Below, in pieces: positions 1 through 64,000 of a DNA stretch of 64,000 bases (position 1 is its first letter; each line of letters begins with the position of its first letter). Source of the stretch: Thuidium tamariscinum (taxonomy: Eukaryota > Streptophyta > Bryopsida > Hypnales > Thuidiaceae); contig OX344752.2 in assembly GCA_947034885.2 (NCBI GenBank), positions 8,866,001 through 8,930,000 of the forward strand. Reading direction: 5' to 3'. The notes beneath the pieces are model-generated. The model searched no databases. It saw only the letters and a list, made by a program, of their open reading frames with translations, and was not told the DNA's origin. A program made the translations under genes and the position numbers.

Positions 1-1817
1 AGTCATAATTGAGCATTTCTACAAAGTTCTTTTAGTAAGATTGCCATGAAAACAAACAACTTCATGGGGTTAAATATTTTTAAATTCTGGAATCACATAT
101 GTAACAATGCAAACTAATTTAGTTACACTTCCTTAGGTAATTATTTTGTATCCTCCAATATCCATCCATCCAGGTTTCATGAAGAAATTTTTTTCTTCAT
201 TCTATCGGTACATTACAAAAAATTTAGAATCTCTTCAATGAACACTACTTGAATAAACTCCATAAGGTAGATGGTTGACTATCAACATTCACCGATATTT
301 TTTGAGCTTTACCAACTATTTTATTTCTATTCTTTATATTGAACCATTTATTCAAGTATAGAGTTCATTCAATATGTCTCTATAATTTGTTCTAGCTAAA
401 AATTTTGTAGATTCCTTCACCAATTTATTTCCAATGTTTTTAAACTACAAATTACTTTTTTCCAATTCAATTGTTTAACAAACTAATTGGTAGTTTTTAA
501 AGACTCCACTTGCCACATGAGATTCGTGGGTAAAGTTGGAAGGGTGAGCTACAAGGTTGACCCCTAAAGTCCCATTGTCCCTTCAAGGGTGTGCTTAAGG
601 GACAAAATGGATTTTGGGCAAGTTCCTATGGCCTCAATTTTTGGTGGTTCTTTTCAAAAGTTTCTCATAAGATAAAAAAATTTATTATCTTTGTGTTAAT
701 ATAATTTTTTTCAATTGGTGCTTGGAAGCAAAATTATACTACAAAAAGCCCAAAACTAAACTCGGCGGGCAACACCAAAAAAATTTAAAAATTTAAAAAA
801 AAATTATTATTATTTTTTCTAAAATAATATATATTTTTTGTACACCTAAAGCTTTAGTTCATTCTATTTGGACTATTAATGAGAAAGTTATGGACAATCT
901 TGTTTTTCAAGCAATCTAAACATCTTCTTGAAAAAATAACTTGTAGGATTCATTTTTTAATGCAACTTTCACAATTTTTCAAAAGAATCGTTGGACAAAG
1001 TTATGTTTACTTACTAGAGCATTATCAATTTGGGGATTATTGTGTTTCAATCCTAACTTAGAGCTATTAACCATTTAGTTTTTCTTTTAATTTTGGGCCT
1101 ACTTCTACTTAATAATTTTTTAAAGAATCAAAATCAACTGTTTTTCTTGTGAAATTTTTTCCTAGATTCTCAACACAATTCTTTAAGACAAATTTTTTTT
1201 AATTCAAAATCTATCGAATTTTTTTTATACAAATGGCAATGAAAGTCATCCAAAGTTATAGATTGTAGTTCAAAAAAATTGTTTTTCACATTAGATGTTT
1301 TTTCTGCTAGTAACAAGACTGCAAGTTCCCGATTGTGGGAACGCTGGGGAACGCTGCCACATCTACAATCTGATGTGGCCGAGAGACTTCCACGTTAGAT
1401 TATAATAATAAAATAATTAAAAAATTAAATATTTTTTTGAAAATAATTAAATGAATTAAAATTATTATTACATTATTTTTATTCTGACTATTCCTAGCAT
1501 TAGGAAGAGGCCTGAAACAATCTTTTAATCTGTAAAAAAACATCTAATGCAACTCTGAACGATCATATCTTTCAATCTATAAGGTAAAACTTCATCAAAT
1601 TTTTACTATATGCTCTTCAATAAGTTAATTACAAGATCCTAAGGTTAGATTCTTGAAAAAATGATTTTTTTGTTTTAATGGATAAATACAATAGAAATTG
1701 TAGTTTTTTGTGTTTTTTGATAGGAAACAGGCCTTGGACTTTAGGAGTTAAGTGAACGATTACACTTCAATTTATGTAGACCTAGTCGGCGGGGAGAGAT
1801 TGAGTAAAAATTCCATA
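1..1817. repeat. AT-rich repeat DNA, no gene seen
   Basis: No credible coding region. From about 595 to 1750 this DNA is a diverged copy of the sequence at about 38606-39250. Both pass through the same series of landmarks: a run reading 'attattgtgtttcaatcc', then 'agagctattaa', 'ttagtttttctttt' and a closing 'ggccttgg'. About 1310-1400 also resembles, in inverted orientation, part of 16560-16915: both have a 'gttccc' and 'gggaac' rich segment next to 'ccacatc' runs. This suggests a small nested element. The first 590 bases are simply AT-rich. Confidence 0.55.
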
Positions 1818-2094
1818 TAAAGTAGGTACACCCAAAAGTGCCAGTTTTTCATACTGTGCCTAGTTCCTATTATTAGCTAGTTCAGATTTTTATACAGTCT
1901 TGTGGCCAAGTGAAAGCATGTTCCAACGCACCAAAGAACGCAGGATTTGGACACTGTATGCAAAAGTTATTCACAGTCAAAGTCTGTTTCTAAAACCGCC
2001 ATCTACAGCCTGCGAACATGACTGATTTTGAAAATGTATGTGCACTGTAGATGGCGGTTTAAGAAACAGGGCGCTTTTGGGTGGACCTACCTTA
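1818..2094. mobile_element. MITE family 1 (TAAGGTGGGTACACC type), copy 1
   Basis: A 277-bp non-coding element bounded by inverted repeats TAAAGTAGGTACACC and GGTGGACCTACCTTA. It has a second, subterminal inverted pair in which 'ctgtttctaaaaccgccat' faces 'atggcggtttaagaaacag'. Two more copies lie at 13923-14206 and 15532-15801. The outer TA of the terminus could be a TA target duplication (Tc1/mariner-like) or part of the inverted repeat. It sits about 370 bases upstream of the double-ACT gene, so it may lie in or near its promoter. Confidence 0.7.
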
Positions 2095-2465
2095 TGTTGA
2101 TTCCCTTCAAGCTTGACAATCTCCACCAATGAGAGTGTCTACCAACATTGATGAAACTTAAAACCCTCCTTTTCTGTTCACCAAGACAGCCAAGACAATT
2201 GGTGGGATCTTCTTGTCTTATAAGGTTAGTGCAATTTTTTCGCACCACTCTCGACTACTGGAGACGCTTGGGAGTCCATGAGCAGTGGGCCTCAAAATGT
2301 TTTTGATGAGAACATGCTGGCGAAAAACAGGAAAAGCATAAGAAACAGCATAATTTAGGTTACCGAGCAAGATCCTGCAATAATGGAGAGCGGAATGTTG
2401 CTAGGAGTCCATGAAACCCTAAAGCCTATTCTCAGAGCAGCGTAGTTCGTTCAATTTCTTCAGGA

Positions 2466-4725
2466 ATGATGCTGAGATTGCGAGCTCTGCCGCAGCTATG
2501 GCGGAGCTCTACATCTCCGTCGTCGTCCCGTCGGTGTCTACCTTTGAGCAATGTGCCTTTTCCGCAGGACGAGGCGCTTCCTGGTATGGCTTCTCAACGA
2601 CTTGACCTAAATTTTTTTTTAATTTTCTTAAAATTTTTACACTACGAGTCGCAATCATGTTAGCATTCGAAATATATCTCCTTCTCGCTGAATGTTACAG
2701 TCTCGGATACGGTTTTGGAATGGTTTGTGATTTTTTTTTGGTACAGGGCTTCAGAATTTGGTGGTGACGGCTTCAGGGCCGGATAGACCCGGCATTGTGG
2801 CTCGATTAAGCAAACGTGTGCTGGATTGCGGTGGGAATGTGGAAGTCAGCAGAATGTCGAGATTAGCTGGCGAATTCTCCATTTTAATGCTTGTCTCCTT
2901 TGACGTTTCGTAAGTCCCCTCTTTGATTACCGAATTCATGTCATTCCTTTGAACTTTTGGTGAATGCACCTGTTTCGAACGCTTTTAAGTATTAATATGT
3001 TTGTTTGTTAAAAAGAATATGAAGATTATGAGTCCGATTGAATTTTCTATTGATTTTCAAAGTTCACTGTGTATGGTACTGGCATCCAGCATTTGAACTT
3101 CATATTTCAAGATTTTGTGTATTGTTGGGGATAGGTGCACCAACCGTGTGCGGTCGATCTAGGATTCGTTGAGTTATACATTGACTGATAATAGTGATGT
3201 GTTGTATGTCAATTGGAAACTCTTTAACGAGTAGCTAGTCATGCAGTAGTATGGGTGTTGATGTGAGGGTTCTATCTTAGGGCGGGAATAAAGCAATCAT
3301 CGTATGTTTTAGTGAACATCTTGTTCACTGCGTATGCTGACGGATAGTAGCATCTTAATTTTTTTGAACTTGCTATTTTAGGTCCAGAGTCTCGTGAGTA
3401 GTACTGTCTCAAAGATATGGACGGGTTTTGTACAGAACGGCAAGGAAAGCCGAGCAGTTGCGAAACTCTCTTCTGCAAATTGAAGGTCTCCAGGTCTGCT
3501 TTGTCACCAGAGCAGTTCCTTGAAATGAATTTTAGGACCGACTTGTATGTGGCGTCATTCGTTTTTCTGTGGTTTTTAGTACAGTTGCTGATCTATTTGG
3601 TGGTCCTCTTTCTTGTTTCTGAGATTCTCTTCAATTTTTCTCAGGTCAATACCAGATGGACTTCTGACGATCGTCTGAAACAAACACGGTCTCTACACAA
3701 GTTTCGGAAGATAATTTTGCGTGGTGTTGATAATCCTGGTATGTCCAATAATTCTTAGGCCTGCTTGGAAGAGTTCTTCTTTGCTTAGCTTTTAGTTCCA
3801 ATATAGAATTGAACCTCAAAGGCGGCAAATTAGCCGGTCGCATGATACTGATGTCCACGGAGGTTTTCTCTGTATGACACTTATGTTCTCATGTGATCGG
3901 TCAGTATGATCACGTACATCGAGCAGTTTACAGTACGTTTTTATCATCTGGTTTTGATTTTCTTCGGTGCTGGTATGAATCGTATGCCCACATCGTTCCT
4001 TGTTTATATGTTCTGGATTTTCGTGTTGCTGAAAGTGCCTATTTTCTTGTATGTTTACTTCACTACAACTAGTTTATCAGAATTTTATTACAGTTGGCAA
4101 ATTGACTAAACGCATGACTTACGTCGACAGGGACGTAAGTCTCTGCGTAGGAGGTACATATATATGATTCGGTCAGTATGATTGCCTGTATTGAGCGGTG
4201 TACGCTTCATAATCCTGAAGCTAGTCCATTTTATTTGGGTTTTCGTATAACCTGCATACTTACAGTGTCCTAATGTAAACTTTCTGGCGTCTTTTTTCTG
4301 GTGCCACATTGGGTACCGTACTTTAAGGGGATATGCAATTGAGTTCTTGCAGGTCTCGTTTATAACCTGACTGAGTATCTATCATCGCATGGTATCAACA
4401 TCGAGAGTCTTGAAACTTACACCCAAGAGGTTTGTATTCTGAATACTATTTCCCTCTTGCCTCTTCTTCTGGAGTTTAAGAATCTCTCTTGGATTTGATT
4501 TGAAATTAATCCTTTTTTTCCTGAATGGTGGGGATTCAGGCACCATCTGGGAGTGGTACACTTTTCATGATGGAAGGCGTGATTGCAATGCCAGTAGGAT
4601 TGTCTACTGCAACCTTCATTCACAACCTGGACACCCTACAAGCATCACTTGGCGCAGAAATTAGCATTTCTGATCTGCCTAATCCTGCTCATAAGTTCGC
4701 TCCCTCTTTGCAAGCATCGCCTTGA
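2466..4725 (+). CDS. Double-ACT-domain protein, GcvR-like, probably organelle-targeted
   Basis: Six exons: 2466-2583, 2747-2909, 3436-3493, 3645-3738, 4353-4429, 4540-4725. They join in phase into 231 residues ending at TGA 4723-4725. Residues 1-39 are rich in Arg/Ser/Leu and poor in acids, like a mitochondrial or plastid transit peptide. ACT domain 1 (about 41-115) has the signature GPDRPGIVARL (50-60), with V-x-S-R-M-S-R-L-x-G-E-F following. ACT domain 2 (about 134-216) carries NPGLVYNLTEYL, HGINIESLETYTQEAP and GTLFMMEG. This layout matches the glycine cleavage repressor (GcvR) family, where tandem ACT domains bind small ligands such as amino acids. There is no catalytic domain such as formyltetrahydrofolate deformylase, so a regulatory or ligand-sensing role is likely. 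That role is inference. Weakest point: the donor of the short exon 3 (CAG/GTCTGC) is unusual but keeps frame. Confidence 0.85.
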
Positions 4726-7155
4726 GTCAACATTCGTACGGAGTGATCATGTGTTTCTACAGTGGTAGTTTACGTTGTTTTGTACAGCAGCAAGAAGAGC
4801 CTTGCTTAGAGCCCTGTGACTCGGATGTTTTTCTGCTTTCAACCTTTCTGTTGAAAGTCTCTGTAAGTATTTGCTTTATTAAATCACCTTTTAAATCATT
4901 GCGGATTTCTTCTGGCGATGTGCGCTCCAGGATGTCTCCTTTCGACCGTCCTTCTGTAATTTACTGTTGGTCCATGCGTGTGTACTTCAGTTCCACCACC
5001 CTTCTATTCCTGGTTTTGGTCCTCCTCGTTGCATTTGTTTCTCAACATCCATTGATTCTTTCGTGGAAACAACTGGTTGGTCTTCATCGAAATCTCCCAC
5101 AACCTTGGCCTAGACAAATATTTCTGGTGCCCTGCCGTTGCTCCTCTATGGAAGTTCGAATGACTGTTAAGTGTCCTTTGTGAAAGAGAAGGACGCAGCT
5201 TTTGGGAACCGCAGAACATTTGCGTAATATTTGCTGCAACTTCGTCACTCGGCATGGGCGCGAGTCCATTACTTTATCGGTGTATCCTCAGTCCGTCACC
5301 CTTGTCGGTCGAGCCGATGGTACGTATATTTGTTGTGTACAATGTTTTGAGCGTACTTAGACTCTGAATTCACGTACCTTCCGATTGAGAGTAAGTGCCT
5401 GGCCGCCTGCTACTCCAAATCACTTCATTTTAATACCAAACTGCTGATTTCGTACCTACTGGCAAGTTTACAGTTATGTTTGAGCTCGAGGTTTAGGAAC
5501 TTAAACTTTTCGGTTCTCACCGAAGATCTAAGCCCCCCATTTTACCAGATGTTGATCTTCATTAACAGAATGGGCGTGATATTCCAATTGGCACAGAATC
5601 CGTTGGCAAAATAGACTCAACAACCAAGCTGTATGTGGAGGTGCCCGTGTCTCTGGGTTCGAGTTCATGAGCCGCAGGATCCGAATTGGACGATCGAGAT
5701 GGTAGCGGGTGACAGCGCAGTACTGATCGGAGGTTATTGCACACCCGTCCCGTGTTTCGTTCCTTACTCTCTTCTCTTGACTATCTCCTCGATCACGCTA
5801 ATCAGCCCCTAATTATCCGCTAACTAATACCTTGCTTTGTAAGTCATGTATTTTGAAAATTATAGATATTTAGTGGATGTGTGACATCTTGAGGTTGTAC
5901 TATCTCTGGCGGCTATTTTAAATGGTAATATGTGTGAGTGGTACGGTGACTTTGAGAGAGACATCTCGCACTGCAGAAGTTGGTGGACGTCACAGATGAA
6001 TGTGACACATTAGTACCCTTGATGCAGTCTAATCCATCATTACCGTTCATATTACACAAGGCCAGGAGAGTGTACCCAGCTTCTCAGAACGTCGAGACGA
6101 TCATTTACTCACACAGCAGAACTTTGAATTGACCTCGATTCGTCAGAGGGTGGAGAACAAACGAGAACTTCTTTTCTTTCTTTGTTTTTTGCTTTCATAG
6201 CTCTCATTTGTGCGGGCAGTATGCATGTTTGACTGTCATTGGTGAGCATGTACTCAAGAAAATGCTGCGATATTCTCTCTTAAAACCGAACGAGGTCGTT
6301 GTCCATTCTTTGCTAATGTACACTAGTATACTTCAATAGCTATCTGTCTCTTGTTCTCCTTCTCAATGACTCAATTCTTTATATGCAGATCAAACTGTTT
6401 ACATGCTTGATTTTGCGGTGCTATTGTTGCAGTACTCTTTATCGTAGAATCACCGAATAGTTAGCTACCGTGGAGTCATTATAATAGGTGGTCTCTCCCG
6501 GAATGTAGGCAGCCAGCACTGCACACCTAAGCTTCATGGATCATATGGAGTTTACTGGCTCGATTGAGCTTATTGTCAAAGCTTCTGTTTGACGATTTCC
6601 AGGAAAATCTCGACTGAGAAACTTCAATCTCTTCTGATATCGATAAGCTTCGATCTAACAATATTGTTCTTGTTCTCAGCGGTCTTTCGGTTGAAGATGT
6701 TGTGACTGGTATGAGAGCCTCACATTGGTTTTCGAAGCCAAACCTAGACTTCAACTTGAAACTTGAGACCCTGCTCCTCTTGACGTTGGACACGGGAAGC
6801 GGAGATATTAGCTTTGAAATACGACTAGTTACCATTAAGCGAGACTGTATTCTAGAATATGCTCAAGATACATTTGTGAGCAGGAAGAGACTTATTTTTC
6901 CATTAGATGGTCTAACAGAGGATCCTCCCCACACCTTGTTGGAGAGAGCTTTGCTCAAATGTACTGATTATGGGTCAAGAAGCTCAGATGTATTCCAGCT
7001 CAACCTTTAAGCTTTCACTTTTATCGACAAGGTTCAGGAAGCAATTTACAGTATAGGGGCTATCTTTAGTCTTTTAAAAAATTTGTAGCATTCTATTGAC
7101 ATTAACTATGCCACAATGTTTGGTTTTTTCCAGGTAGCATTGTTGAAAAGCGACA
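4726..7155. other. Intergenic region between double-ACT gene and receptor kinase
   Basis: It holds the 3' flank of the ACT gene and the 5' flank of the receptor kinase. Open frames here (for example 4722-5183 and 6702-7010 on +) have no recognisable domain. The 6702-7010 frame (102 codons) has a mixed composition but no splice-linked neighbour that I could support. No RNA gene or clear repeat was recognised. Confidence 0.5.
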
Positions 7156-10100
7156 ATGATGGGGTATCGAGTACTACTTTTCTTGTCACTACACGTGATC
7201 ACTGCTCTGGCCCTGCCGGATTATCCTTGCAGCGAAAACATTACAAGGCACGGGGAGAATCGTAAGATCGACCCATGTTCAAATACAAGCGCCTTCTCAA
7301 AGCTCTCCTCGTGCCTGGACTTCCTGAATGACAACCAAACTCGAGTCCCGTCTGCCGAGTGTTGTACCAACGTCCACGGTATTTGGCTCCAGTTTCCAGC
7401 TTGCTTTTGCAGAGTCACTTTCTTTGCACACGGCTTTGGAGGAAACTCTTCGTCCAGATTTCGTGCGCGGCCGCTGCTATGTAACCTCACCGCCGACCTC
7501 TGCAACCTCTGCCCGAAATACTTGTTTCCGCATCAATATCATGGTAGTGTGCACTGTTCTAAGCACTTGTAAAGACAGATATATGAATAGGTTTGTGTGA
7601 TTTTTTATGTACTGTTCTTCGATGCACCCTAGATTTTCAATGCAAGTATTCAGAGCTAAGTAGCAGCAATTTGACAGGTTCTAGTTTGGGTACTGTACAC
7701 ATCATCTGATATTAATATCCTTCGTAGACAAAACATACTATATCTCCAACTTTTATGTCCAGATATTGGCCCTCGCACAAAGCGAACTGCAACTCTGGTG
7801 ACAATTATCATAGGCACTACAGTTGCCCTTCTCGTGTGCCTCTCGTTAATGCACTGGAGAAAGAAAATTTTCTCCAAGGCCTACCAGAATGATGAGAATT
7901 TCCAGCATTTCAAAGGTTAGTAGCGCCGCCTGCTCACACTATTTGACGTGTTCGTTTTAAATACAAAAAGTAAACCTCACTTATGCACTCATGCCTAGAC
8001 GGTTTCTTGTTAATGCACAGCCCTAAGTAGATTCTCATTTACAGCGGTGCAACATAAATATGGTTAAACCCGTCCAAGAATTGCTTGTAAGCCTTCCTGC
8101 ACTCGAAGATATTAAGAACTGATGGAACAGATCACATATTTGATGCAGATATTGAGAACATGGAAGGGAAACCCACAATCTTTCCTTACAGTGTTCTGAA
8201 GACTGCCACAAAGAATTTCGATCGCAACTGCAAGCTCGGGGAGGGCGGGTTTGGTTCAGTATTCAAGGTACCAGCACTGACAGTTGTTTGCTTATCATTT
8301 GATCAGTGAGTTCCTAATCCTTGCCAGGGTTAAACCACTAGAAGGAACGTGATTAATACCAGCTAAATAAAGGAAAAATTCATGCCTCTATTTAAAGAGT
8401 TTAGCCAAGAAGCTTTAAGTTCGTGAACACCTTGCAAATTCTAGCAACAGGTGCAGATCGACGATCGACGTGCCTTGCAGTTATTTGGGGTCTCATCATG
8501 TGCCATCGTCTTCATTTTGCGACAGGGAGTGCTCCCCGATGGGATGGAGGTGGCTGTCAAGCAGCTATCAGCCAAATCGCAACAAGGAAATGCTGAATTC
8601 CTTAATGAAGTTACGCTTATCACAAGCGTTCAACACCGCAATCTCGTCAAGCTTCAAGGTTGTTGCCTGAAAGGCGAGGAGCGTCTTCTTGTGTACGAGT
8701 ACCTCGAGAATAGAAGTCTGTACCAAGCCTTGTTCAGTGCGTGAAACTTTCTCCCCTGCTCTCTTCGTTAGATTTGATGACTTATCGTCTATGCTCAAGA
8801 TCATTTCAAAGTTGCTTTTAGGTTTAAGCTTTTCGCAAACCAAGGTTATGTAATAGTAACTAATGTCTTTAGAGTTTGGCATAATTGTTATATTTCTGAT
8901 GTATGATCCCTCAGTCTGTGGAGATTTGGCACTTCATGACTTTCGTTTCCTTTCCAATAATAAATGCAGATACACCAATGCCCCACTTCATGGATTGGAG
9001 AACAAGGATGAAGATTCTTGAAGGCACAGCACGAGGTCTGGCATACTTACATGAAGGATGCCAAACACGCATCATACATCGTGACATCAAAGCCAGCAAC
9101 ATCCTCCTGGACAAAGATCTCAACCCCAAAATTGCAGATTTTGGCTTGGCTCGTATCTTTTCTGAGAATGACACCCATGTTAGCACCCGTGTTGCTGGAA
9201 CTGCGTGCGTTCATCTATCTACCGCCTTGTCTTTTACAAATTAAATCGTTACATGAAAGCAAGTTCTGTCTACAGTTTCTCATTTTGACCGGTTGTGCAG
9301 CGGATATTTGGCACCGGAATACGCCATGCGAGGGCAGTTGACGGAGAAAGCGGATGTGTTCAGCTTTGGCATTGTTGCACTGGAGCTAGTCAGTGGTCGT
9401 CCTAACCTCGACTTTCATCTCCAAGCCCAAGCCGCCTATCTCCTTGACTGGGTATGCCTCTTTCACTTAAGACGGTCCAAATTATTCTATAAGAGGGTGG
9501 CTGAGTTCAGCGTTTCTAAACTGAGTTTCTCTTTCTAAAACACTTAGGCAGAGTGGCAGACCTTCAAGTTGAGAAAGTTCAGACATTCCAAGAGAGTTTG
9601 ATCAGGATCTGATCTGATTGTCCATTCACACTTGGTGTAAGGAATGGTATTAGCATCAGGAAGTTAAAAATGATATTTGGTACGCCTTAGGACAAGATGC
9701 AGTTTGCTAACATCACTCCATAAACCAAGTGTGCATGACGTTGAGAATGGAACAAATTTTCAGAGTTTGAAGTCCTGTTTCTGAGCTAATCACATCACTC
9801 TCTTGTTGGCTAGTCATAAGCTGGTTACAACCTTCTGCCCAATGTCATCTCTTTGATCAGAGTAAAGATTTTTTAATGTTCAAAATTCAATAAGTTGATT
9901 TATGGTTTAGGTCCAGAACGGCCCAAAGTATGAAATTTCCCTTAGTCCCGAACAGCCAAACTTTCTTAGTATTTCATTGTCTGCATGGACATCAGGCATG
10001 GCAACTGTACGAAGAAAATAAGCTAATCGACTTACTGGATCCAACCATCAGCTGGTGCACCGACAGCATCGAGAAGGCTATCCGCGTCATTGAGATGGCT

Positions 10101-10352
10101 CTTCTGTGCACGCACTCCCGTGCACCCTTGCGACCCACCATGACGAGTGTGGTGTCCATGCTCACAGGAGACAGGGAGGTGTTGATTCCAAAGCTGTCCA
10201 GGTTTGATGTTCGAGATTATGCGGACTTGGGATTCAAATTTTCAGAATCGGGAAACAACAGTGCGCAAGAAACTTCGAACTTAAGATCTCCCACTTCGCA
10301 CAATTGTAGCATCACTGATAACAGTAATGTCAGCATACTGGAGCCGAGATAG
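7156..10352 (+). CDS. Receptor-like kinase with lipid-transfer-like (8-cysteine) ectodomain
   Basis: Seven exons join in phase into 538 residues: 7156-7543, 7763-7918, 8149-8267, 8526-8736, 8970-9204, 9301-9451, 9996-10352. Residues 1-19 form a signal peptide. The ectodomain (about 25-120) has cysteines at 41, 53, 69-70, 83, 85, 109 and 116, the C-C-CC-CxC-C-C order of non-specific lipid-transfer proteins, plus extra Cys at 25 and 119. A transmembrane helix lies at about 138-159, followed by WRRKK-type basic residues. The kinase domain has [10 protein letters not shown] (211-220), catalytic-pair Lys233 in [12 protein letters not shown] (HRD 328-330) and DFG (348-350), then [24 protein letters not shown]. 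It is an RD kinase of the plant RLK/Pelle group, closest by motif to the LRR-VIII/DUF26-type kinases. It should act at the plasma membrane as a Ser/Thr kinase; the ligand is unknown. It is convergent with the nucleotide kinase gene downstream. Confidence 0.9.
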
Positions 10353-11032
10353 AACAGGCAACGAAGGCTGGTTGCATGGCTTGTGGAGTGTCAATGGCCA
10401 AATTTTGCTGTCAATTGGTAACCGTGATTTGTTCAAGACCTCTGTAATTTCTGACTTTAACCTTGTTTTTGAAGGGGTTGTCCAATGTCTAAATTCCAAT
10501 TTTCTTATGTATATTCAAAGTGCTTTTGGATGCACTTTGGATGCACTAAGTGCGGAATTTTCAATATGAACATCGACGACTTTTGTGGGCAATCCGGCGC
10601 CTGGAAACACGTAATTCGGATGGGATAAGTCTTGATGAACTCTTCGCACCGAATGCCTTTATATTACAAAAGGAATTGAGATTGCACATTCTAATGCAAA
10701 AGGAATGGAAATTGCATGAAGGTACCGAAACTATCACGATCCCTGAGATTGGGAATAGATCAACCACCTCAATACTTTCCGGCCATGGAACAGACAAGAC
10801 TTGGCAATGGCAGATTTGTCCGACAAAACGAATTCAACTCACAGAGTTCCAGATCTGCGATAGTGGCAATCAGAGCTTGCACTTTGTGCTGCGCGACATC
10901 ACTGGTCCTTCCCACATTTGGGTTTTGGGTTTAGGAGCCCAAAATCTTACCTACAAAATACCTGTGCAGAACAGAGTTCCCTCTAGTTTGACAATTCAGA
11001 AAGCTCACGATTCGACATCCTGGCAATCAGGT
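10353..11032. other. Convergent intergenic region
   Basis: This holds the 3' flanks of the receptor kinase (+) and the nucleotide kinase (-). A 243-codon open frame on + (10550-11281) crosses it and runs antisense through the last exon of the nucleotide kinase. It has no recognisable domain and I treat it as probably non-coding. Confidence 0.5.
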
Positions 11033-12203
11033 CTAGCTGATTCTGTCACAGGAATCGGAGTGGAGAGCAGCACAGATTGGATCTTCTTCACTCTTGCCTT
11101 GAAAGCTCAAGATGGCGCAGTAGATCTCCTTGTACACATCGTCGGCCGGTGGAACCGAAGACACCTGCACATGCGCGACAATTCCATTGAATTCTCTCGA
11201 AGAATTCTCTTTTGGTTATGGCAGTTGCATTCGATATTGGAAAGGAATGTGATTGTCCATGATCGGCCATGGTTTAAATAGGATTCACCTTCACCACAAG
11301 GCCGGGCTGCAGGTTGTCATAGAATTGTACTACAGGGAGCGATTCGCGCAGGAACGTGTCGAAGCGCTTCAGAATGGTGGCCCTATTGTCGTCGCTGCGT
11401 CCGCTGGTCTCGCCTCGCTTCAGCAACCTCTTCTCCATCTCCTCTTTCGGGCACTCCAGAAACACCACGAGCCGGGGCCTCCCGACCTGGCGCTCATCAC
11501 GCGTCATTCCTCAGATGCATTTGTTTACGATAAAATTTGATTAGTCAGTGGAATCATCCGCTGCTGCTGAGTGGGTTACCTTCGCCTCGAAGATCTGCGC
11601 TTGTTCAACGGCGCGAGGAAATCCATCGACGAGGTATCCTTTGGCTGTTCTCTTGCTCTCCTTCATGGCTTGCTTGATGAGCTTCAGAGTCACCTCCACG
11701 GGAACCAATTTCCCGTCCTTCATCAATTGCTCGCACTCGCGCCCGATCTCGGTCCCTTTCTTGACCTCGTCGCGCAACAAGTCGCCGGTGGAGAGGTGTA
11801 AGTACCCGAAGTCTCGCACGATTCGGTCGCACTGCGTTCCCTTCCCCGACCCCGGACCACCTACGAACACTCACGGAAGAACGATCACGGTTTGAAGCTA
11901 TCTGTGTGAGATTGATATTCTCTCTCGTTCGATTAGGGTTTCAAGCAATCTATGTGAGACTGAATTCTCTCTAGTTCGATTAGGGTCTCAAGCAATCTTG
12001 GGGAGATTGAATTCTCTCAAGTTCGATCAGAGTTTCAAGCAGTCTGGGGGAGATTGAATTCTCTCCAGTTTGATTAGGGATTATAGCGCGCTGAGAGACA
12101 TTGAGTTTTCTGTAGGCGCGAAGTGTTACACACCTAAGACGAAGATGATGGGCCTGCTTTTGGGATGGCGATGGTTGTGGTGACAGATTTTCTTCTGCCC
12201 CAT
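11033..12203 (-). CDS. Nucleoside monophosphate kinase (adenylate kinase 1 / UMP-CMP kinase type)
   Basis: Four exons on the minus strand: 12203-12134, 11860-11580, 11486-11289, 11164-11033. They join in phase into 226 residues. The family transfers phosphate from ATP to a nucleoside monophosphate. The P-loop GGPGSGKGTQC (about 24-34) is split by intron 1 after VLG, and the splice restores FVLGGPGSGKGT exactly, which fixes both the start exon and the acceptor. Further motifs are HLSTGDLLRDEV (NMP-binding region), GYLVDGFPRA, LVVFLECP, and the short lid KRGETSGRSDDN, which is typical of the cytosolic short-lid class. STGDLLR with GTE looks AK1-like while GFPR looks UMP-CMP-like, so the preferred substrate cannot be decided. 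Residues 1-17 are His/Lys/Arg-rich with no clear targeting signal. Intron 1 contains a minisatellite. Confidence 0.88.
11891..12079. repeat. 47-bp minisatellite, four units, inside an intron
   Basis: Four direct units at 11891-11938, 11939-11985, 11986-12032 and 12033-12079. Each runs from a tttcaag/tttgaag start through 'gattgaattctctc' to a 'gattaggg'-like end. Units 2-4 are 47 bases, unit 1 is 48. The array fills most of intron 1 of the nucleotide kinase gene (11861-12133). Confidence 0.88.
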
Positions 12204-13126
12204 TGGGATTGACGACTCGTTCACGATGTGGACGCCGCAAGCAATCCAGACGAGGTACTGTGCTCACTCACGTCACCAGATCTCCCACCAACCGTCACCA
12301 CATGAGAGTCACATTAAATCTTGCCGCTGATTGTTACGCAACGTGAGCTCGCATACTCTAACCATGAACGCTCATGAAATTCTCCACTTCGACAGCGTTT
12401 GCATTGCTTCACATGAGAGCTGCTATCAAGCTCCGTCGACCACCACATGCTCGTTTTTCTGCGTTGCAAAATCAGCGAGGCGATGCGTCTCAGCTGCAAT
12501 TCAAATTCGTCGTGATTTGATCACATTTCAATTGAACGCTTGATTTAGAATGGCGAGCTTGATGTCAGTCGTAGTTTCAAACTTGTGCTCACAACCTGCA
12601 AACCTCAGTTTTATTTAATCCGACTCTGCGGCACGGCCTGCGGTGAGCTACAGCAGCTTCGGTTGCATTGCATTGCCTTGCCTGTCTTTTGACTTCAATG
12701 GATGTGACTTTTCACAGCCCAGATTTGTAGTGCTTATTGCTACAGAAAATTCGATGTTGTTTGAAATCCTCAGCGTGTTTTCAATAGTCACCAGAGAAGG
12801 AAGATGTGTCGTGCGAAGACACTCCATCTTCTACCAAGCAAGCAGGGCCGCTTGCAAATGAACAGCATTGAGGGATTCAGAGTTCCAGTTGATGGCGGAG
12901 AAGAACGGTTGTTCTGGCAATCTCGTCGTGTTGCATAGAAACAGCATCAGGGCTGTCTGAGTTTCCGAAGAAGGCAATTACATATATAATTGTGTTCCAA
13001 AACCTTATGTAAAGTAGTGCTGTGCCCCCAATTCAGAACAATCCTGTAGATTGCAGACGCAGGAATCTTATTTCATGCCAGCCTTACGTTCAGGTTTTCT
13101 TCCTCAAGCGGACAGTGTTCGTCTCA
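12204..13126. other. Upstream region of nucleotide kinase gene
   Basis: This should contain the minus-strand promoter and 5' leader of the nucleotide kinase. Short open frames here lack recognisable domains. I see no clear TATA box, RNA gene or repeat. Confidence 0.4.
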
Positions 13127-13457
13127 TAAGGGAGGAGGCTCGAAAACCGCTCAGGCTCCAAAACCGCTCACCTTCTGAAATGTATATATCTGGTACATGA
13201 TGCTTTTTGATCTTTACAGTAATGTACAAACAGTGAACATTTTAGGGGGGTGGGCGGTTTTGGAGCCCTATGCCATATTGACTTCAGAAATTCATAACTA
13301 ACTCTACAGAGCTCCAAAAAATATGAAACGACTTGGGTTAGATGCATATTCAAGCTGTCTTTCAAGAAAAATTCACTGGAAAATACTTCAAGATGTTTGA
13401 CCTGCTCAAAATTCTGTTCCAGCCGTTAGATGGTCGGTTTATGGACCTCCTCCCTTA
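13127..13457. mobile_element. MITE family 2 (TAAGGGAGGAGG type), copy 1
   Basis: A 331-bp non-coding element with perfect 12-bp terminal inverted repeats TAAGGGAGGAGG and CCTCCTCCCTTA. The interior matches, in reverse orientation, 24501-24831 and part of 26215-26510. Shared landmarks include 'tgggttagatgcatattcaagctgtctttc', whose reverse complement appears in the 24.5-kb copy. Confidence 0.82.
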
Positions 13458-13922
13458 CATGAAACATATTTTCTCATTTCTGATTGAGATTTTACCTCAT
13501 TTTTTCATGCTTCTGAAGAATTTCCTTTGCAGGCATTGAACTTCGTACTCCCAAGGAAACCAAAAAACAGTTCAGATGTATCAAATGGAAGCATTCTGGA
13601 CACTCCAAAGATGAGTTAGCGCATTCTGTTTTGAAGGTGAAACTCTAATCTTTACACTGATTTATCCTACAATTAGTTCATGCGACACTAAGCTGCGCAC
13701 TGGTTGCTCCAAATTTAGACTCATCGGAAAGAATTCAAGAATTTTAGAAACATAGACATGTAAAACTGAAATGTAGGATACATGAATTTGTGTATTGTGG
13801 AATCATGGCAGCATAGTCGGCATGTGAAGGAGGATCATAGACAGATTGTATTTAACGCATACGCAAGTAATATACCCTTCCTCAAATTGGACCGACTGCT
13901 CCTCAGCATAACTCTCATGTTG

Positions 13923-14206
13923 GAAGGTGGGCACGCTCTTTTTCTACTGTGTCTGGTTGCTATGGTTAGAATGATTAAATTTTCACATTTTCTTGTTGGC
14001 AATTTGGCAATTGAAAGGAGGTTCCAACACATCAAAGATTGTGACATTTGGATACCATATACAAAAGTTATGAAGGATCAAAGTGTTGTTTTGGTAGAGG
14101 TTTTTAAATTGTTTCTTGCACATAGGTACATATTGATTTTGGAGATGTGCATAGAGGCGATGGCCATGGTTTTGAATTAGTGGTGCATTTTTGGGTGCCC
14201 ACCTTA
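13923..14206. mobile_element. MITE family 1, copy 2 (degraded)
   Basis: About 284 bp, from GAAGGTGGGCACGCT to GGGTGCCCACCTTA. The interior carries the family 1 landmarks 'acatttggata', 'tatacaaaagttat', 'caaagt' and a closing 'tttgggtgcccacctta'. More diverged than the copies at 1818 and 15532. Confidence 0.6.
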
Positions 14207-15274
14207 ATCACATAATTTTAGGACAAAAAATGATTTATCTTCTTAATGAAGACTCAAAATTAATGTTATTATAGAAGAAATTGTAGAAATTTCTACAATA
14301 TAAGATTTGATTTTAGCTTGTACTAAATTATATATCCCTCATATGTAGTGTGAGTTTGGTTAATTAGTTTAATATTAAGCACTAATAAGATAAATCAATG
14401 TACATGTCATAGATATAAGGTAGAACTATCCAATGTGCACTAGGGCAATATATATAGGCCTTAAACCATCACTTTGCAATAAATGTTGGATATCATTGGT
14501 GAATGATTTGAGACTTTATTCAAAAATGTACATATTGTGAGGCTCTTTTGAAGTCTTTGAATTTTAATATTTTTAAAAATTTATTCAAAAAAAATTCCAC
14601 AAAATAACTTCTTTTTAGAAGATTTATGTTTTTATAAGAGTGAAGCACAAAATCTGTATTCATAACTTCGACTTTTTCTAATGTATATGCACTTGTGAAC
14701 ACTACTTATTTGCATAAGTAATCAAAAATTTGCTAGAATTTAAAGGAAGGAAATAATAGTAGTTTATGACCAATTTTTTTATATTTTAAAAGCATGCTAA
14801 AATAGAAGAACAAAAAGTCATCCCTTGAATGAAGAAATATAAACTTCTGAAACTCATCTTAGTTACTAAAAACATAATCATTCGTAGCACAATTTTCTAT
14901 AAATCACAAAAAAAAATGTTCATGCATCTAATTAAACAATATAAGTCCAAAATGTTATATATATTCAATGACTTCTTTCAATGGCTTCTTGAAGATTCAC
15001 CAAACCCTCCTTTCTTCTTCATACTTGGGTTCTTTCTTTAATGAATGAACTTTCCCTACCAAATGATTGTGAATGATTCATTATTTCTTACCCCCCTGCA
15101 CTTTTAGGGTGCGTGTCGCTCAACAACCAAAGGTGAAAAAACAAATGGCTGGGGCTCTCTTATCCCATCCCTCCCCTTCCATTGGAGGGGCTGGAGTGGA
15201 GCCAGCTGCCAGCATGCGATTGGACCACCTGCAATCCGAGTACTGTCTTTGAAATTATGGGAGTTCAAGCTCAT

Positions 15275-15480
15275 CAATTTCGGGACCAGGCCCCTTTCTC
15301 AGCCAATTGGGAAAATGCTGAATTTTTTAATTTTTCACGCATGATAAAATTTGTAAATTTGAATTCATTTTTGTAATCAGAAGCCATAAATTAGCTAGGA
15401 GGAGGTGTACAAGGTAAATTAATCAAGCACAAGATAAGATTTTTTTTCTTTGCTTGCTCTCTTATAATGCTTGGGAGGGG
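15275..15480. repeat. Dispersed repeat, also at 51715-51905
   Basis: The two copies share, in the same order and orientation, a 'ccaattggga/cccaatgg' segment, 'aaatttgaattcat', a 'gcaatcag/gtaatcag' run, 'ttagctagg' and 'acaag', then a cytosine- or thymine-rich tail. Neither copy has a supported gene, although a 64-codon frame runs over the first one. Confidence 0.5.
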
Positions 15481-15531
15481 CTGAAAGAATGGGCTTGTTC
15501 ACCCCTTTCTCAATTTGGACCTAAGGTGGGT

Positions 15532-15801
15532 ACACCTAAAAGCGCCACTTATTGGTATTGTGCCTAATTACTATTATAAAACTATTCAGATTTTCATATA
15601 GTCTTGTTGGCAAGTGAAAGCACATTTCAATGCACCAAAAAACATAGCATTTGGATATAATATGCAAAAGTTATTAACAGTCAAAGTTTTTTTAATCTAA
15701 AAGTGCCATCTACAGCTTGTGAATATGATTGAATTTGGAAATGTGCACCACATGTAGATGTCTTTTTTAGGTCAAGTGTGCTTTTAGGTGTGCTCACCTT
15801 A
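15532..15801. mobile_element. MITE family 1, copy 3
   Basis: 270 bp with near-perfect terminal inverted repeats: TAAGGTGGGTACACCTAAAA at the left and the matching TTTTAGGTGTGCTCACCTTA at the right. Best preserved ends of the family. Confidence 0.8.
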
Positions 15802-16445
15802 TAGTTACCATTTTGTGGTCATGGCTTGCATCCCCTCACCAAGTTTTTTTCCATTTATTTTAGGCAATGTTGAAAGCGATGAAGTCATTTACATCTATGA
15901 AAATGGATAAAGTAGCAATATATAGATTATTCAATTGGATTGGATTACTATAGGAATGTGTGAAAAAAAATCAAGAACTTTGATAGTTCAAATTGAAAGA
16001 TAAATACATTTGAAATTCAAAGATTTTTTTGTTGAGAGGCTTGGCAAAGGCAAGGCCAATAGACTTTTAAATTTTCATAGGATGAGAGTTTTGCACAATG
16101 TATGGTTTTGGTTTTGTTTTGGCACTTTCATCCTACATCATCGTGGTTTACATACTTGACAAATTTCAAAAGTAGAAGATTGATATTTTCACTGAGGAGA
16201 TATATTGTTTCTTTGTTTTATTTATTTATTTTTTGTTATCTTGAGGTCTCTTGGACCCTACATCTTACAATCATATCCTAGGTGCTATGGAAAGCCTTTA
16301 GCAAGGAGGGCTGTGTGGATTTTGTTTTGTAGTATTTGGGCCTATTAATATTGTGAAAGTTATTGATTCAGTTTGAAGTTCTTATGAATTAAAAAATTTG
16401 AAAGTTACTTGAACTTTTATTTGAATGTGGCAACAACATAGGGCA

Positions 16446-17088
16446 CACTACACTAAATAGGGTATTTAGTGTTGGATTACATTTAGTGTAATTACCACCC
16501 TACTTGACCCTACACTAAATGTCAATTTTAGGATGATTAGCGTAGTGCTAAACTTCAATGTGCCGCATTTGTGTTGTCTCATAAGAAGATTTCTGGCCCT
16601 GAAGAAGATTGTTTCAGGGGTGTTCTCAGAAATTATTCCCGTTGCTGCAGACCAGCCCCCTGCTGGTCTGGATTTTTGAATTTTGAAAAAAAAAAATTTA
16701 AAATTTAAAAAAATTAATTCGGAATGTTTAAGAATTAAAGAAAACGATTTTAAAAAATGTTTTTTTCAAAAAATATTTTTAAAATATTAATTAATTAAAT
16801 TAATTAATATTTTCTGACGCGGCAGTCACTCTACCACATCAGCACTGCGTTCCCAGAGTTCCCAATGCGTTCCAAGCGTTTGGGAACTCGCAATCTTGAA
16901 AATCCTCTTATGTCACCATTTACCTTCTAACACTAAATGTAAACCTCTTCATATTTCAGATTTGCCATAAAGTACTTTTAGTGTTAGAAATTACATTTAG
17001 TGTTACTTACTTTAGTAGGGTAAATGATATTTAGTGTCATGGTTCGCAAATAGTGTTGCCAACACTAAATACCCTATTTAGTGTAGTG
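16446..17088. mobile_element. Non-autonomous CACTA-type element with palindromic 30-bp termini
   Basis: A 643-bp non-coding element. Its two 30-bp ends are perfect inverted copies that begin CACTACACTAAATAGGG. Each terminus is itself nearly palindromic, since ACACTAAATA and TATTTAGTGT flank GGG. Further copies of the ACACTAAAT / ATTTAGTGT motif are scattered near both ends, like the subterminal repeats of CACTA elements. The expected 3-bp target duplication is not seen (GCA on the left, GAT on the right). The centre (about 16575-16915) resembles the 1310-1540 region and may be a nested element. Confidence 0.75.
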
Positions 17089-20000
17089 GATATTGGAGAA
17101 ATGACTATCTCTTTTTCCAAAATGATAAAAAAAACAAAAGTACATAGGCAAGTTCTTAACCTTTTTTTGTTACATTGATTGGTCCTATTGTAATAGTGGT
17201 TGATGCAAAATAAAATTACATATGATAATAATCATTTATAAGGGAAGAGAGTTTTTTATCCCCTTAATATATACTAGTGCTATTTAGGTTGCAGAACCGT
17301 CACAATTATAGGTAGAACCTCTTATAGTATACTAAGGGCTTAGTGCAAACTAATTAAAATTGGAATTCATAGGTGGGGATAATTTGAAGAACATTCTTTG
17401 AAAAATAGTGTTGGAATTTGACATCTATAAATGATTGTTCATTGCACTTCTCTAATATAATGCAAAAACTTCTTTTAGTGCGTAGTCTCAATACCATTGA
17501 CTAAGAGAGGTTCCACTTGTATCACTGATGAGAATATTCTCTCTTAATTAAAGTTTACAACAATTTGTAAGTTCATTTTGTTACAGACATTAATAAGACA
17601 AATCAATATAGCTATTTTGGGTATATCCAAATCTTTCATTTTTCAATTGCATCCCCACTATCAACCTTTATTGTTCACCTTACCTCTATTTAAAATAAAA
17701 TAATGAAAGATTTGGCAATAGTTGCAAATGAACATGTTCATCTATTAAATAGTCCATTTAAAATGATAATCATAGACAAATTATTATTCCACTATTTCAA
17801 ATGAAACATTATTTCAAATAAAAATAAAAAGAAGTTATCTCAAGATGTTACATTAAACATTATTGTTGACATAAGAACATGGTTTGTTACAATGAATGTT
17901 CCATAAAACCCATCACCTAAACCATGTTTTTTTTAATAGTAACATGAAATTTGAAGTATTGGCTTCACTCAAATTTCTTCCAAAGATTGCAATGTTTAAA
18001 AACTTTGGCCTTCCATATCTTATCTCTATAAATTGGGGAGAAATTGTAAATGGGTCTTTTGCAATAAGTTTACCATACACATATTTAAACTATCCATGCC
18101 TAATAGTTGCAACTAATTGTTAGCCTCTCATATCTTATCTATATAAGTTTTGGAAGAAATTGTAAATAGATCTTTTGGGAGCTCACCCTAAATGTACTTA
18201 AAGCATCTATACCTAACAGTTGCAAGTAGTTATATGAGCATCATTCATGTTGTTAAAATGCTTAGTTTTGATTGGACCTTGTCTATATTTTCATTGCATG
18301 TAATTTTTGAACACCTAATGAATAGATTATGAATTTTCAAAGTGTTGAATGTAGGCATATCCACAATTTATGATAATACCTTAGAAATGTGAAAAAATTC
18401 ATACAAATAAGTTTTAAAATGTAAATGAATAAAATAGAATGTATTTAGACATCTTGACTCTTAAGAAGATGAAAACAATTTGTAACTACACATGCTATAG
18501 CCAAAAGTAGACAAAGGATGGCTAAAATTTTCATAGCATGCTCTAATGCAAACTAAAACCTCACAAGCTTGCAATCTTACTAAAGTAATTTCCTTGCATT
18601 TTCAACATGCTATTTGGTTTGAGTTTGTTGAAGAGGCATGATTCTTGTAACTTCAACTATGTGACTTCCAAGTACCTAGTCAATTATTTAATCAATCCAA
18701 ATCTTTTATAAATTATTACATATATTTACTTAGATTTATTAACAAGTATACTATTTACTTCAATTTCATCTAATTGGTAATAGTTGTCGATTTTCTTTTA
18801 ACCAAGCTATTTCTTTTTACAATATAGAAATTTTGGGCAGGCACCTATGATTAGAGGTTTCATTCTTTTCCTTTAAAATTTCCGGGGAAATTTCCACAGT
18901 CATGTGGTTGAAGAATACCTATAAGACCCCAAAATTTTAATAACTTTTGTGTACATAATTAAAAAGTCATTGCATGATATTTTGTTTCTTCCCCAATTCA
19001 AGCAATCTAGGAAAATTTTAAAAACCACTTTTTTTAGAAACAAAAATTTGAAATTCATTTTTTAGATTTATATATATGTGGAAAGTTTTGAATCATTCCA
19101 TTTTGATCAATGAATCAAAACTTATGGAGAGTTTTTGTTTGTGGGTAGTTATAGATTCTATATTCTAAGATAAATTTTGAAGTATTCTATTTAATTTAGT
19201 TTTAAGACAATTGTTTATTACAACATTACAACCACTGGGATTGACATTTTTCAATTTCAAAAATAAATTCTTAACAATTTTGTATTTTGAATCATTTTCT
19301 ATTTTTTTCAACTTATTATTTTTTCCTATAAGTTGTACAATTCAGAATACTTTGAAAATTTTTAATTATGTAGTTAACTTAACTTAAAGAATGCATCCAA
19401 AGAAACACCAATATAGAAAAAAAATTCATACAAATGTGAGATTCTTGAAGTGCAATTGCAATAGTCTGTTTTTTGATAGGGCCCAAAGTAAGATTTTGGT
19501 ATATTCAAACATTAATACTCCATATCTTGTAATCCATGTAGTAGAAATTTCTGAAATTTTTTTTACATCTTTCCAAACCACTATACTACAAGATCATACA
19601 ATTATATATGTCAAAAAATGTTACTTTTAAAAATTTTGGTACTTGTACAAGAAATGATAGTTTAGGAATTTTTTTGGTTAAAACATAGTCAAAGAATATT
19701 AGGAATTAAAGATTATAACATTAGTTTTGTAGCCATCATAGAAAAGGACACAAGGTCATGCTCTTATTCAAATTCAAAGAATATGCACTTGATTTACACC
19801 AAATATCAAGCAAGAAACAAGTCACGATGAAGTTGCGGCAAACGAGGAAAAAGTCTACAGTTAACATCGTGGACAAACTGCCACATAAGATCACGACTTG
19901 ACATGCAATCAAATATGTTACGCAACAAATTCTCAGGATATATTGGGATTTGGCAGTTACTGAGTTTACAATCAGATGAGACCATAGATGACCATCGACA

Positions 20001-20249
20001 GTACACAAATTATTCCTCCTAAAGAAAAGAAATCAATCTACAATTGCTGCATTGCACAGGATCAAAAACAAAGTTCCACAGAAGAATCAAATCAGCATTC
20101 AAAAGACTAAGTCATTCACAGCATTAGCGCACACAATATTTTACATTTAAGGCAACTGCCAACTTTATTTCAAAAGACCCACACGAAAGTGGTTAGCAAA
20201 TTGCAAACACCTTGACCCAGTTGTTTGAATAGACAACCCTTTCCCACTA
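17089..20249. repeat. AT-rich repeat region, no gene seen
   Basis: No gene recognised. From about 18826 to 19720 it is a diverged copy of the repeat at about 62586-63550. Shared landmarks include 'agttttgaatcattccattttgat', 'tccaaagaa', 'atcttgtaatcca', 'atatgtcaaaaaa' and 'ttttggtacttgta'. The rest is AT-rich with no periodicity that I could define. Confidence 0.6.
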
Positions 20250-20400
20250 GGAAGTGTCATTCAGACCTCGGGCTGCTGGGCTAAGAGCTCCACCAGACCT
20301 TCAAATCCTCATGACTTCTATTAAGACTGGGAAGTGTCATTCAGACCTCCGCCTGCCGGGCTAAAAGCTCCACCAGCCCTTAAGTCCTCACGACTTCTAT
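20250..20400. repeat. 80-bp tandem duplication downstream of NBR1
   Basis: Two direct units start at 20250 and 20330. Both run from 'ggaagtgtcattcagacctc' through 'gctccaccag' to 'gacttcta'. It lies about 280 bases beyond the NBR1 stop codon, so it may be in or after the 3' UTR. Confidence 0.85.
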
Positions 20401-20680
20401 AAACATTCTTCCTCCTGGATACGGAGAGGAGTAACAACCAAAATCTACTTTTCTAAACTCCAAAACAACGCTGTCTCGAGAGAAAGTCTCAGAAGACGAG
20501 GAACACCAAAAACACACACAAGATTCAAGCCTCAAGGGTGAACGTAAAGCTGCAACCGCAACCATTTATTCTAACCGCGCTATATACAGAAACAGTCTCG
20601 GAGAAGTTCGATGTCTTCTGGAGCTTCGATGTCTTCTGAAGACTCCAGAATGTAGAGACCAACTCCAAACGCCTTCAGAC

Positions 20681-23652
20681 TTAAATCTGTTCCTTGCCCT
20701 TGGGATCCTTGTACATCTGGACAAGCTCCTTGACAACACGTTTCACGCTACCATTGTTCTTGAACATGAGGCGACGGTTCATGTCAGTGTCATAAAATCC
20801 CTGCATTAAAGAACCACCATTATGGATGAGAAAAACTGTTCCTTGGCAACATCGAGGGATACTCATCAAATGATATGGAGAAAGCTCACGGGGTTAAAAT
20901 TAATATGTTCCAGTCGTACCATTTCCTCGAGCTCTTCAAGCATGGGATCCCACTCAGCTGCCATAACCAGGTCGTCCACAGTGCGCTGCACATCGTACTC
21001 ATTCTTCTTGAGCAATTCCTGGTTCAAGTCTCTCTGTTTGAAACCCATCGATTCAAGAGCTCCCAATATCATCTCCACAGAGTCCAGCTGGGCGGCTTTC
21101 CTAAATTCCTCCTTGTCGGATTCAGCTGCTGCTTCATCGTCCACTATGACAGCCGCTTGCGGAGCCGCAGTATCCTCGGCTTGATCCGGAGAAGCCACGG
21201 GTTCAGTAACAGTCGGCATATTTACCATGGAGAAGTTCCCAAGTTCACTACTCTCCACAGCCGTGCTCTCCTCCTGCGTTTTTCCAGCATCAACTACAAC
21301 GGCATCCAGAGAAAGAGCTTCCATGTTGATCTCTGGGTACTTCACCGTTTCAGTTTCTTTCGCAGCTGGTTCCGGGTCTACAACGTCGACATCGGCAGCA
21401 GGGAATGGAACTGCAACCTGCTGCTGCACGGTCGTGTCATCCTCCATCGGCTGAGGTACAACAGTTCGCACGCCCTCCTCGGCCTCCTGCTCCGGCATTT
21501 CAACATCCTCTTGGGATGATGCCAATAAAGACTCCATCATTTGTGGAGATTGTTCATCGCTGGGAACAACCTGAATTAAGACCCAAACGCGGTGACCAAA
21601 CTTCTGACCAGAGGGGGACACCAAACGCCAGTGTGAAACATAGCGCCCTGGTTTCTCAGGGGCTACAAGATCAACAGAAACCTCTGCTTCGGAATCTGGA
21701 TTCAAACCTTCTTCAGGCAACTCAAGAGTAACAGCTAGGGTAGATCCCAACTCGTCACCTCCAACATGAATCAACTGAGTCGACTTCGGCCACGCACAAG
21801 TGCCACTGTTGCGCAGTCGCCAGATTTTGGTGAATGCCGCTCCGGGTGCAAATTCCGTTCCGTCAAAAATGGTCACGTCTTGCACAAACCGAGCATCCAA
21901 CTTCCCAAAAGCAGCCACACCAGCACCCGCCGCACAACGAGAATCGTTCTTCCCAGCGTAAGGACCATGAAACCCGTGAGGACCATGAAATCCATGAGGG
22001 CCATGATGGCCGTGAGGGCCATGCATGTGGGGACCGCGCATGCCATAAGACGGCCTTCCATTATAGTAAGAAGACATAGCAGGGCACCTCATACGTCCAC
22101 CTGGGAACTGTGAATTGAAGTGACGAGGGCGCCAGAGCGGCCTCTCGATCTTCGTGTAATCGTCCACCGACCCAGATTTTTGGAAACAACTCTCGCACAG
22201 ATCATAATCGTGCTTCCTGCAAAGATGAAACCTCGGTCAATACTCATCATCCTTAACACCTATCACTTTAATAAAGCTGACATAACACATTATGCAATCA
22301 TGGAAAATGACAAAAACTACTGTCCCAATCGTTCCATACTAAGGTGGAAGATTCAAAAGTACTTACTTGATAGATTTGTAACGAATACCAACAATAGGTA
22401 CCATGTGGCACACATCACACTGAACACCTCGATGCTGTACTGGATCCTTGGACTCGTCGGAAGCCACAGGCGTGGCCTGTTCAGGAGCAGCAGCAGGAGC
22501 AGAAGATTCAGGGGCACCCCAGTGGAAAGGCGGAAGTGAGAAGGGCGGGAAGGGAGGAAACTCCGGAAACGCCGAATGGGCAGGGGGAATTGATTGACAG
22601 TTTCCCGAAAACGGGAAAGGCATAGAGTGAACAGGAGGTTGGTGGTGACCAGGTGCAGCCTGTTCCTCCTTTGCATTTGGCAGAGTAGAAGTTTCTCCTG
22701 CTTGGGCAGTAGAAGCCAATTTCATAATCGCGTCCTTCACTTCGGAAATCACCATCGCCGGAGTTCCCTTGATCAGAGGCTCACACGCCTGCAACAACTG
22801 TTGCGCTGTGTCCTGTGACATCTTCAAACTGTCACCGACGATTTTCCTCAGGTCAGACAGGTCCGGCTGAGTCGAATTCCGGTCGCCAAATTTATGTCCA
22901 TGTCCATGTCCGTGACCGTGACCGTGACCGTGACCATGTCCATGACCCCACCGGCCACCGTGACGGCCATGATGTGCTGGACGTTGTGGCTCTTGCTCCA
23001 CCACTGTCACCGTCAACCGAAGAGGATTGATCCCCTGGAAAACCAAAGCGTCATGGAGATCATGATCGCCGACCATGGTCACAACATCATTCTCCTTGTC
23101 GGTGTAGGTGATAACAAGGTCGGATGTCGCAGAAATCTTAAAAGCTTGACGGATGGTGTCCTCAAGCTGGCTAAAGGTCATGTCGGGTCCGTTGCCGAGC
23201 AAGGACGCCTCCACATTCACACGGCGAAGGACATCGCCGTACTTAATCTGGCAGCACAATTATCGAAAAACAATCGTTAGAATCAAGTTTCCCCAAATCA
23301 CAGAAAAGAGCTCCGACTTCAACAGTTACAGCACATGTTCCTCCTGACGTGCAGGGCGATTATGTCCTGAGTCATATACAACCCGATCAAACCAAACCAC
23401 AACAACCAGACAAGAAACTACACTCTCAACTATACACAATTATACGAAATCCGCTATTAACCTCGCGTTTTTCATGCAATAATTCTACAATAAAGCGTAA
23501 TTCATCACACCTTAAAGATCCTCACAAAGAACGCACCCAATTAACCTAACTTGAGCTGATTGTACACAATTGACCCTACACACACGTCGTCCAACCTTTC
23601 AAGAAACCCCGAAACAATAAACAAAACTCACCTTAAGAACGTAGGCCGCCAT
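20681..23652 (-). CDS. NBR1: NBR1/Joka2-type selective autophagy receptor
   Basis: Four minus-strand exons join in phase into 772 residues: 23652-23632, 23247-22367, 22216-20920, 20800-20681. The PB1 domain (about 1-90) starts in the 7-codon first exon and has basic residues KIKYGDVLRR plus an acidic stretch YTDKENDVVTM, so it can self-oligomerise. A His-Gly run follows. The ZZ zinc finger (about 281-330) has CDVCHMVP then CESCF across the intron 2 junction. The FW/NBR1 domain (about 409-510) begins FVQDVTIFDGTEFAPG and includes WRLRNSGTCAWP. UBA1 (about 683-722) and UBA2 (about 733-772) close the protein. Between them EWDPML aligns with the Atg8-interacting motif of plant NBR1. Known role of the family: it links ubiquitinated aggregates to ATG8 on autophagosomes. 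An odd feature is Met where the motif usually has Ile/Leu/Val. Confidence 0.95.
22898..22954 (-). repeat. His-Gly coding microsatellite in NBR1
   Basis: Alternating HG dipeptides after a GGRWG segment are coded by an imperfect 6-bp repeat (catgtc / cgtgac). A second, shorter His-rich tract (repeats of HGP and HGF) lies before the FW domain at about 21960-22040. Both are in linkers, not in folded domains. Confidence 0.8.
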
Positions 23653-24133
23653 GGCGCCTGAAAATTCTCCTTCAATGTTTACAAACGTCAAGAAAATACT
23701 CCTTCGAACTTCGAAATGCGACTCGCAACCAAATTCACACGCCAATTCCACAATCAACCGGTCGCTCCACGTTCCAGTAATCCGAGGAACCACAAACTAT
23801 AGGCTACACCGCTCCAATTATCGGCTAAAAGTCTAAATTAGGGACAGAAGAAAGGCCGTGGAAACGAAGACACCGCTTCAATTGCCACACGAACCGGCCG
23901 CGAACAAATCGCAACCCAAAAAGAAAGGAAAACAACAAAAACGCCTATGCAAAGGCGCTCTTGATTAATTGATCTCTACTGTAATGGTGCACAAAGAAGA
24001 CGCGGCTTCAATTGCACGAAAACTAACGGTGACAACAACTACAACAAATGGAAGAGTAAGTGCGTTCCTGTGATCCGCACAAATTGCTAAGGAAAAAAGA
24101 AGAAGGTGGAAATGAAGCGAGATGAGGCCTGTT

Positions 24134-24140
24134 CTTTATA
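24134..24140 (-). promoter_or_regulatory. Probable TATA box of NBR1
   Basis: On the minus strand the sequence reads ACTATAAAGAACAGG in a GC-richer context, about 480 bases before the NBR1 start codon. That is compatible with a long 5' leader. The position is inferred from the motif only. Confidence 0.4.
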
Positions 24141-24500
24141 GTGGCGACGCCATAGCCAACTTTCCAGACGTGCCGTCCACTCCAGGCTTGCCGAGGTGCC
24201 AGGCCACCGACCCCGTCGTTTCCGAGGCAAGGGCCGTCCGTCCGTCTAGAAAGTTCCACCGCTCGTTGGACGCCGTTCCAAGGCGGTGTTGAGTGAGGGG
24301 CACGTCTGGGCGGCGACCGGTGGTCGGAGGAGGCTTGGGAAAAGAGAAACTTCGGTTGCTATGATTATTTTTAGTTTATATATAGGAAACTATAGGAGAG
24401 GAGAACTGTCAGTGTGAGGCAGTGATTGGAGGGGGGCAGTTGTGGTTGCTTTGGATCATGCGGCAGAACCTCAAACTACAGTAACTTATCAAGCGTACAC

Positions 24501-24831
24501 TAAGGGAGGAGGTCCATAAACCGACCATCTAAGGGCTGGAACAAAATTTTGGGCAGGTCAAACATCTTGAAATATTTTTCAGAGAATTTTCTTTGAAAGA
24601 CAGCTTGAATAGGCATCTAACCCAAGTTGTTTCATATTTTTTGGAGCTCTCTAGAATTAGTTATCAAATTCTGAAGTTGAAAGGGCATAGGGCTCTAAAA
24701 TGGTGCCCTAGCTAAAATGTACACTGTCAGTACACTGCTGAAGGCTATGAAAATGAAACATGTACAAGTACTGTACATTTAAGATAGGGCACCATTTTAG
24801 AACCCGCTCCATTCAAGAGCCTCCTCCAATA
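24501..24831. mobile_element. MITE family 2, copy 2 (inverted)
   Basis: Begins TAAGGGAGGAGG and ends CCTCCTCCAATA, so the right terminus has decayed. The interior is the reverse complement of 13127-13457 at high similarity. It abuts the CACTA element that starts at 24837 and lies upstream of the NBR1 promoter. Confidence 0.75.
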
Positions 24832-24836
24832 CCACT

Positions 24837-25562
24837 CACTAGTAGAAAGTTTTAAAGTGTCACTTACAATGGAAGCGCCCAAAACCATCCAAATAAGGAA
24901 TTCAGCATAGTTGGAGGGAGATTTTCCTAAAATTGATATTTTTCTATTATTAGTGAGTGAAAATCATGAATATTCAAAAAAAGAAATAGAATTTTCGAAC
25001 ATTGTATATAATTTCTATGTTTTTTTGAAGTGATGGCTCCCTAGACCACTGAAAGTGTGCAATAGGTGCATCCCAAACTGAACCTTGCAAAAAGCAACAC
25101 TCAGCCAACCAGATTTTCTTATGTGTCCTTCAATTGTGTTAGCAAATTACAATCAGAGACGTCGCAAATACATTAACTACACTCTATGGACATATTTGAG
25201 TGATTCTACAGTCCACTGCAAGGTACATGGATGGAAATGGGTGTTCCTCCCTTACCCTTAGTTCTTTGAGGACCATGCATTTGTAGATTTAAGAGAACCG
25301 TTTTTAATTGATCAAACTTTGGAAAGCATAATGAAAAGGGGATGGATTTTTATGTTATTAGAATGAGTGAAGAACATTGCATATCATAATCAAAAGAAAT
25401 TAGTTTTTGAAACAAGGACTAATTTTCTACAAACCTTTCAAAATTCTTTAAGAAAATAATCATCCAACTTATGGCTTCTTGGTCTTTCAAGGGTTAAAGA
25501 CTCTTATGAGCATCAAACTTTGGTGTTCTCACTAGTGCTACAAGACTAATTTTCTACTAGTG
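24837..25562. mobile_element. Non-autonomous CACTA element with ACT target duplication
   Basis: A 726-bp element with 12-bp terminal inverted repeats CACTAGTAGAAA and TTTCTACTAGTG. It is flanked by the 3-bp direct repeat ACT (24834-24836 and 25563-25565), as expected for the CACTA superfamily. No coding capacity. About 24865-25257 is a degraded copy of MITE family 3 (intact copy at 33843-34202), so elements are nested here. Confidence 0.85.
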
Positions 25563-25906
25563 ACTTTAAAGTCCCTAAGAAGATGGTGAATATGCATAAT
25601 TTTTTTGATGATTGTCCCACATTGGGCTCTTTAAAGCTAGTATGAGATACAACAACATCACTTATTTTGGAAGAAAGGAGATTCTATATTATCTTGAATT
25701 TTAATTTGAGAAGGGAAAGGGAGTAGGGTGAGAATAGGAATACCCGATTCTAACACTCTTATCTATCTAATAGATTAGCAAATAATAATTATGAAATAGA
25801 TTGAAGAAATTATTTTTTATGAAAGAAATATGGATTTCAAAAGAATATTCTTATTTTTAGCATCTATTGGATTTTATTTTCTAACCTAGTGATTAAATAG
25901 CAGGGC
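25563..25906. other. AT-rich spacer
   Basis: Nothing recognisable besides AT-rich sequence. Confidence 0.4.
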
Positions 25907-26160
25907 TGTGCGGACGTCCGAGCGTCCGCGTCCGGCACCCCGTGGACGTCCTGTGACATTTCAATTTCGAAATTTAGTGCGCCCGGTAAAATACGGAGGC
26001 GGACGGCCGCCCCGACCGCGGCGTCAGAGGTCCCGTCCGACCGCCCGTCCGCCTCGACCACGGCGTCGGAGGTCCCGTCTGACCGCCTGTCCGCCACGAA
26101 AGCGATCCCGTCTGCTCCGATCGAGCGCGTCCGCCACGCGTCCGTGATGGTGTCCGCATC
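25907..26160. promoter_or_regulatory. Orphan CGGACG/CGTCCG GC-rich island
   Basis: An abrupt GC-rich block in AT-rich surroundings, built from repeated CGTCCG / CGGACG hexamers with variants such as 'cccgtccgaccgcc'. Several frames are open across it only because stop codons are rare in such sequence. It is the same kind of block as 30270-30530, 33570-33830 and 63655-63890, but I find no gene starting on either side, and no convincing TATA box. It may be a remnant. Confidence 0.6.
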
Positions 26161-28615
26161 GACCCTGATGAGAATGTCTGAAAAAAAAATTAAAACTTTT
26201 CACCGTATAAGGTAACTAGTCAATTTAAGAGCTGAAATTGAATTTTGGGGAGGGGAAATGTCTTAAAATATTTTCCAATAAATTGCCTTTGAAAGACAAG
26301 TGGAATTGACATCTAACCGAAATTGTTTTATAATTTTTGAAGTTTTGTGGAATTAGTTATGAATTTTTGAAGTTGAAAGGGCATAGGGCTTTGAAAACGT
26401 CCACCCCTGCAATGTACACCCTTTGTACATTGCTGAAGGCTACAAAAAGCAACATGTACAAGTAGTGAAAGTAGGCGGTTTTAGGCGCATTGAACTTGCA
26501 ATTGGTGGGGAAATTCATAATTAATTTTTGGAACAATGTACTTGATTACTTGAACAAGTTAACAAGAAGATCAACAAGTTGGTTTTCCCAAAAAAAAATT
26601 AATGATGAAGATTTTGATTTTATAATTCCTTTAGGCGTTAATAGTCAGTAGTCATCAATGATGGCAAATGACCCTATTAAACTGATACTAAAAAAATTAA
26701 TAATTTTGTTTCTAAATTCAAGAAATTTAAATTTTACTAGTAAAAACATTGAATATTAAGTAGTATTAAAATAATTTTAAAATAATTATGAAAATAATAA
26801 AATAATAATAATCTTGAAAACAACATCTTTATGTGGTTACATTGATTCCACATTAACCCCTAAAATTTAGGCATAAAAAAAGTGGATGTGCCTTGTTCAA
26901 CTTTGATTCTAACTTTCAATATAGCCATTTTGGTATTTGACTTAAAATAAGAAAATGAAGCTTGAAAACTTTTCTTTTTATTTGAACTTAAAATTTTGAA
27001 AAATTCCAAGAATTGAAAAATTTATTGCAATTGCAAGTTCTATGTGTTGAAATCCGTCAAACACAATACATTGTCTTTTTCATTCATATTTATTTGTTTT
27101 AAGATCAATCCTTAATTTCAATTGCAATATTCAGTTTTCCATTTAACATTCATTAATGGTGAAAATTTCAAACTATTCCAATATATAGTATAATTGATAT
27201 AATTTTCTTAACTTTTTACTTTAAAATTATTACAATAATATGTAGTTTTCATCAAGCAATTTGTAGAAAAATAGAATATGTAGAAAGTAGAATTTTACAA
27301 TAGAATTTCTCTTGATAATGTATAAAATCAAAAATTTAATTTTCTTTAATAGCCAAATTTGACTTTGAGGTCTTTGTTATTGTAGTTTTTGGTTCAAAAT
27401 TTTTTAAAGGCAAATTGAAAATTATATATAGTGATCTCCATTTATACTTGTACCTTTGGAAGAAATTGAAAGTATTTCGGATTTTTTTTGCTAGTTTTCT
27501 TATATTTATTTTTAATTTTTGTAAAAAAATGATAACGATTAGAATTTTTCTCAAAATCAATTGCTCCCATTTTTGGTTCAATTGATAATCAACCATTGTT
27601 TCAATCAAATTTTTGTTTCAATTGATTTGGTTATTTTTGTTTCAATTAAAAATCAGCACAAAATCAATTGAAACCAAAATATAAATTTTATATCGATAAA
27701 ATTCATAGTTTCTATTCCATTTGGTCAAATATCATCCTTAAGCTAAATTAAGCATATCTTATTTTGTTCAAACATCAATCTTATATTTTTATTACTTGAA
27801 ACTATGAATTTTATATCACTATGAGGAAATTCAAATGATTTTGAGAGAAATTTTAGTCATCTTTTTAGTTGCAAATATTAATTGGTGGGAAAATTCACAA
27901 TAAAATTTAGGAACAATGCACCCTATTACTTGAACAAGTTAACAAAAAGATCGACAAGTTGGTTTTCTTAAAAAAATTTAATCATGAAGATTTTGATTTT
28001 TGACATTCCTTTCGGGACAAGTTTTTAGTATTTTGAAGTGCATTTCGGGCACGAATCCTTTTGGGGTTAATGGCATTTTAGAATTTTGAATCATGATCTG
28101 TCCATGTCATGATTTTATTTAAAATTGCCATAAATTTCTCAGAGCTCCGCAAAAAGAATTTTGTCATTTGAATTTCATTTGTGAAACGTTTGTACACCTC
28201 TGAAAAATATATAACTCTCTTGAAGTTCACCCTAACATACTCAGATTGCAAGTCAGGGCGCTAATAGGTACTTAGACCTTACTTACTACTTAGACCTTAT
28301 ACATCATGCAAATTGTTACACAACCTTATCAAGTATCTATGTGCACAACAACATCTACCAACAATAAATACTATTGATCTCATCCCCCCCCCATGAATAC
28401 GTTTGTCTATCAAGTATCAAAGATCAAAAACATTAATAGCTGAAATTTTCAAATGCTTTCAGTAATTCAAAAAATATAATAGATTTCATTTGGGTTGCCA
28501 TACATTGGTGCTCCGTATATATACTACATATTATATATGCCGCACGTGTACATTCTCTCTATAACATAGACTACATATCATTCTATACTTACGTATGCTA
28601 CTATACTATGCCGAT
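26161..28615. repeat. AT-rich region with dispersed repeats, no gene
   Basis: About 26215-26510 is a third, degraded copy of MITE family 2. About 26507-26640 and 27875-28020 are direct repeats of each other, sharing 'attacttgaacaagttaaca', 'caagttggttttc' and 'atgaagattttgattt'. The intervening 1.2 kb is very AT-rich with many caattgaaa-like runs. No gene recognised. Confidence 0.6.
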
Positions 28616-30130
28616 CTATTCATACGAACACCGAAAGTGTTCAGTGGGAATAGGCCAGTTGAAAGTACTAGTCCAACAATTGATGATGCGTGCCAAACCG
28701 CCCGCATTCTCCGGGCCGTCTTTGCAAGGGCGCTCCAAGTACGCACGAAATGACATTGCCAACGCTTGGTGATCAAATTTGCTCATGCTTGCCGTTTCCA
28801 TGTTCAACTTGTGGTACTCCTTTGACATGCAATCCCTGTTAATTGCCATGGCTATTTTGCACACCGCGTACTCCTCCGTTGCAATGGATAAACTTGGAAT
28901 TACTTGCACATTTTTGTCTTTTTCGTGCAAATATGCAATCTTCGAGGTCACCCACCAACGGTTTTGCAAAGCAGCATCTATCTCTTGTTTGGATGTGAAC
29001 ACGTACAATGACTTCGGTGGTTCTGTAACGTACGAAGTCATGCCCCAATCGCACACTCCAATGTATACGCGCGACTCGTCCGCGGGAAAGTGCAATATAA
29101 TGTTGTCCAGTGAGATATCATTGTGCAAATATCCTGCATCGTGCACCGCATGCATGATATGCAACAACGCCCATGCTAGCTCCGTACGTTTCTTCCGAAG
29201 TCGTGCAAGATGACCCGCGGCAATGACATCTGCATCCGTTGGTGAGCTATATTGCAAGTGCATAGGTATGTTGTCTGGATAAGTTCTATTCAAATGCATC
29301 ATCTTCCGCAAGGTCCCGCCATTCCACCAATATGCATATCCTTCATTCCTCCTTGCATGAACTGCATAAAACCGTATCACTCCGGGATGGCCAATCCGCA
29401 CCACCATGGACTCGTTTGGGTGTTTTGCCTTTGTAAGATGAGGTAGCGTCTGCTGTACATTAGATAGCTTTGCTGCAAACTCCCAATACTCAGGTATTTC
29501 ACGACATCCCCGAATTTGCACCCTCCGAATTGTTGCGTACCCGCCTTTGGTCACGACATCATCACAATAAATCACGGTCGCCGTGTCTGGAAGTGCTATT
29601 AGATGCTTCCTACCTTCCGTCAATTCAATCATTCCATCTTTGATTTTCCACCAACCCATAGATCCTCGTCTGTTCCTAGCAGACGCGAATAGAGCACATC
29701 GGCTGACAAACAATTCAGCCCTTAGAATGACTTGCTGAAATGCAGCATCATGTTCACGGTGAAACTTCCCATACTTCGTTAAGATGGCCTTTGCATTCCA
29801 CAACGCGTCATGCACCTTATTTTTCAATAACTGCTCAAAGCCACTCTTATCCATTTCACTGTGCCATTGTGGAACAGAAACCGCATCCATCAACCGTTGC
29901 CACATGTCGTCCTTGAATTTTTTAGGACAGTCCTCATTGTAGCGAACATACTTCATCTGCAAGGACATCGTGCTCTCCGATTCGTAGAAGTCCACGATCA
30001 CTTTAATCATCATATCATTCAATGCTTCAGAGGGCTTGTTTGCTTTTGCCTCCTCTTTAGATGGACCTGCCACCTCCTCCAGTTTCCTTTTACCCGCCTT
30101 CTTTGTTCGTCCCATCATGATAAAAATCAC
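28616..30130 (-). CDS. Divergent protein-kinase-like protein with long N-terminal region
   Basis: One uninterrupted 504-codon frame. Residues 7-35 are Lys/Arg/Glu-rich (GRTKKAGKRKLEE), a possible nuclear signal. Residues 36-190 match no family I recognise. The kinase-like part (about 190-490) has a loose glycine loop KGGYATI (195-201) and a candidate Lys in EFAAK (221). HPGVIRFYAV is followed by YWWNGGTLRKMM. The catalytic loop is HNDISLDNII (336-345), with Asn in place of the usual Arg of HRD. DWG (361-363) replaces DFG. Catalytic Asp, loop Asn and metal-binding Asp are therefore present, so activity is possible. There is no transmembrane segment. Methionines at residues 1, 5 and 6 could all start translation. 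Upstream is a TATA-like box in a CGGACG array. It may be a host orphan family or cargo of an unknown mobile element. Confidence 0.72.
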   Translation of the reverse strand: MIFIMMGRTKKAGKRKLEEVAGPSKEEAKANKPSEALNDMMIKVIVDFYESESTMSLQMKYVRYNEDCPKKFKDDMWQRLMDAVSVPQWHSEMDKSGFEQLLKNKVHDALWNAKAILTKYGKFHREHDAAFQQVILRAELFVSRCALFASARNRRGSMGWWKIKDGMIELTEGRKHLIALPDTATVIYCDDVVTKGGYATIRRVQIRGCREIPEYWEFAAKLSNVQQTLPHLTKAKHPNESMVVRIGHPGVIRFYAVHARRNEGYAYWWNGGTLRKMMHLNRTYPDNIPMHLQYSSPTDADVIAAGHLARLRKKRTELAWALLHIMHAVHDAGYLHNDISLDNIILHFPADESRVYIGVCDWGMTSYVTEPPKSLYVFTSKQEIDAALQNRWWVTSKIAYLHEKDKNVQVIPSLSIATEEYAVCKIAMAINRDCMSKEYHKLNMETASMSKFDHQALAMSFRAYLERPCKDGPENAGGLARIINCWTSTFNWPIPTEHFRCSYE

Positions 30131-30267
30131 GTCAAAACTTCGAAAAAAAGCAACAAGGGGGCCCCAATAATGTCACCCTTGCTTTCCCTAGGAGGGGAAC
30201 CAATGGAGACTTAAAAAGCCACCAAGCTTTCCACTCCACGCTTGCAAAATGCAAGGGAGAAAACAAG

Positions 30268-30540
30268 AGTGAGGGCGGACGGCCTAAACCGCCCCTCTTA
30301 TACCCTGGCGGACGCCCTAAACCTGTGCAGACGACTCGACGAGGTGCTGTCTACCTAGTCGGGCGTCCGCGCGATCGGACGGCCGCGGACGGGCGAACAG
30401 ATATGCGTCCGCCTCGTCGGACGGCAGCAGTCCGTCCGCCGACGCAATGCACGTCGGAAATGCGTCCGCCCGATCGGTCGGACAGGAAGTCCGCCGTTCG
30501 ATCGATCCGACAGACGACCATGATCAGGCGGGTGTCGTTT
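30268..30540 (-). promoter_or_regulatory. CGGACG-array promoter-like island of the kinase-like gene
   Basis: GC-rich block rich in CGGACG / CGTCCG, about 140-410 bases before the kinase-like start codon. On the minus strand it holds GGGTATAAGAGGGGCGG (TATA-like at 30296-30302), followed downstream by another CCGTCCGCC and a pyrimidine-rich leader. The glycine-rich gene has the same order of parts: array, TATAAGA, CGGACGG, leader. Confidence 0.6.
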
Positions 30541-30552
30541 GCCTAATCCAAC

Positions 30553-31500
30553 GGTCTACTTTGTAGAAGGCCTTCATTTGAAATTTCACGTGAAGAAGGG
30601 CCAAAAAAATATGGAGAGGTTGAAATTTCTTAGAACATTTGTGTTCTATGACAAATTTCCATTTGGAAATTGAAATTGCCTATTTTTTATGAGATTCCAA
30701 AAAATAGGCTCCCTTGCGATATTTGGAGTTTTTTGCTAAGTGCCCTATTCATTTAAAATTTCACGTGAAAAGGGGCCGACAAAAATATGGAGAAGTTCGA
30801 ATGTCATAGGACATTTATTTTCTATGACTAATTTCCATGCCACATTTGAAATTGTCTAGTTTTGATTTTATTTCAAAAAATACGCCACGTAGCCATTTTT
30901 GGGTCTACTTTGTAAATGGCCTATTCATTTCAAATTTCACGTGAAGACGGGCCAAAAAAAATACGGAGAAGTTCGAATGTCATAGGACATTTATTTTCTA
31001 TGACTAATTTCCATGCCACATTTGAAATTGTCTAGTTTTGATTTTATTTCAAAAAATACGCCACGTAGCCATTTTGGGGTCTACTTTGTAAATGGCCTAT
31101 TCATTTCAAATTTCATGTGAAGACGGGCCAAAAAAAATATGGAGAGGTTGGAATGTCATAGAACATTTGTGTTCTATGACAAATTTCCATTTGGAAATTG
31201 AAATTGCCTATTTTTTGTGAGATTCCAAAAAATAGGCTACATTGCAATATTTGGAGTTTTTTGCTAAGTGCCCTATTCATTTAAAATTTCACGTGAAAGG
31301 GGCCGACAAAAATATGGAGAAGTTCGAATGTCATAGGACATTTATGTTCTATGACTAATTTCCATTCCACATTTGAAATTGTCTAGTTTTGATTTTATTT
31401 TAAAAAATACGCCACGTAGCCATTTTTGGGTCTACTTTGTAAATGGCCTATTCATTTCAAATTTCACGTGAAGACGGGCCAAAAAAAATATGGAGAGGTT
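30553..31500. repeat. 176-bp tandem array with three-monomer higher-order period
   Basis: Six monomers can be phased on the core TTTCACGTGAA (one copy CATGTG) at 30587, 30762, 30938, 31114, 31290 and 31465. Spacings are 175, 176, 176, 176 and 175. Monomers 1 and 4, 2 and 5, 3 and 6 are clearly more alike than neighbours, giving a 527-528-bp higher-order unit present twice. For example, only 1 and 4 have 'tttgtgttctatgacaaattt', and only 2 and 5 have 'gtgccctattcattt'. Every monomer includes a palindromic CACGTG-type box. No coding capacity. Confidence 0.9.
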
Positions 31501-31546
31501 GGAATGTCATAGAACAATTGGAGAAATTGGAATGTCATTGAATTTT

Positions 31547-31705
31547 GACTACGGATGAGGAATTAGGGCCTCTCTTATTTTATTCTCATAAAAATTCTAA
31601 ATAGACATGCTAGAGATCACATAGGGAAAGAAAAACACGTGAAAGTTTCATTCAACCTCTTTGGACTACGGATGAGGAATTAGGGCCTCTCTTATTTTAT
31701 TCTCC
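31547..31705. repeat. Short direct duplication next to the 176-bp array
   Basis: Two near-identical copies of a roughly 43-bp segment start at 31547 and 31664 with 'gactacggatgaggaatta', 117 bases apart. They border the end of the tandem array and could mark its rearrangement boundary. From 31706 to 32232 I see only AT-rich DNA. Confidence 0.75.
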
Positions 31706-32232
31706 TAAACTTAAATAAACTAACATGTAAGTCTTCTATTTCTTTTAACCCCCAAATGACCAAGTATTGCCTTGACAATTTTCACAATTTTCAAAATGGG
31801 TCATCAAAATAATATTAGGTTCAAAGGCATAACAAGCATAACCCCAATCAAGTTTTTAGCTTATTAAATTCTACTTCACAATTCTAAGTTGTTAAAACTA
31901 TGTTTCAAATATATGTTCGAGGAGGCATTGTAACCGGAGTACTAGAAAAGAGGGGAAAACATTCCGATGCAATATTCATATTTAAATAATAACAATAGCT
32001 ACACATTGGTTAAATTTAATACTACAGGTCAAAGGTCCCATCTATAGATCCAATATTGTACTCACGCATTTCAAAAATTTGTATTTTCATAAATACTTAT
32101 AGGTTCGTGAGTACCCCTCACCAACATTACAATACCATGCTTGCCACCACCTACGGTACATGGCAGTGGATTACAATCATTACACCGTAGTGCGGACTAG
32201 CCACTACAAGAGTGTAGTCTTTTTGTTGTACT

Positions 32233-33288
32233 TCACTCGGAATTTGAGTTGGTATCATCTCTCTGACTATGGCCTAAAAAACTAGATCCATACACCCCCA
32301 TATATGGTCCTCCACCGTACACGTCTCCCGCTCCTCCTTGTCCATAGTTCCCGTAATGAGGCCCTCCAAAGGTTGGAGGAGGAACTGAATCTCCATAGTA
32401 GGAGCCTCCTTCATTTGAACGGCCATGGTAAGACCCTCCATGATGCCCATAATTTCCATATGAACCACCTCCACTAGACCTCGGATGGTATTGGGAGCCT
32501 TCTTGGGTAGAAGGAGCATTGTGCGCGGTTCCGCAGCTTCCTCCTACGATTTGAGAATGACTTTGCCCACCTCATGGGTCATGTGTACTACGTTCACGTC
32601 CATAGTACCCATTGTAACCATATTGTGGACCACGATCTTCTATGCTTCTCCGCATTGCCTCACGCATTTCATGCTCGTATTGAATGTCCTCTCGAGCTTC
32701 TCTACGTTCATGCCTCTCTCCACCGGCCACGGGTGCAGTAGCCTCTTCAACATCATCATCTGGGACGGGCTCCTGTGCATCCGGCATCACTGTTGCAGGA
32801 AATCCAAATTGGCCTCGATTGGACCATTCGGGCATGCAATCGCTTGCATTAGTCCAGCTCGTATAAATGACTGCTTCCTTGCGATTGAGAGTCGCCACAT
32901 CTTTTCCATATATTGTGCGCCAATCAACATCTTTGTGAAGTACAATCTCTGCCCAGACCATGGCCATGTTCGTATAATTCATGACATTTGGTTTGGAGTC
33001 ATGTATACCAGCATTACGCGTCACTTCATCGTATCGGTGAACAAAGTGCCTACTGAGACACGTGGATGTTTGCCCTTCCCAACGGCGAACTTGTTGCGCT
33101 GCACGGTCCGATGCCCACAATTTGGCAATGTGCGTCATTTTCACGTACTTCTTGCACGTAGTGGCGGTCCAAACTTTCTTTGGTTCACTCTCCCATCCGG
33201 GTTCACCAACACACATTGGATCATTCCAATCATCCCAATTTATGCTTTGGGATTTTCCCTTGTTTTTCTTGTTTTCATCACGAGGCAT
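32233..33288 (-). pseudogene. Glycine-rich protein gene interrupted by one in-frame TGA
   Basis: The frame runs from ATG 33286-33288 for 238 codons to TGA at 32572-32574. It then continues in the same frame for 112 more codons to a TGA at 32233-32235. The first part begins MPRDENKKNKGKSQSINWDDW and contains a Trp-rich region (KVWTATTCKKYVKMTH, WASDRAAQQVRRWEG). An acidic linker PVPDDDVEEA and a charged Arg/Glu helix follow. The part after the stop is Gly/Tyr/Ser/His-rich (SSGGGSYGNYGHHGGSYHG), continuing the YGYNGYYGRE composition just before the stop. That makes one original gene likely. I do not recognise the family. The stop could come from C-to-T change at a CGA codon. Alternatives: a functional 238-residue protein, or readthrough. 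Confidence 0.65.
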
Positions 33289-33554
33289 GGTGGCGTTGAC
33301 TAAAATGAGAGCAACTGATGACTTCGTTCACACTAATTTCAGCAATAAGAAATCAAAATGCTTCAAAGTTACAGTGCGATGCAGTTTAGATGAAGTTGTA
33401 GTCCCTCAGAGCCTGATCATTACTTCAACTAAAGTTCGTGAAGCATTTTAGTGATGATTAATAAAGCACAACCGTTTGCACACAACGTCGGAAGGGGCGC
33501 GCAGAGCCACAGATTAAAATCAGGCACTGGATCGTCCACTCCGGAGGGAAACGG

Positions 33555-33835
33555 TTGTGGCCAAATGAGCCGTCCGCCTCGCTTCTTATACTGAGCCGTC
33601 CGCCCCCCACCGAGGCGGACGGCCAGATGCTCATTCGACGGCCGAGAGGCGGACGGCAGAATCCAGCGGACAGAAATCGGCGTCCGTTGGATCGCACGGA
33701 CATCGGGCAGACTCACCGAGGGACGGACGACGCGGACGGCGCCCGTCGGGGGCGGACGCAGGGACCGACGGGCAGACGGGCGGACGGCGGCACCGACGGA
33801 AGAGCGGACGGACGGGCGGGGGGTTTGAAACCCTC
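33555..33835 (-). promoter_or_regulatory. CGGACG-array promoter-like island of the glycine-rich gene
   Basis: At least ten CGGACG / CGTCCG hexamers in about 270 bases. On the minus strand it contains CTCAGTATAAGAAGCGAGG (TATA-like at 33584-33590), followed at once by GCGGACGGCTCA, roughly 300 bases before the start codon. Same order of parts as at 30268-30540. Confidence 0.6.
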
Positions 33836-33842
33836 AAAGACC

Positions 33843-34202
33843 TAAGGTAGAAGCACCTATTACAGCCGAAGTTAGTTAGTTAGCAGTTTCAGCATAGTTG
33901 GAGGCACCTTTTCCTATAAAGAATATTTTTGTAGTATTGGCAACTGAAAATTATGAATTTCCAAAAAAAAAATTAGAATTTTTGGACGAGGCATCTAATT
34001 TCTGTAAATTTTCAAAGTAGGACTTAGTAGAGCACCTAAATCTGCACTCCTAGTAAATCTACCTAGATTCTCACACCAAAATCTAAAATAATCAGAACCC
34101 ACCAAGCACAACTAAAGTTTCAAGGTACTAGTGGGGACACTTTGTAAGAAACTCTAATGTCAAACTATGGATACACTGAAAATAATGGGTGCTTCTACCT
34201 TA
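33843..34202. mobile_element. MITE family 3 (TAAGGTAGAAGCACC type)
   Basis: A 360-bp non-coding element with perfect 15-bp terminal inverted repeats TAAGGTAGAAGCACC and GGTGCTTCTACCTTA. The interior ('cagcatagttgga', 'gaaaattatgaatttccaaaa') matches about 24865-25257. It begins at the distal edge of the CGGACG island. Confidence 0.82.
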
Positions 34203-34439
34203 CATCGATACTTGAATTCTTGAAATTCATTGAGTAAGCATGTTACACTGGTTTAGGTTCTGAAACCAGCCAAGTTGATGTTAAATCTTCTCGAAAATCA
34301 GAAATAAATGCTAGATTCTCTTTGCAATTTGCATGCATTTTGGGGAATTTGAACACTTCATGGAATAACTATGACTTTAGGTTTCAATGTTGTGGCAACC
34401 TAGAATTCACCTAAGCGGGTTCTTAAGCAAAATACGGGA

Positions 34440-37400
34440 AGAGGGATCTATTCAATCCCCATTTTTTTTGTTGTTTTCTTAGTTGTTACGCACAATTAGG
34501 ACCAAGACCGGAAACTGGAAAACCCCAGATCGTAAACCAGAAACTACGTTAAGGGACAGCGTAAGAAATCCCGGATTCCGCCCACCTAGCAACCGAGACC
34601 GGATAGGCAATGAGTGGCTACCGAGTCTAGAGATCGTCGGGATCTCTCCCACGTGACCAGACTGGTTTAAACCTAACGGTCGGTAATTAATGCCGGGGGA
34701 AAAAAATATAAGACCAGGGAAGCAGGGCCAGGTCCTGCCACTTTCTTGCACACAGTTCGAGAAAGGGTTTCCGGCCAGAGATTGAGTATTCGGTCTACAG
34801 ACAGAGAGAAGGGATAGATAATCTGTCAATCCGGTCTGGTACATAGTTGAGCGATTAGCACTACGCTAGCTGATAGGTTCTTGAGCGCGGGAGGTTTAGT
34901 CAAGTTGGACCGCGCCTAGATCGTGTAGGCGTCAAGTGAGAGATGGCAGAAGAGGTGCAGGAAGGAAGGATTCTAGCCTTCCGGAATGTGAATCCGGTCG
35001 TGCCAACTGACGCATAAGACAAGCGGGAGCTGGAGGAAGACCTCAGGCAGATAGGCTGCGAGGGGTTCATGGCTCATCCCTGGAACCTGAAGGATGAGGC
35101 GATGGTGGAGGAGCTACTGGCCGGCCAGACCAACGAGTGGAAGGGGACGGTCCGGGCGTTGCCAAAGGAGTGGAGTGCAGCGATGTGGCGCAAGGTGTAC
35201 GCCTTCGAGCAAGGCGGAGATGCGACGGGCACCCGGACGGACAAATTCCACCAGGGGAAGTTCCGCAAGCCCACCAACCCGAAGGACGGCTTTACGGTAG
35301 CAGAGTGTGTGTCTGCTAGACACAAGAGGCTACTGCGGTTCATGATGGCGATCTTGAACCCGGATAGACCTAGTAGGATTACGGTCACCGTAGCCAACAC
35401 CGTCTTTGGTGCGCTGTCGGGAGACAAGAAGATAGATTGGGGGTTAGTTATGAGGGACCGGATGGACCGAATGGTGAAAGGAATTGGGAAATCTAAACCC
35501 TCTCCCATTTCACCATTCCTGTTTCATCTGTATCATTCGTTAGACCTCTTGAGAGAGAAGGAGATGGAAGCTTACGAGGTAGGGGCTACATTGATAGAGT
35601 ATGAGATTGCAGACCCGGAAGCTGAAAATGACCAAGATGAGGAGGACTCCGAGGATGAGAGTCAGGAGGGGCATCAAGGAGGCACACAGGAGGTAGACGA
35701 GGTTCCGAAGGTAGGAAGAGAGGATCCACCTCTAGAAACCCTTGTAGTAGCCGGGGAAGTCCAAAGGTTAGATCCGGTCTGGGAACAGGATCCCTTGCTA
35801 AGGATCCTGCGAGACCTGGAGGATTTCAGAAAGCACCACCTAGAGGAGAGAGGGTTGTTGCGAGGCATAAGCCAAGCCCTAGGCTCTATCCCTCCCTCCA
35901 AGATCATGGAGGTGTTGGGAGAATTGATTCAGGAGGCACATGATAGTCGGGACAGAGAGGAGGTACTCCGGCTGACGAATCAGGTCTCAGCCCTGAGGAG
36001 GGAGCTCCATCACACTCAGGAGGAGCTAGATGAAGAGAGACGCCTCACCACGCAGGCCCGGAACACACTCGGAGAAATCCGAGAGTTCATCACGCATCCG
36101 GGCGAGGTCGTCAACAAAGCCATGCTTTTCGACAGGAAGGTCTTGGAAACATGCAAGATGGTGGGTCCCCAGATGCTTACAACTTTGGTGGCCTACAACA
36201 AGAAAATGGAGGCAGCGCTGGAGAAGTGGCGGTCAGTAGTCACGGAGGTCCAAGCTAGTTCTGCTCCGGTCTCAGGACTGGAAGAGCCAAAGATGGAAGA
36301 GGAGCAGCCGAAGGATCAGCCACCACCAACAACTGTCGAGGTAGAAGCCGGCACATCCGAACCGGCGAAGGAAGAGGATACTAGGACTGAAGCAGTGGCG
36401 GAGGAACCTGTCCCACTGACCCGGATTGAAGAACCCAGGGTTTCTCAACCCGAGAAGACCAAGGAGCCGGAACCCGAGCCGATTGTGTTGAGGGAGATAA
36501 TCCGGGGAACGACACCACCAAGGGAGAAGACCAAGTTCATCACCTTGCTGGACGATTCTCCAAGCAAGTCGCTACCCACGGTCGTCACACAACCGAAGAC
36601 CGGAGGGGAAACAAAGGCAACGGTGCAGGTCCGCTCCATACTGAAGACCGGATCTGGATCCGGGTCACCAAGCAAGGGACCAGCCCGGACTGCCGAGAAA
36701 GTGGGAGAGCAGACCCCACAAAGCAAGATAGTGCACCACCCGCCCATCACCGGATTCAAGAAGAAGACCGCGGAGACATCCAAGGTGAAGCGGAAGGCCC
36801 GGGATGAAGAGGAAGAGGAGTCAAATGAGGAAGATGAGGACTCGGAGGAAGAGACCGACTCCGGTGATGAGTCGGAACAATACTCAGATGCAGACCAGGC
36901 ATTGGCAGAGACCAAGCAGACCAGGGCCAAGGCGCGGGGTAAGACCAAGCCGAAACCCAGACCAGTCAAGATGTACCGGTCTCCGAAGAAGCAGCCAGCT
37001 CGGAAGGGTGCATCGCTTGTCAAGAGGGCGAGGAAATAGGAGAGCATTAATTTCAGGTAGATAGGAAGGCGGCTAAACCAGGATATATTTAGGTTAGGAA
37101 CTTTTGAACTTAGATCGGATCCAGATATGTAGGATCTGTGATCCTATTTTGTTGGTATTTTTGTAGTTTTGTGGAAGTCAACCCACCCAAGTTGTAGAGG
37201 AATGTTACGTGGCATTCTTGGCGGCTGGTGTTGATTCCATTTGCACTTTTAGGTTTTCTTGTAGTTTAGTATTTAAACCCGGTTCGTAATTGAATCCGGG
37301 TGCGCATTATGTTATCTTACTTTCACAAGTTTTTGTGTTGCAAATACAAGTCAGAACCTTTCTGATTCACTCTGAAGTGGACTGTGTGCATGGGACCTTG

Positions 37401-38230
37401 TCAAAGTCTTATGGTGATGGTTAGGATTGCAGCCTTGTGTGGATAAGTGTGTGCTCGGAGGTTCAGTTTATCCGGTCTCTGGACTTAAAGTGAATTCGGT
37501 TTTGATAGGAAATTTGTGCAGGATCCCATAGTGTTTTCTGGAACAGGTCTAGGGAGTATTCGATAGAGATAGACACTTGTAGAGTCTGGGTTTGAGATCG
37601 GGAGCGACCGGCCAAATGCCAACTGAATGGTGATCCGGTCTCTGTAGAAGAAAGAAGGACTAAGTGAGGAAATTCAGCTCTCTTGCATAAGCTACCGCCC
37701 TTATTCTACCAGGGATTAGACTAACTGGGTACTCCGTCGTTGTAGTCTTTGTTAGGATTAGGCAGGAGTGCTTGCGTGACCTGCTGGGTCGGATTAGTCT
37801 CGGTCCAGTTGTGAGGTATTCCGGTCTGTTTGTAGTAGTAGTTTCTTTTTTTTTACTTATAAGTGGAACTTCTAGCACTTTAAAACTTGAAGGGTAGGAG
37901 TAAGCTTCCTTCCTAAACGCCCAAACAAGCAGATCCCTCTTGTTATCGAGGTAAAACTTACACTTGGTTACTATACTAGGGACTGGACCAACTACTAGTA
38001 TTCGGTCTTTAGTCCCATATCTAGTAAGGATAAGCATAAAGGTGGTAAACATACTGGTATAAATAGATAGACTTAGTTTTGAAAGATAAAGGATTGATCT
38101 GGTAATCAGGTCCAAGGAAATCATAGGAACCTTTGAGACCCAGACCGGATCAGTCTTTTGCTTGGGTTTTGTTGTGATAACCACTAACGTATTCCGGTCT
38201 TTCGTCAGCTTTCGACCAAATCCTTTGGGA
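34440..38230. mobile_element. GC-richer insert of unknown type carrying a gag-like ORF
   Basis: Base composition changes sharply at both sides. The segment has a leader with a TATA-like 'aaatataagacc' (about 34705), one long ORF, and a 1.2-kb tail. Both leader and tail hold repeated CCGGTCT / AGACCGG motifs, for example near 34500, 34600, 34830, 37470, 37630, 37820, 38150 and 38190. I found no pair of long terminal repeats and no reverse transcriptase, integrase or protease, so its class is unknown. A non-autonomous retroelement is possible. Confidence 0.5.
34943..37039 (+). pseudogene. Gag-like acidic coiled-coil ORF with early in-frame TAA
   Basis: The frame opens at ATG 34943 (MAEEVQEGRILAFRNVNPVV), is broken by TAA at 35015-35017, and continues in frame to TAG at 37037-37039. 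After the break 656 codons are open from ATG 35069. The stretch around residues 30-180 after that ATG has the feel of the putative plant transposon protein domain (Transposase_32): TVANTVFGALSGDKKIDWG then SPFLFHLYHSLDLL. This is a weak call. An acidic segment (DPEAENDQDEEDSEDES), coiled-coil heptads (NQVSALRRELHHTQEELDEE), a Pro/Glu/Thr-rich linker, a second acidic run and a basic Lys/Arg tail follow. The order resembles gag-like or DNA-binding accessory proteins of plant transposons. It may be translated from the second ATG. Confidence 0.6.
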
Positions 38231-39747
38231 ACGATACACGAGTCACTTTAAGGCTAATTTAATACATTCTAACGCCTTAGAGAAGGAATTGTGCTTTCCT
38301 GTGCTACGACAAATGTTCAAATTATATGTATCCAAAATTCACCTTAGGACCTAATAGAGAGGAATGATTTATATTACCATAGTACGTTTTCAATTTCAAC
38401 AGAAATTAATTTCTTTTGGAAGAATTTGTAATTCTAGGAAATTATAATGATACTAGTCTTAAATATTGGAAATTGTCAATATCATTTGTTGAAATTCAGG
38501 TGATTCAAATTGTTCCAAATATAGTAACACACCTTCTATGACAATTGACAAAGGAATATTCAAATTTAATGAAATTCCAATTGAAAGTTGGAATCCTAAA
38601 GGATCATTCACTTTTGCCCTTGTGGGGAAACATGGGATTTGTGGTAGTACCTACGGGCTGAAATTTCAAATTCGATCCTTGTTTTTAGTTTTTAAAAACT
38701 TCTTCAAAAGATAAAAAAATTGATTAACTTCCATGGAATGTAATTTTTTTCACAATTGATTCCCAATAACAACATCTATGATCTAATGAACTCAAAATAT
38801 TGAAAATAAGGGACGGGGGGTTGAAAAAAACTAGAACAATCTCACCATTGAGATTATTGTGTTTCAATCCCATGTTAGAGCTATTAATGATTTAGTTTTT
38901 CTTTCAATCTTGGACTTACTTGTACTTAAGAATTTTTTGAATAATGAAAATCAAGCCTATTTTTCTTGAAATTTTTGTCTTAGACTTTCAACTCCCATCC
39001 AAGTTCTTCAAATTCCTTCAAAAATTTTAATTCAAGGTCCATACTCCGTACTCCATAGTTCCAAAAAATTCCACGAATAGCGATCAAAGTCATCTGATAT
39101 TTTTGCCACTTTTTCCTAGATAAGTAAAGTACAAGATCCTAAGGTTAGATCCAAAGAAAAGTATTTTCTTGGTTTTCTTATAGTGAACGCAACAGAAATG
39201 ACAGTTTTGAGTGGTTTGTAACAAAAAAATGGCCTTGGTCCTTTAAGGGTTAACAATAAAGGGAGAGATTTATATTTTATAACCATATTTTATTGCAAGA
39301 CATTCTCAACTCTCAAGTTCTAACTTGTAAGGGCCTAATATAACAATTTCTAAACAAATTAGATAAATGTATCACCATACTTTCTACAATTCTACAGTTG
39401 GAAGATGGTGACATTCATGATTGCATTAGAGGATGAGTGAAATTTGAAAATGATGCAATTATACTTGAAAAAAGATTTCAAAATGTGAAAAATTATAGAA
39501 TCCTTCATTTCAATGTAAGTGAATGTAAATATGAAGGAGTGTACTTCAAATGATTTTACCCCTCACTGCCTTACTGGTTTGCATTTAGAAATATGTAAAG
39601 AGTATATGTTTTCTCTATTAAAGTAGGGTGCATACATTTTTTAAATTAATAATGTGTTGGATCCTTGAATCATTCATCAATTTATTTTCACTATTTATTA
39701 TTTTATATGACACCCATATTCCCATAATGCAAAAATGATGAAGAAGC
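37040..39747. repeat. Tail of the insert and AT-rich repeat DNA
   Basis: 37040-38230 is the non-coding tail of the insert. A 174-codon minus frame in it (37660-38184) has no recognisable domain. From 38230 the DNA becomes AT-rich. About 38606-39250 is a copy of the repeat at 595-1750 and ends with 'ggtcctttaagggtt', an ending also seen near 63540. Confidence 0.55.
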
Positions 39748-39786
39748 TAGGGTTTAGGTTCTAGGGTTTAAGGTTTAGGGTTTGGG
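39748..39786 (+). repeat. Short interstitial telomere-like tract
   Basis: About four imperfect units of the plant telomere repeat TTTAGGG (tagggtttaggttctagggt, then ttaaggtttagggtttggg). It lies about 150 bases outside the CACTA left end. Could be chance AT-rich sequence, a telo-box, or a repair scar. Confidence 0.55.
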
Positions 39787-39966
39787 CTTGTCTACACTCT
39801 ACAAAAGTGGACGTCGATGACTCGATGCTATTCGGATAGGGTGTAGGGTTGAAGACTTACTTTCTTTAAAAAATTTAATGTGCATAATGAAACTCAATTT
39901 CACACATACATAATACATTGAACATTGGATGCACTAGTAAAAACGTGTGTTTTCAGTGACAAGTGG

Positions 39967-41361
39967 AGAAACACTTCATGCCATTTCGGAAAGCATACAG
40001 GCACGTGGACAGGACGTCACCCAAAATCCCTTTTGATTGACAAGATGAAAACAGGGCTGGAACGAGCTAAGCAGGTCCTGTTCTGCACATCTCAGATAAA
40101 ACAGTTCCTGAAGTGGCCTGTTTTTACTTGTTCGTTATAGAACGCTGGTCAGCCTCGTGGTCATCCGAAGCTGTGGGTTCGGCATTTTTTTGGCTCCGAC
40201 CTGCCTCCGAAATTTCATTTTTCATTTTTGGTAAACTCTCGCCTAAGTGACACGTGTCTTCTTCTGACTGGCTCTTCAGTTTCAGCATCTTCTACCGGTG
40301 TTGCTTCGCTTGACATTCGAAAGACAGCAGGTCATCCTGGATTAGTTGCTCTCCTGAGCGTTTTAACTTCTCCAGAAACTCCTCATCTTCATTTCTGTGG
40401 TGATGCATCACGAGGGACCTGACGGTATTCCTAAACACGTTGGAGCCTCGAACCCTTGTACTGTGACTTCGTCGTTATCTTCTAGACAGCCGCTGATATT
40501 CATTAGGACAATCCCACGGATACTATTGACCCCGCCGACATCTCTTGTATGCCATTGAAATCTTCCTAATCTCACACGTTATGTCTACTGTACTGATTGA
40601 TATGTTCGTAAGCGCTTTAACTGCATGACCCCTTGTTAGTAACATGGTTTCGTAAGTGACTGAAACACTCATTTTGTGATCCGTGATATATTCTAAAGCG
40701 GATTCCAACATCGGCATGTCGATCTTGCACTTGCCTAGCGTGAGAAATGACCTGATGCTCTTAATACCACAACACATCCCGGGGAAGGTCATGGACTTGT
40801 TCATGTCTGCATGGTAGGTACTATAGTCTATGTGATGAACGTACACGAAGCTCCCATTCCCTGTGATGACTCTGAACGCTGCATGACATGAACTTACAGG
40901 TTGACGGACATGTTGTGCTTCTGCCGATTGACGTCGTCAATGTCTGCTAGACACTGTCATTGCGTGCTGGGGTGCTTCGAAGAGTTAGTTGCTTTCTTGA
41001 ATGCCACGGTGTTGCTGAACCGCACACCAACGTGTTTTCAAGAGTGTGATATAGTCATTTTGGACAATCGCTCGTACATCGTGAACGTTCTAACTTCCCA
41101 TGGTGACTATGTCATTCTGGAGACTGCGACCACGTCAAAATGAACTGAAGAACGTCCGCATCTTTTTACGGTGACGTGGTGCACACATCGAGAGGACGGT
41201 AGAAGCATGTCAAACACAACGATGAAAAGAACACATGCTGACATGACCACCTACGCTCCGAAGATAATGCAGGTTCACCTCGCACCTCAGCTGAATTGAG
41301 TAAGACCCTCTCACTTAGCTGAAATGTTGTTACTGAAGCACACATACATTTCAAATGCACT
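39967..41361. other. Left subterminal region of the CACTA element
   Basis: GC-normal, non-coding. Short frames on both strands lack recognisable domains. Expected to hold transposase-binding subterminal repeats, but I could not define a consensus by eye. Confidence 0.35.
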
Positions 41362-41589
41362 CACTAGAAGAAAACCATGTTAAAATTGCTGAAAACACGT
41401 CATGTGGTTTGTGTTGAGTCCCTGTTTCAAAACGCAGTCAAAATGCAGTGAAAACACAAAAAAACGCAGAAAAAGCATTTTCTGCGTTTTTTTGTGTTTT
41501 CACTGCATTTTGACTGCGTTTTGAAACAGGGACTCAACACAAACCACATGACGTGTTTTCAGCAATTTTAACATGGTTTTCTTCTAGTG
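41362..41589. mobile_element. Perfect fold-back MITE of CACTA type
   Basis: A 228-bp palindrome: two 112-bp arms (41362-41473 and 41478-41589) that I read as fully complementary, around a 4-base AGCA centre. The ends are CACTAGAAGAAAACC and GGTTTTCTTCTAGTG. It is flanked by the direct repeat ACT (41359-41361 and 41590-41592), a CACTA-type 3-bp target duplication. It is nested in the larger CACTA element. Identical arms suggest a very recent insertion or arm homogenisation. Confidence 0.95.
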
Positions 41590-41592
41590 ACT

Positions 41593-42993
41593 CAACGAGG
41601 AACTCCACACCACACAGTTGTCACAGTACCAGCAATGCTTTCACTTTTCGTGCACAACACGGCCCTGATTGCATTCATAAGTTTTGCCATTCACTACATG
41701 ATTAGAGGAGGTCAAAGTGTGTGTATACTTCCTAAACAACACTCGAAAACTACAATACGTTGACACGTCCTCCTATCGATGGTGCTTTCCAAAAAAAAGA
41801 TGGACGCACTGACTTACTAACCTGCGCTATAACGATTAACTATATAGTCTGTGTATTTACAGAAGCATACGTCCTACCTGTGCATGTCCGCAAGTTGTGG
41901 AACGCACATCCCTTTCCGAATACTACTGGCTTTGCCATACTCCCAGCATTCTATGTACGCCAAAGGTCGACGGGAGACGGAGCGCAGCCCGGAGCTGCTC
42001 AAGATCGACCTCCATGTGAGCAGTTTGGAAATTCGAGGTCCACAACACAGTGCCCTTCCCTCAAAATCTGTAAAACAGGCGCCTTGCTCTGAAACTTCGA
42101 CATGACAACTACAGACGCCATCATCACGAATGGAAACTACAGAACTAACTGTCATCGAAGAATAATTTCAGCGTGGGCTCACATTTGGAGAATCTTACCT
42201 TCGCTTTGCGAAGGACATTCCGCACTTCCATGAGGTTCACTTCTTCTTCATGACCTCCGTCTTCTTTGCATTCCCTCCCTGCGGGTGGTCCACGTAAAGT
42301 CTTTCAAATGTGAACACCATTTTCTGACCTGCACCTGAACCTAACAACACCTTCATTGTCCTAAAAAATTTCAAAGCAAAACCTCCTAAACTTCAGTCAT
42401 TCTCTGAAATATTTGAGGAGTCCACTGTAAGTCATCACAATTGCCCCCATACCTTGCTCATCATCAACGATGACTTCGGAGGCAACACGGTCTTCGCTGA
42501 AATTACTTTTGCATTCCCTTTGGCCGTAGCACCTTCAGATCCCCCCTTCGTCTGCTGCTGCGGAGGCACATTTCGCCTCAACCGTGAAGTGGAGTCCACC
42601 GCTGCATCTTCCTATAAGAACAACCACCAGAAAACAGATGTGCCTCAGACGGTGGAGCTTCCTTGTAGTGTAATTGTGAGCAGAACGCAGCAACACAAAA
42701 CTGAAAATGCGCTTTACCTTCAGTACCCTGGAGTGTGAGTCCCGGACCACGTTCACTGCATACCAGTGAAGCCTCATGTCCATTACGGATTTACAGTTCA
42801 ATTATGCGTCTAAACTAATGACTAGTCATTGACCGCAGCCCTCTCACAACGACATGCTTGGACTGATTCGGTGAGGCTTAACATACCTTGCGTGCGTCGA
42901 AGTCACGTGCTTGAATGCCAGAAATTGCTTCAGTTCCGCCCATGGCTTGCATATCTTCGTTGCGACCACTGAGTAACACTGTATCGGCTGATT
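41593..42993. other. Non-coding part of the CACTA element, left of the Transposase_24-like gene
   Basis: 3' flank of the minus-strand transposon gene. Overlapping short frames (for example 41760-42092 and 42454-42738) have no recognisable domain. Confidence 0.35.
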
Positions 42994-45900
42994 TTACACC
43001 TTCCTGCACACCAAGGACGTCGTCTTGTTCTCGTAATAAAAATTTAAGAACTCCTCGACTTGGCCGTCGGAGCTTGGAACTTCTGTGCGACTCGGTCCAC
43101 CGCTATCACCAAGTTCCACCCCGGGCGCGGTTGCAGCGAAAGCGTCACCTGCTGACAAATTCGAAAAATCTCCTGTGGCGGGCACTGATGCCATGTTCTG
43201 CTCGTTCACACGTCCTCTCTGATGTGGAAGCTTTGTGGCAACTGCTGCGGAAGTAGGGTTGTCCGGAATGACTTCAGGACGAGGAGCGGCAGACATGACG
43301 AAAGCCTTCAACATGTTCTCCATCCTTGCCTGAGAATCACCCATCTTCTCTTCAAGTCGGGACACAGTGTCCTCCATCTCAATGACACGGCTGCGCACAT
43401 CATCCATGTCAGCGCCCTTTTGAAGGCATGACTTTCTCTTCTCCAATTGCTGTCTAGTATATTCTCTAGCCACTTCATCAGTTATTTCGGTCTGATAAGG
43501 CTTTCGTCCGTGCAGTAAAGTCTGTTGAGTCAAAAATAAGCATCCACACATTAGAAATCCCATTTGTAGTTCAGTCCATGCAGGAACAGAAGTACAGCCT
43601 CAATTGCAACTGATATGTCCGTCCACTACTGAATCAATGAATGCAGTTCGGGAAGGCCTTACTGTCGTGAAGAACGACTCCGACGTAACAGACGTGGAGA
43701 AAAAACTAAAACGTTGGGGGTTTAGGGTGATGGCAAGGACGTATAGGACTGAATTCTTTACATACAACTTTGAGACCACCAATAGCTGGTCAGAGCCTTA
43801 CCAGCTTCACTATGGCGTCACGCTCAATGGCTTTCAACTGAGCCACCTTGGAGCCCTTGCCCTGGGAAATTGATCGCATGTGCTCTGACATTACTTGTGA
43901 ATCTTCAGTGCTACATCTTCTCACTAGGGTGTTCCATTGCTCCTGCGTGACATCGGCTGGTTTTGATTGAGCACCATCAATCAAGGTGTTCAACCTCCAG
44001 CATGTTGTGATCAGAACTTTCGTGACTATGGGTCCGACCCACTTCTCGCTCAGCCTGTAACACTGCCCCAACATGTCCCAGTCTGCATGTACAAGTACTA
44101 GTGTCACACGTCAATTTCACTGACAGCCTCTGTTTGAAGGTGGATGGGTAGACATGAAAAAAACGAGACAAAACTTCTGACGTCAAACAGGAGTTTGAAA
44201 CTGATTTCAGATTGGGAATGAAGAAGACAGCTACTGACACTTCTACTGTACCGATACAACTACGTAGTACACTTGAAACTTCAATACAATAAAAGGAAAG
44301 TACTGCAGGCTACTTCTCTGGGCCCTACTTTGCAAACCTTTGTATAATCTCTTGAAGAGTTGAGATCTCAAAGCAGATGGCTGAGACTCCCAATTGGCGC
44401 TAAGATCAAGACTTTTAGCGTACTTCTTGATGTCATCGGCCAAACACTCTTTCATGCTGCCCCACGGTAAGCCATTGACGTCCAGGGTAACAGGCTTCTT
44501 CATTGCTCTGGATCGGGCCACCCTCACTCGGTGTGCATGGTCCGACCCGATGCCATTGTATTCACTCTCTCTTGATTCGTCTTCAGTTCCATCCGTGCCG
44601 TCAGCGACACTACAAAACACAATAGCGAATTCCAAGCCAGACCTCGTTAGGAACAATTCCCTGGTCACGAAATGCAGGCACTACTTCTGAGGTAAACTTC
44701 GCCATCGGTTTCAGCAGTACCTACTGTATTACTCAACTGTATGAAGCACACAAACTCAATGGGCCCATGCACACAAGAATGCTTGCAAAACCTACTTCCT
44801 AAGAAGCTGTACTGAAAGAATACAGGGACACACCAAACATGTACGGAATCCAGAGCACTCGATTTAGGATGCATAGTAGCGATTTCTGAGACTATCAACA
44901 CTTCAAACATTCATGGAGTTCTACATGCTACTTCACAAGAACTTCCAAGACGACATTAGAGTGAAAACAGCATAACCATTAGTTCTGAGCACTTGCTAAC
45001 TGGATCAAACAAATCAAACTTCACCTACTTCAAACTCGTACTTTATACTTCTCAATCAAGAGCTGCGACGTGTCTGCTCTGCTACAGCAATGTTCAGTCG
45101 GACCATCTGTTTTACTAACCAACTGAGTCACCACCTGCACTTCATCGTGCACTACTGCAGGACGTGCTACGCATGGTCATGACCTAGCGTTTCTCATGAG
45201 TCCGCTCTGGCGAACGTCGTCCAGAAACACAAACATCCCTGAAAACGCACCTGTCCACAAACCTATATGGGAAAACAAATGCACACGACTTGAATGACGA
45301 CGGTGTTCAAGGATTACCTTGAGTCTTCATCGTGGGATGACGGTGACTGAACCCTAGAGTCACTTAACGCCACCTTCTTCTTCTTCAAAGCAGGTGATGC
45401 ATCTCGTGCTCTGCCTTGAGGTCTTACTGTGCTTCCCGATGGACGATCTCCATGTTGTTTGGAGCGTCTCTCAACTTCGGCCCGCATACGCAGTTGGGTG
45501 GGGCTTGGAGCCTGTTTCCCGTCTGTTGCACCATCCCGCATCGGTGCATGCTTCCGGCGCTGATGGTTTACTCCACTTGCAGGCATCTTCAATCGTCTCT
45601 GTGGCCACAACACAAAAACCTCGCCTTTCCTCTGCAAAAGAAAAATCTACCAAGAGTTAGATGCCGTGCTCACATCTTTCTTAAGTTAGCAGTCTTCTGC
45701 TTGTCATGACATGAATTGCTCTTACACAACAATGCTGTACATGAGTACCAGTGACTATGACTACAATTGAGACATGCAAAATCAGCCTCCATCAGTACTG
45801 AATTCTATGTCAATCAATCGCGAAATCCGCCATCACAGTGCAGCCGCCAGTGAATAGCTACCGGGTCCGCACTACACGAACAACATAAATTGACATCTAC

Positions 45901-46863
45901 TTATTACGAACAGTGAGGCATTGCTTCATGACTCCTGACTCTGCTTATCTATTCTATGACCACACTATACGTTAAGAACGTCTACACTGTTGTACAGTTC
46001 TGCTGAACATGAGTTAGTACTAAGTCGTAGTCCGCTCCTATTCATCTTACGGAACTCTGGGAAATCCAGTTACAGATTCACTTCACAGTGTGTCACTACC
46101 GTACGAGGAACACAGACGCCAGGAATGCAGGTGTTCCAACGACACATTGCAAAACACTGTAATTACCAACTCCCACACGCTACGAAACACTGCTTGTCCG
46201 TGCTCTGAAAACGCGCCCTGTCAGAGGAGATGTCACGCTAAGCAATTCTGAAAACTGGAATGAAAGCGTGGAGAATTCTGATGTGGAATTCCCCTCTAAT
46301 AGTCGCCGCCTAACTCTACGACCGTGCTTACAACACGTACACCCGTGCAACTGAACAATGAAATCGGACCCTCATATCCGTGACGCTGTTAGGTTTTCTA
46401 CGCAGCCAGCACAACACATGAAGGAGTGGAGAGCATCGACTACTGGGCCTTTGCGTGTGCAAGCAGCAAGAGTCATCAATTGCACTGAGGCAACGTGGCC
46501 ACGGAAGTGAATGCGATATGTTGCAGACGTAGTACGTACCTTAGACCGACGGCATACAGAAGGACTCGCGGCAGCGGCAGTGATCGTCCCCATTCTCCCC
46601 TCCACATTCTCAATTCGCATCGGAGTTTTCGTTGATTGCAGTTGCATCCTACCTCGCCCGACTCCTACAACGGAGTTGCACTCCTTCTGCACCATCGTTG
46701 CACACTGCGCTTCCTTTACTGCTAGGGAGAGAAAACTCTGGAAAATGTGGACGTCCGCTTCAGCAGTCGGAAATTTGACGGAGGAGGTCCTCTTCCCGCG
46801 ATCGGTTACTTGCACAGCCGGAGCCGCAATCTGCACTTCTGATTCACAAACCATGTTGACCAT
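42994..46863 (-). CDS. Transposase_24-like (TNPA-type) protein of the CACTA element
   Basis: Five minus-strand exons with consistent phases: 46863-46540, 45631-45318, 44609-44338, 44082-43802, 43521-42994. They give 572 residues without a stop. Exon 2 is basic and low-complexity (ALKKKKVALSD). Exon 3 has RAMKKPVTLDVNGLPWGSMK and a helix ending QLFKRLYK. Exon 4 has KPADVTQEQWNTLVRRCST then SEHMRSISQGKGSK, the 'W..L...w..p..q..s..nk..R' pattern of plant Transposase_24. Exon 5 starts GRKPYQTEITDEVAREYTRQQ and contains a coiled coil (RVIEMEDTVSRLEEKMGDSQ). In CACTA elements such proteins bind DNA near the ends and assist TNP2. Exon 1 is the least certain part. An intact frame contrasts with the dead TNP2. 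Confidence 0.72.
44890..45060. repeat. Cluster of ACTTC motifs in intron 2 of the Transposase_24-like gene
   Basis: At least six ACTTC occurrences on the + strand within about 170 bases (contexts acacttcaa, tacttcaca, gaacttcca, aacttcacc, tacttcaaa, tacttctca). Possible protein-binding repeats, or chance in a biased sequence. Confidence 0.35.
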
Positions 46864-47339
46864 GTCCTACAACAGCGAAACCAAATGTTGCATACAGTTA
46901 GGGTTTCCAAGGAAACTGGACTCTCGCCTGAGAGAGAATTCGAAACACAAGGTGTCCTCGCTCGAGCGTCGGACACGTACACGACGAATAACGTCAGCGC
47001 AGACCCGACTCGCTTCACTGCGGACAGTAGTTGGCTAACAACTAGACATGACATGTGCAACGACAGAGGAAAAGGTCCTCTGCTGCAGGTGCTTCTCTTC
47101 TCCAACGGTTTCACAGTGTCGGCGTGCTCTGTAGAGCACTGACACAGGAATACTAGACAACTCCTCTGCACGTTAGTTTCAGCCTCAAGTGCATGCGCTA
47201 GTTCCCGCAGTTCAACAACCCTGCCATGCCTCTTCTTTGTTTTTGGATGTACAAATTTGACCCCATCCTCATTGTGTTTATATGAATACTCACAAGAACA
47301 AGGAACTAGTAGAGGTATTCTGCAACGCAATTGATCACG
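46864..47339. other. 5' flank of the Transposase_24-like gene
   Basis: The frame at 46806-47330 (-) contains the segment KFVHPKTKKRHGRVVELRELAHALEAE, which could be an additional upstream exon. No splice link to the next exon could be fixed, so it is left unassigned. Confidence 0.3.
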
Positions 47340-50300
47340 TATAGGATTTCATTAGAAGAAACATAAGAGGAAGGTGATTAAGTGGAAAATAATAGTAACA
47401 TAAATTAACTTAGAAAAACCAAAATGTTGCAAGATGGATACCTAGGATTTTCTAATGTTGTAGCCATAGTGGTTGAATGCAAGTGATGTTATGTAAGTAT
47501 TGGGCCCTAAAATTTTTAAAAATTGATCATAAAATATGTCTATGTATTTTAAATATATCAGATGAGGATAGTTTTATACAAGAATTATGAACCAGACTTG
47601 TACGCTTGCAATGTATAAGGTTTACAAATTGCATGGTAATCTTCTACTTTTGGGCTTCAATATAGTTTTTTTTAATTAGTTTCTTATTTTTAGTCTTCTA
47701 TTTTAGCCTATTATTTTTATTTCTAGATTTGATGGTATTATTTTTAGTCTTTTATTTTCAACTTCCTCAAAGGAGTCCTTTTTTCAGTCATCAAGTTTTT
47801 TTTCAACAAGTTAGAGATAGAATGTCACCTTCTTCAGCAACCATACTTAGAACACATAGTGAGTTTTAAAACCATAAGTGACTAGAAACCCCTAAACGAG
47901 TGTTGAAATCTTTGAAGGCTTAGTAGGCAACAATGCTAATATGGGAGCAAGAAAATTTTAGCATGTGAGCTCCTATATATATAAGTAGATATTCAACAAC
48001 CATAGAAGGTGCTTATAACATAAACAATAAAGAAGTTAAATAGATATGTATTAAATAGTTGTACTATATTCACAGAAGGCTTCTACAATAGGACACTTAT
48101 ATCATAGGTACATTGTACTGTACACTTATAGTCTCACACTTCTAAGTTCACATAAAAACAATCCTTTCTTGCTAGAGATTAAAAATTTTGTATATAAAAA
48201 AATGATGATGTGGGAACAATAATTCGAATTGTTTTTATTATTTTTAAGATAGTAAGCATTGTTCATTGATAGAGCAATTGTGCAAGACTCAAAATGTTTA
48301 CAATATAAAAAGAGTACACATATTTATATGTAGACAGACATAGAAGGGTGGTAAGTGTTGTTAGTAGTTTGATTGTACAAATGTTACTTGTTTGCAAAAA
48401 CTATAACAGAATTGTAGCCTCTTTTTTTTCCAAAATTTATCAAGGTTTTTTTTTGTGTTGTATAATTTTGAAAATTATAGTGGAATGAATACATAGTGCA
48501 CGAAGTTGATTTATAGACATTACTATAACTAGAAACTTTTGAAGATGCAAAATCAATGTCAAGAAAAAAGTGGTGAAGCTGGAAACTGAAATTGGTGTTA
48601 AACTCAAGGTATAAATACATCTGAATTTAAAATATTTTAGCTTCTGAAAGTTAAAAGCGGCTTAGATTGAAAGAAAAGGTTTCAATATATGTATGGGGTA
48701 ATAGGGTGAAACATTGCGCATGTTAATTAGGATTGGTAAATGGGATATGTAAATTAGGATACCTAGGAGCTATAGTGTTTTGAGATAATTCAAATTAAAA
48801 AAATGGATTCAAATAAAATTACATGCTTTTTGAAGCAAAATAGAGTGAAGTCGTCTTTTCAAAAAAAGTTAGAAAAGCAAAACAAAGTTCTATATGGAAA
48901 TCGTAAACCTTATTCTGTGTTAAAAGCTCCATTTAGAAATTGTAGAAAAATTCTAAGGAGAAGGAATATTGTAGTAGACATTTTCAAATTGCTTTTATTA
49001 ATCATGTGCATACCTTTTATCTAAAAAATTAGAAATCAAAAAGTAAATTTTGAAGATGAAATTAAAGTTCATTCTCAAACTATTTGCAGTCCAAACTTAT
49101 TGAAAAAAGTTATAATGCTATACAAGAATCAGATTAGGAATTTAACCACAATCAAAATTAATATTTGTCAATGAAAAATGGTGAAGATCTCATCTTCTAA
49201 TAATTCCATAGGTATTGAGTATTTGTGACAAGAAATGGATTCATTATAATAAAGACCTCTCTCAATTTTGTTATAAATAAGAATTTAATAACTTGGCATT
49301 TGCTCACTTTGATCATTTTTCTTCTTCTTTTTCCTATATTATTTGGAATAATTAATTTGTACTAACTTTGACCTGAATCACAACTACTATTAATGTCTAT
49401 AAAATGAACTTGGAATGCAATCCTTTCTTTAGACTATGAACTTCAAGGAGTACTTTCCATTTTTGATAGTTCAATGGATGAAAGTTTTTATTATCTGTGA
49501 GGTACTTTTCAAAGTTGTTGCCCAATAAAATGGTACAGTATAGAGTATATATTTTTCAAAAATTACAAATGTGGAAGTATATCAAATAGCTTATAAAGAG
49601 AAAATTGCATTGGCTATAGTATGAAACCGGATTTGCAAAAAATGAGGACTTAAGAGTGAAGAACATAGGAATTTGAAGAAGGTATTACATGAACTCATAA
49701 TTGTCTAGAATAATGTACAGAATTGACGATTTCTAAGAAATCATTGTAAAGTATTATTTGGAAGAATAATTTGGAATGAAGATGCAAATAAAAGTTGTAG
49801 AGCTTGAGGTATGTACCTTATCCATTTGATTAGATTCGACAATGTTATCACTAATATTTCACGAAATTTTTTGAAAGGAAAATTCTAAATTACTTACAAA
49901 TTGAATTGAAAACAAAATTTGTTCATTTTTTGAATATGTTTTGTTGGAAAGGACTCAAAATGAGATTCTCATGACATGATAATTTTTGGTAATATTTGTA
50001 ATCTTGTTTGTATGATCTAACTATTGCAATTCCAAGTTGAAATTAGAGTCAACGCAAGTCTATTACTTGTTGTACTTCAACATTCTGTAATGTAACAAAA
50101 AGGTTTGCTCCAGTAACAAGAAATCCAATCTTTGGATAGGACTACAATTTCCTGAAATATATTTAACAACATGGATGGAATGGAATGACAAATGTGACAG
50201 TTTTTATTCCTATCATAAATCCATTTTTTCTTCACATAGTGCTATATGAATATTTTTTCCAATTTGTCAATTCTTAAACACATAAAAAAATTTGACTATG

Positions 50301-52130
50301 GCCTAGGAATAAATAATCTGTGAGGCCCATAAAATACCTCTCATTGTCATTGTCACTGTGCCCAAGGCAGCCTATATAGTGGGTGGCATTGTACAATGAA
50401 TCACATATTACCAATCAAATAAGTAATTTTGAAAACAATTATAAAATAGCGCATGGCAAATCAAATGTTTTTAGAGGTGCAATGATGAAAATGATGAGGA
50501 TTGCAAAAACTTCAATTGTATTATTGCAATAATTAAAATTATGAAGAATTTGGGTAGGCAAATGGTGAGCTAGATACACTATATATCTTTAGAATCTTGC
50601 AATTCCGATCATTAAAGAAGTATTTTTCCACTCACTATTTCCTACTTCCTTGATGAGTAGTTTTGAACATATGTGAAGTGGACTTGTTGTTTCCAATTAC
50701 TTTGTAGAAGAAAGGAAAAAAGTTTCAAGCTAAAGTTGGAAATAAGTTCTAGCCTTGCTTAGAAATAACTCAATCTATAGGTTGGCTATTGGGAGCCAGT
50801 TAGTTGGTTATAGGTGCCTAAACTTTACTACAAATAGCCAGTTATCAACTTCTGTACATTTCGTTTTGTAAATTGGCCGGTAGCCAATTTGTACATAGTA
50901 AAGTTGCATGAATAAAAAGAATCACACAAAATATTAGTATTTGTAATTTCAATTCATATAATTTTTCTTAAAACCACTTTTCTGTGGAGGCATAAAATCA
51001 TACAAAGTGTTTGTAGGTCTATATGAAAGTTAGGTTGATTCATCAACTTTCAATAATGGCCAATTCTTTGTTGAAAAACATTATTAAACTATGCACATAT
51101 GGGGTACAGAACCTCCATCAAATCAAAAATTATCAATTGAAGTCTTCACACGTAGCAATGATCCCTAAATTGGCTAGAATTAGCTAAGTTCCTAACAAAA
51201 AAATGTAAAAGGCTTCTAATACATTGTAAAGAAGGCCATTTAATGGAGACATTCTAGCCAAAACTGCAGCATACAATAGAATTTGATAGCCAATTTGCAA
51301 CTTCCTCCACATTGAAATTAACAAGTATTCGACAGTTTTACTAAATCCTATCTTTTTTTTTACTAAGTTACTCACTCTGAAGGTGGTCAAAGTTGATGCC
51401 TATTTGTCTTTGATGTAGCAAATTGCACTACATCCCACAAACTAGTTGTGGAAACACTGCTTTGTACTTTCGTAGGGTGTACTTTTTGTTGACCCTATTA
51501 GCCTAGCTGCGGTGTTTTACATCAGAGCAAAATAAACTTGGATTGATTAATTTGTTGACAAACCCTAAATCTAGTTGAATCAGAGATACAAAGTTTCAAA
51601 ATAACTAACAGTAGTGATTTCTAGACTAGCTAAATTTTGCTGAATTGCTACTTACTTTCTCACTGCAAATTCAAAAAATCTTCCAAGAATGAACATGTGG
51701 CTAAAAATCCTCAACCCATTTCGAGAGGCCACGATGAATTGACCCCCTCACTCACCCAATGGAAAAACACTAGAGTTTTTTATTTTTTGCAAATAATTTT
51801 TTTTGCAAATTCTGAATTCATATTTGCAATCAGAGGCCCCTAATTAGCTAGGTAATGTGCACAAGATACAAAATAGGAGGCTTCTTGCGTGCTTTGGTTG
51901 CACCCCTGGAATTACTTGGAGTGGTCGAGGCAGGGGCCAATTTGACCCGACCCTCTAGGATCTGTGTACAACCCTGGGAGAGCCACCCTGTCCCTAACAA
52001 CCCGGCCATGGTGCAGGTACTGTAGCAAGCCAGGAAGAAACTGCAGTATGTTAGGAATTTCTACACGGATTTCTTGGTATGACTTCCGCACGAGGCGAAT
52101 ACCACACATGAATCTTGCTCATATATAAAT
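47340..52130. other. AT-rich interruption of the CACTA element
   Basis: The GC content drops from about 45% to roughly 30% over 4.8 kb and then returns. No frame longer than about 75 codons is credible. 51715-51905 is a copy of the dispersed repeat at 15275-15480. It looks like inserted repeat DNA, but I could not identify termini or a target duplication. Confidence 0.5.
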
Positions 52131-52796
52131 ATCACCTAAAAAACTGGTATGAACGATTACGCTGCTACTGCATTTCAGTTGTGAAGGAACAACTCATTCG
52201 GCTTCTACTAACATCACTGCCATTGTTTAAATGGAGCTTGTTGGATTCGCCAAACTGCATTAAAATGGGGTTTCATAATTTAGGGTTGTACTGAAAGGTC
52301 GGCACACAGCTTAAGTGTCTCCTGGCACGCAGTTCTCCTTTCAGTTCAACGTTGTAGGTTTCCAGAAACTCACAATTTCCTGTGGTTCCTCTTTCTCGCA
52401 GAGGTCCAGCGAAACCTCAGCCTCGAACTTCGGATGATCTGAACCAGTTTGGGAGACCTCCACTACCACCGGCTTCTCCAAGCAAGTTCAGGTAATCAAT
52501 CTCACCGTCAGGCTTTGTTCACGGCTGTAGGCCACTGAAAAATTGAACAAGAGCTTCAGTGAACACTAAAAGCTAGGCGGAACTGTGAGCTCTCAATGCA
52601 CTGTTTCTCGTCTTCTTCTCGGTTTAGCAAAGGTAAGTAGTACACCAACCCTTGCACCGTCTCCACTGGTCAAACACGTGTTTGCACCTGAATTTCTCAC
52701 TTCTGTCTTCGCAATGCAGATAGCGAAACATCTCGTGACAACGACTTTCAACTGTTTCAGTAGCAATTTCCGTGACTGCACAAGGAAGGCGACGTC

Positions 52797-53225
52797 ATGC
52801 ACTATTCAACAAATCCTGATGCGGCCACCATGGAATCCTGCAACGAGGAGAACTGGGCGGCGCTTGCCGATGTAGATGACTTCGAGCATGCATACGAACG
52901 GTACTTACAGAGCCTGCTTTTTCACTACATGGAGTACATGTCCTGGTATGAATTAGGTTTTCTGCAATCTAAGGACTTTACGCCAAACTCTGCCACTGAT
53001 TTCTACCAAAACCATGCCTACTACATGTCTTGGTTTTATCATGGGATATTTCCCTTCGACAGTTGGGAAGAGCAGTATGACGACTGGCTCTGTGTGCAAA
53101 CATTTGCCGCCATGAATGATGCAGACACTGACTTGGAGTCATATCCAATAAGTCCTTCGTGCTCCACATTTGGTGCGCGCCTTCGACTGCTGCTCAGGGA
53201 GGACGCCAAAAGCTCCGCTACGTAG
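52797..53225 (+). CDS. Unrecognised acidic, aromatic-rich ORF inside the CACTA element
   Basis: 142 codons, MHYSTNPDAATMESCNEENW onward. It is rich in Tyr, Trp, Phe, Asp and Glu, and holds two similar short segments (EYMSWYELGFLQ and YYMSWFYHGIFP). No membrane segment, no known domain. Its C-terminus turns basic (GARLRLLLRED). It lies upstream of TNP2 on the same strand, so it could be a third element gene, a captured gene fragment, or an exon of a longer transcript. No splice partner could be defined. Confidence 0.38.
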   Translation: MHYSTNPDAATMESCNEENWAALADVDDFEHAYERYLQSLLFHYMEYMSWYELGFLQSKDFTPNSATDFYQNHAYYMSWFYHGIFPFDSWEEQYDDWLCVQTFAAMNDADTDLESYPISPSCSTFGARLRLLLREDAKSSAT

Positions 53226-56200
53226 AGGTGTGTTCTGTTTCCCTCATCCTATGTTTCTCGTCTAAAGTTAGAGAATCCGGTTGTTCCATGGAGCTTCAAC
53301 AAGAGCATCCGGCTTGAATTCAGTGACCATCCCCAGAAAAACTGATGGACAGTAGTCACTTTCTGAGCACTGACAGTGTTCACAGTTTGACCATTTCAGC
53401 AATGTGAAGGTCATGTGGTTCACGTAGTTTTCATTAAATGAAGGAGACGATTGTCCTGGATAGTGGGTACAGCAGCAGTTTCTACAGAGGCTGACTTCTG
53501 CTTTGAAAAGGTGCAGAGTAGTTAAAACATAAATCCGCAAGATTAATCCCTCTTCAAGGACCTTGACATTCATGAGCAAGAGTCCTCAGTTCGACCAAAA
53601 ATGCCTTGGTACAACTGCAGTAACCCTGTCGGGTATTTCAGACCACTGCAACAGGATTGTTCCCGTCTAAATCCAACCTCATCTTCAGTTTCAGTAGCAA
53701 GAGGGTTCCTTCACTGCACTGAATGCGTGGACACGACTGGAGACAGTCATTCTTGTGACCACTTTAGACTTGCCTTGCTATACTCTCTGCAGTTACACGA
53801 AGTTCATAGTACTTTCAGTATACATGAATGGAAGTTTCATTTTCTAGTTTTCGTTTCAACACTTCTGCTATGTTCATGATGGCAGCTTTCACTTCTTGTC
53901 GACTGAGAAGTAGGGGATGTCCACAGTGTCCCATACTCACAGTGAACAGTGTCTTCACTGCCTTGTTAATCTCCACGCTTCATTTGTTTCTCAGTGCATC
54001 TGTGCATTGTTGTGGCTATATTACATGACGTGCTCCCAGTGCTCTGGTTTCGTGGCTTGGCACTTTTGAATCAAGCAGTAGACAGATGAAAAGCTTTCAC
54101 ATTAGGGGGCGTTTTAGGTGGACAGCATTTGCCATGTCTTCGTTGTGTCCGAATGTTTTATCTTATATGTATGTGGACTACTTGACACATGCAGGTCGGC
54201 TTCATGAGTTTGGGGCCTATACCTTCTGAATATGTCAGGTACAGGCTTGGCAGACTTAGCAACGTTTCTTTCGCTACAGTGTTTTCCCTGTTCTTATAGA
54301 GGAAAACTGATTAGGACAATGACGTCTCCATTCTAATAGCATACACACTCTGTCATTGCGTATATGATGTAGTCACATGAATAACATTATTAGTACAATC
54401 TCAAAGTTTCCCAGTCAAGGCCTTCCTAGAGAACTACGATGTGAATGAGGTACAGTATGTGCATAATTCAGAAGCTGCTAGAGGCTGTTTTGCAGAGTTT
54501 TCCTTCATTCAGTGTGCATGCGCAATGATGTCTGCTGTGAATAGTGCATGGACATAGCCACAGGTGGCTACCAACGGCAGTTCCCCAAGAAATTCTGTGC
54601 TCCGGAAAAGCTGTCACGCTTAGAAGATGTGGTCGTCAACAATTGCAGACCGTGCTTGCAAGTACCGTGCAACTTAGTAGTCCGGTGAGGCAGTTGGATT
54701 TCTTTCTGAAGCTGTCGTTCGTACTGCCATGTGAAGGTGCTATTGCACGATGAAATATCGCTTCCTGAGAAGCTGTGGACGGTCGAGTCTCCCGGCACTG
54801 CCAAGTTGTGGAGGTCAATTTCAGCAAACACCTGCAGTCATGTACTGAATGTACAGAGACGATCCTGGAGAATTCAACGCTACCTGAATGTGTAGTTCAT
54901 ATTCAACTTGGTGAGGTGAGCTTCCAAATTCAGGGATGCAGTTTGGTGCCATGCTTTCATGAACTGCACCTGGTAGAGTGTCTACAAGCAAAGTGTACAG
55001 TGGTTCGTCTAATTCAGGCACTGCTAGAAGTTCCCTATGTTGGAATTCCAGGGTATTCGTGGTCGATTCCTGTCAGGGCTGTCATAGTCTTCTTTCAATG
55101 TAGTTGCCCTTGATCACATTTTGATTTAGTGCCATCAGTTTTTCTTAACCTCCGCTGTCTGGTGAGGTTTTTTGTTACTGTGAGATATTAAGCTCAACGA
55201 AGAATGAGGAGAAGTAATGCATGGAGAACTAGTGTGTACAAGTTTTAGTGAAGTGAATGAAGGTTTCATGTACCTCCAAGTTCCATTGATATCCATGGAC
55301 CAGCTTATACAGAAGTTTCAGTAAGGTTTGCGTGATGTCCATGTTCCAATATGCGCAGAAGTTATAAGAAGGTTTGCATTAAATGCATGTTTAATTCGTA
55401 CTCATAATTAGATGTGTTTATTAAATTGTCTTCTTCATGAGGGATTCATTGGAGCATTGAGTTCGTGCTGACCTCAATAGACCTTGTTCTTGAGAACTTT
55501 CACTTCGGGATACCATAGGATGGAGGCAAAGAATGTCTTCTCCGGATGCATGCGTTGTTGTCTGAAATCTGAACTCTCGATACATAGGCCTCCGTGCACT
55601 GAAAACGAAGTAGACGCTGCATTTGTTCAAGCCGAAGACAAATTCATAGTTGTAAAAGACCTGCACAGTATACGATGATGTTGTCCGAAAAGGTCTTCCA
55701 TAAGAACATGCACTTGTTCTACTCTATTCTACATACTTTAATTTTATTTAAGAAAGCTAATTATCTGAAAGACCTTTGAGTTCTGGGAGTTCAGTGAATA
55801 AGGTAACCTAGTACTTCTGTTCTGTTCAGCATTCGGTACTCCATATGTAGGCTCCAAACTAAACCGTTTTCCAGAGATGCCCGTCACTGTTGGAAAGTAC
55901 TTCCTTTTGAGATGAGAACTTCATAGAAGTTCACTCCAAAGTTCCATGTGCCAACTGACTGTGTGTGGGCAAATCTTCAGAAGTTTGATGAGATGTGTCT
56001 CTGGGCAAGGAACATCATTTTATACCGACGGTGAACGTTTGAGAACCTAAGCCTTGAACTATAAATAACAAAGCATGAAGGGTTTCTCTCATTCTAGTGC
56101 TTTTTTGGTTTCCACTATTGTTGTTGCTATGAAAACATGCCCACGAAGAATGTTCAACACGTTCAGAGGAACAGAGGCTACCAGAAATAGGTAGACAGCT

Positions 56201-56615
56201 GCGTAATGACGGGAACAGAACTTGTCTTGACGAGCACAAAGAGAAGCAGGCAGTGTTCCATTTCTTAGGACTACCGCTTCTATGTAGTGACGCTTGAAAT
56301 GACACACACTGTTTCATTATGAGAACAGAACTTTACTTTGGCGTTTCATTTATTTACGACCGTTATGACAAGGGAAATGAAGTAGGTGTTTAGAAATCTC
56401 ACATTTTCCGTGTTCATTTGAAGGAAAACTGTATGTTTCATCAACTAGGAATTGAATGTGTCTAAAAACAGTGATTAGCAAAGTAATTGGTGAAACATGG
56501 CATTCAGAAATTAATGTGTTCTTGCTTTCATTGTGTGTGCAGAAAGCTGTGTTCAGAACGTACCGTGCGTGATATGAAATGACAACTTCGCTATTGAAGC
56601 AGTTGGTGTTCTGAA
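53226..56615. other. Non-coding region upstream of TNP2
   Basis: 3.4 kb of GC-normal sequence with frequent short GAAGTT / AACTTC and TTCAGT words, for example 'cagaagtttcagta' and 'cagaagttata' near 55300-55370. No gene is supported. It may contain the TNP2 promoter. Confidence 0.35.
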
Positions 56616-59600
56616 ATGGCTGCACACTCACAGGACCGACGAGCGAACATTCGTTTCACTACAGATGGATGTGCCCTACGACATATTCCTCTTGGTGACT
56701 TGATTTTGCAGACCGAGCTGCGAGTTGCAACTGAGCAAGATGTGAGATCGTTCAGATGTCCCTGTCGAGATTGCCATGGTGGACGTAGGAAAACTATTGA
56801 AGTTATACGTAGGCACCATACGACTGTTGGAAGAGATCCAACACTTGTGGTATCTATGATTGGTGGAGATCCTATCGATGGCTATACCCCTCGTGGATTG
56901 TGGGTGGAGGATGTAGCATATGACAATGACGTACTAAACGAAGGGGGCGACATACAACACAGTGGTAGTGAAGGTGTAGGTCCAGACACAGAGGTGCAAA
57001 ACACTAAAGAAGACAACGCTCAGAATGTTATTCTGGACGAACATCATGAAGTGCATCGTCAAGTTCTGGAGGCATTTGATCGGGTCGATGCCTTACACGT
57101 TGAAGCAGGTCATGCAGTGCAAGTCCCGGAAGACGATGATGATGGTTGTGATACTATGGATGGACTCGAGGAGTTGTACGAGCAGGCAACCACTCTAGTG
57201 TATGCTGGCTCCAGAAGCAGTGTTGTTTCAGCGACTATTGTCATTCTGAACATGTGCTCAGTGTTTCGAGTAAGCAACCGGTTCGCTGATGAATTGCTCC
57301 GATACTTATCGACTGACCTGCTCCCTCTGAACAACAAGTTGCCCTCAACACACTACATTGCAAAACGTAGTATAAAGAAATTGGGTTTGACTTACAACAA
57401 CGTGCATGCATGTCTCGATGGATGTGTTTTATTTGAAGAGGAGTTTGCCACTTTAGATGCATGTCCAAAATGCCTGAAGTCTCGGTGGATTGAGGGCAGT
57501 TTAGCAATTCCAGCAAAAGTTATTAGACACTTTCCACTTATTCCACGTTTGAAGCATATGTGGAGGTCCATTGAAATTGCAGGTATGCTAATAGGTTACA
57601 CGAAGCATGTAAGCGAAGACGGCATTATGCGTTCTATTGTGGATAGTCTAGCTTGGAAGCATGTTGATAGCGACCCAGTCTTTGGCAACTTCGGTGCTGA
57701 GAAGAGGAACATGCGTTTTGCATTGACACTAGATGGTGTCAATCCTTTCAAACTGAGCAACACGAACTGGTCAACGTGGCCAGTTCTGATTCTCATATAC
57801 AATTTCGAACCATGGTTTGTTACGAAGAAGTTCTTCATATCTTTATGTATCCTGATATTCGGAAAGCAATCTCCAACATCAAAAAACCTAGATGTTTTCA
57901 TTCGACCACTAATGAGAGAGCTGCATGAGTTGTGGACAGGCGTTCGTGCAGTCGATTATTCTCGCCCAGAGGGAGAGCGCAATTTCATCCTACGTGGACT
58001 CGTGATGTGGACGATATCCGATTTCCCAGCGTACGGCCTCATCTCAGGACTCTGTTGTAAGGGGTACAAGGGCTGTCCACCATGTGGACTTGCAACGGAT
58101 GCACGCATGGCGAGGACAGGTGATGTTTTACCGGGAAGGAGAACGAAGGGGTCAAAGATTGTTTATGGAGGCATCCGTCGGTACTTACCACGATATCAAT
58201 GTATCACCCATTCCGGAGAAACAAAAGGTTCAACGGTGCTACTGAAGAGCGGACGGCGCCTTCGGTAATGTCAGGTCTCGATGTTATTCGGTACGCAGCG
58301 TGGCGTCAAGCATACCTTGATCTGGGTGGGAAGGAAAACAGTAAAGATGATCCAGTGCACTAGACCGGAGTGAAGCGGTTGAGTGTACTGTTTGAACTTC
58401 CATACTGGCAGGTACGTATCTTCGGAGGTAAGAGTAATGCTGAAGAGCATTCCATTTCCCTAACAGGGCGGTGAAAGTGTGTAGTTATGAATGAACTTCC
58501 GCTACACTCTCGTCCCGAACTGTACAATTGTACAGTTCAGTGCATCAGCTTTTTTCCGGTCAGTCTAATGAGAGATGCAGTACAGTAATAGTTTGCACAA
58601 GTACAATTCCAATGACACTTGAATGTGTTGTATATCGTGACCAGTATTTATTGATACGACATCTGCTGGACGTAATGCACTGTGAGAAGAACATATGTGA
58701 GAACATTGTCAAGACATTGTTGGCTATGCATGATAGCCCCGGAAGTCGACAAGATGTTGAGAATCTAGGAATATGACCTTAGTTATGGCTTCAAGAAGCA
58801 CAACGTCCGAATGCCGATTTCTACATGCCCCGTGCACTATACATTTTAAACACCGAAGAGCGCAAGGAGTTTGTCGGTATAATATCCAGTATTCGCACTC
58901 CAACAAATTACGTGGGCTCCATCCATAAACGATTAGTGGATGGAAAATTGCACTATATGAAGACGCATGACTACCACGTGCTAATGCAGCAGGTTAGTGC
59001 ACAACTGTACGGTTCTTCTGAAAGCGAGATTGAGTACAACACATTCATTTTGAATTGCAGGAGTCGAGTATGGAACTGTATGTATCTCTTGTAGTGGGAA
59101 CTCCTATTGAAGGAAGTTATATGAAAGGTGTGAGTGTTGCCAATATTTAAGTTTCTGTGTTTCCATGAACGTGTCCATGTAGCAGTGCTAATTTATTTCG
59201 GTACGTGGAACACGTGCACCCGTGGTTTTTTAGCACATTGAACAAGGGATTACTGCTAATTTGAGCTGAATATGCATGGTAGGTACTGCCTGTGGCTGTT
59301 CGGAATGTACTTGACGAGAATGTGCGCATGGCCATCATCAAAATGAGTCGTGTCTTTCAACGCATGTGTGAAAAACAAATACGGTCATGTAATGAACAGG
59401 ACATGATGAATGATGTGGTGATGGCTACATGCATGTTCGAGAAGGAGTTCGCCCCGACATTCTTGAATGTCATGACACATCTTCTAGTGCATTTAGTACA
59501 ACAGTTATTCATGTGTGGCCCGGTGCATTGTCGATGGATGTACCCAATTGAGAGGTACATGAAGACCTTAAAAGATTATGTTCGTACGTATGCACACCCA

Positions 59601-61014
59601 GAGGGCAGTATCGCTGAAGGGTATAGAATAGAAGACACTCTTGGATTTTGTACCGAGTACATAAAGCAATATAAAGGAACAACACAGCGAGTGTGGGATG
59701 GTATGGAAGATGTTCGAATGAATGATGAGATATTGCCTCTCCATGAATCAAGGAAACGGAAAATGTCAGCAGAAATGCGAAGTTATGCACATACTTTTGT
59801 TCTAGAGAACGCTGCATGTTTACAAACATGGCACAAGTAAGAGCATGCATCCTGCTTTTCCCATTTCTCAATTGTTCATGGAAGTATGAGTCTCAGGTGT
59901 TGTTAAATTTCGTTCAGAATTGGCCTCTGAAGAGGTCCGAGGCTGTTGAAGTTGTGATTGATGTTTTGGTGAAAAAACAGTGCAGCAGACGGAAGGTAGT
60001 GGAGGGTGAATAGTGAAGACTGCGTAGGATAAAGCAAAAGTGACAACGGAAATTCTTTAGATGACAATTTCTAACAGTATGTCACACACTGTACAATAGT
60101 TGTGAACGTGAACGCATTTGGGAAAACATGATGACAAGCGTATCTCACATGCCTCCTTGATTTTGTACAGAAAATATGCTGCAACAAGAGACAGGAGATG
60201 GGAAGAGCGTGAGCTGTTTCGAGTGGAGCACAGACGTCGTAGTGCATCAAGAGCGCTCAGATATCCCAGTGATTTGAATGAACTTGCTCCTTTTGCAGAC
60301 TGGTTTCGTGAGCGAATAACCGATGCCAGTAATGAAGGTCTGCACGTTGCCGCTGATATCTTACAGTATACCGAACCACCAGAGCGGTATGCAAATTCGC
60401 ATCGCCAGATGTATTGCTTTGGAGTGCACTTCCGTGTGAGGAGTTCTGAAGCAGCCCTAGTAACAAGGGATTCATGCATTGTGGCATCATTCACTCGAGA
60501 ACTGCAGTGGGGCACTCGAAATGGGCGTCCAAATCAGTGCACTGATGATTACGTGGGGTACATTGAAGAGATTCTAGAATTGGATTATCGAAACCACTGT
60601 ACCACTGTATTGGTTTGTGATTAGGTTAGAGCGTCCAGAGATGTGCGATCTCCGAATGTTGTACGTAACAAGTACGGATTCACGGTTGCTAACTTCAACC
60701 ATATGGATGGAAAAGTGAATGCTAATTCATTTGCATTTCCATTACATTGTCAACAAGTATTTTTCGCAGACGACATACACAAGCGTGGGTGGAAGGTGGT
60801 GTGTCGCATCGATGTTCGTGGTAGAAGATGCGAACCGCAGTTCGGAACAAATACCCCAGAGGTTTTGCAAGTTGGCAATGACGCCGAATTTCCCGGTTTG
60901 CAAGCGTCGATGTTGCAGGCAGATGCAAATAGAGTAGCACATGGTGTAGGTGGTACACACATCATGACATCTAGAGAAGCAGTCATTGCTGAGCAGGTCC
61001 CAATGTCACAGTGA
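56616..61014 (+). pseudogene. TNP2 transposase of the CACTA element, inactivated
   Basis: Recognisable from end to end. The transposase-associated domain has FRCPCRDCHGGRRKT. The TNP2 core has LYEQATTLVYAGSR, HYIAKRSIKKLGLTYNNVHAC, CPKCLKSRW, FALTLDGVNPF and TWPVLILIYN. Then come DFPAYGLISG, HLLDVMHCEKNICENI, the DUF4218 region (VLPVAVRNVLDENVR to GPVHCRWMYPIERYMKTLK) and the DUF4216 region (YVGYIEEILELDY, FTVANFN, QQVFFADD). Likely exons: 56616-58411, one ending at 58992, 59283-59836, 60171-61014. Damage: a frameshift near 58200, after which the frame continues YHPFRRNKRFNG, and in-frame stops at 58361-58363, 58774-58776, 58780-58782 and 60622-60624 (where the family has Trp). TNP2 is the DDE-type enzyme that cuts and moves CACTA elements; this copy cannot make it. 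Confidence 0.93.
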
Positions 61015-61789
61015 ATAAAATGCAGCATGAAACATTTAACGTGAATCGAAGCAAGTGTCAATGAAAGTGTACTTTAGGATGCCTAGAAGACGTTGTTTTT
61101 CAAGTTACTTTTGGAGTGATTTGAACAGGTTGCAATTGTTGTGTTGCACTTATAAAAAAACGGAATGCATCGTTGTAATTCCTGTCAAAGCATATGTTTC
61201 TCTGAAGATTCCCTTGAACGTGGTATTAGGAGGTATCATCTGCAATAATAGTACTATTGTACAATGAATCATACATTCAAATGTCAGCCATGTAGCAAAC
61301 GTAATTCTATTTGCAGAAGTACCAATTTTTTTTTAAACTGAAACACCCAACAAAAGAATAACTATTTTATCTAAAGAAAAATGAAAACCCCAAAAAAAAA
61401 TTTGGGATTTCTGTTTGTAAAACTTTAATTTAATGTGAGCATCCAAAATTTTTGAATTTCTGAAATTTTTATGTTTTTAGCGATGAATGTTTTAATTTTT
61501 TTTGACATTCATATATAAACCTTAAAATAATTTTATATTCGACCGTTATTGTATTATAAAATTCTGATATAAAATCCCATTTATCTGTTTCTCTATTTGT
61601 GTAAATAAGTAGTAATGTATTTCTTTTTATGTATACATGTGTAAATATATGCAGATGTAAATACAATTTTCATTGAAGATCAATGTGAAAGGTACCCTGA
61701 ATTGAAAAACGTTTTCAGAAAAACATTGTGTTACAATGACATTGAGTCCATCTTATGTGTACACGTGTACATATATATATTAAGACTTA
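61015..61789. other. Right flank of the CACTA element and AT-rich spacer
   Basis: The GC-normal sequence ends at about 61320; no CACTA right terminus (…CTAGTG) was found here. The rest is AT-rich without a gene. Confidence 0.4.
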
Positions 61790-61925
61790 TTTATTTATTA
61801 ATTTATTTATTAATTTATTAATTTATTAACTTATTTATTTATTTATTTTACTTTTTCTTTTTCTTTTTCTTTTTTAAAATTTTAAAATTTTCTTTAAAAT
61901 TTTTCTTTTTTCTTTTTTTAAAAGA
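61790..61925. repeat. TTTA / CTTTTT microsatellite
   Basis: Runs of (TTTA)n and TTAATTTA variants pass into (CTTTTT)n and AAAATTTT runs. Confidence 0.9.
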
Positions 61926-63560
61926 TTTGGAACATGAAGTAGTTCTTCAAATTCTATAATTCATGACAATGAATACACAGACCGATGCATGACTTAAGAA
62001 ATTCAAGTGTGCTTGGAGAAATATGGAGTAGAATTACTTCACCAAATCTTTGTATTTTTTAATTGAAATTAGTATGAACTAAGGAAGAACGTTTTTTTTC
62101 CTTGTAACTGATGCAGCCTCTCAGTAAATGTTGAATCATGATGGTATGTATGTGTAGTTCATCCAACTAATTTCACCACTTCAATGATGAACACCATTCC
62201 CAAGAATAATAAAAAATTTCATTACAGTGATCCACTATGTAAGATGCCCAATGCAACAGTGATTGTTGAAGCGATTCTAGAATTGTTCCAAATTTTTGAA
62301 GTGAATACTAACCCAAAAACGAGCCCACGTACGCTAGGGTGTCTACAGCCGCAATGATGTTGCTCAGTGTAAGGTATATGTTTTTTCTCCGTACAACCTT
62401 GTTCAAAAAAATGTCATCCGGAATTTCCATTCCAGACGGGTTTTCCTTTGTGACATTTCATTGTTCTATGGAGTAGGTCTTGTTTGCAACAAACACCACC
62501 GAAAACGATGGATTCTTATAGTGATGCTTTTTCCAACCCTTCCCATGTTTACCCCTAAAAGCCCGCACTTTTTTTTTGGGATGTATAGAAATTTTGGGTA
62601 GGTACCTACTACTTACGAGCGGGGATATCCAGATTTGAGGCTAAAATTTGAATGGAATTGAGTCAATTGACCAATGTGGGGGTGAGGAAGATCTATCATA
62701 TGCACCAAATTTTCATGGCATTTGAAAATACCAGTCAAAGGTTATAGCCTAATATGTTACTTTTTTTTTATAACAGGGCATTTCATGCAAATCAGAGAAA
62801 ATCACTTATTTCATAAACAAGAATTCCACAAATTCTTTTTCTAGAGTTCTGGATACGCGTGAAGTTTTGAATCATTCCATTTTGATGAATGAGTCAAAAG
62901 TGATGTGGATTTTCTGTTTCCGGGTAATTTTGGATTTCCTACTCTAAAATAAACTTTGAAATCCTTTATCTTACCCAACTTCCAATATTTTTGGACGAAA
63001 ATAAAATCGTAGGAGTAGATACATTATTACAACATTTCAAATTTGCAACCATTGGAAATTTGGGATTGGGAATTTTCAATTCCATATTTCAACTGTAAAT
63101 AATGTAGTGCTTTTTATCATTCTCTACTACTACGTATTTACTAATTTTTTCCTATACGTTGTACTATTCCAAATGATTTGAAAATTTTTAAGCATGTGCC
63201 CAACTTCTGTAGGAAAACAAATCCAAAGAAGCACAACCATTTAGGTCATTTTTTCATAGAAATGTGAGCTTGGGAAGTGCAGCTGCCTTGCTTTTCAGCT
63301 TTCGTAGTGTAAAAAAAATGATTTCAATTAATTTGAATGCTTATATCTTGTAATCCACTCGGTGGAAATGTTTGAAATTTTTACCACTTGCTTTTGATAC
63401 TATACAATACAATATCCTACGATCAGATATGTCAAAAAAAGTTTTTTTCCAAAGATTTTGGTACTTGTACTAGAAATGGCAGTTTTGGTTTTTTGGAGGC
63501 AATTGGAGCGCTTTTGGTGAAAGTATATTGACGGTCCTTTAAGGGTTCAAGCTTTAAATA
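61926..63560. repeat. AT-rich repeat DNA, copy of the 18.8-kb repeat
   Basis: From about 62586 to 63550 it matches 18826-19720 in order and orientation, better preserved here. It ends with 'ggtcctttaagggttcaag'. The last bases before the GC island contain a three-fold echo of 'tccaatgttcactttggact' at about 63576, 63600 and 63627. No gene. Confidence 0.65.
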
Positions 63561-63654
63561 TGACTTCTAGAGAACCCAATGTTCACTTTGGACTTGTGGA
63601 ATCTAATGTCGACTTTTCACTTCTGGAATCCAATGTTCAGTTTGGACTTGAAAT

Positions 63655-63890
63655 CTGAGCGGTCGGCAAGGCGGACGCCTTTGTCGGACGCCGAGTCGGT
63701 CGGCAAGGCGGACGGGGGGCGGTCGGCGGAGCGGACGGGCGGATGGCCGGCGGGGCGGTCGGATGACAAGTCCGCCGGACGGGCCTGTCGTCGGACGCCC
63801 CATCCGGCGACGGTCCGCACTGGCCGTCCGCCGGTCCGGTGCCGGACCTGTCTAGGTCTGGCGGCGGACGGGTATATGGTCGGACGGCCC
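63655..63890 (+). promoter_or_regulatory. CGGACG-array promoter-like island pointing to the right edge
   Basis: About nine CGGACG / CGTCCG hexamers, then GGGTATATGGTCGGACGG (TATA-like at about 63871) and a pyrimidine-rich leader (ccccttcattttccctcact) on the + strand. The order of parts is that of the islands at 30.3 and 33.6 kb, read on the opposite strand. A gene of the same set may begin beyond position 64000. Confidence 0.5.
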
Positions 63891-64000
63891 CTTCATTTTC
63901 CCTCACTTCTTCTCTCCTCACGAAGTGACCCAAGTCGGATGTGCTGCTTATTGCCACGTGTGAGTGCGTGGTGCTAGTTGCTCCTACTTGGCGGAGAGAA

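Follow-up and report, generated by a model that had tools for sequence, protein, structure and literature searches.

Four CGGACG arrays in a Thuidium tamariscinum contig read as parts of one giant four-gene hAT transposon copy

The 64,000-nt stretch of DNA analyzed here (the window) contains four GC-rich islands built from a single hexamer, CGGACG or CGTCCG, and the question is whether these arrays are the shared control DNA of scattered host genes, a mobile promoter unit or plain GC-rich satellite. The islands, first pointed out in an earlier note on this DNA, are real: the window holds 48 matches (25 CGGACG and 23 CGTCCG), compared to a mean of 7.29 and a maximum of 14 in 100 dinucleotide shuffles of the window. 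Defining a cluster as at least five motifs inside 250 bp, we recovered four clusters, at 25911-26144 (9 motifs), 30276-30468 (9 motifs), 33571-33814 (11 motifs) and 63672-63886 (9 motifs), and none in the shuffles. When each island was shuffled alone 500 times, its own motif count was never attained. The order of array, TATA-like box and motif described for three of the islands was also correct (distances were computed; window positions were read by eye). TATAAG lies at 33585-33590 on the minus strand for the Gly-rich protein gene, the closest motifs lying 8 nt away on the upstream side and 7 nt away on the downstream side, and at 30297-30302 on the minus strand for the kinase-like gene, with a motif 6 nt upstream and another, as GTCCG, 16 nt downstream; the third gene has TATATG at 63873-63878 on the plus strand, with motifs 3 nt upstream and 2 nt downstream. 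Open frames for the kinase-like and Gly-rich proteins were both found behind their arrays. The further statement that such arrays front unrelated coding sequences is true for only part of the set, because the gene behind the 63.7-kb array has an N-terminal domain homologous to the Gly-rich protein (32% over residues 4-160).

Judged by their sequence, all four arrays are parts of one giant hAT transposon copy that has been split by nested insertions. This copy extends from window position 25901 to C4:8960661, 30.7 kb beyond the window, and the same octamer, TTAAATAG, flanks both of its terminal inverted repeats (TIRs) on their outer side as an 8-bp target site duplication (TSD; 25893..25900 and, beyond the window, C4:8960662-8960669; no strand assigned). 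The right terminus of the element (25901..26160, minus strand) consists of the TIR CAGGGCTGTGCGGACG and a subterminal CGGACG/CGTCCG array, and it is delimited by the TIR, the TSD and the point where homology to copies A and B ends. We looked by eye for a TATA box or gene start in this segment and saw none, suggesting that the array has a role in transposition. On the minus strand there follow the kinase-like gene (28616..30118), a single open frame of 500 aa with a weak Pkinase match that is conserved in family C, and its putative promoter array (30276..30530). Tandem repeats of ~176 bp within the element (30553..31540, no strand) are present in copies A and B too. The Gly-rich protein gene (32236..33288, minus strand; open frame 32572-33288, homology as far as 32236) and its putative promoter array (33571..33822, minus strand) are succeeded by element sequence 5’ of that array (33823..34391, minus strand), which aligns to the other copies as far as the first nested insertion, at about 34391-38312 within the giant hAT. 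Past this insertion the element resumes (38312..39931, minus strand) with 98.5% identity to copy A, and it resumes again at 62524..64000 on the plus strand, where the third putative promoter array (63672-63886) fronts the N-domain/RING gene; the start codon of this gene falls immediately beyond the window end. The 25.9-kb array is a terminus and the other three arrays are predicted promoters.

Between the last two element segments lies a nested CACTA transposon (39932..62523, plus strand), which is outside the hAT’s own sequence. It has the termini CACTAG...TATAGTG and a 3-bp duplication, ATG (termini and duplication read by eye), and carries TNP2 at 56616-58268 and DUF4218 at 59328-59840. The features of the CACTA class (CACTA termini, 3-bp TSD, TNP2) were found in this insertion only and not in the array-bearing element. 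TNP2 and DUF4218 sit between arrays three and four, and another array adjoins a second TNP2-like stretch at ext 81.2 kb, but the proposal that the arrays are subterminal repeats of the CACTA element is hardly credible and was rejected, since all four lie outside its own termini and ATG duplication and copies A and B cross the insertion site without it. Plain GC-rich satellite was likewise ruled out for the four arrays because they occupy fixed places in a TIR/TSD unit.

The assignment to hAT draws on termini, TSDs, transposase and copies. The TIR consensus of hAT elements is of the C/TAGGG type, and the short TIRs of both families that we recovered start in this way (CAGGGTTGTG / [C,T]AGGGCTGTG in family A; CAGGGATGAC / CAGGGTTGAC in family C). 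An 8-bp TSD was present in four of four copies examined (A, CTTTTAGG; B, GACAAAAG; W, the window copy, TTAAATAG; C, GATGCAGT), and the left TIR 15-mer gave 53 + 62 genome matches, compared to 0 + 0 for the reversed control. Two further copies of the giant hAT measured 23.0 and 22.1 kb, and copy W aligned piecewise to A and B across all four arrays. A second family (family C) is 22.2 kb long, the overall size of 22-23 kb being that without large nested insertions, and encodes the same set as family A at 43-72% protein identity: a DUF659/hATC transposase, a kinase-like protein, a Gly-rich protein and an N-domain/RING protein. In the copies read, arrays precede each gene and mark both ends, with motif numbers that differ among copies. 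In Pfam, the family-C transposase matched DUF659 over the full domain (1.9e-35), the core domain of transposases in one plant hAT lineage, and Dimer_Tnp_hAT (9.9e-10); this C-terminal dimerisation region was also found in copy A (3.7e-8), both scores being over the curated cut-off. The partial transposase frame of copy A, a gene with stops and a frame break, had no DUF659 match in Pfam. The transposase N-terminus has, by eye, a CKAC...HL pattern that could belong to a BED-type zinc finger, and Pfam gave no BED match. The recent spread suspected in the earlier note found support in family C, in which the 42 transposases scored, out of 827 candidates, are 92-98% identical to the query (self excluded) and 24 of the 42 are stop-free.

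We surveyed the promoter-like layout more widely. It recurred in 11 of 11 predicted element promoters examined, each with 4-20 motifs at most 350 bp upstream of the TATA box. The 9 accessory-gene promoters have in addition one motif 3-8 nt upstream and one 2-32 nt downstream of TATA, a close flanking pair that the 2 transposase promoters are without. A strict motif-TATAAG-motif pattern occurs at 59 sites in the 363-Mb genome, compared to 1 for the reversed control. Thirty of the 59 were read, being the first in listing order and including the window’s own Gly locus, and 29 of these front the element’s own genes (kinase, 22; gly, 7); the exception has none of the element’s genes. The identical array-TATA-array order before differing coding sequences had spoken for a dispersed host regulon, with the arrays as host enhancer-promoters common to unrelated host genes. 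With 29 of the 30 sites read preceding transposon genes, and every window array inside one TIR/TSD unit, we reject that explanation as very improbable; the predicted regulon is an intra-transposon one. The alternative of a mobile promoter unit was right in spirit, because the promoters do move, as parts of a transposon.

The kinase-like protein (89 genome matches of its gene) matched Pkinase in Pfam at 1.5e-5 and 25 bits, under the curated cut-off of 31.7, and gave 29 weak matches to solved structures (best E 0.028); no relative was confirmed in viral contigs. In the family-C copy read, one stop interrupts the kinase, whose DWG motif carries N instead of D. The Gly-rich frame is cut at 238 aa in the window, and in those copies read that have it open it is 354-359 aa long; the family profile had 4 matches to solved structures (best E 0.53), and Pfam reported zf-C3HC (9.1e-4) in one of four members, not the first. 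Across the family-A copies read, the N-domain and the RING part occupy different frames, and this, like the interruptions in the copy-A transposase, the window’s Gly gene and the family-C kinase, counts against the reading as one four-gene transposon. Linkage of the genes speaks for it: 51 of the 75 family-A gly copies among the matches listed have a same-strand kinase no more than 8 kb downstream (0/75 on the opposite strand). For family C, 38 of 42 transposases have an upstream gly copy, among the matches listed, on the same strand and no more than 70 kb away, and 36 of these 38 pairs are spaced 16.3-24.2 kb apart. On the other side, a same-strand family-A gly copy lies within 80 kb of only 16 of the 48 left-TIR sites of C1-C4. 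Between the families, dN/dS (NG86) was ~0.19 for the kinase, 0.22 for gly, 0.22 for the main transposase part and 0.34 for RING, at a dS of 1.2-1.9 that is near saturation.

We weighed these data against the view that the accessory genes are chance-captured host passengers or fragments and that the internal arrays are relics of smaller hATs that merged, not functional promoters. The N-domain common to two element proteins, the inverted order of gly and kinase in family A relative to family C, and the family-C gly promoter array that doubles as the terminus itself are all in keeping with it. We nevertheless regard it as unlikely, given that two families keep the same genes at dN/dS values well under 1 and that the core promoter layout is retained at every gene; present function would not conflict with a modular origin.

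It is probable, in our judgment, that the four arrays are the cis elements of one giant four-gene cut-and-paste hAT copy and that CGGACGG is read by an element-encoded protein, a step that we infer. Either the transposase or the Gly-rich / N-domain-RING pair would be the reader. Arrays at the termini may help to build the transposition complex, like the AAACGG repeats of maize Ac, and promoter arrays, which flank TATA in the accessory genes, would tie transcription of the element to its own protein, either as autoregulation or as anti-silencing recruitment of the VANDAL/VANC or Spm/TnpA kind. Since the arrays were read from sequence, their function is argued by analogy. Ac, as described in excerpts of PMC3260210, is 4,565 bp long with a 5-exon transposase that binds its subterminal AAACGG hexamer repeats. 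Ac/Ds and the giant hAT are alike in the 8-bp TSD, hAT transposase, C/TAGGG-type TIR and short subterminal hexamer repeats, and differ in that the giant hAT is 22-23 kb long, has four genes, uses CGGACG and carries arrays at internal promoters too.

A host factor, for instance a GC-box-type activator, might bind the arrays in place of an element protein and merely for expression. The genome contains 3060 + 3159 (6219) CGGACGG pairs, compared to 210 + 187 for the reversed control, the majority without assignment, which weighs against the main reading; among the loci read, a 3.8-kb CAGGG element has two of the arrays as its ends, L008 precedes a kinase relative, and L001, L006 and L007 have no assignment. 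That the motif is common to several CAGGG families and one CACTA context, and conserved despite divergence of the element proteins, favors a host factor, but the family A right-terminal array points to a role in transposition and the Ac precedent (PMC3260210, in part) to an element protein, and we consider the host factor doubtful.

TnpA binds the subterminal repeats of En/Spm. Excerpts of PMC10398659 present it as an element protein that activates its element in correlation with DNA demethylation, and describe Arabidopsis VANDAL21, a MULE, as encoding a second protein, VANC, besides its transposase, with clustered short motifs in noncoding regions whose repeats contract and expand. The giant hAT resembles VANDAL21 in its proteins beyond the transposase and its clustered noncoding motifs; it differs in superfamily, and VANC motifs, in the same excerpts, vary by family, whereas CGGACGG is common to families A and C. 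Motif turnover is reportedly fast in VANC targets and the same motif persists in hAT families ~45% apart in protein, which counts against the VANC parallel. En/Spm differs in transposase superfamily and TIR, the window’s own CACTA being a nested insertion. The ratio of C>T/G>A at CpG to that at other C/G was 0.88 in the gly array, where the alignment is noisy; the leader of this gene gave 2.07, its coding region 2.26 and the 3’ flank 1.26. As a sign of the unmethylated state proposed in the earlier note, or of VANC-type demethylation, this contrast is at most suggestive. Tentatively, and as a possibility that we would not favor, this may be a new giant self-regulating hAT lineage in which CGGACGG serves as transposition end-signal and as the common switch of every element promoter, read by a possibly zinc-binding Gly-rich / N-domain-RING pair, and whose kinase and RING ligase would target host chromatin or the transposase, an independently evolved hAT counterpart of VANC anti-silencing.

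Elements of the hAT superfamily are generally regarded as small, single-gene transposons, and Polinton/Maverick, Teratorn and large Helitrons use other recombinases. The latter are large multi-gene DNA elements (PMC6431247, in excerpts), like the giant hAT in this respect, and ‘hAT’ has 0 occurrences in the main text of that giant-transposon review. Open-access literature searches for giant or multi-gene hATs or their end repeats listed no such element, and the four-gene element, set against typical one-gene members, suggests an apparently unreported variant of the superfamily. That two diverged families of a 22-23 kb hAT have retained one gene set under constraint suggests that a plain cut-and-paste transposon may evolve into a multi-gene system and acquire a regulatory network of its own. 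With discrete CGGACGG sites and 24/42 scored family-C transposases stop-free, the coupling of end recognition, transcription and silencing escape in a plant DNA transposon is directly testable with this element. In annotation, copies of the kinase-like, RING and Gly-rich genes belong with the masked transposon genes and outside the tally of host gene families. Separately, we noted by eye a receptor-like kinase frame at 8.9 kb of the window.

The earlier note had drawn attention to four arrays of CGGACG and CGTCCG, and these proved to be real. The 64-kb window (C4:8866001-8930000) contained 25 CGGACG and 23 CGTCCG motifs, 48 in all compared to a mean of 7.29 in 100 dinucleotide-keeping shuffles, and four clusters of at least five motifs per 250 bp (25911-26144, 30276-30468, 33571-33814 and 63672-63886) compared to 0 in the shuffles; when each island was shuffled alone 500 times, its own motif count was never attained. 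The Gly-rich protein encoded at 32572-33288 matched the genome (363 Mb, 19 contigs) at 152 or more places (150 of 1048 candidates scored), which makes its gene repeat-borne. We compared two copies of this gene and their flanks, A on contig C2 and B on C4, with the window plus 18 kb past its end (ext, window numbering continued). Both copies aligned in successive blocks at 25.9-34.4, 38.3-39.9, 62.5-65.3 and 69.0-70.3 kb, and all four arrays fell inside these blocks. Copy A was 94-99% identical to the window in the main blocks and 88% in the final 170 bp, and the gaps between blocks are insertions in the window copy.

Copies A (C2:44438982-44462009, 23,028 bp) and B (C4:5247938-5270075, 22,138 bp; both lengths worked out by hand) start with CAGGGTTGTG, finish with ...CACAGCCCT followed by A or G, and are flanked by duplications (CTTTTAGG twice, GACAAAAG twice). 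The left TIR occurred at 115 genome sites and the reversed pattern at 0. One of the 115 sites, C4:8960647-8960661, is flanked by TTAAATAG, the same 8 bases that precede window position 25901, and the window copy therefore spans 25901-94661 (window coordinates), about 68.8 kb including insertions; its sequence was read up to ext 82 kb and again from ext 94 kb. The giant element carries Gly-rich, kinase-like, N-domain/RING and transposase genes, with arrays at its ends and promoters. Several copies are broken, the window copy among them. Of 48 left-TIR sites counted on C1-C4, only 16 had a same-strand Gly copy of this family (family A) within 80 kb, a result that speaks against a unit fixed genome-wide; sites without one nearby may be deletion derivatives or relatives.

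A 22.6-kb CACTA element with TNP2 and DUF4218 (39932-62523; CACTAG...TATAGTG ends and ATG duplication by eye) is nested in the giant element and fills one gap, which makes it the source of the window's TNP2 transposase. At 34391-38312 and ext 65332-68954 lie two more insertions, 3.6-3.9 kb long, bounded by TGT...ACA and by duplications of 5 bp (by eye, AATGT and CCGAT); terminal direct repeats, sought in the outer 1.5 kb of both, were not found, and a 656-aa frame in the first had no Pfam match. Another CACTAT terminus lies at ext 70,280, and TNP2-region-like DNA at ext 76.8-80.0 kb. At window positions 20866-23181, a gene similar to that of the selective autophagy receptor NBR1 occupies two frames, in which PB1, NBR1 Ig-like and UBA domains exceeded the Pfam cut-off and ZZ was under it.

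The C/TAGGG termini, the 8-bp TSDs and the transposase domains place the giant element in the hAT superfamily. In copy A the transposase frame matched the hAT C-terminal dimerisation region, and a second family (C) carries the same gene set. The family-C element at C8:20677401-20699558 (22,158 bp, TSD GATGCAGT on both sides) is itself inserted into the leader of a Gly gene of family A, and its transposase, open over 1,089 aa, matched DUF659 (1.9e-35) and the hAT region (9.9e-10). Among 42 family-C transposases scored of 827 candidates, 24 had no internal stop, and all except the query itself were 92-98% identical to it. By tblastn, family C encodes relatives of all family-A proteins, with identities of 55% for the Gly-rich protein, 56% for the kinase, 58 and 67% for the N-domain parts, 44% for the RING part, and 43, 72 and 51% for the transposase parts. 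The N-domain and RING part form a single open frame of at least 1,018 aa in family C and separate frames in copy A; gene order is the same except that the Gly-kinase segment is inverted. Between-family dN/dS (NG86) was 0.19 for the kinase, 0.22 for both Gly and the main transposase part, and 0.34 for RING, rough values because dS was 1.2-1.9; within family A, mean dN was 0.014 and mean dS 0.025 (55 pairs from 11 open Gly copies). The family-C transposase (C8:20694296-20697562) continues C-terminally for about 440 aa past the hAT dimerisation region, in a stretch that is acidic and then basic by eye. An N-domain occurs in two proteins of one element, with a Gly-rich tail (as in the window Gly gene) or a coiled-coil/RING tail (C8:20689005-20692058), and the pair suggests an old duplication inside the transposon. 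Among the open-access papers listed in our searches there was no multi-gene giant hAT, and the main text of a 2019 review of giant eukaryotic transposons has the term hAT 0 times (PMC6431247).

The Gly-kinase-transposase unit is fixed genome-wide, by linkage counts that are all lower bounds. The 150 listed Gly matches were sorted on identity into family A (75) and a more distant group (75, at 61-69%). A same-strand kinase lay within 8 kb downstream of at least 51 of the 75 family-A copies and within 60 kb of at least 63, and an other-strand kinase within 8 kb of 0 of the 75, among the kinases listed. At least 18 of the 75 distant copies had an opposite-strand listed kinase 5.2-6.4 kb downstream, when 19 distant-type kinases were listed (86 of 656 kinase candidates scored). 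For family-C transposases, a same-strand listed Gly gene lay within 70 kb upstream in at least 38 of 42, at 16.3-24.2 kb in at least 36, and opposite-strand pairs within 25 kb numbered 0 among the matches listed.

We read the promoters of three genes in the window copy, four in copy A and four in the family-C element, and in all 11 a TATA-type box was preceded, within 350 bp, by 4-20 CGGAC/GTCCG motifs. The nine promoters of accessory genes (all but the transposase) had a motif 3-8 nt upstream of the box and another 2-32 nt downstream; the two transposase promoters had the array, 28-38 nt free of motifs upstream of the box, and 0 motifs downstream. Motif number in the Gly promoter differed among copies. 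The arrangement motif-TATAAG-motif occurred at 59 genome sites compared to 1 in the control. When the first 30 of these sites, as listed, were read, 22 preceded the kinase gene and 7 the Gly-rich gene (loci of the window copy and of copy A were among them); the sole exception marks a terminus of a different CAGGG family. The dispersed host regulon proposed in the earlier note was not borne out, since 29 of the 30 loci read front genes of the transposon. An AT-rich unit of 176 bp is repeated in tandem about six times at 30553-31540, with the kinase array on one side and the Gly-rich gene on the other; copies A and B have it as well.

CGGACGG pairs numbered 3060 + 3159 genome-wide, compared to 210 + 187 for the control. 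Two of the arrays read among these pairs (L002/L003 and L004/L005) form the CGGACG-rich termini of a 3.8-kb element from a different CAGGG family (C1:1003091-1006927, TIRs CAGGGTTGTCATA, TSD ATATAGGC; end points worked out by hand), and the motif is therefore common to several CAGGG families here. Another array (L008) stands in front of a kinase relative (residues 29-120, 55%), and at ext 81.2 kb an array adjoins a further TNP2-like stretch; with the 3.8-kb element, these place the range of the motif beyond the giant hAT.

Most probably an element-encoded protein recognises CGGACGG. The nearest tested precedent for the end arrays is maize Ac, whose transposase is described as binding AAACGG repeats, several of which lie within the terminal 200 bp (PMC3260210). 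For arrays in noncoding regions it is VANDAL21, whose VANC21 protein is described as binding clustered motifs and bringing about methylation loss, with Spm TnpA a further case (PMC10398659). The CpG decay ratio was 0.88 in the Gly array, where the alignment is noisy, compared to 1.26 in the 3' flank, 2.07 in the leader and 2.26 in the Gly coding sequence; the unraised decay in the array could reflect an absence of methylation or, equally, selection acting on the motif. In both the Gly-rich and the N-domain proteins, residues C45, H53, C77, H81 and H84 (numbering of the alignment's first sequence) are conserved and could be zinc ligands. The kinase-like protein scores under the Pfam cut-off, and the window copy retains HxD...N and DWG by eye.
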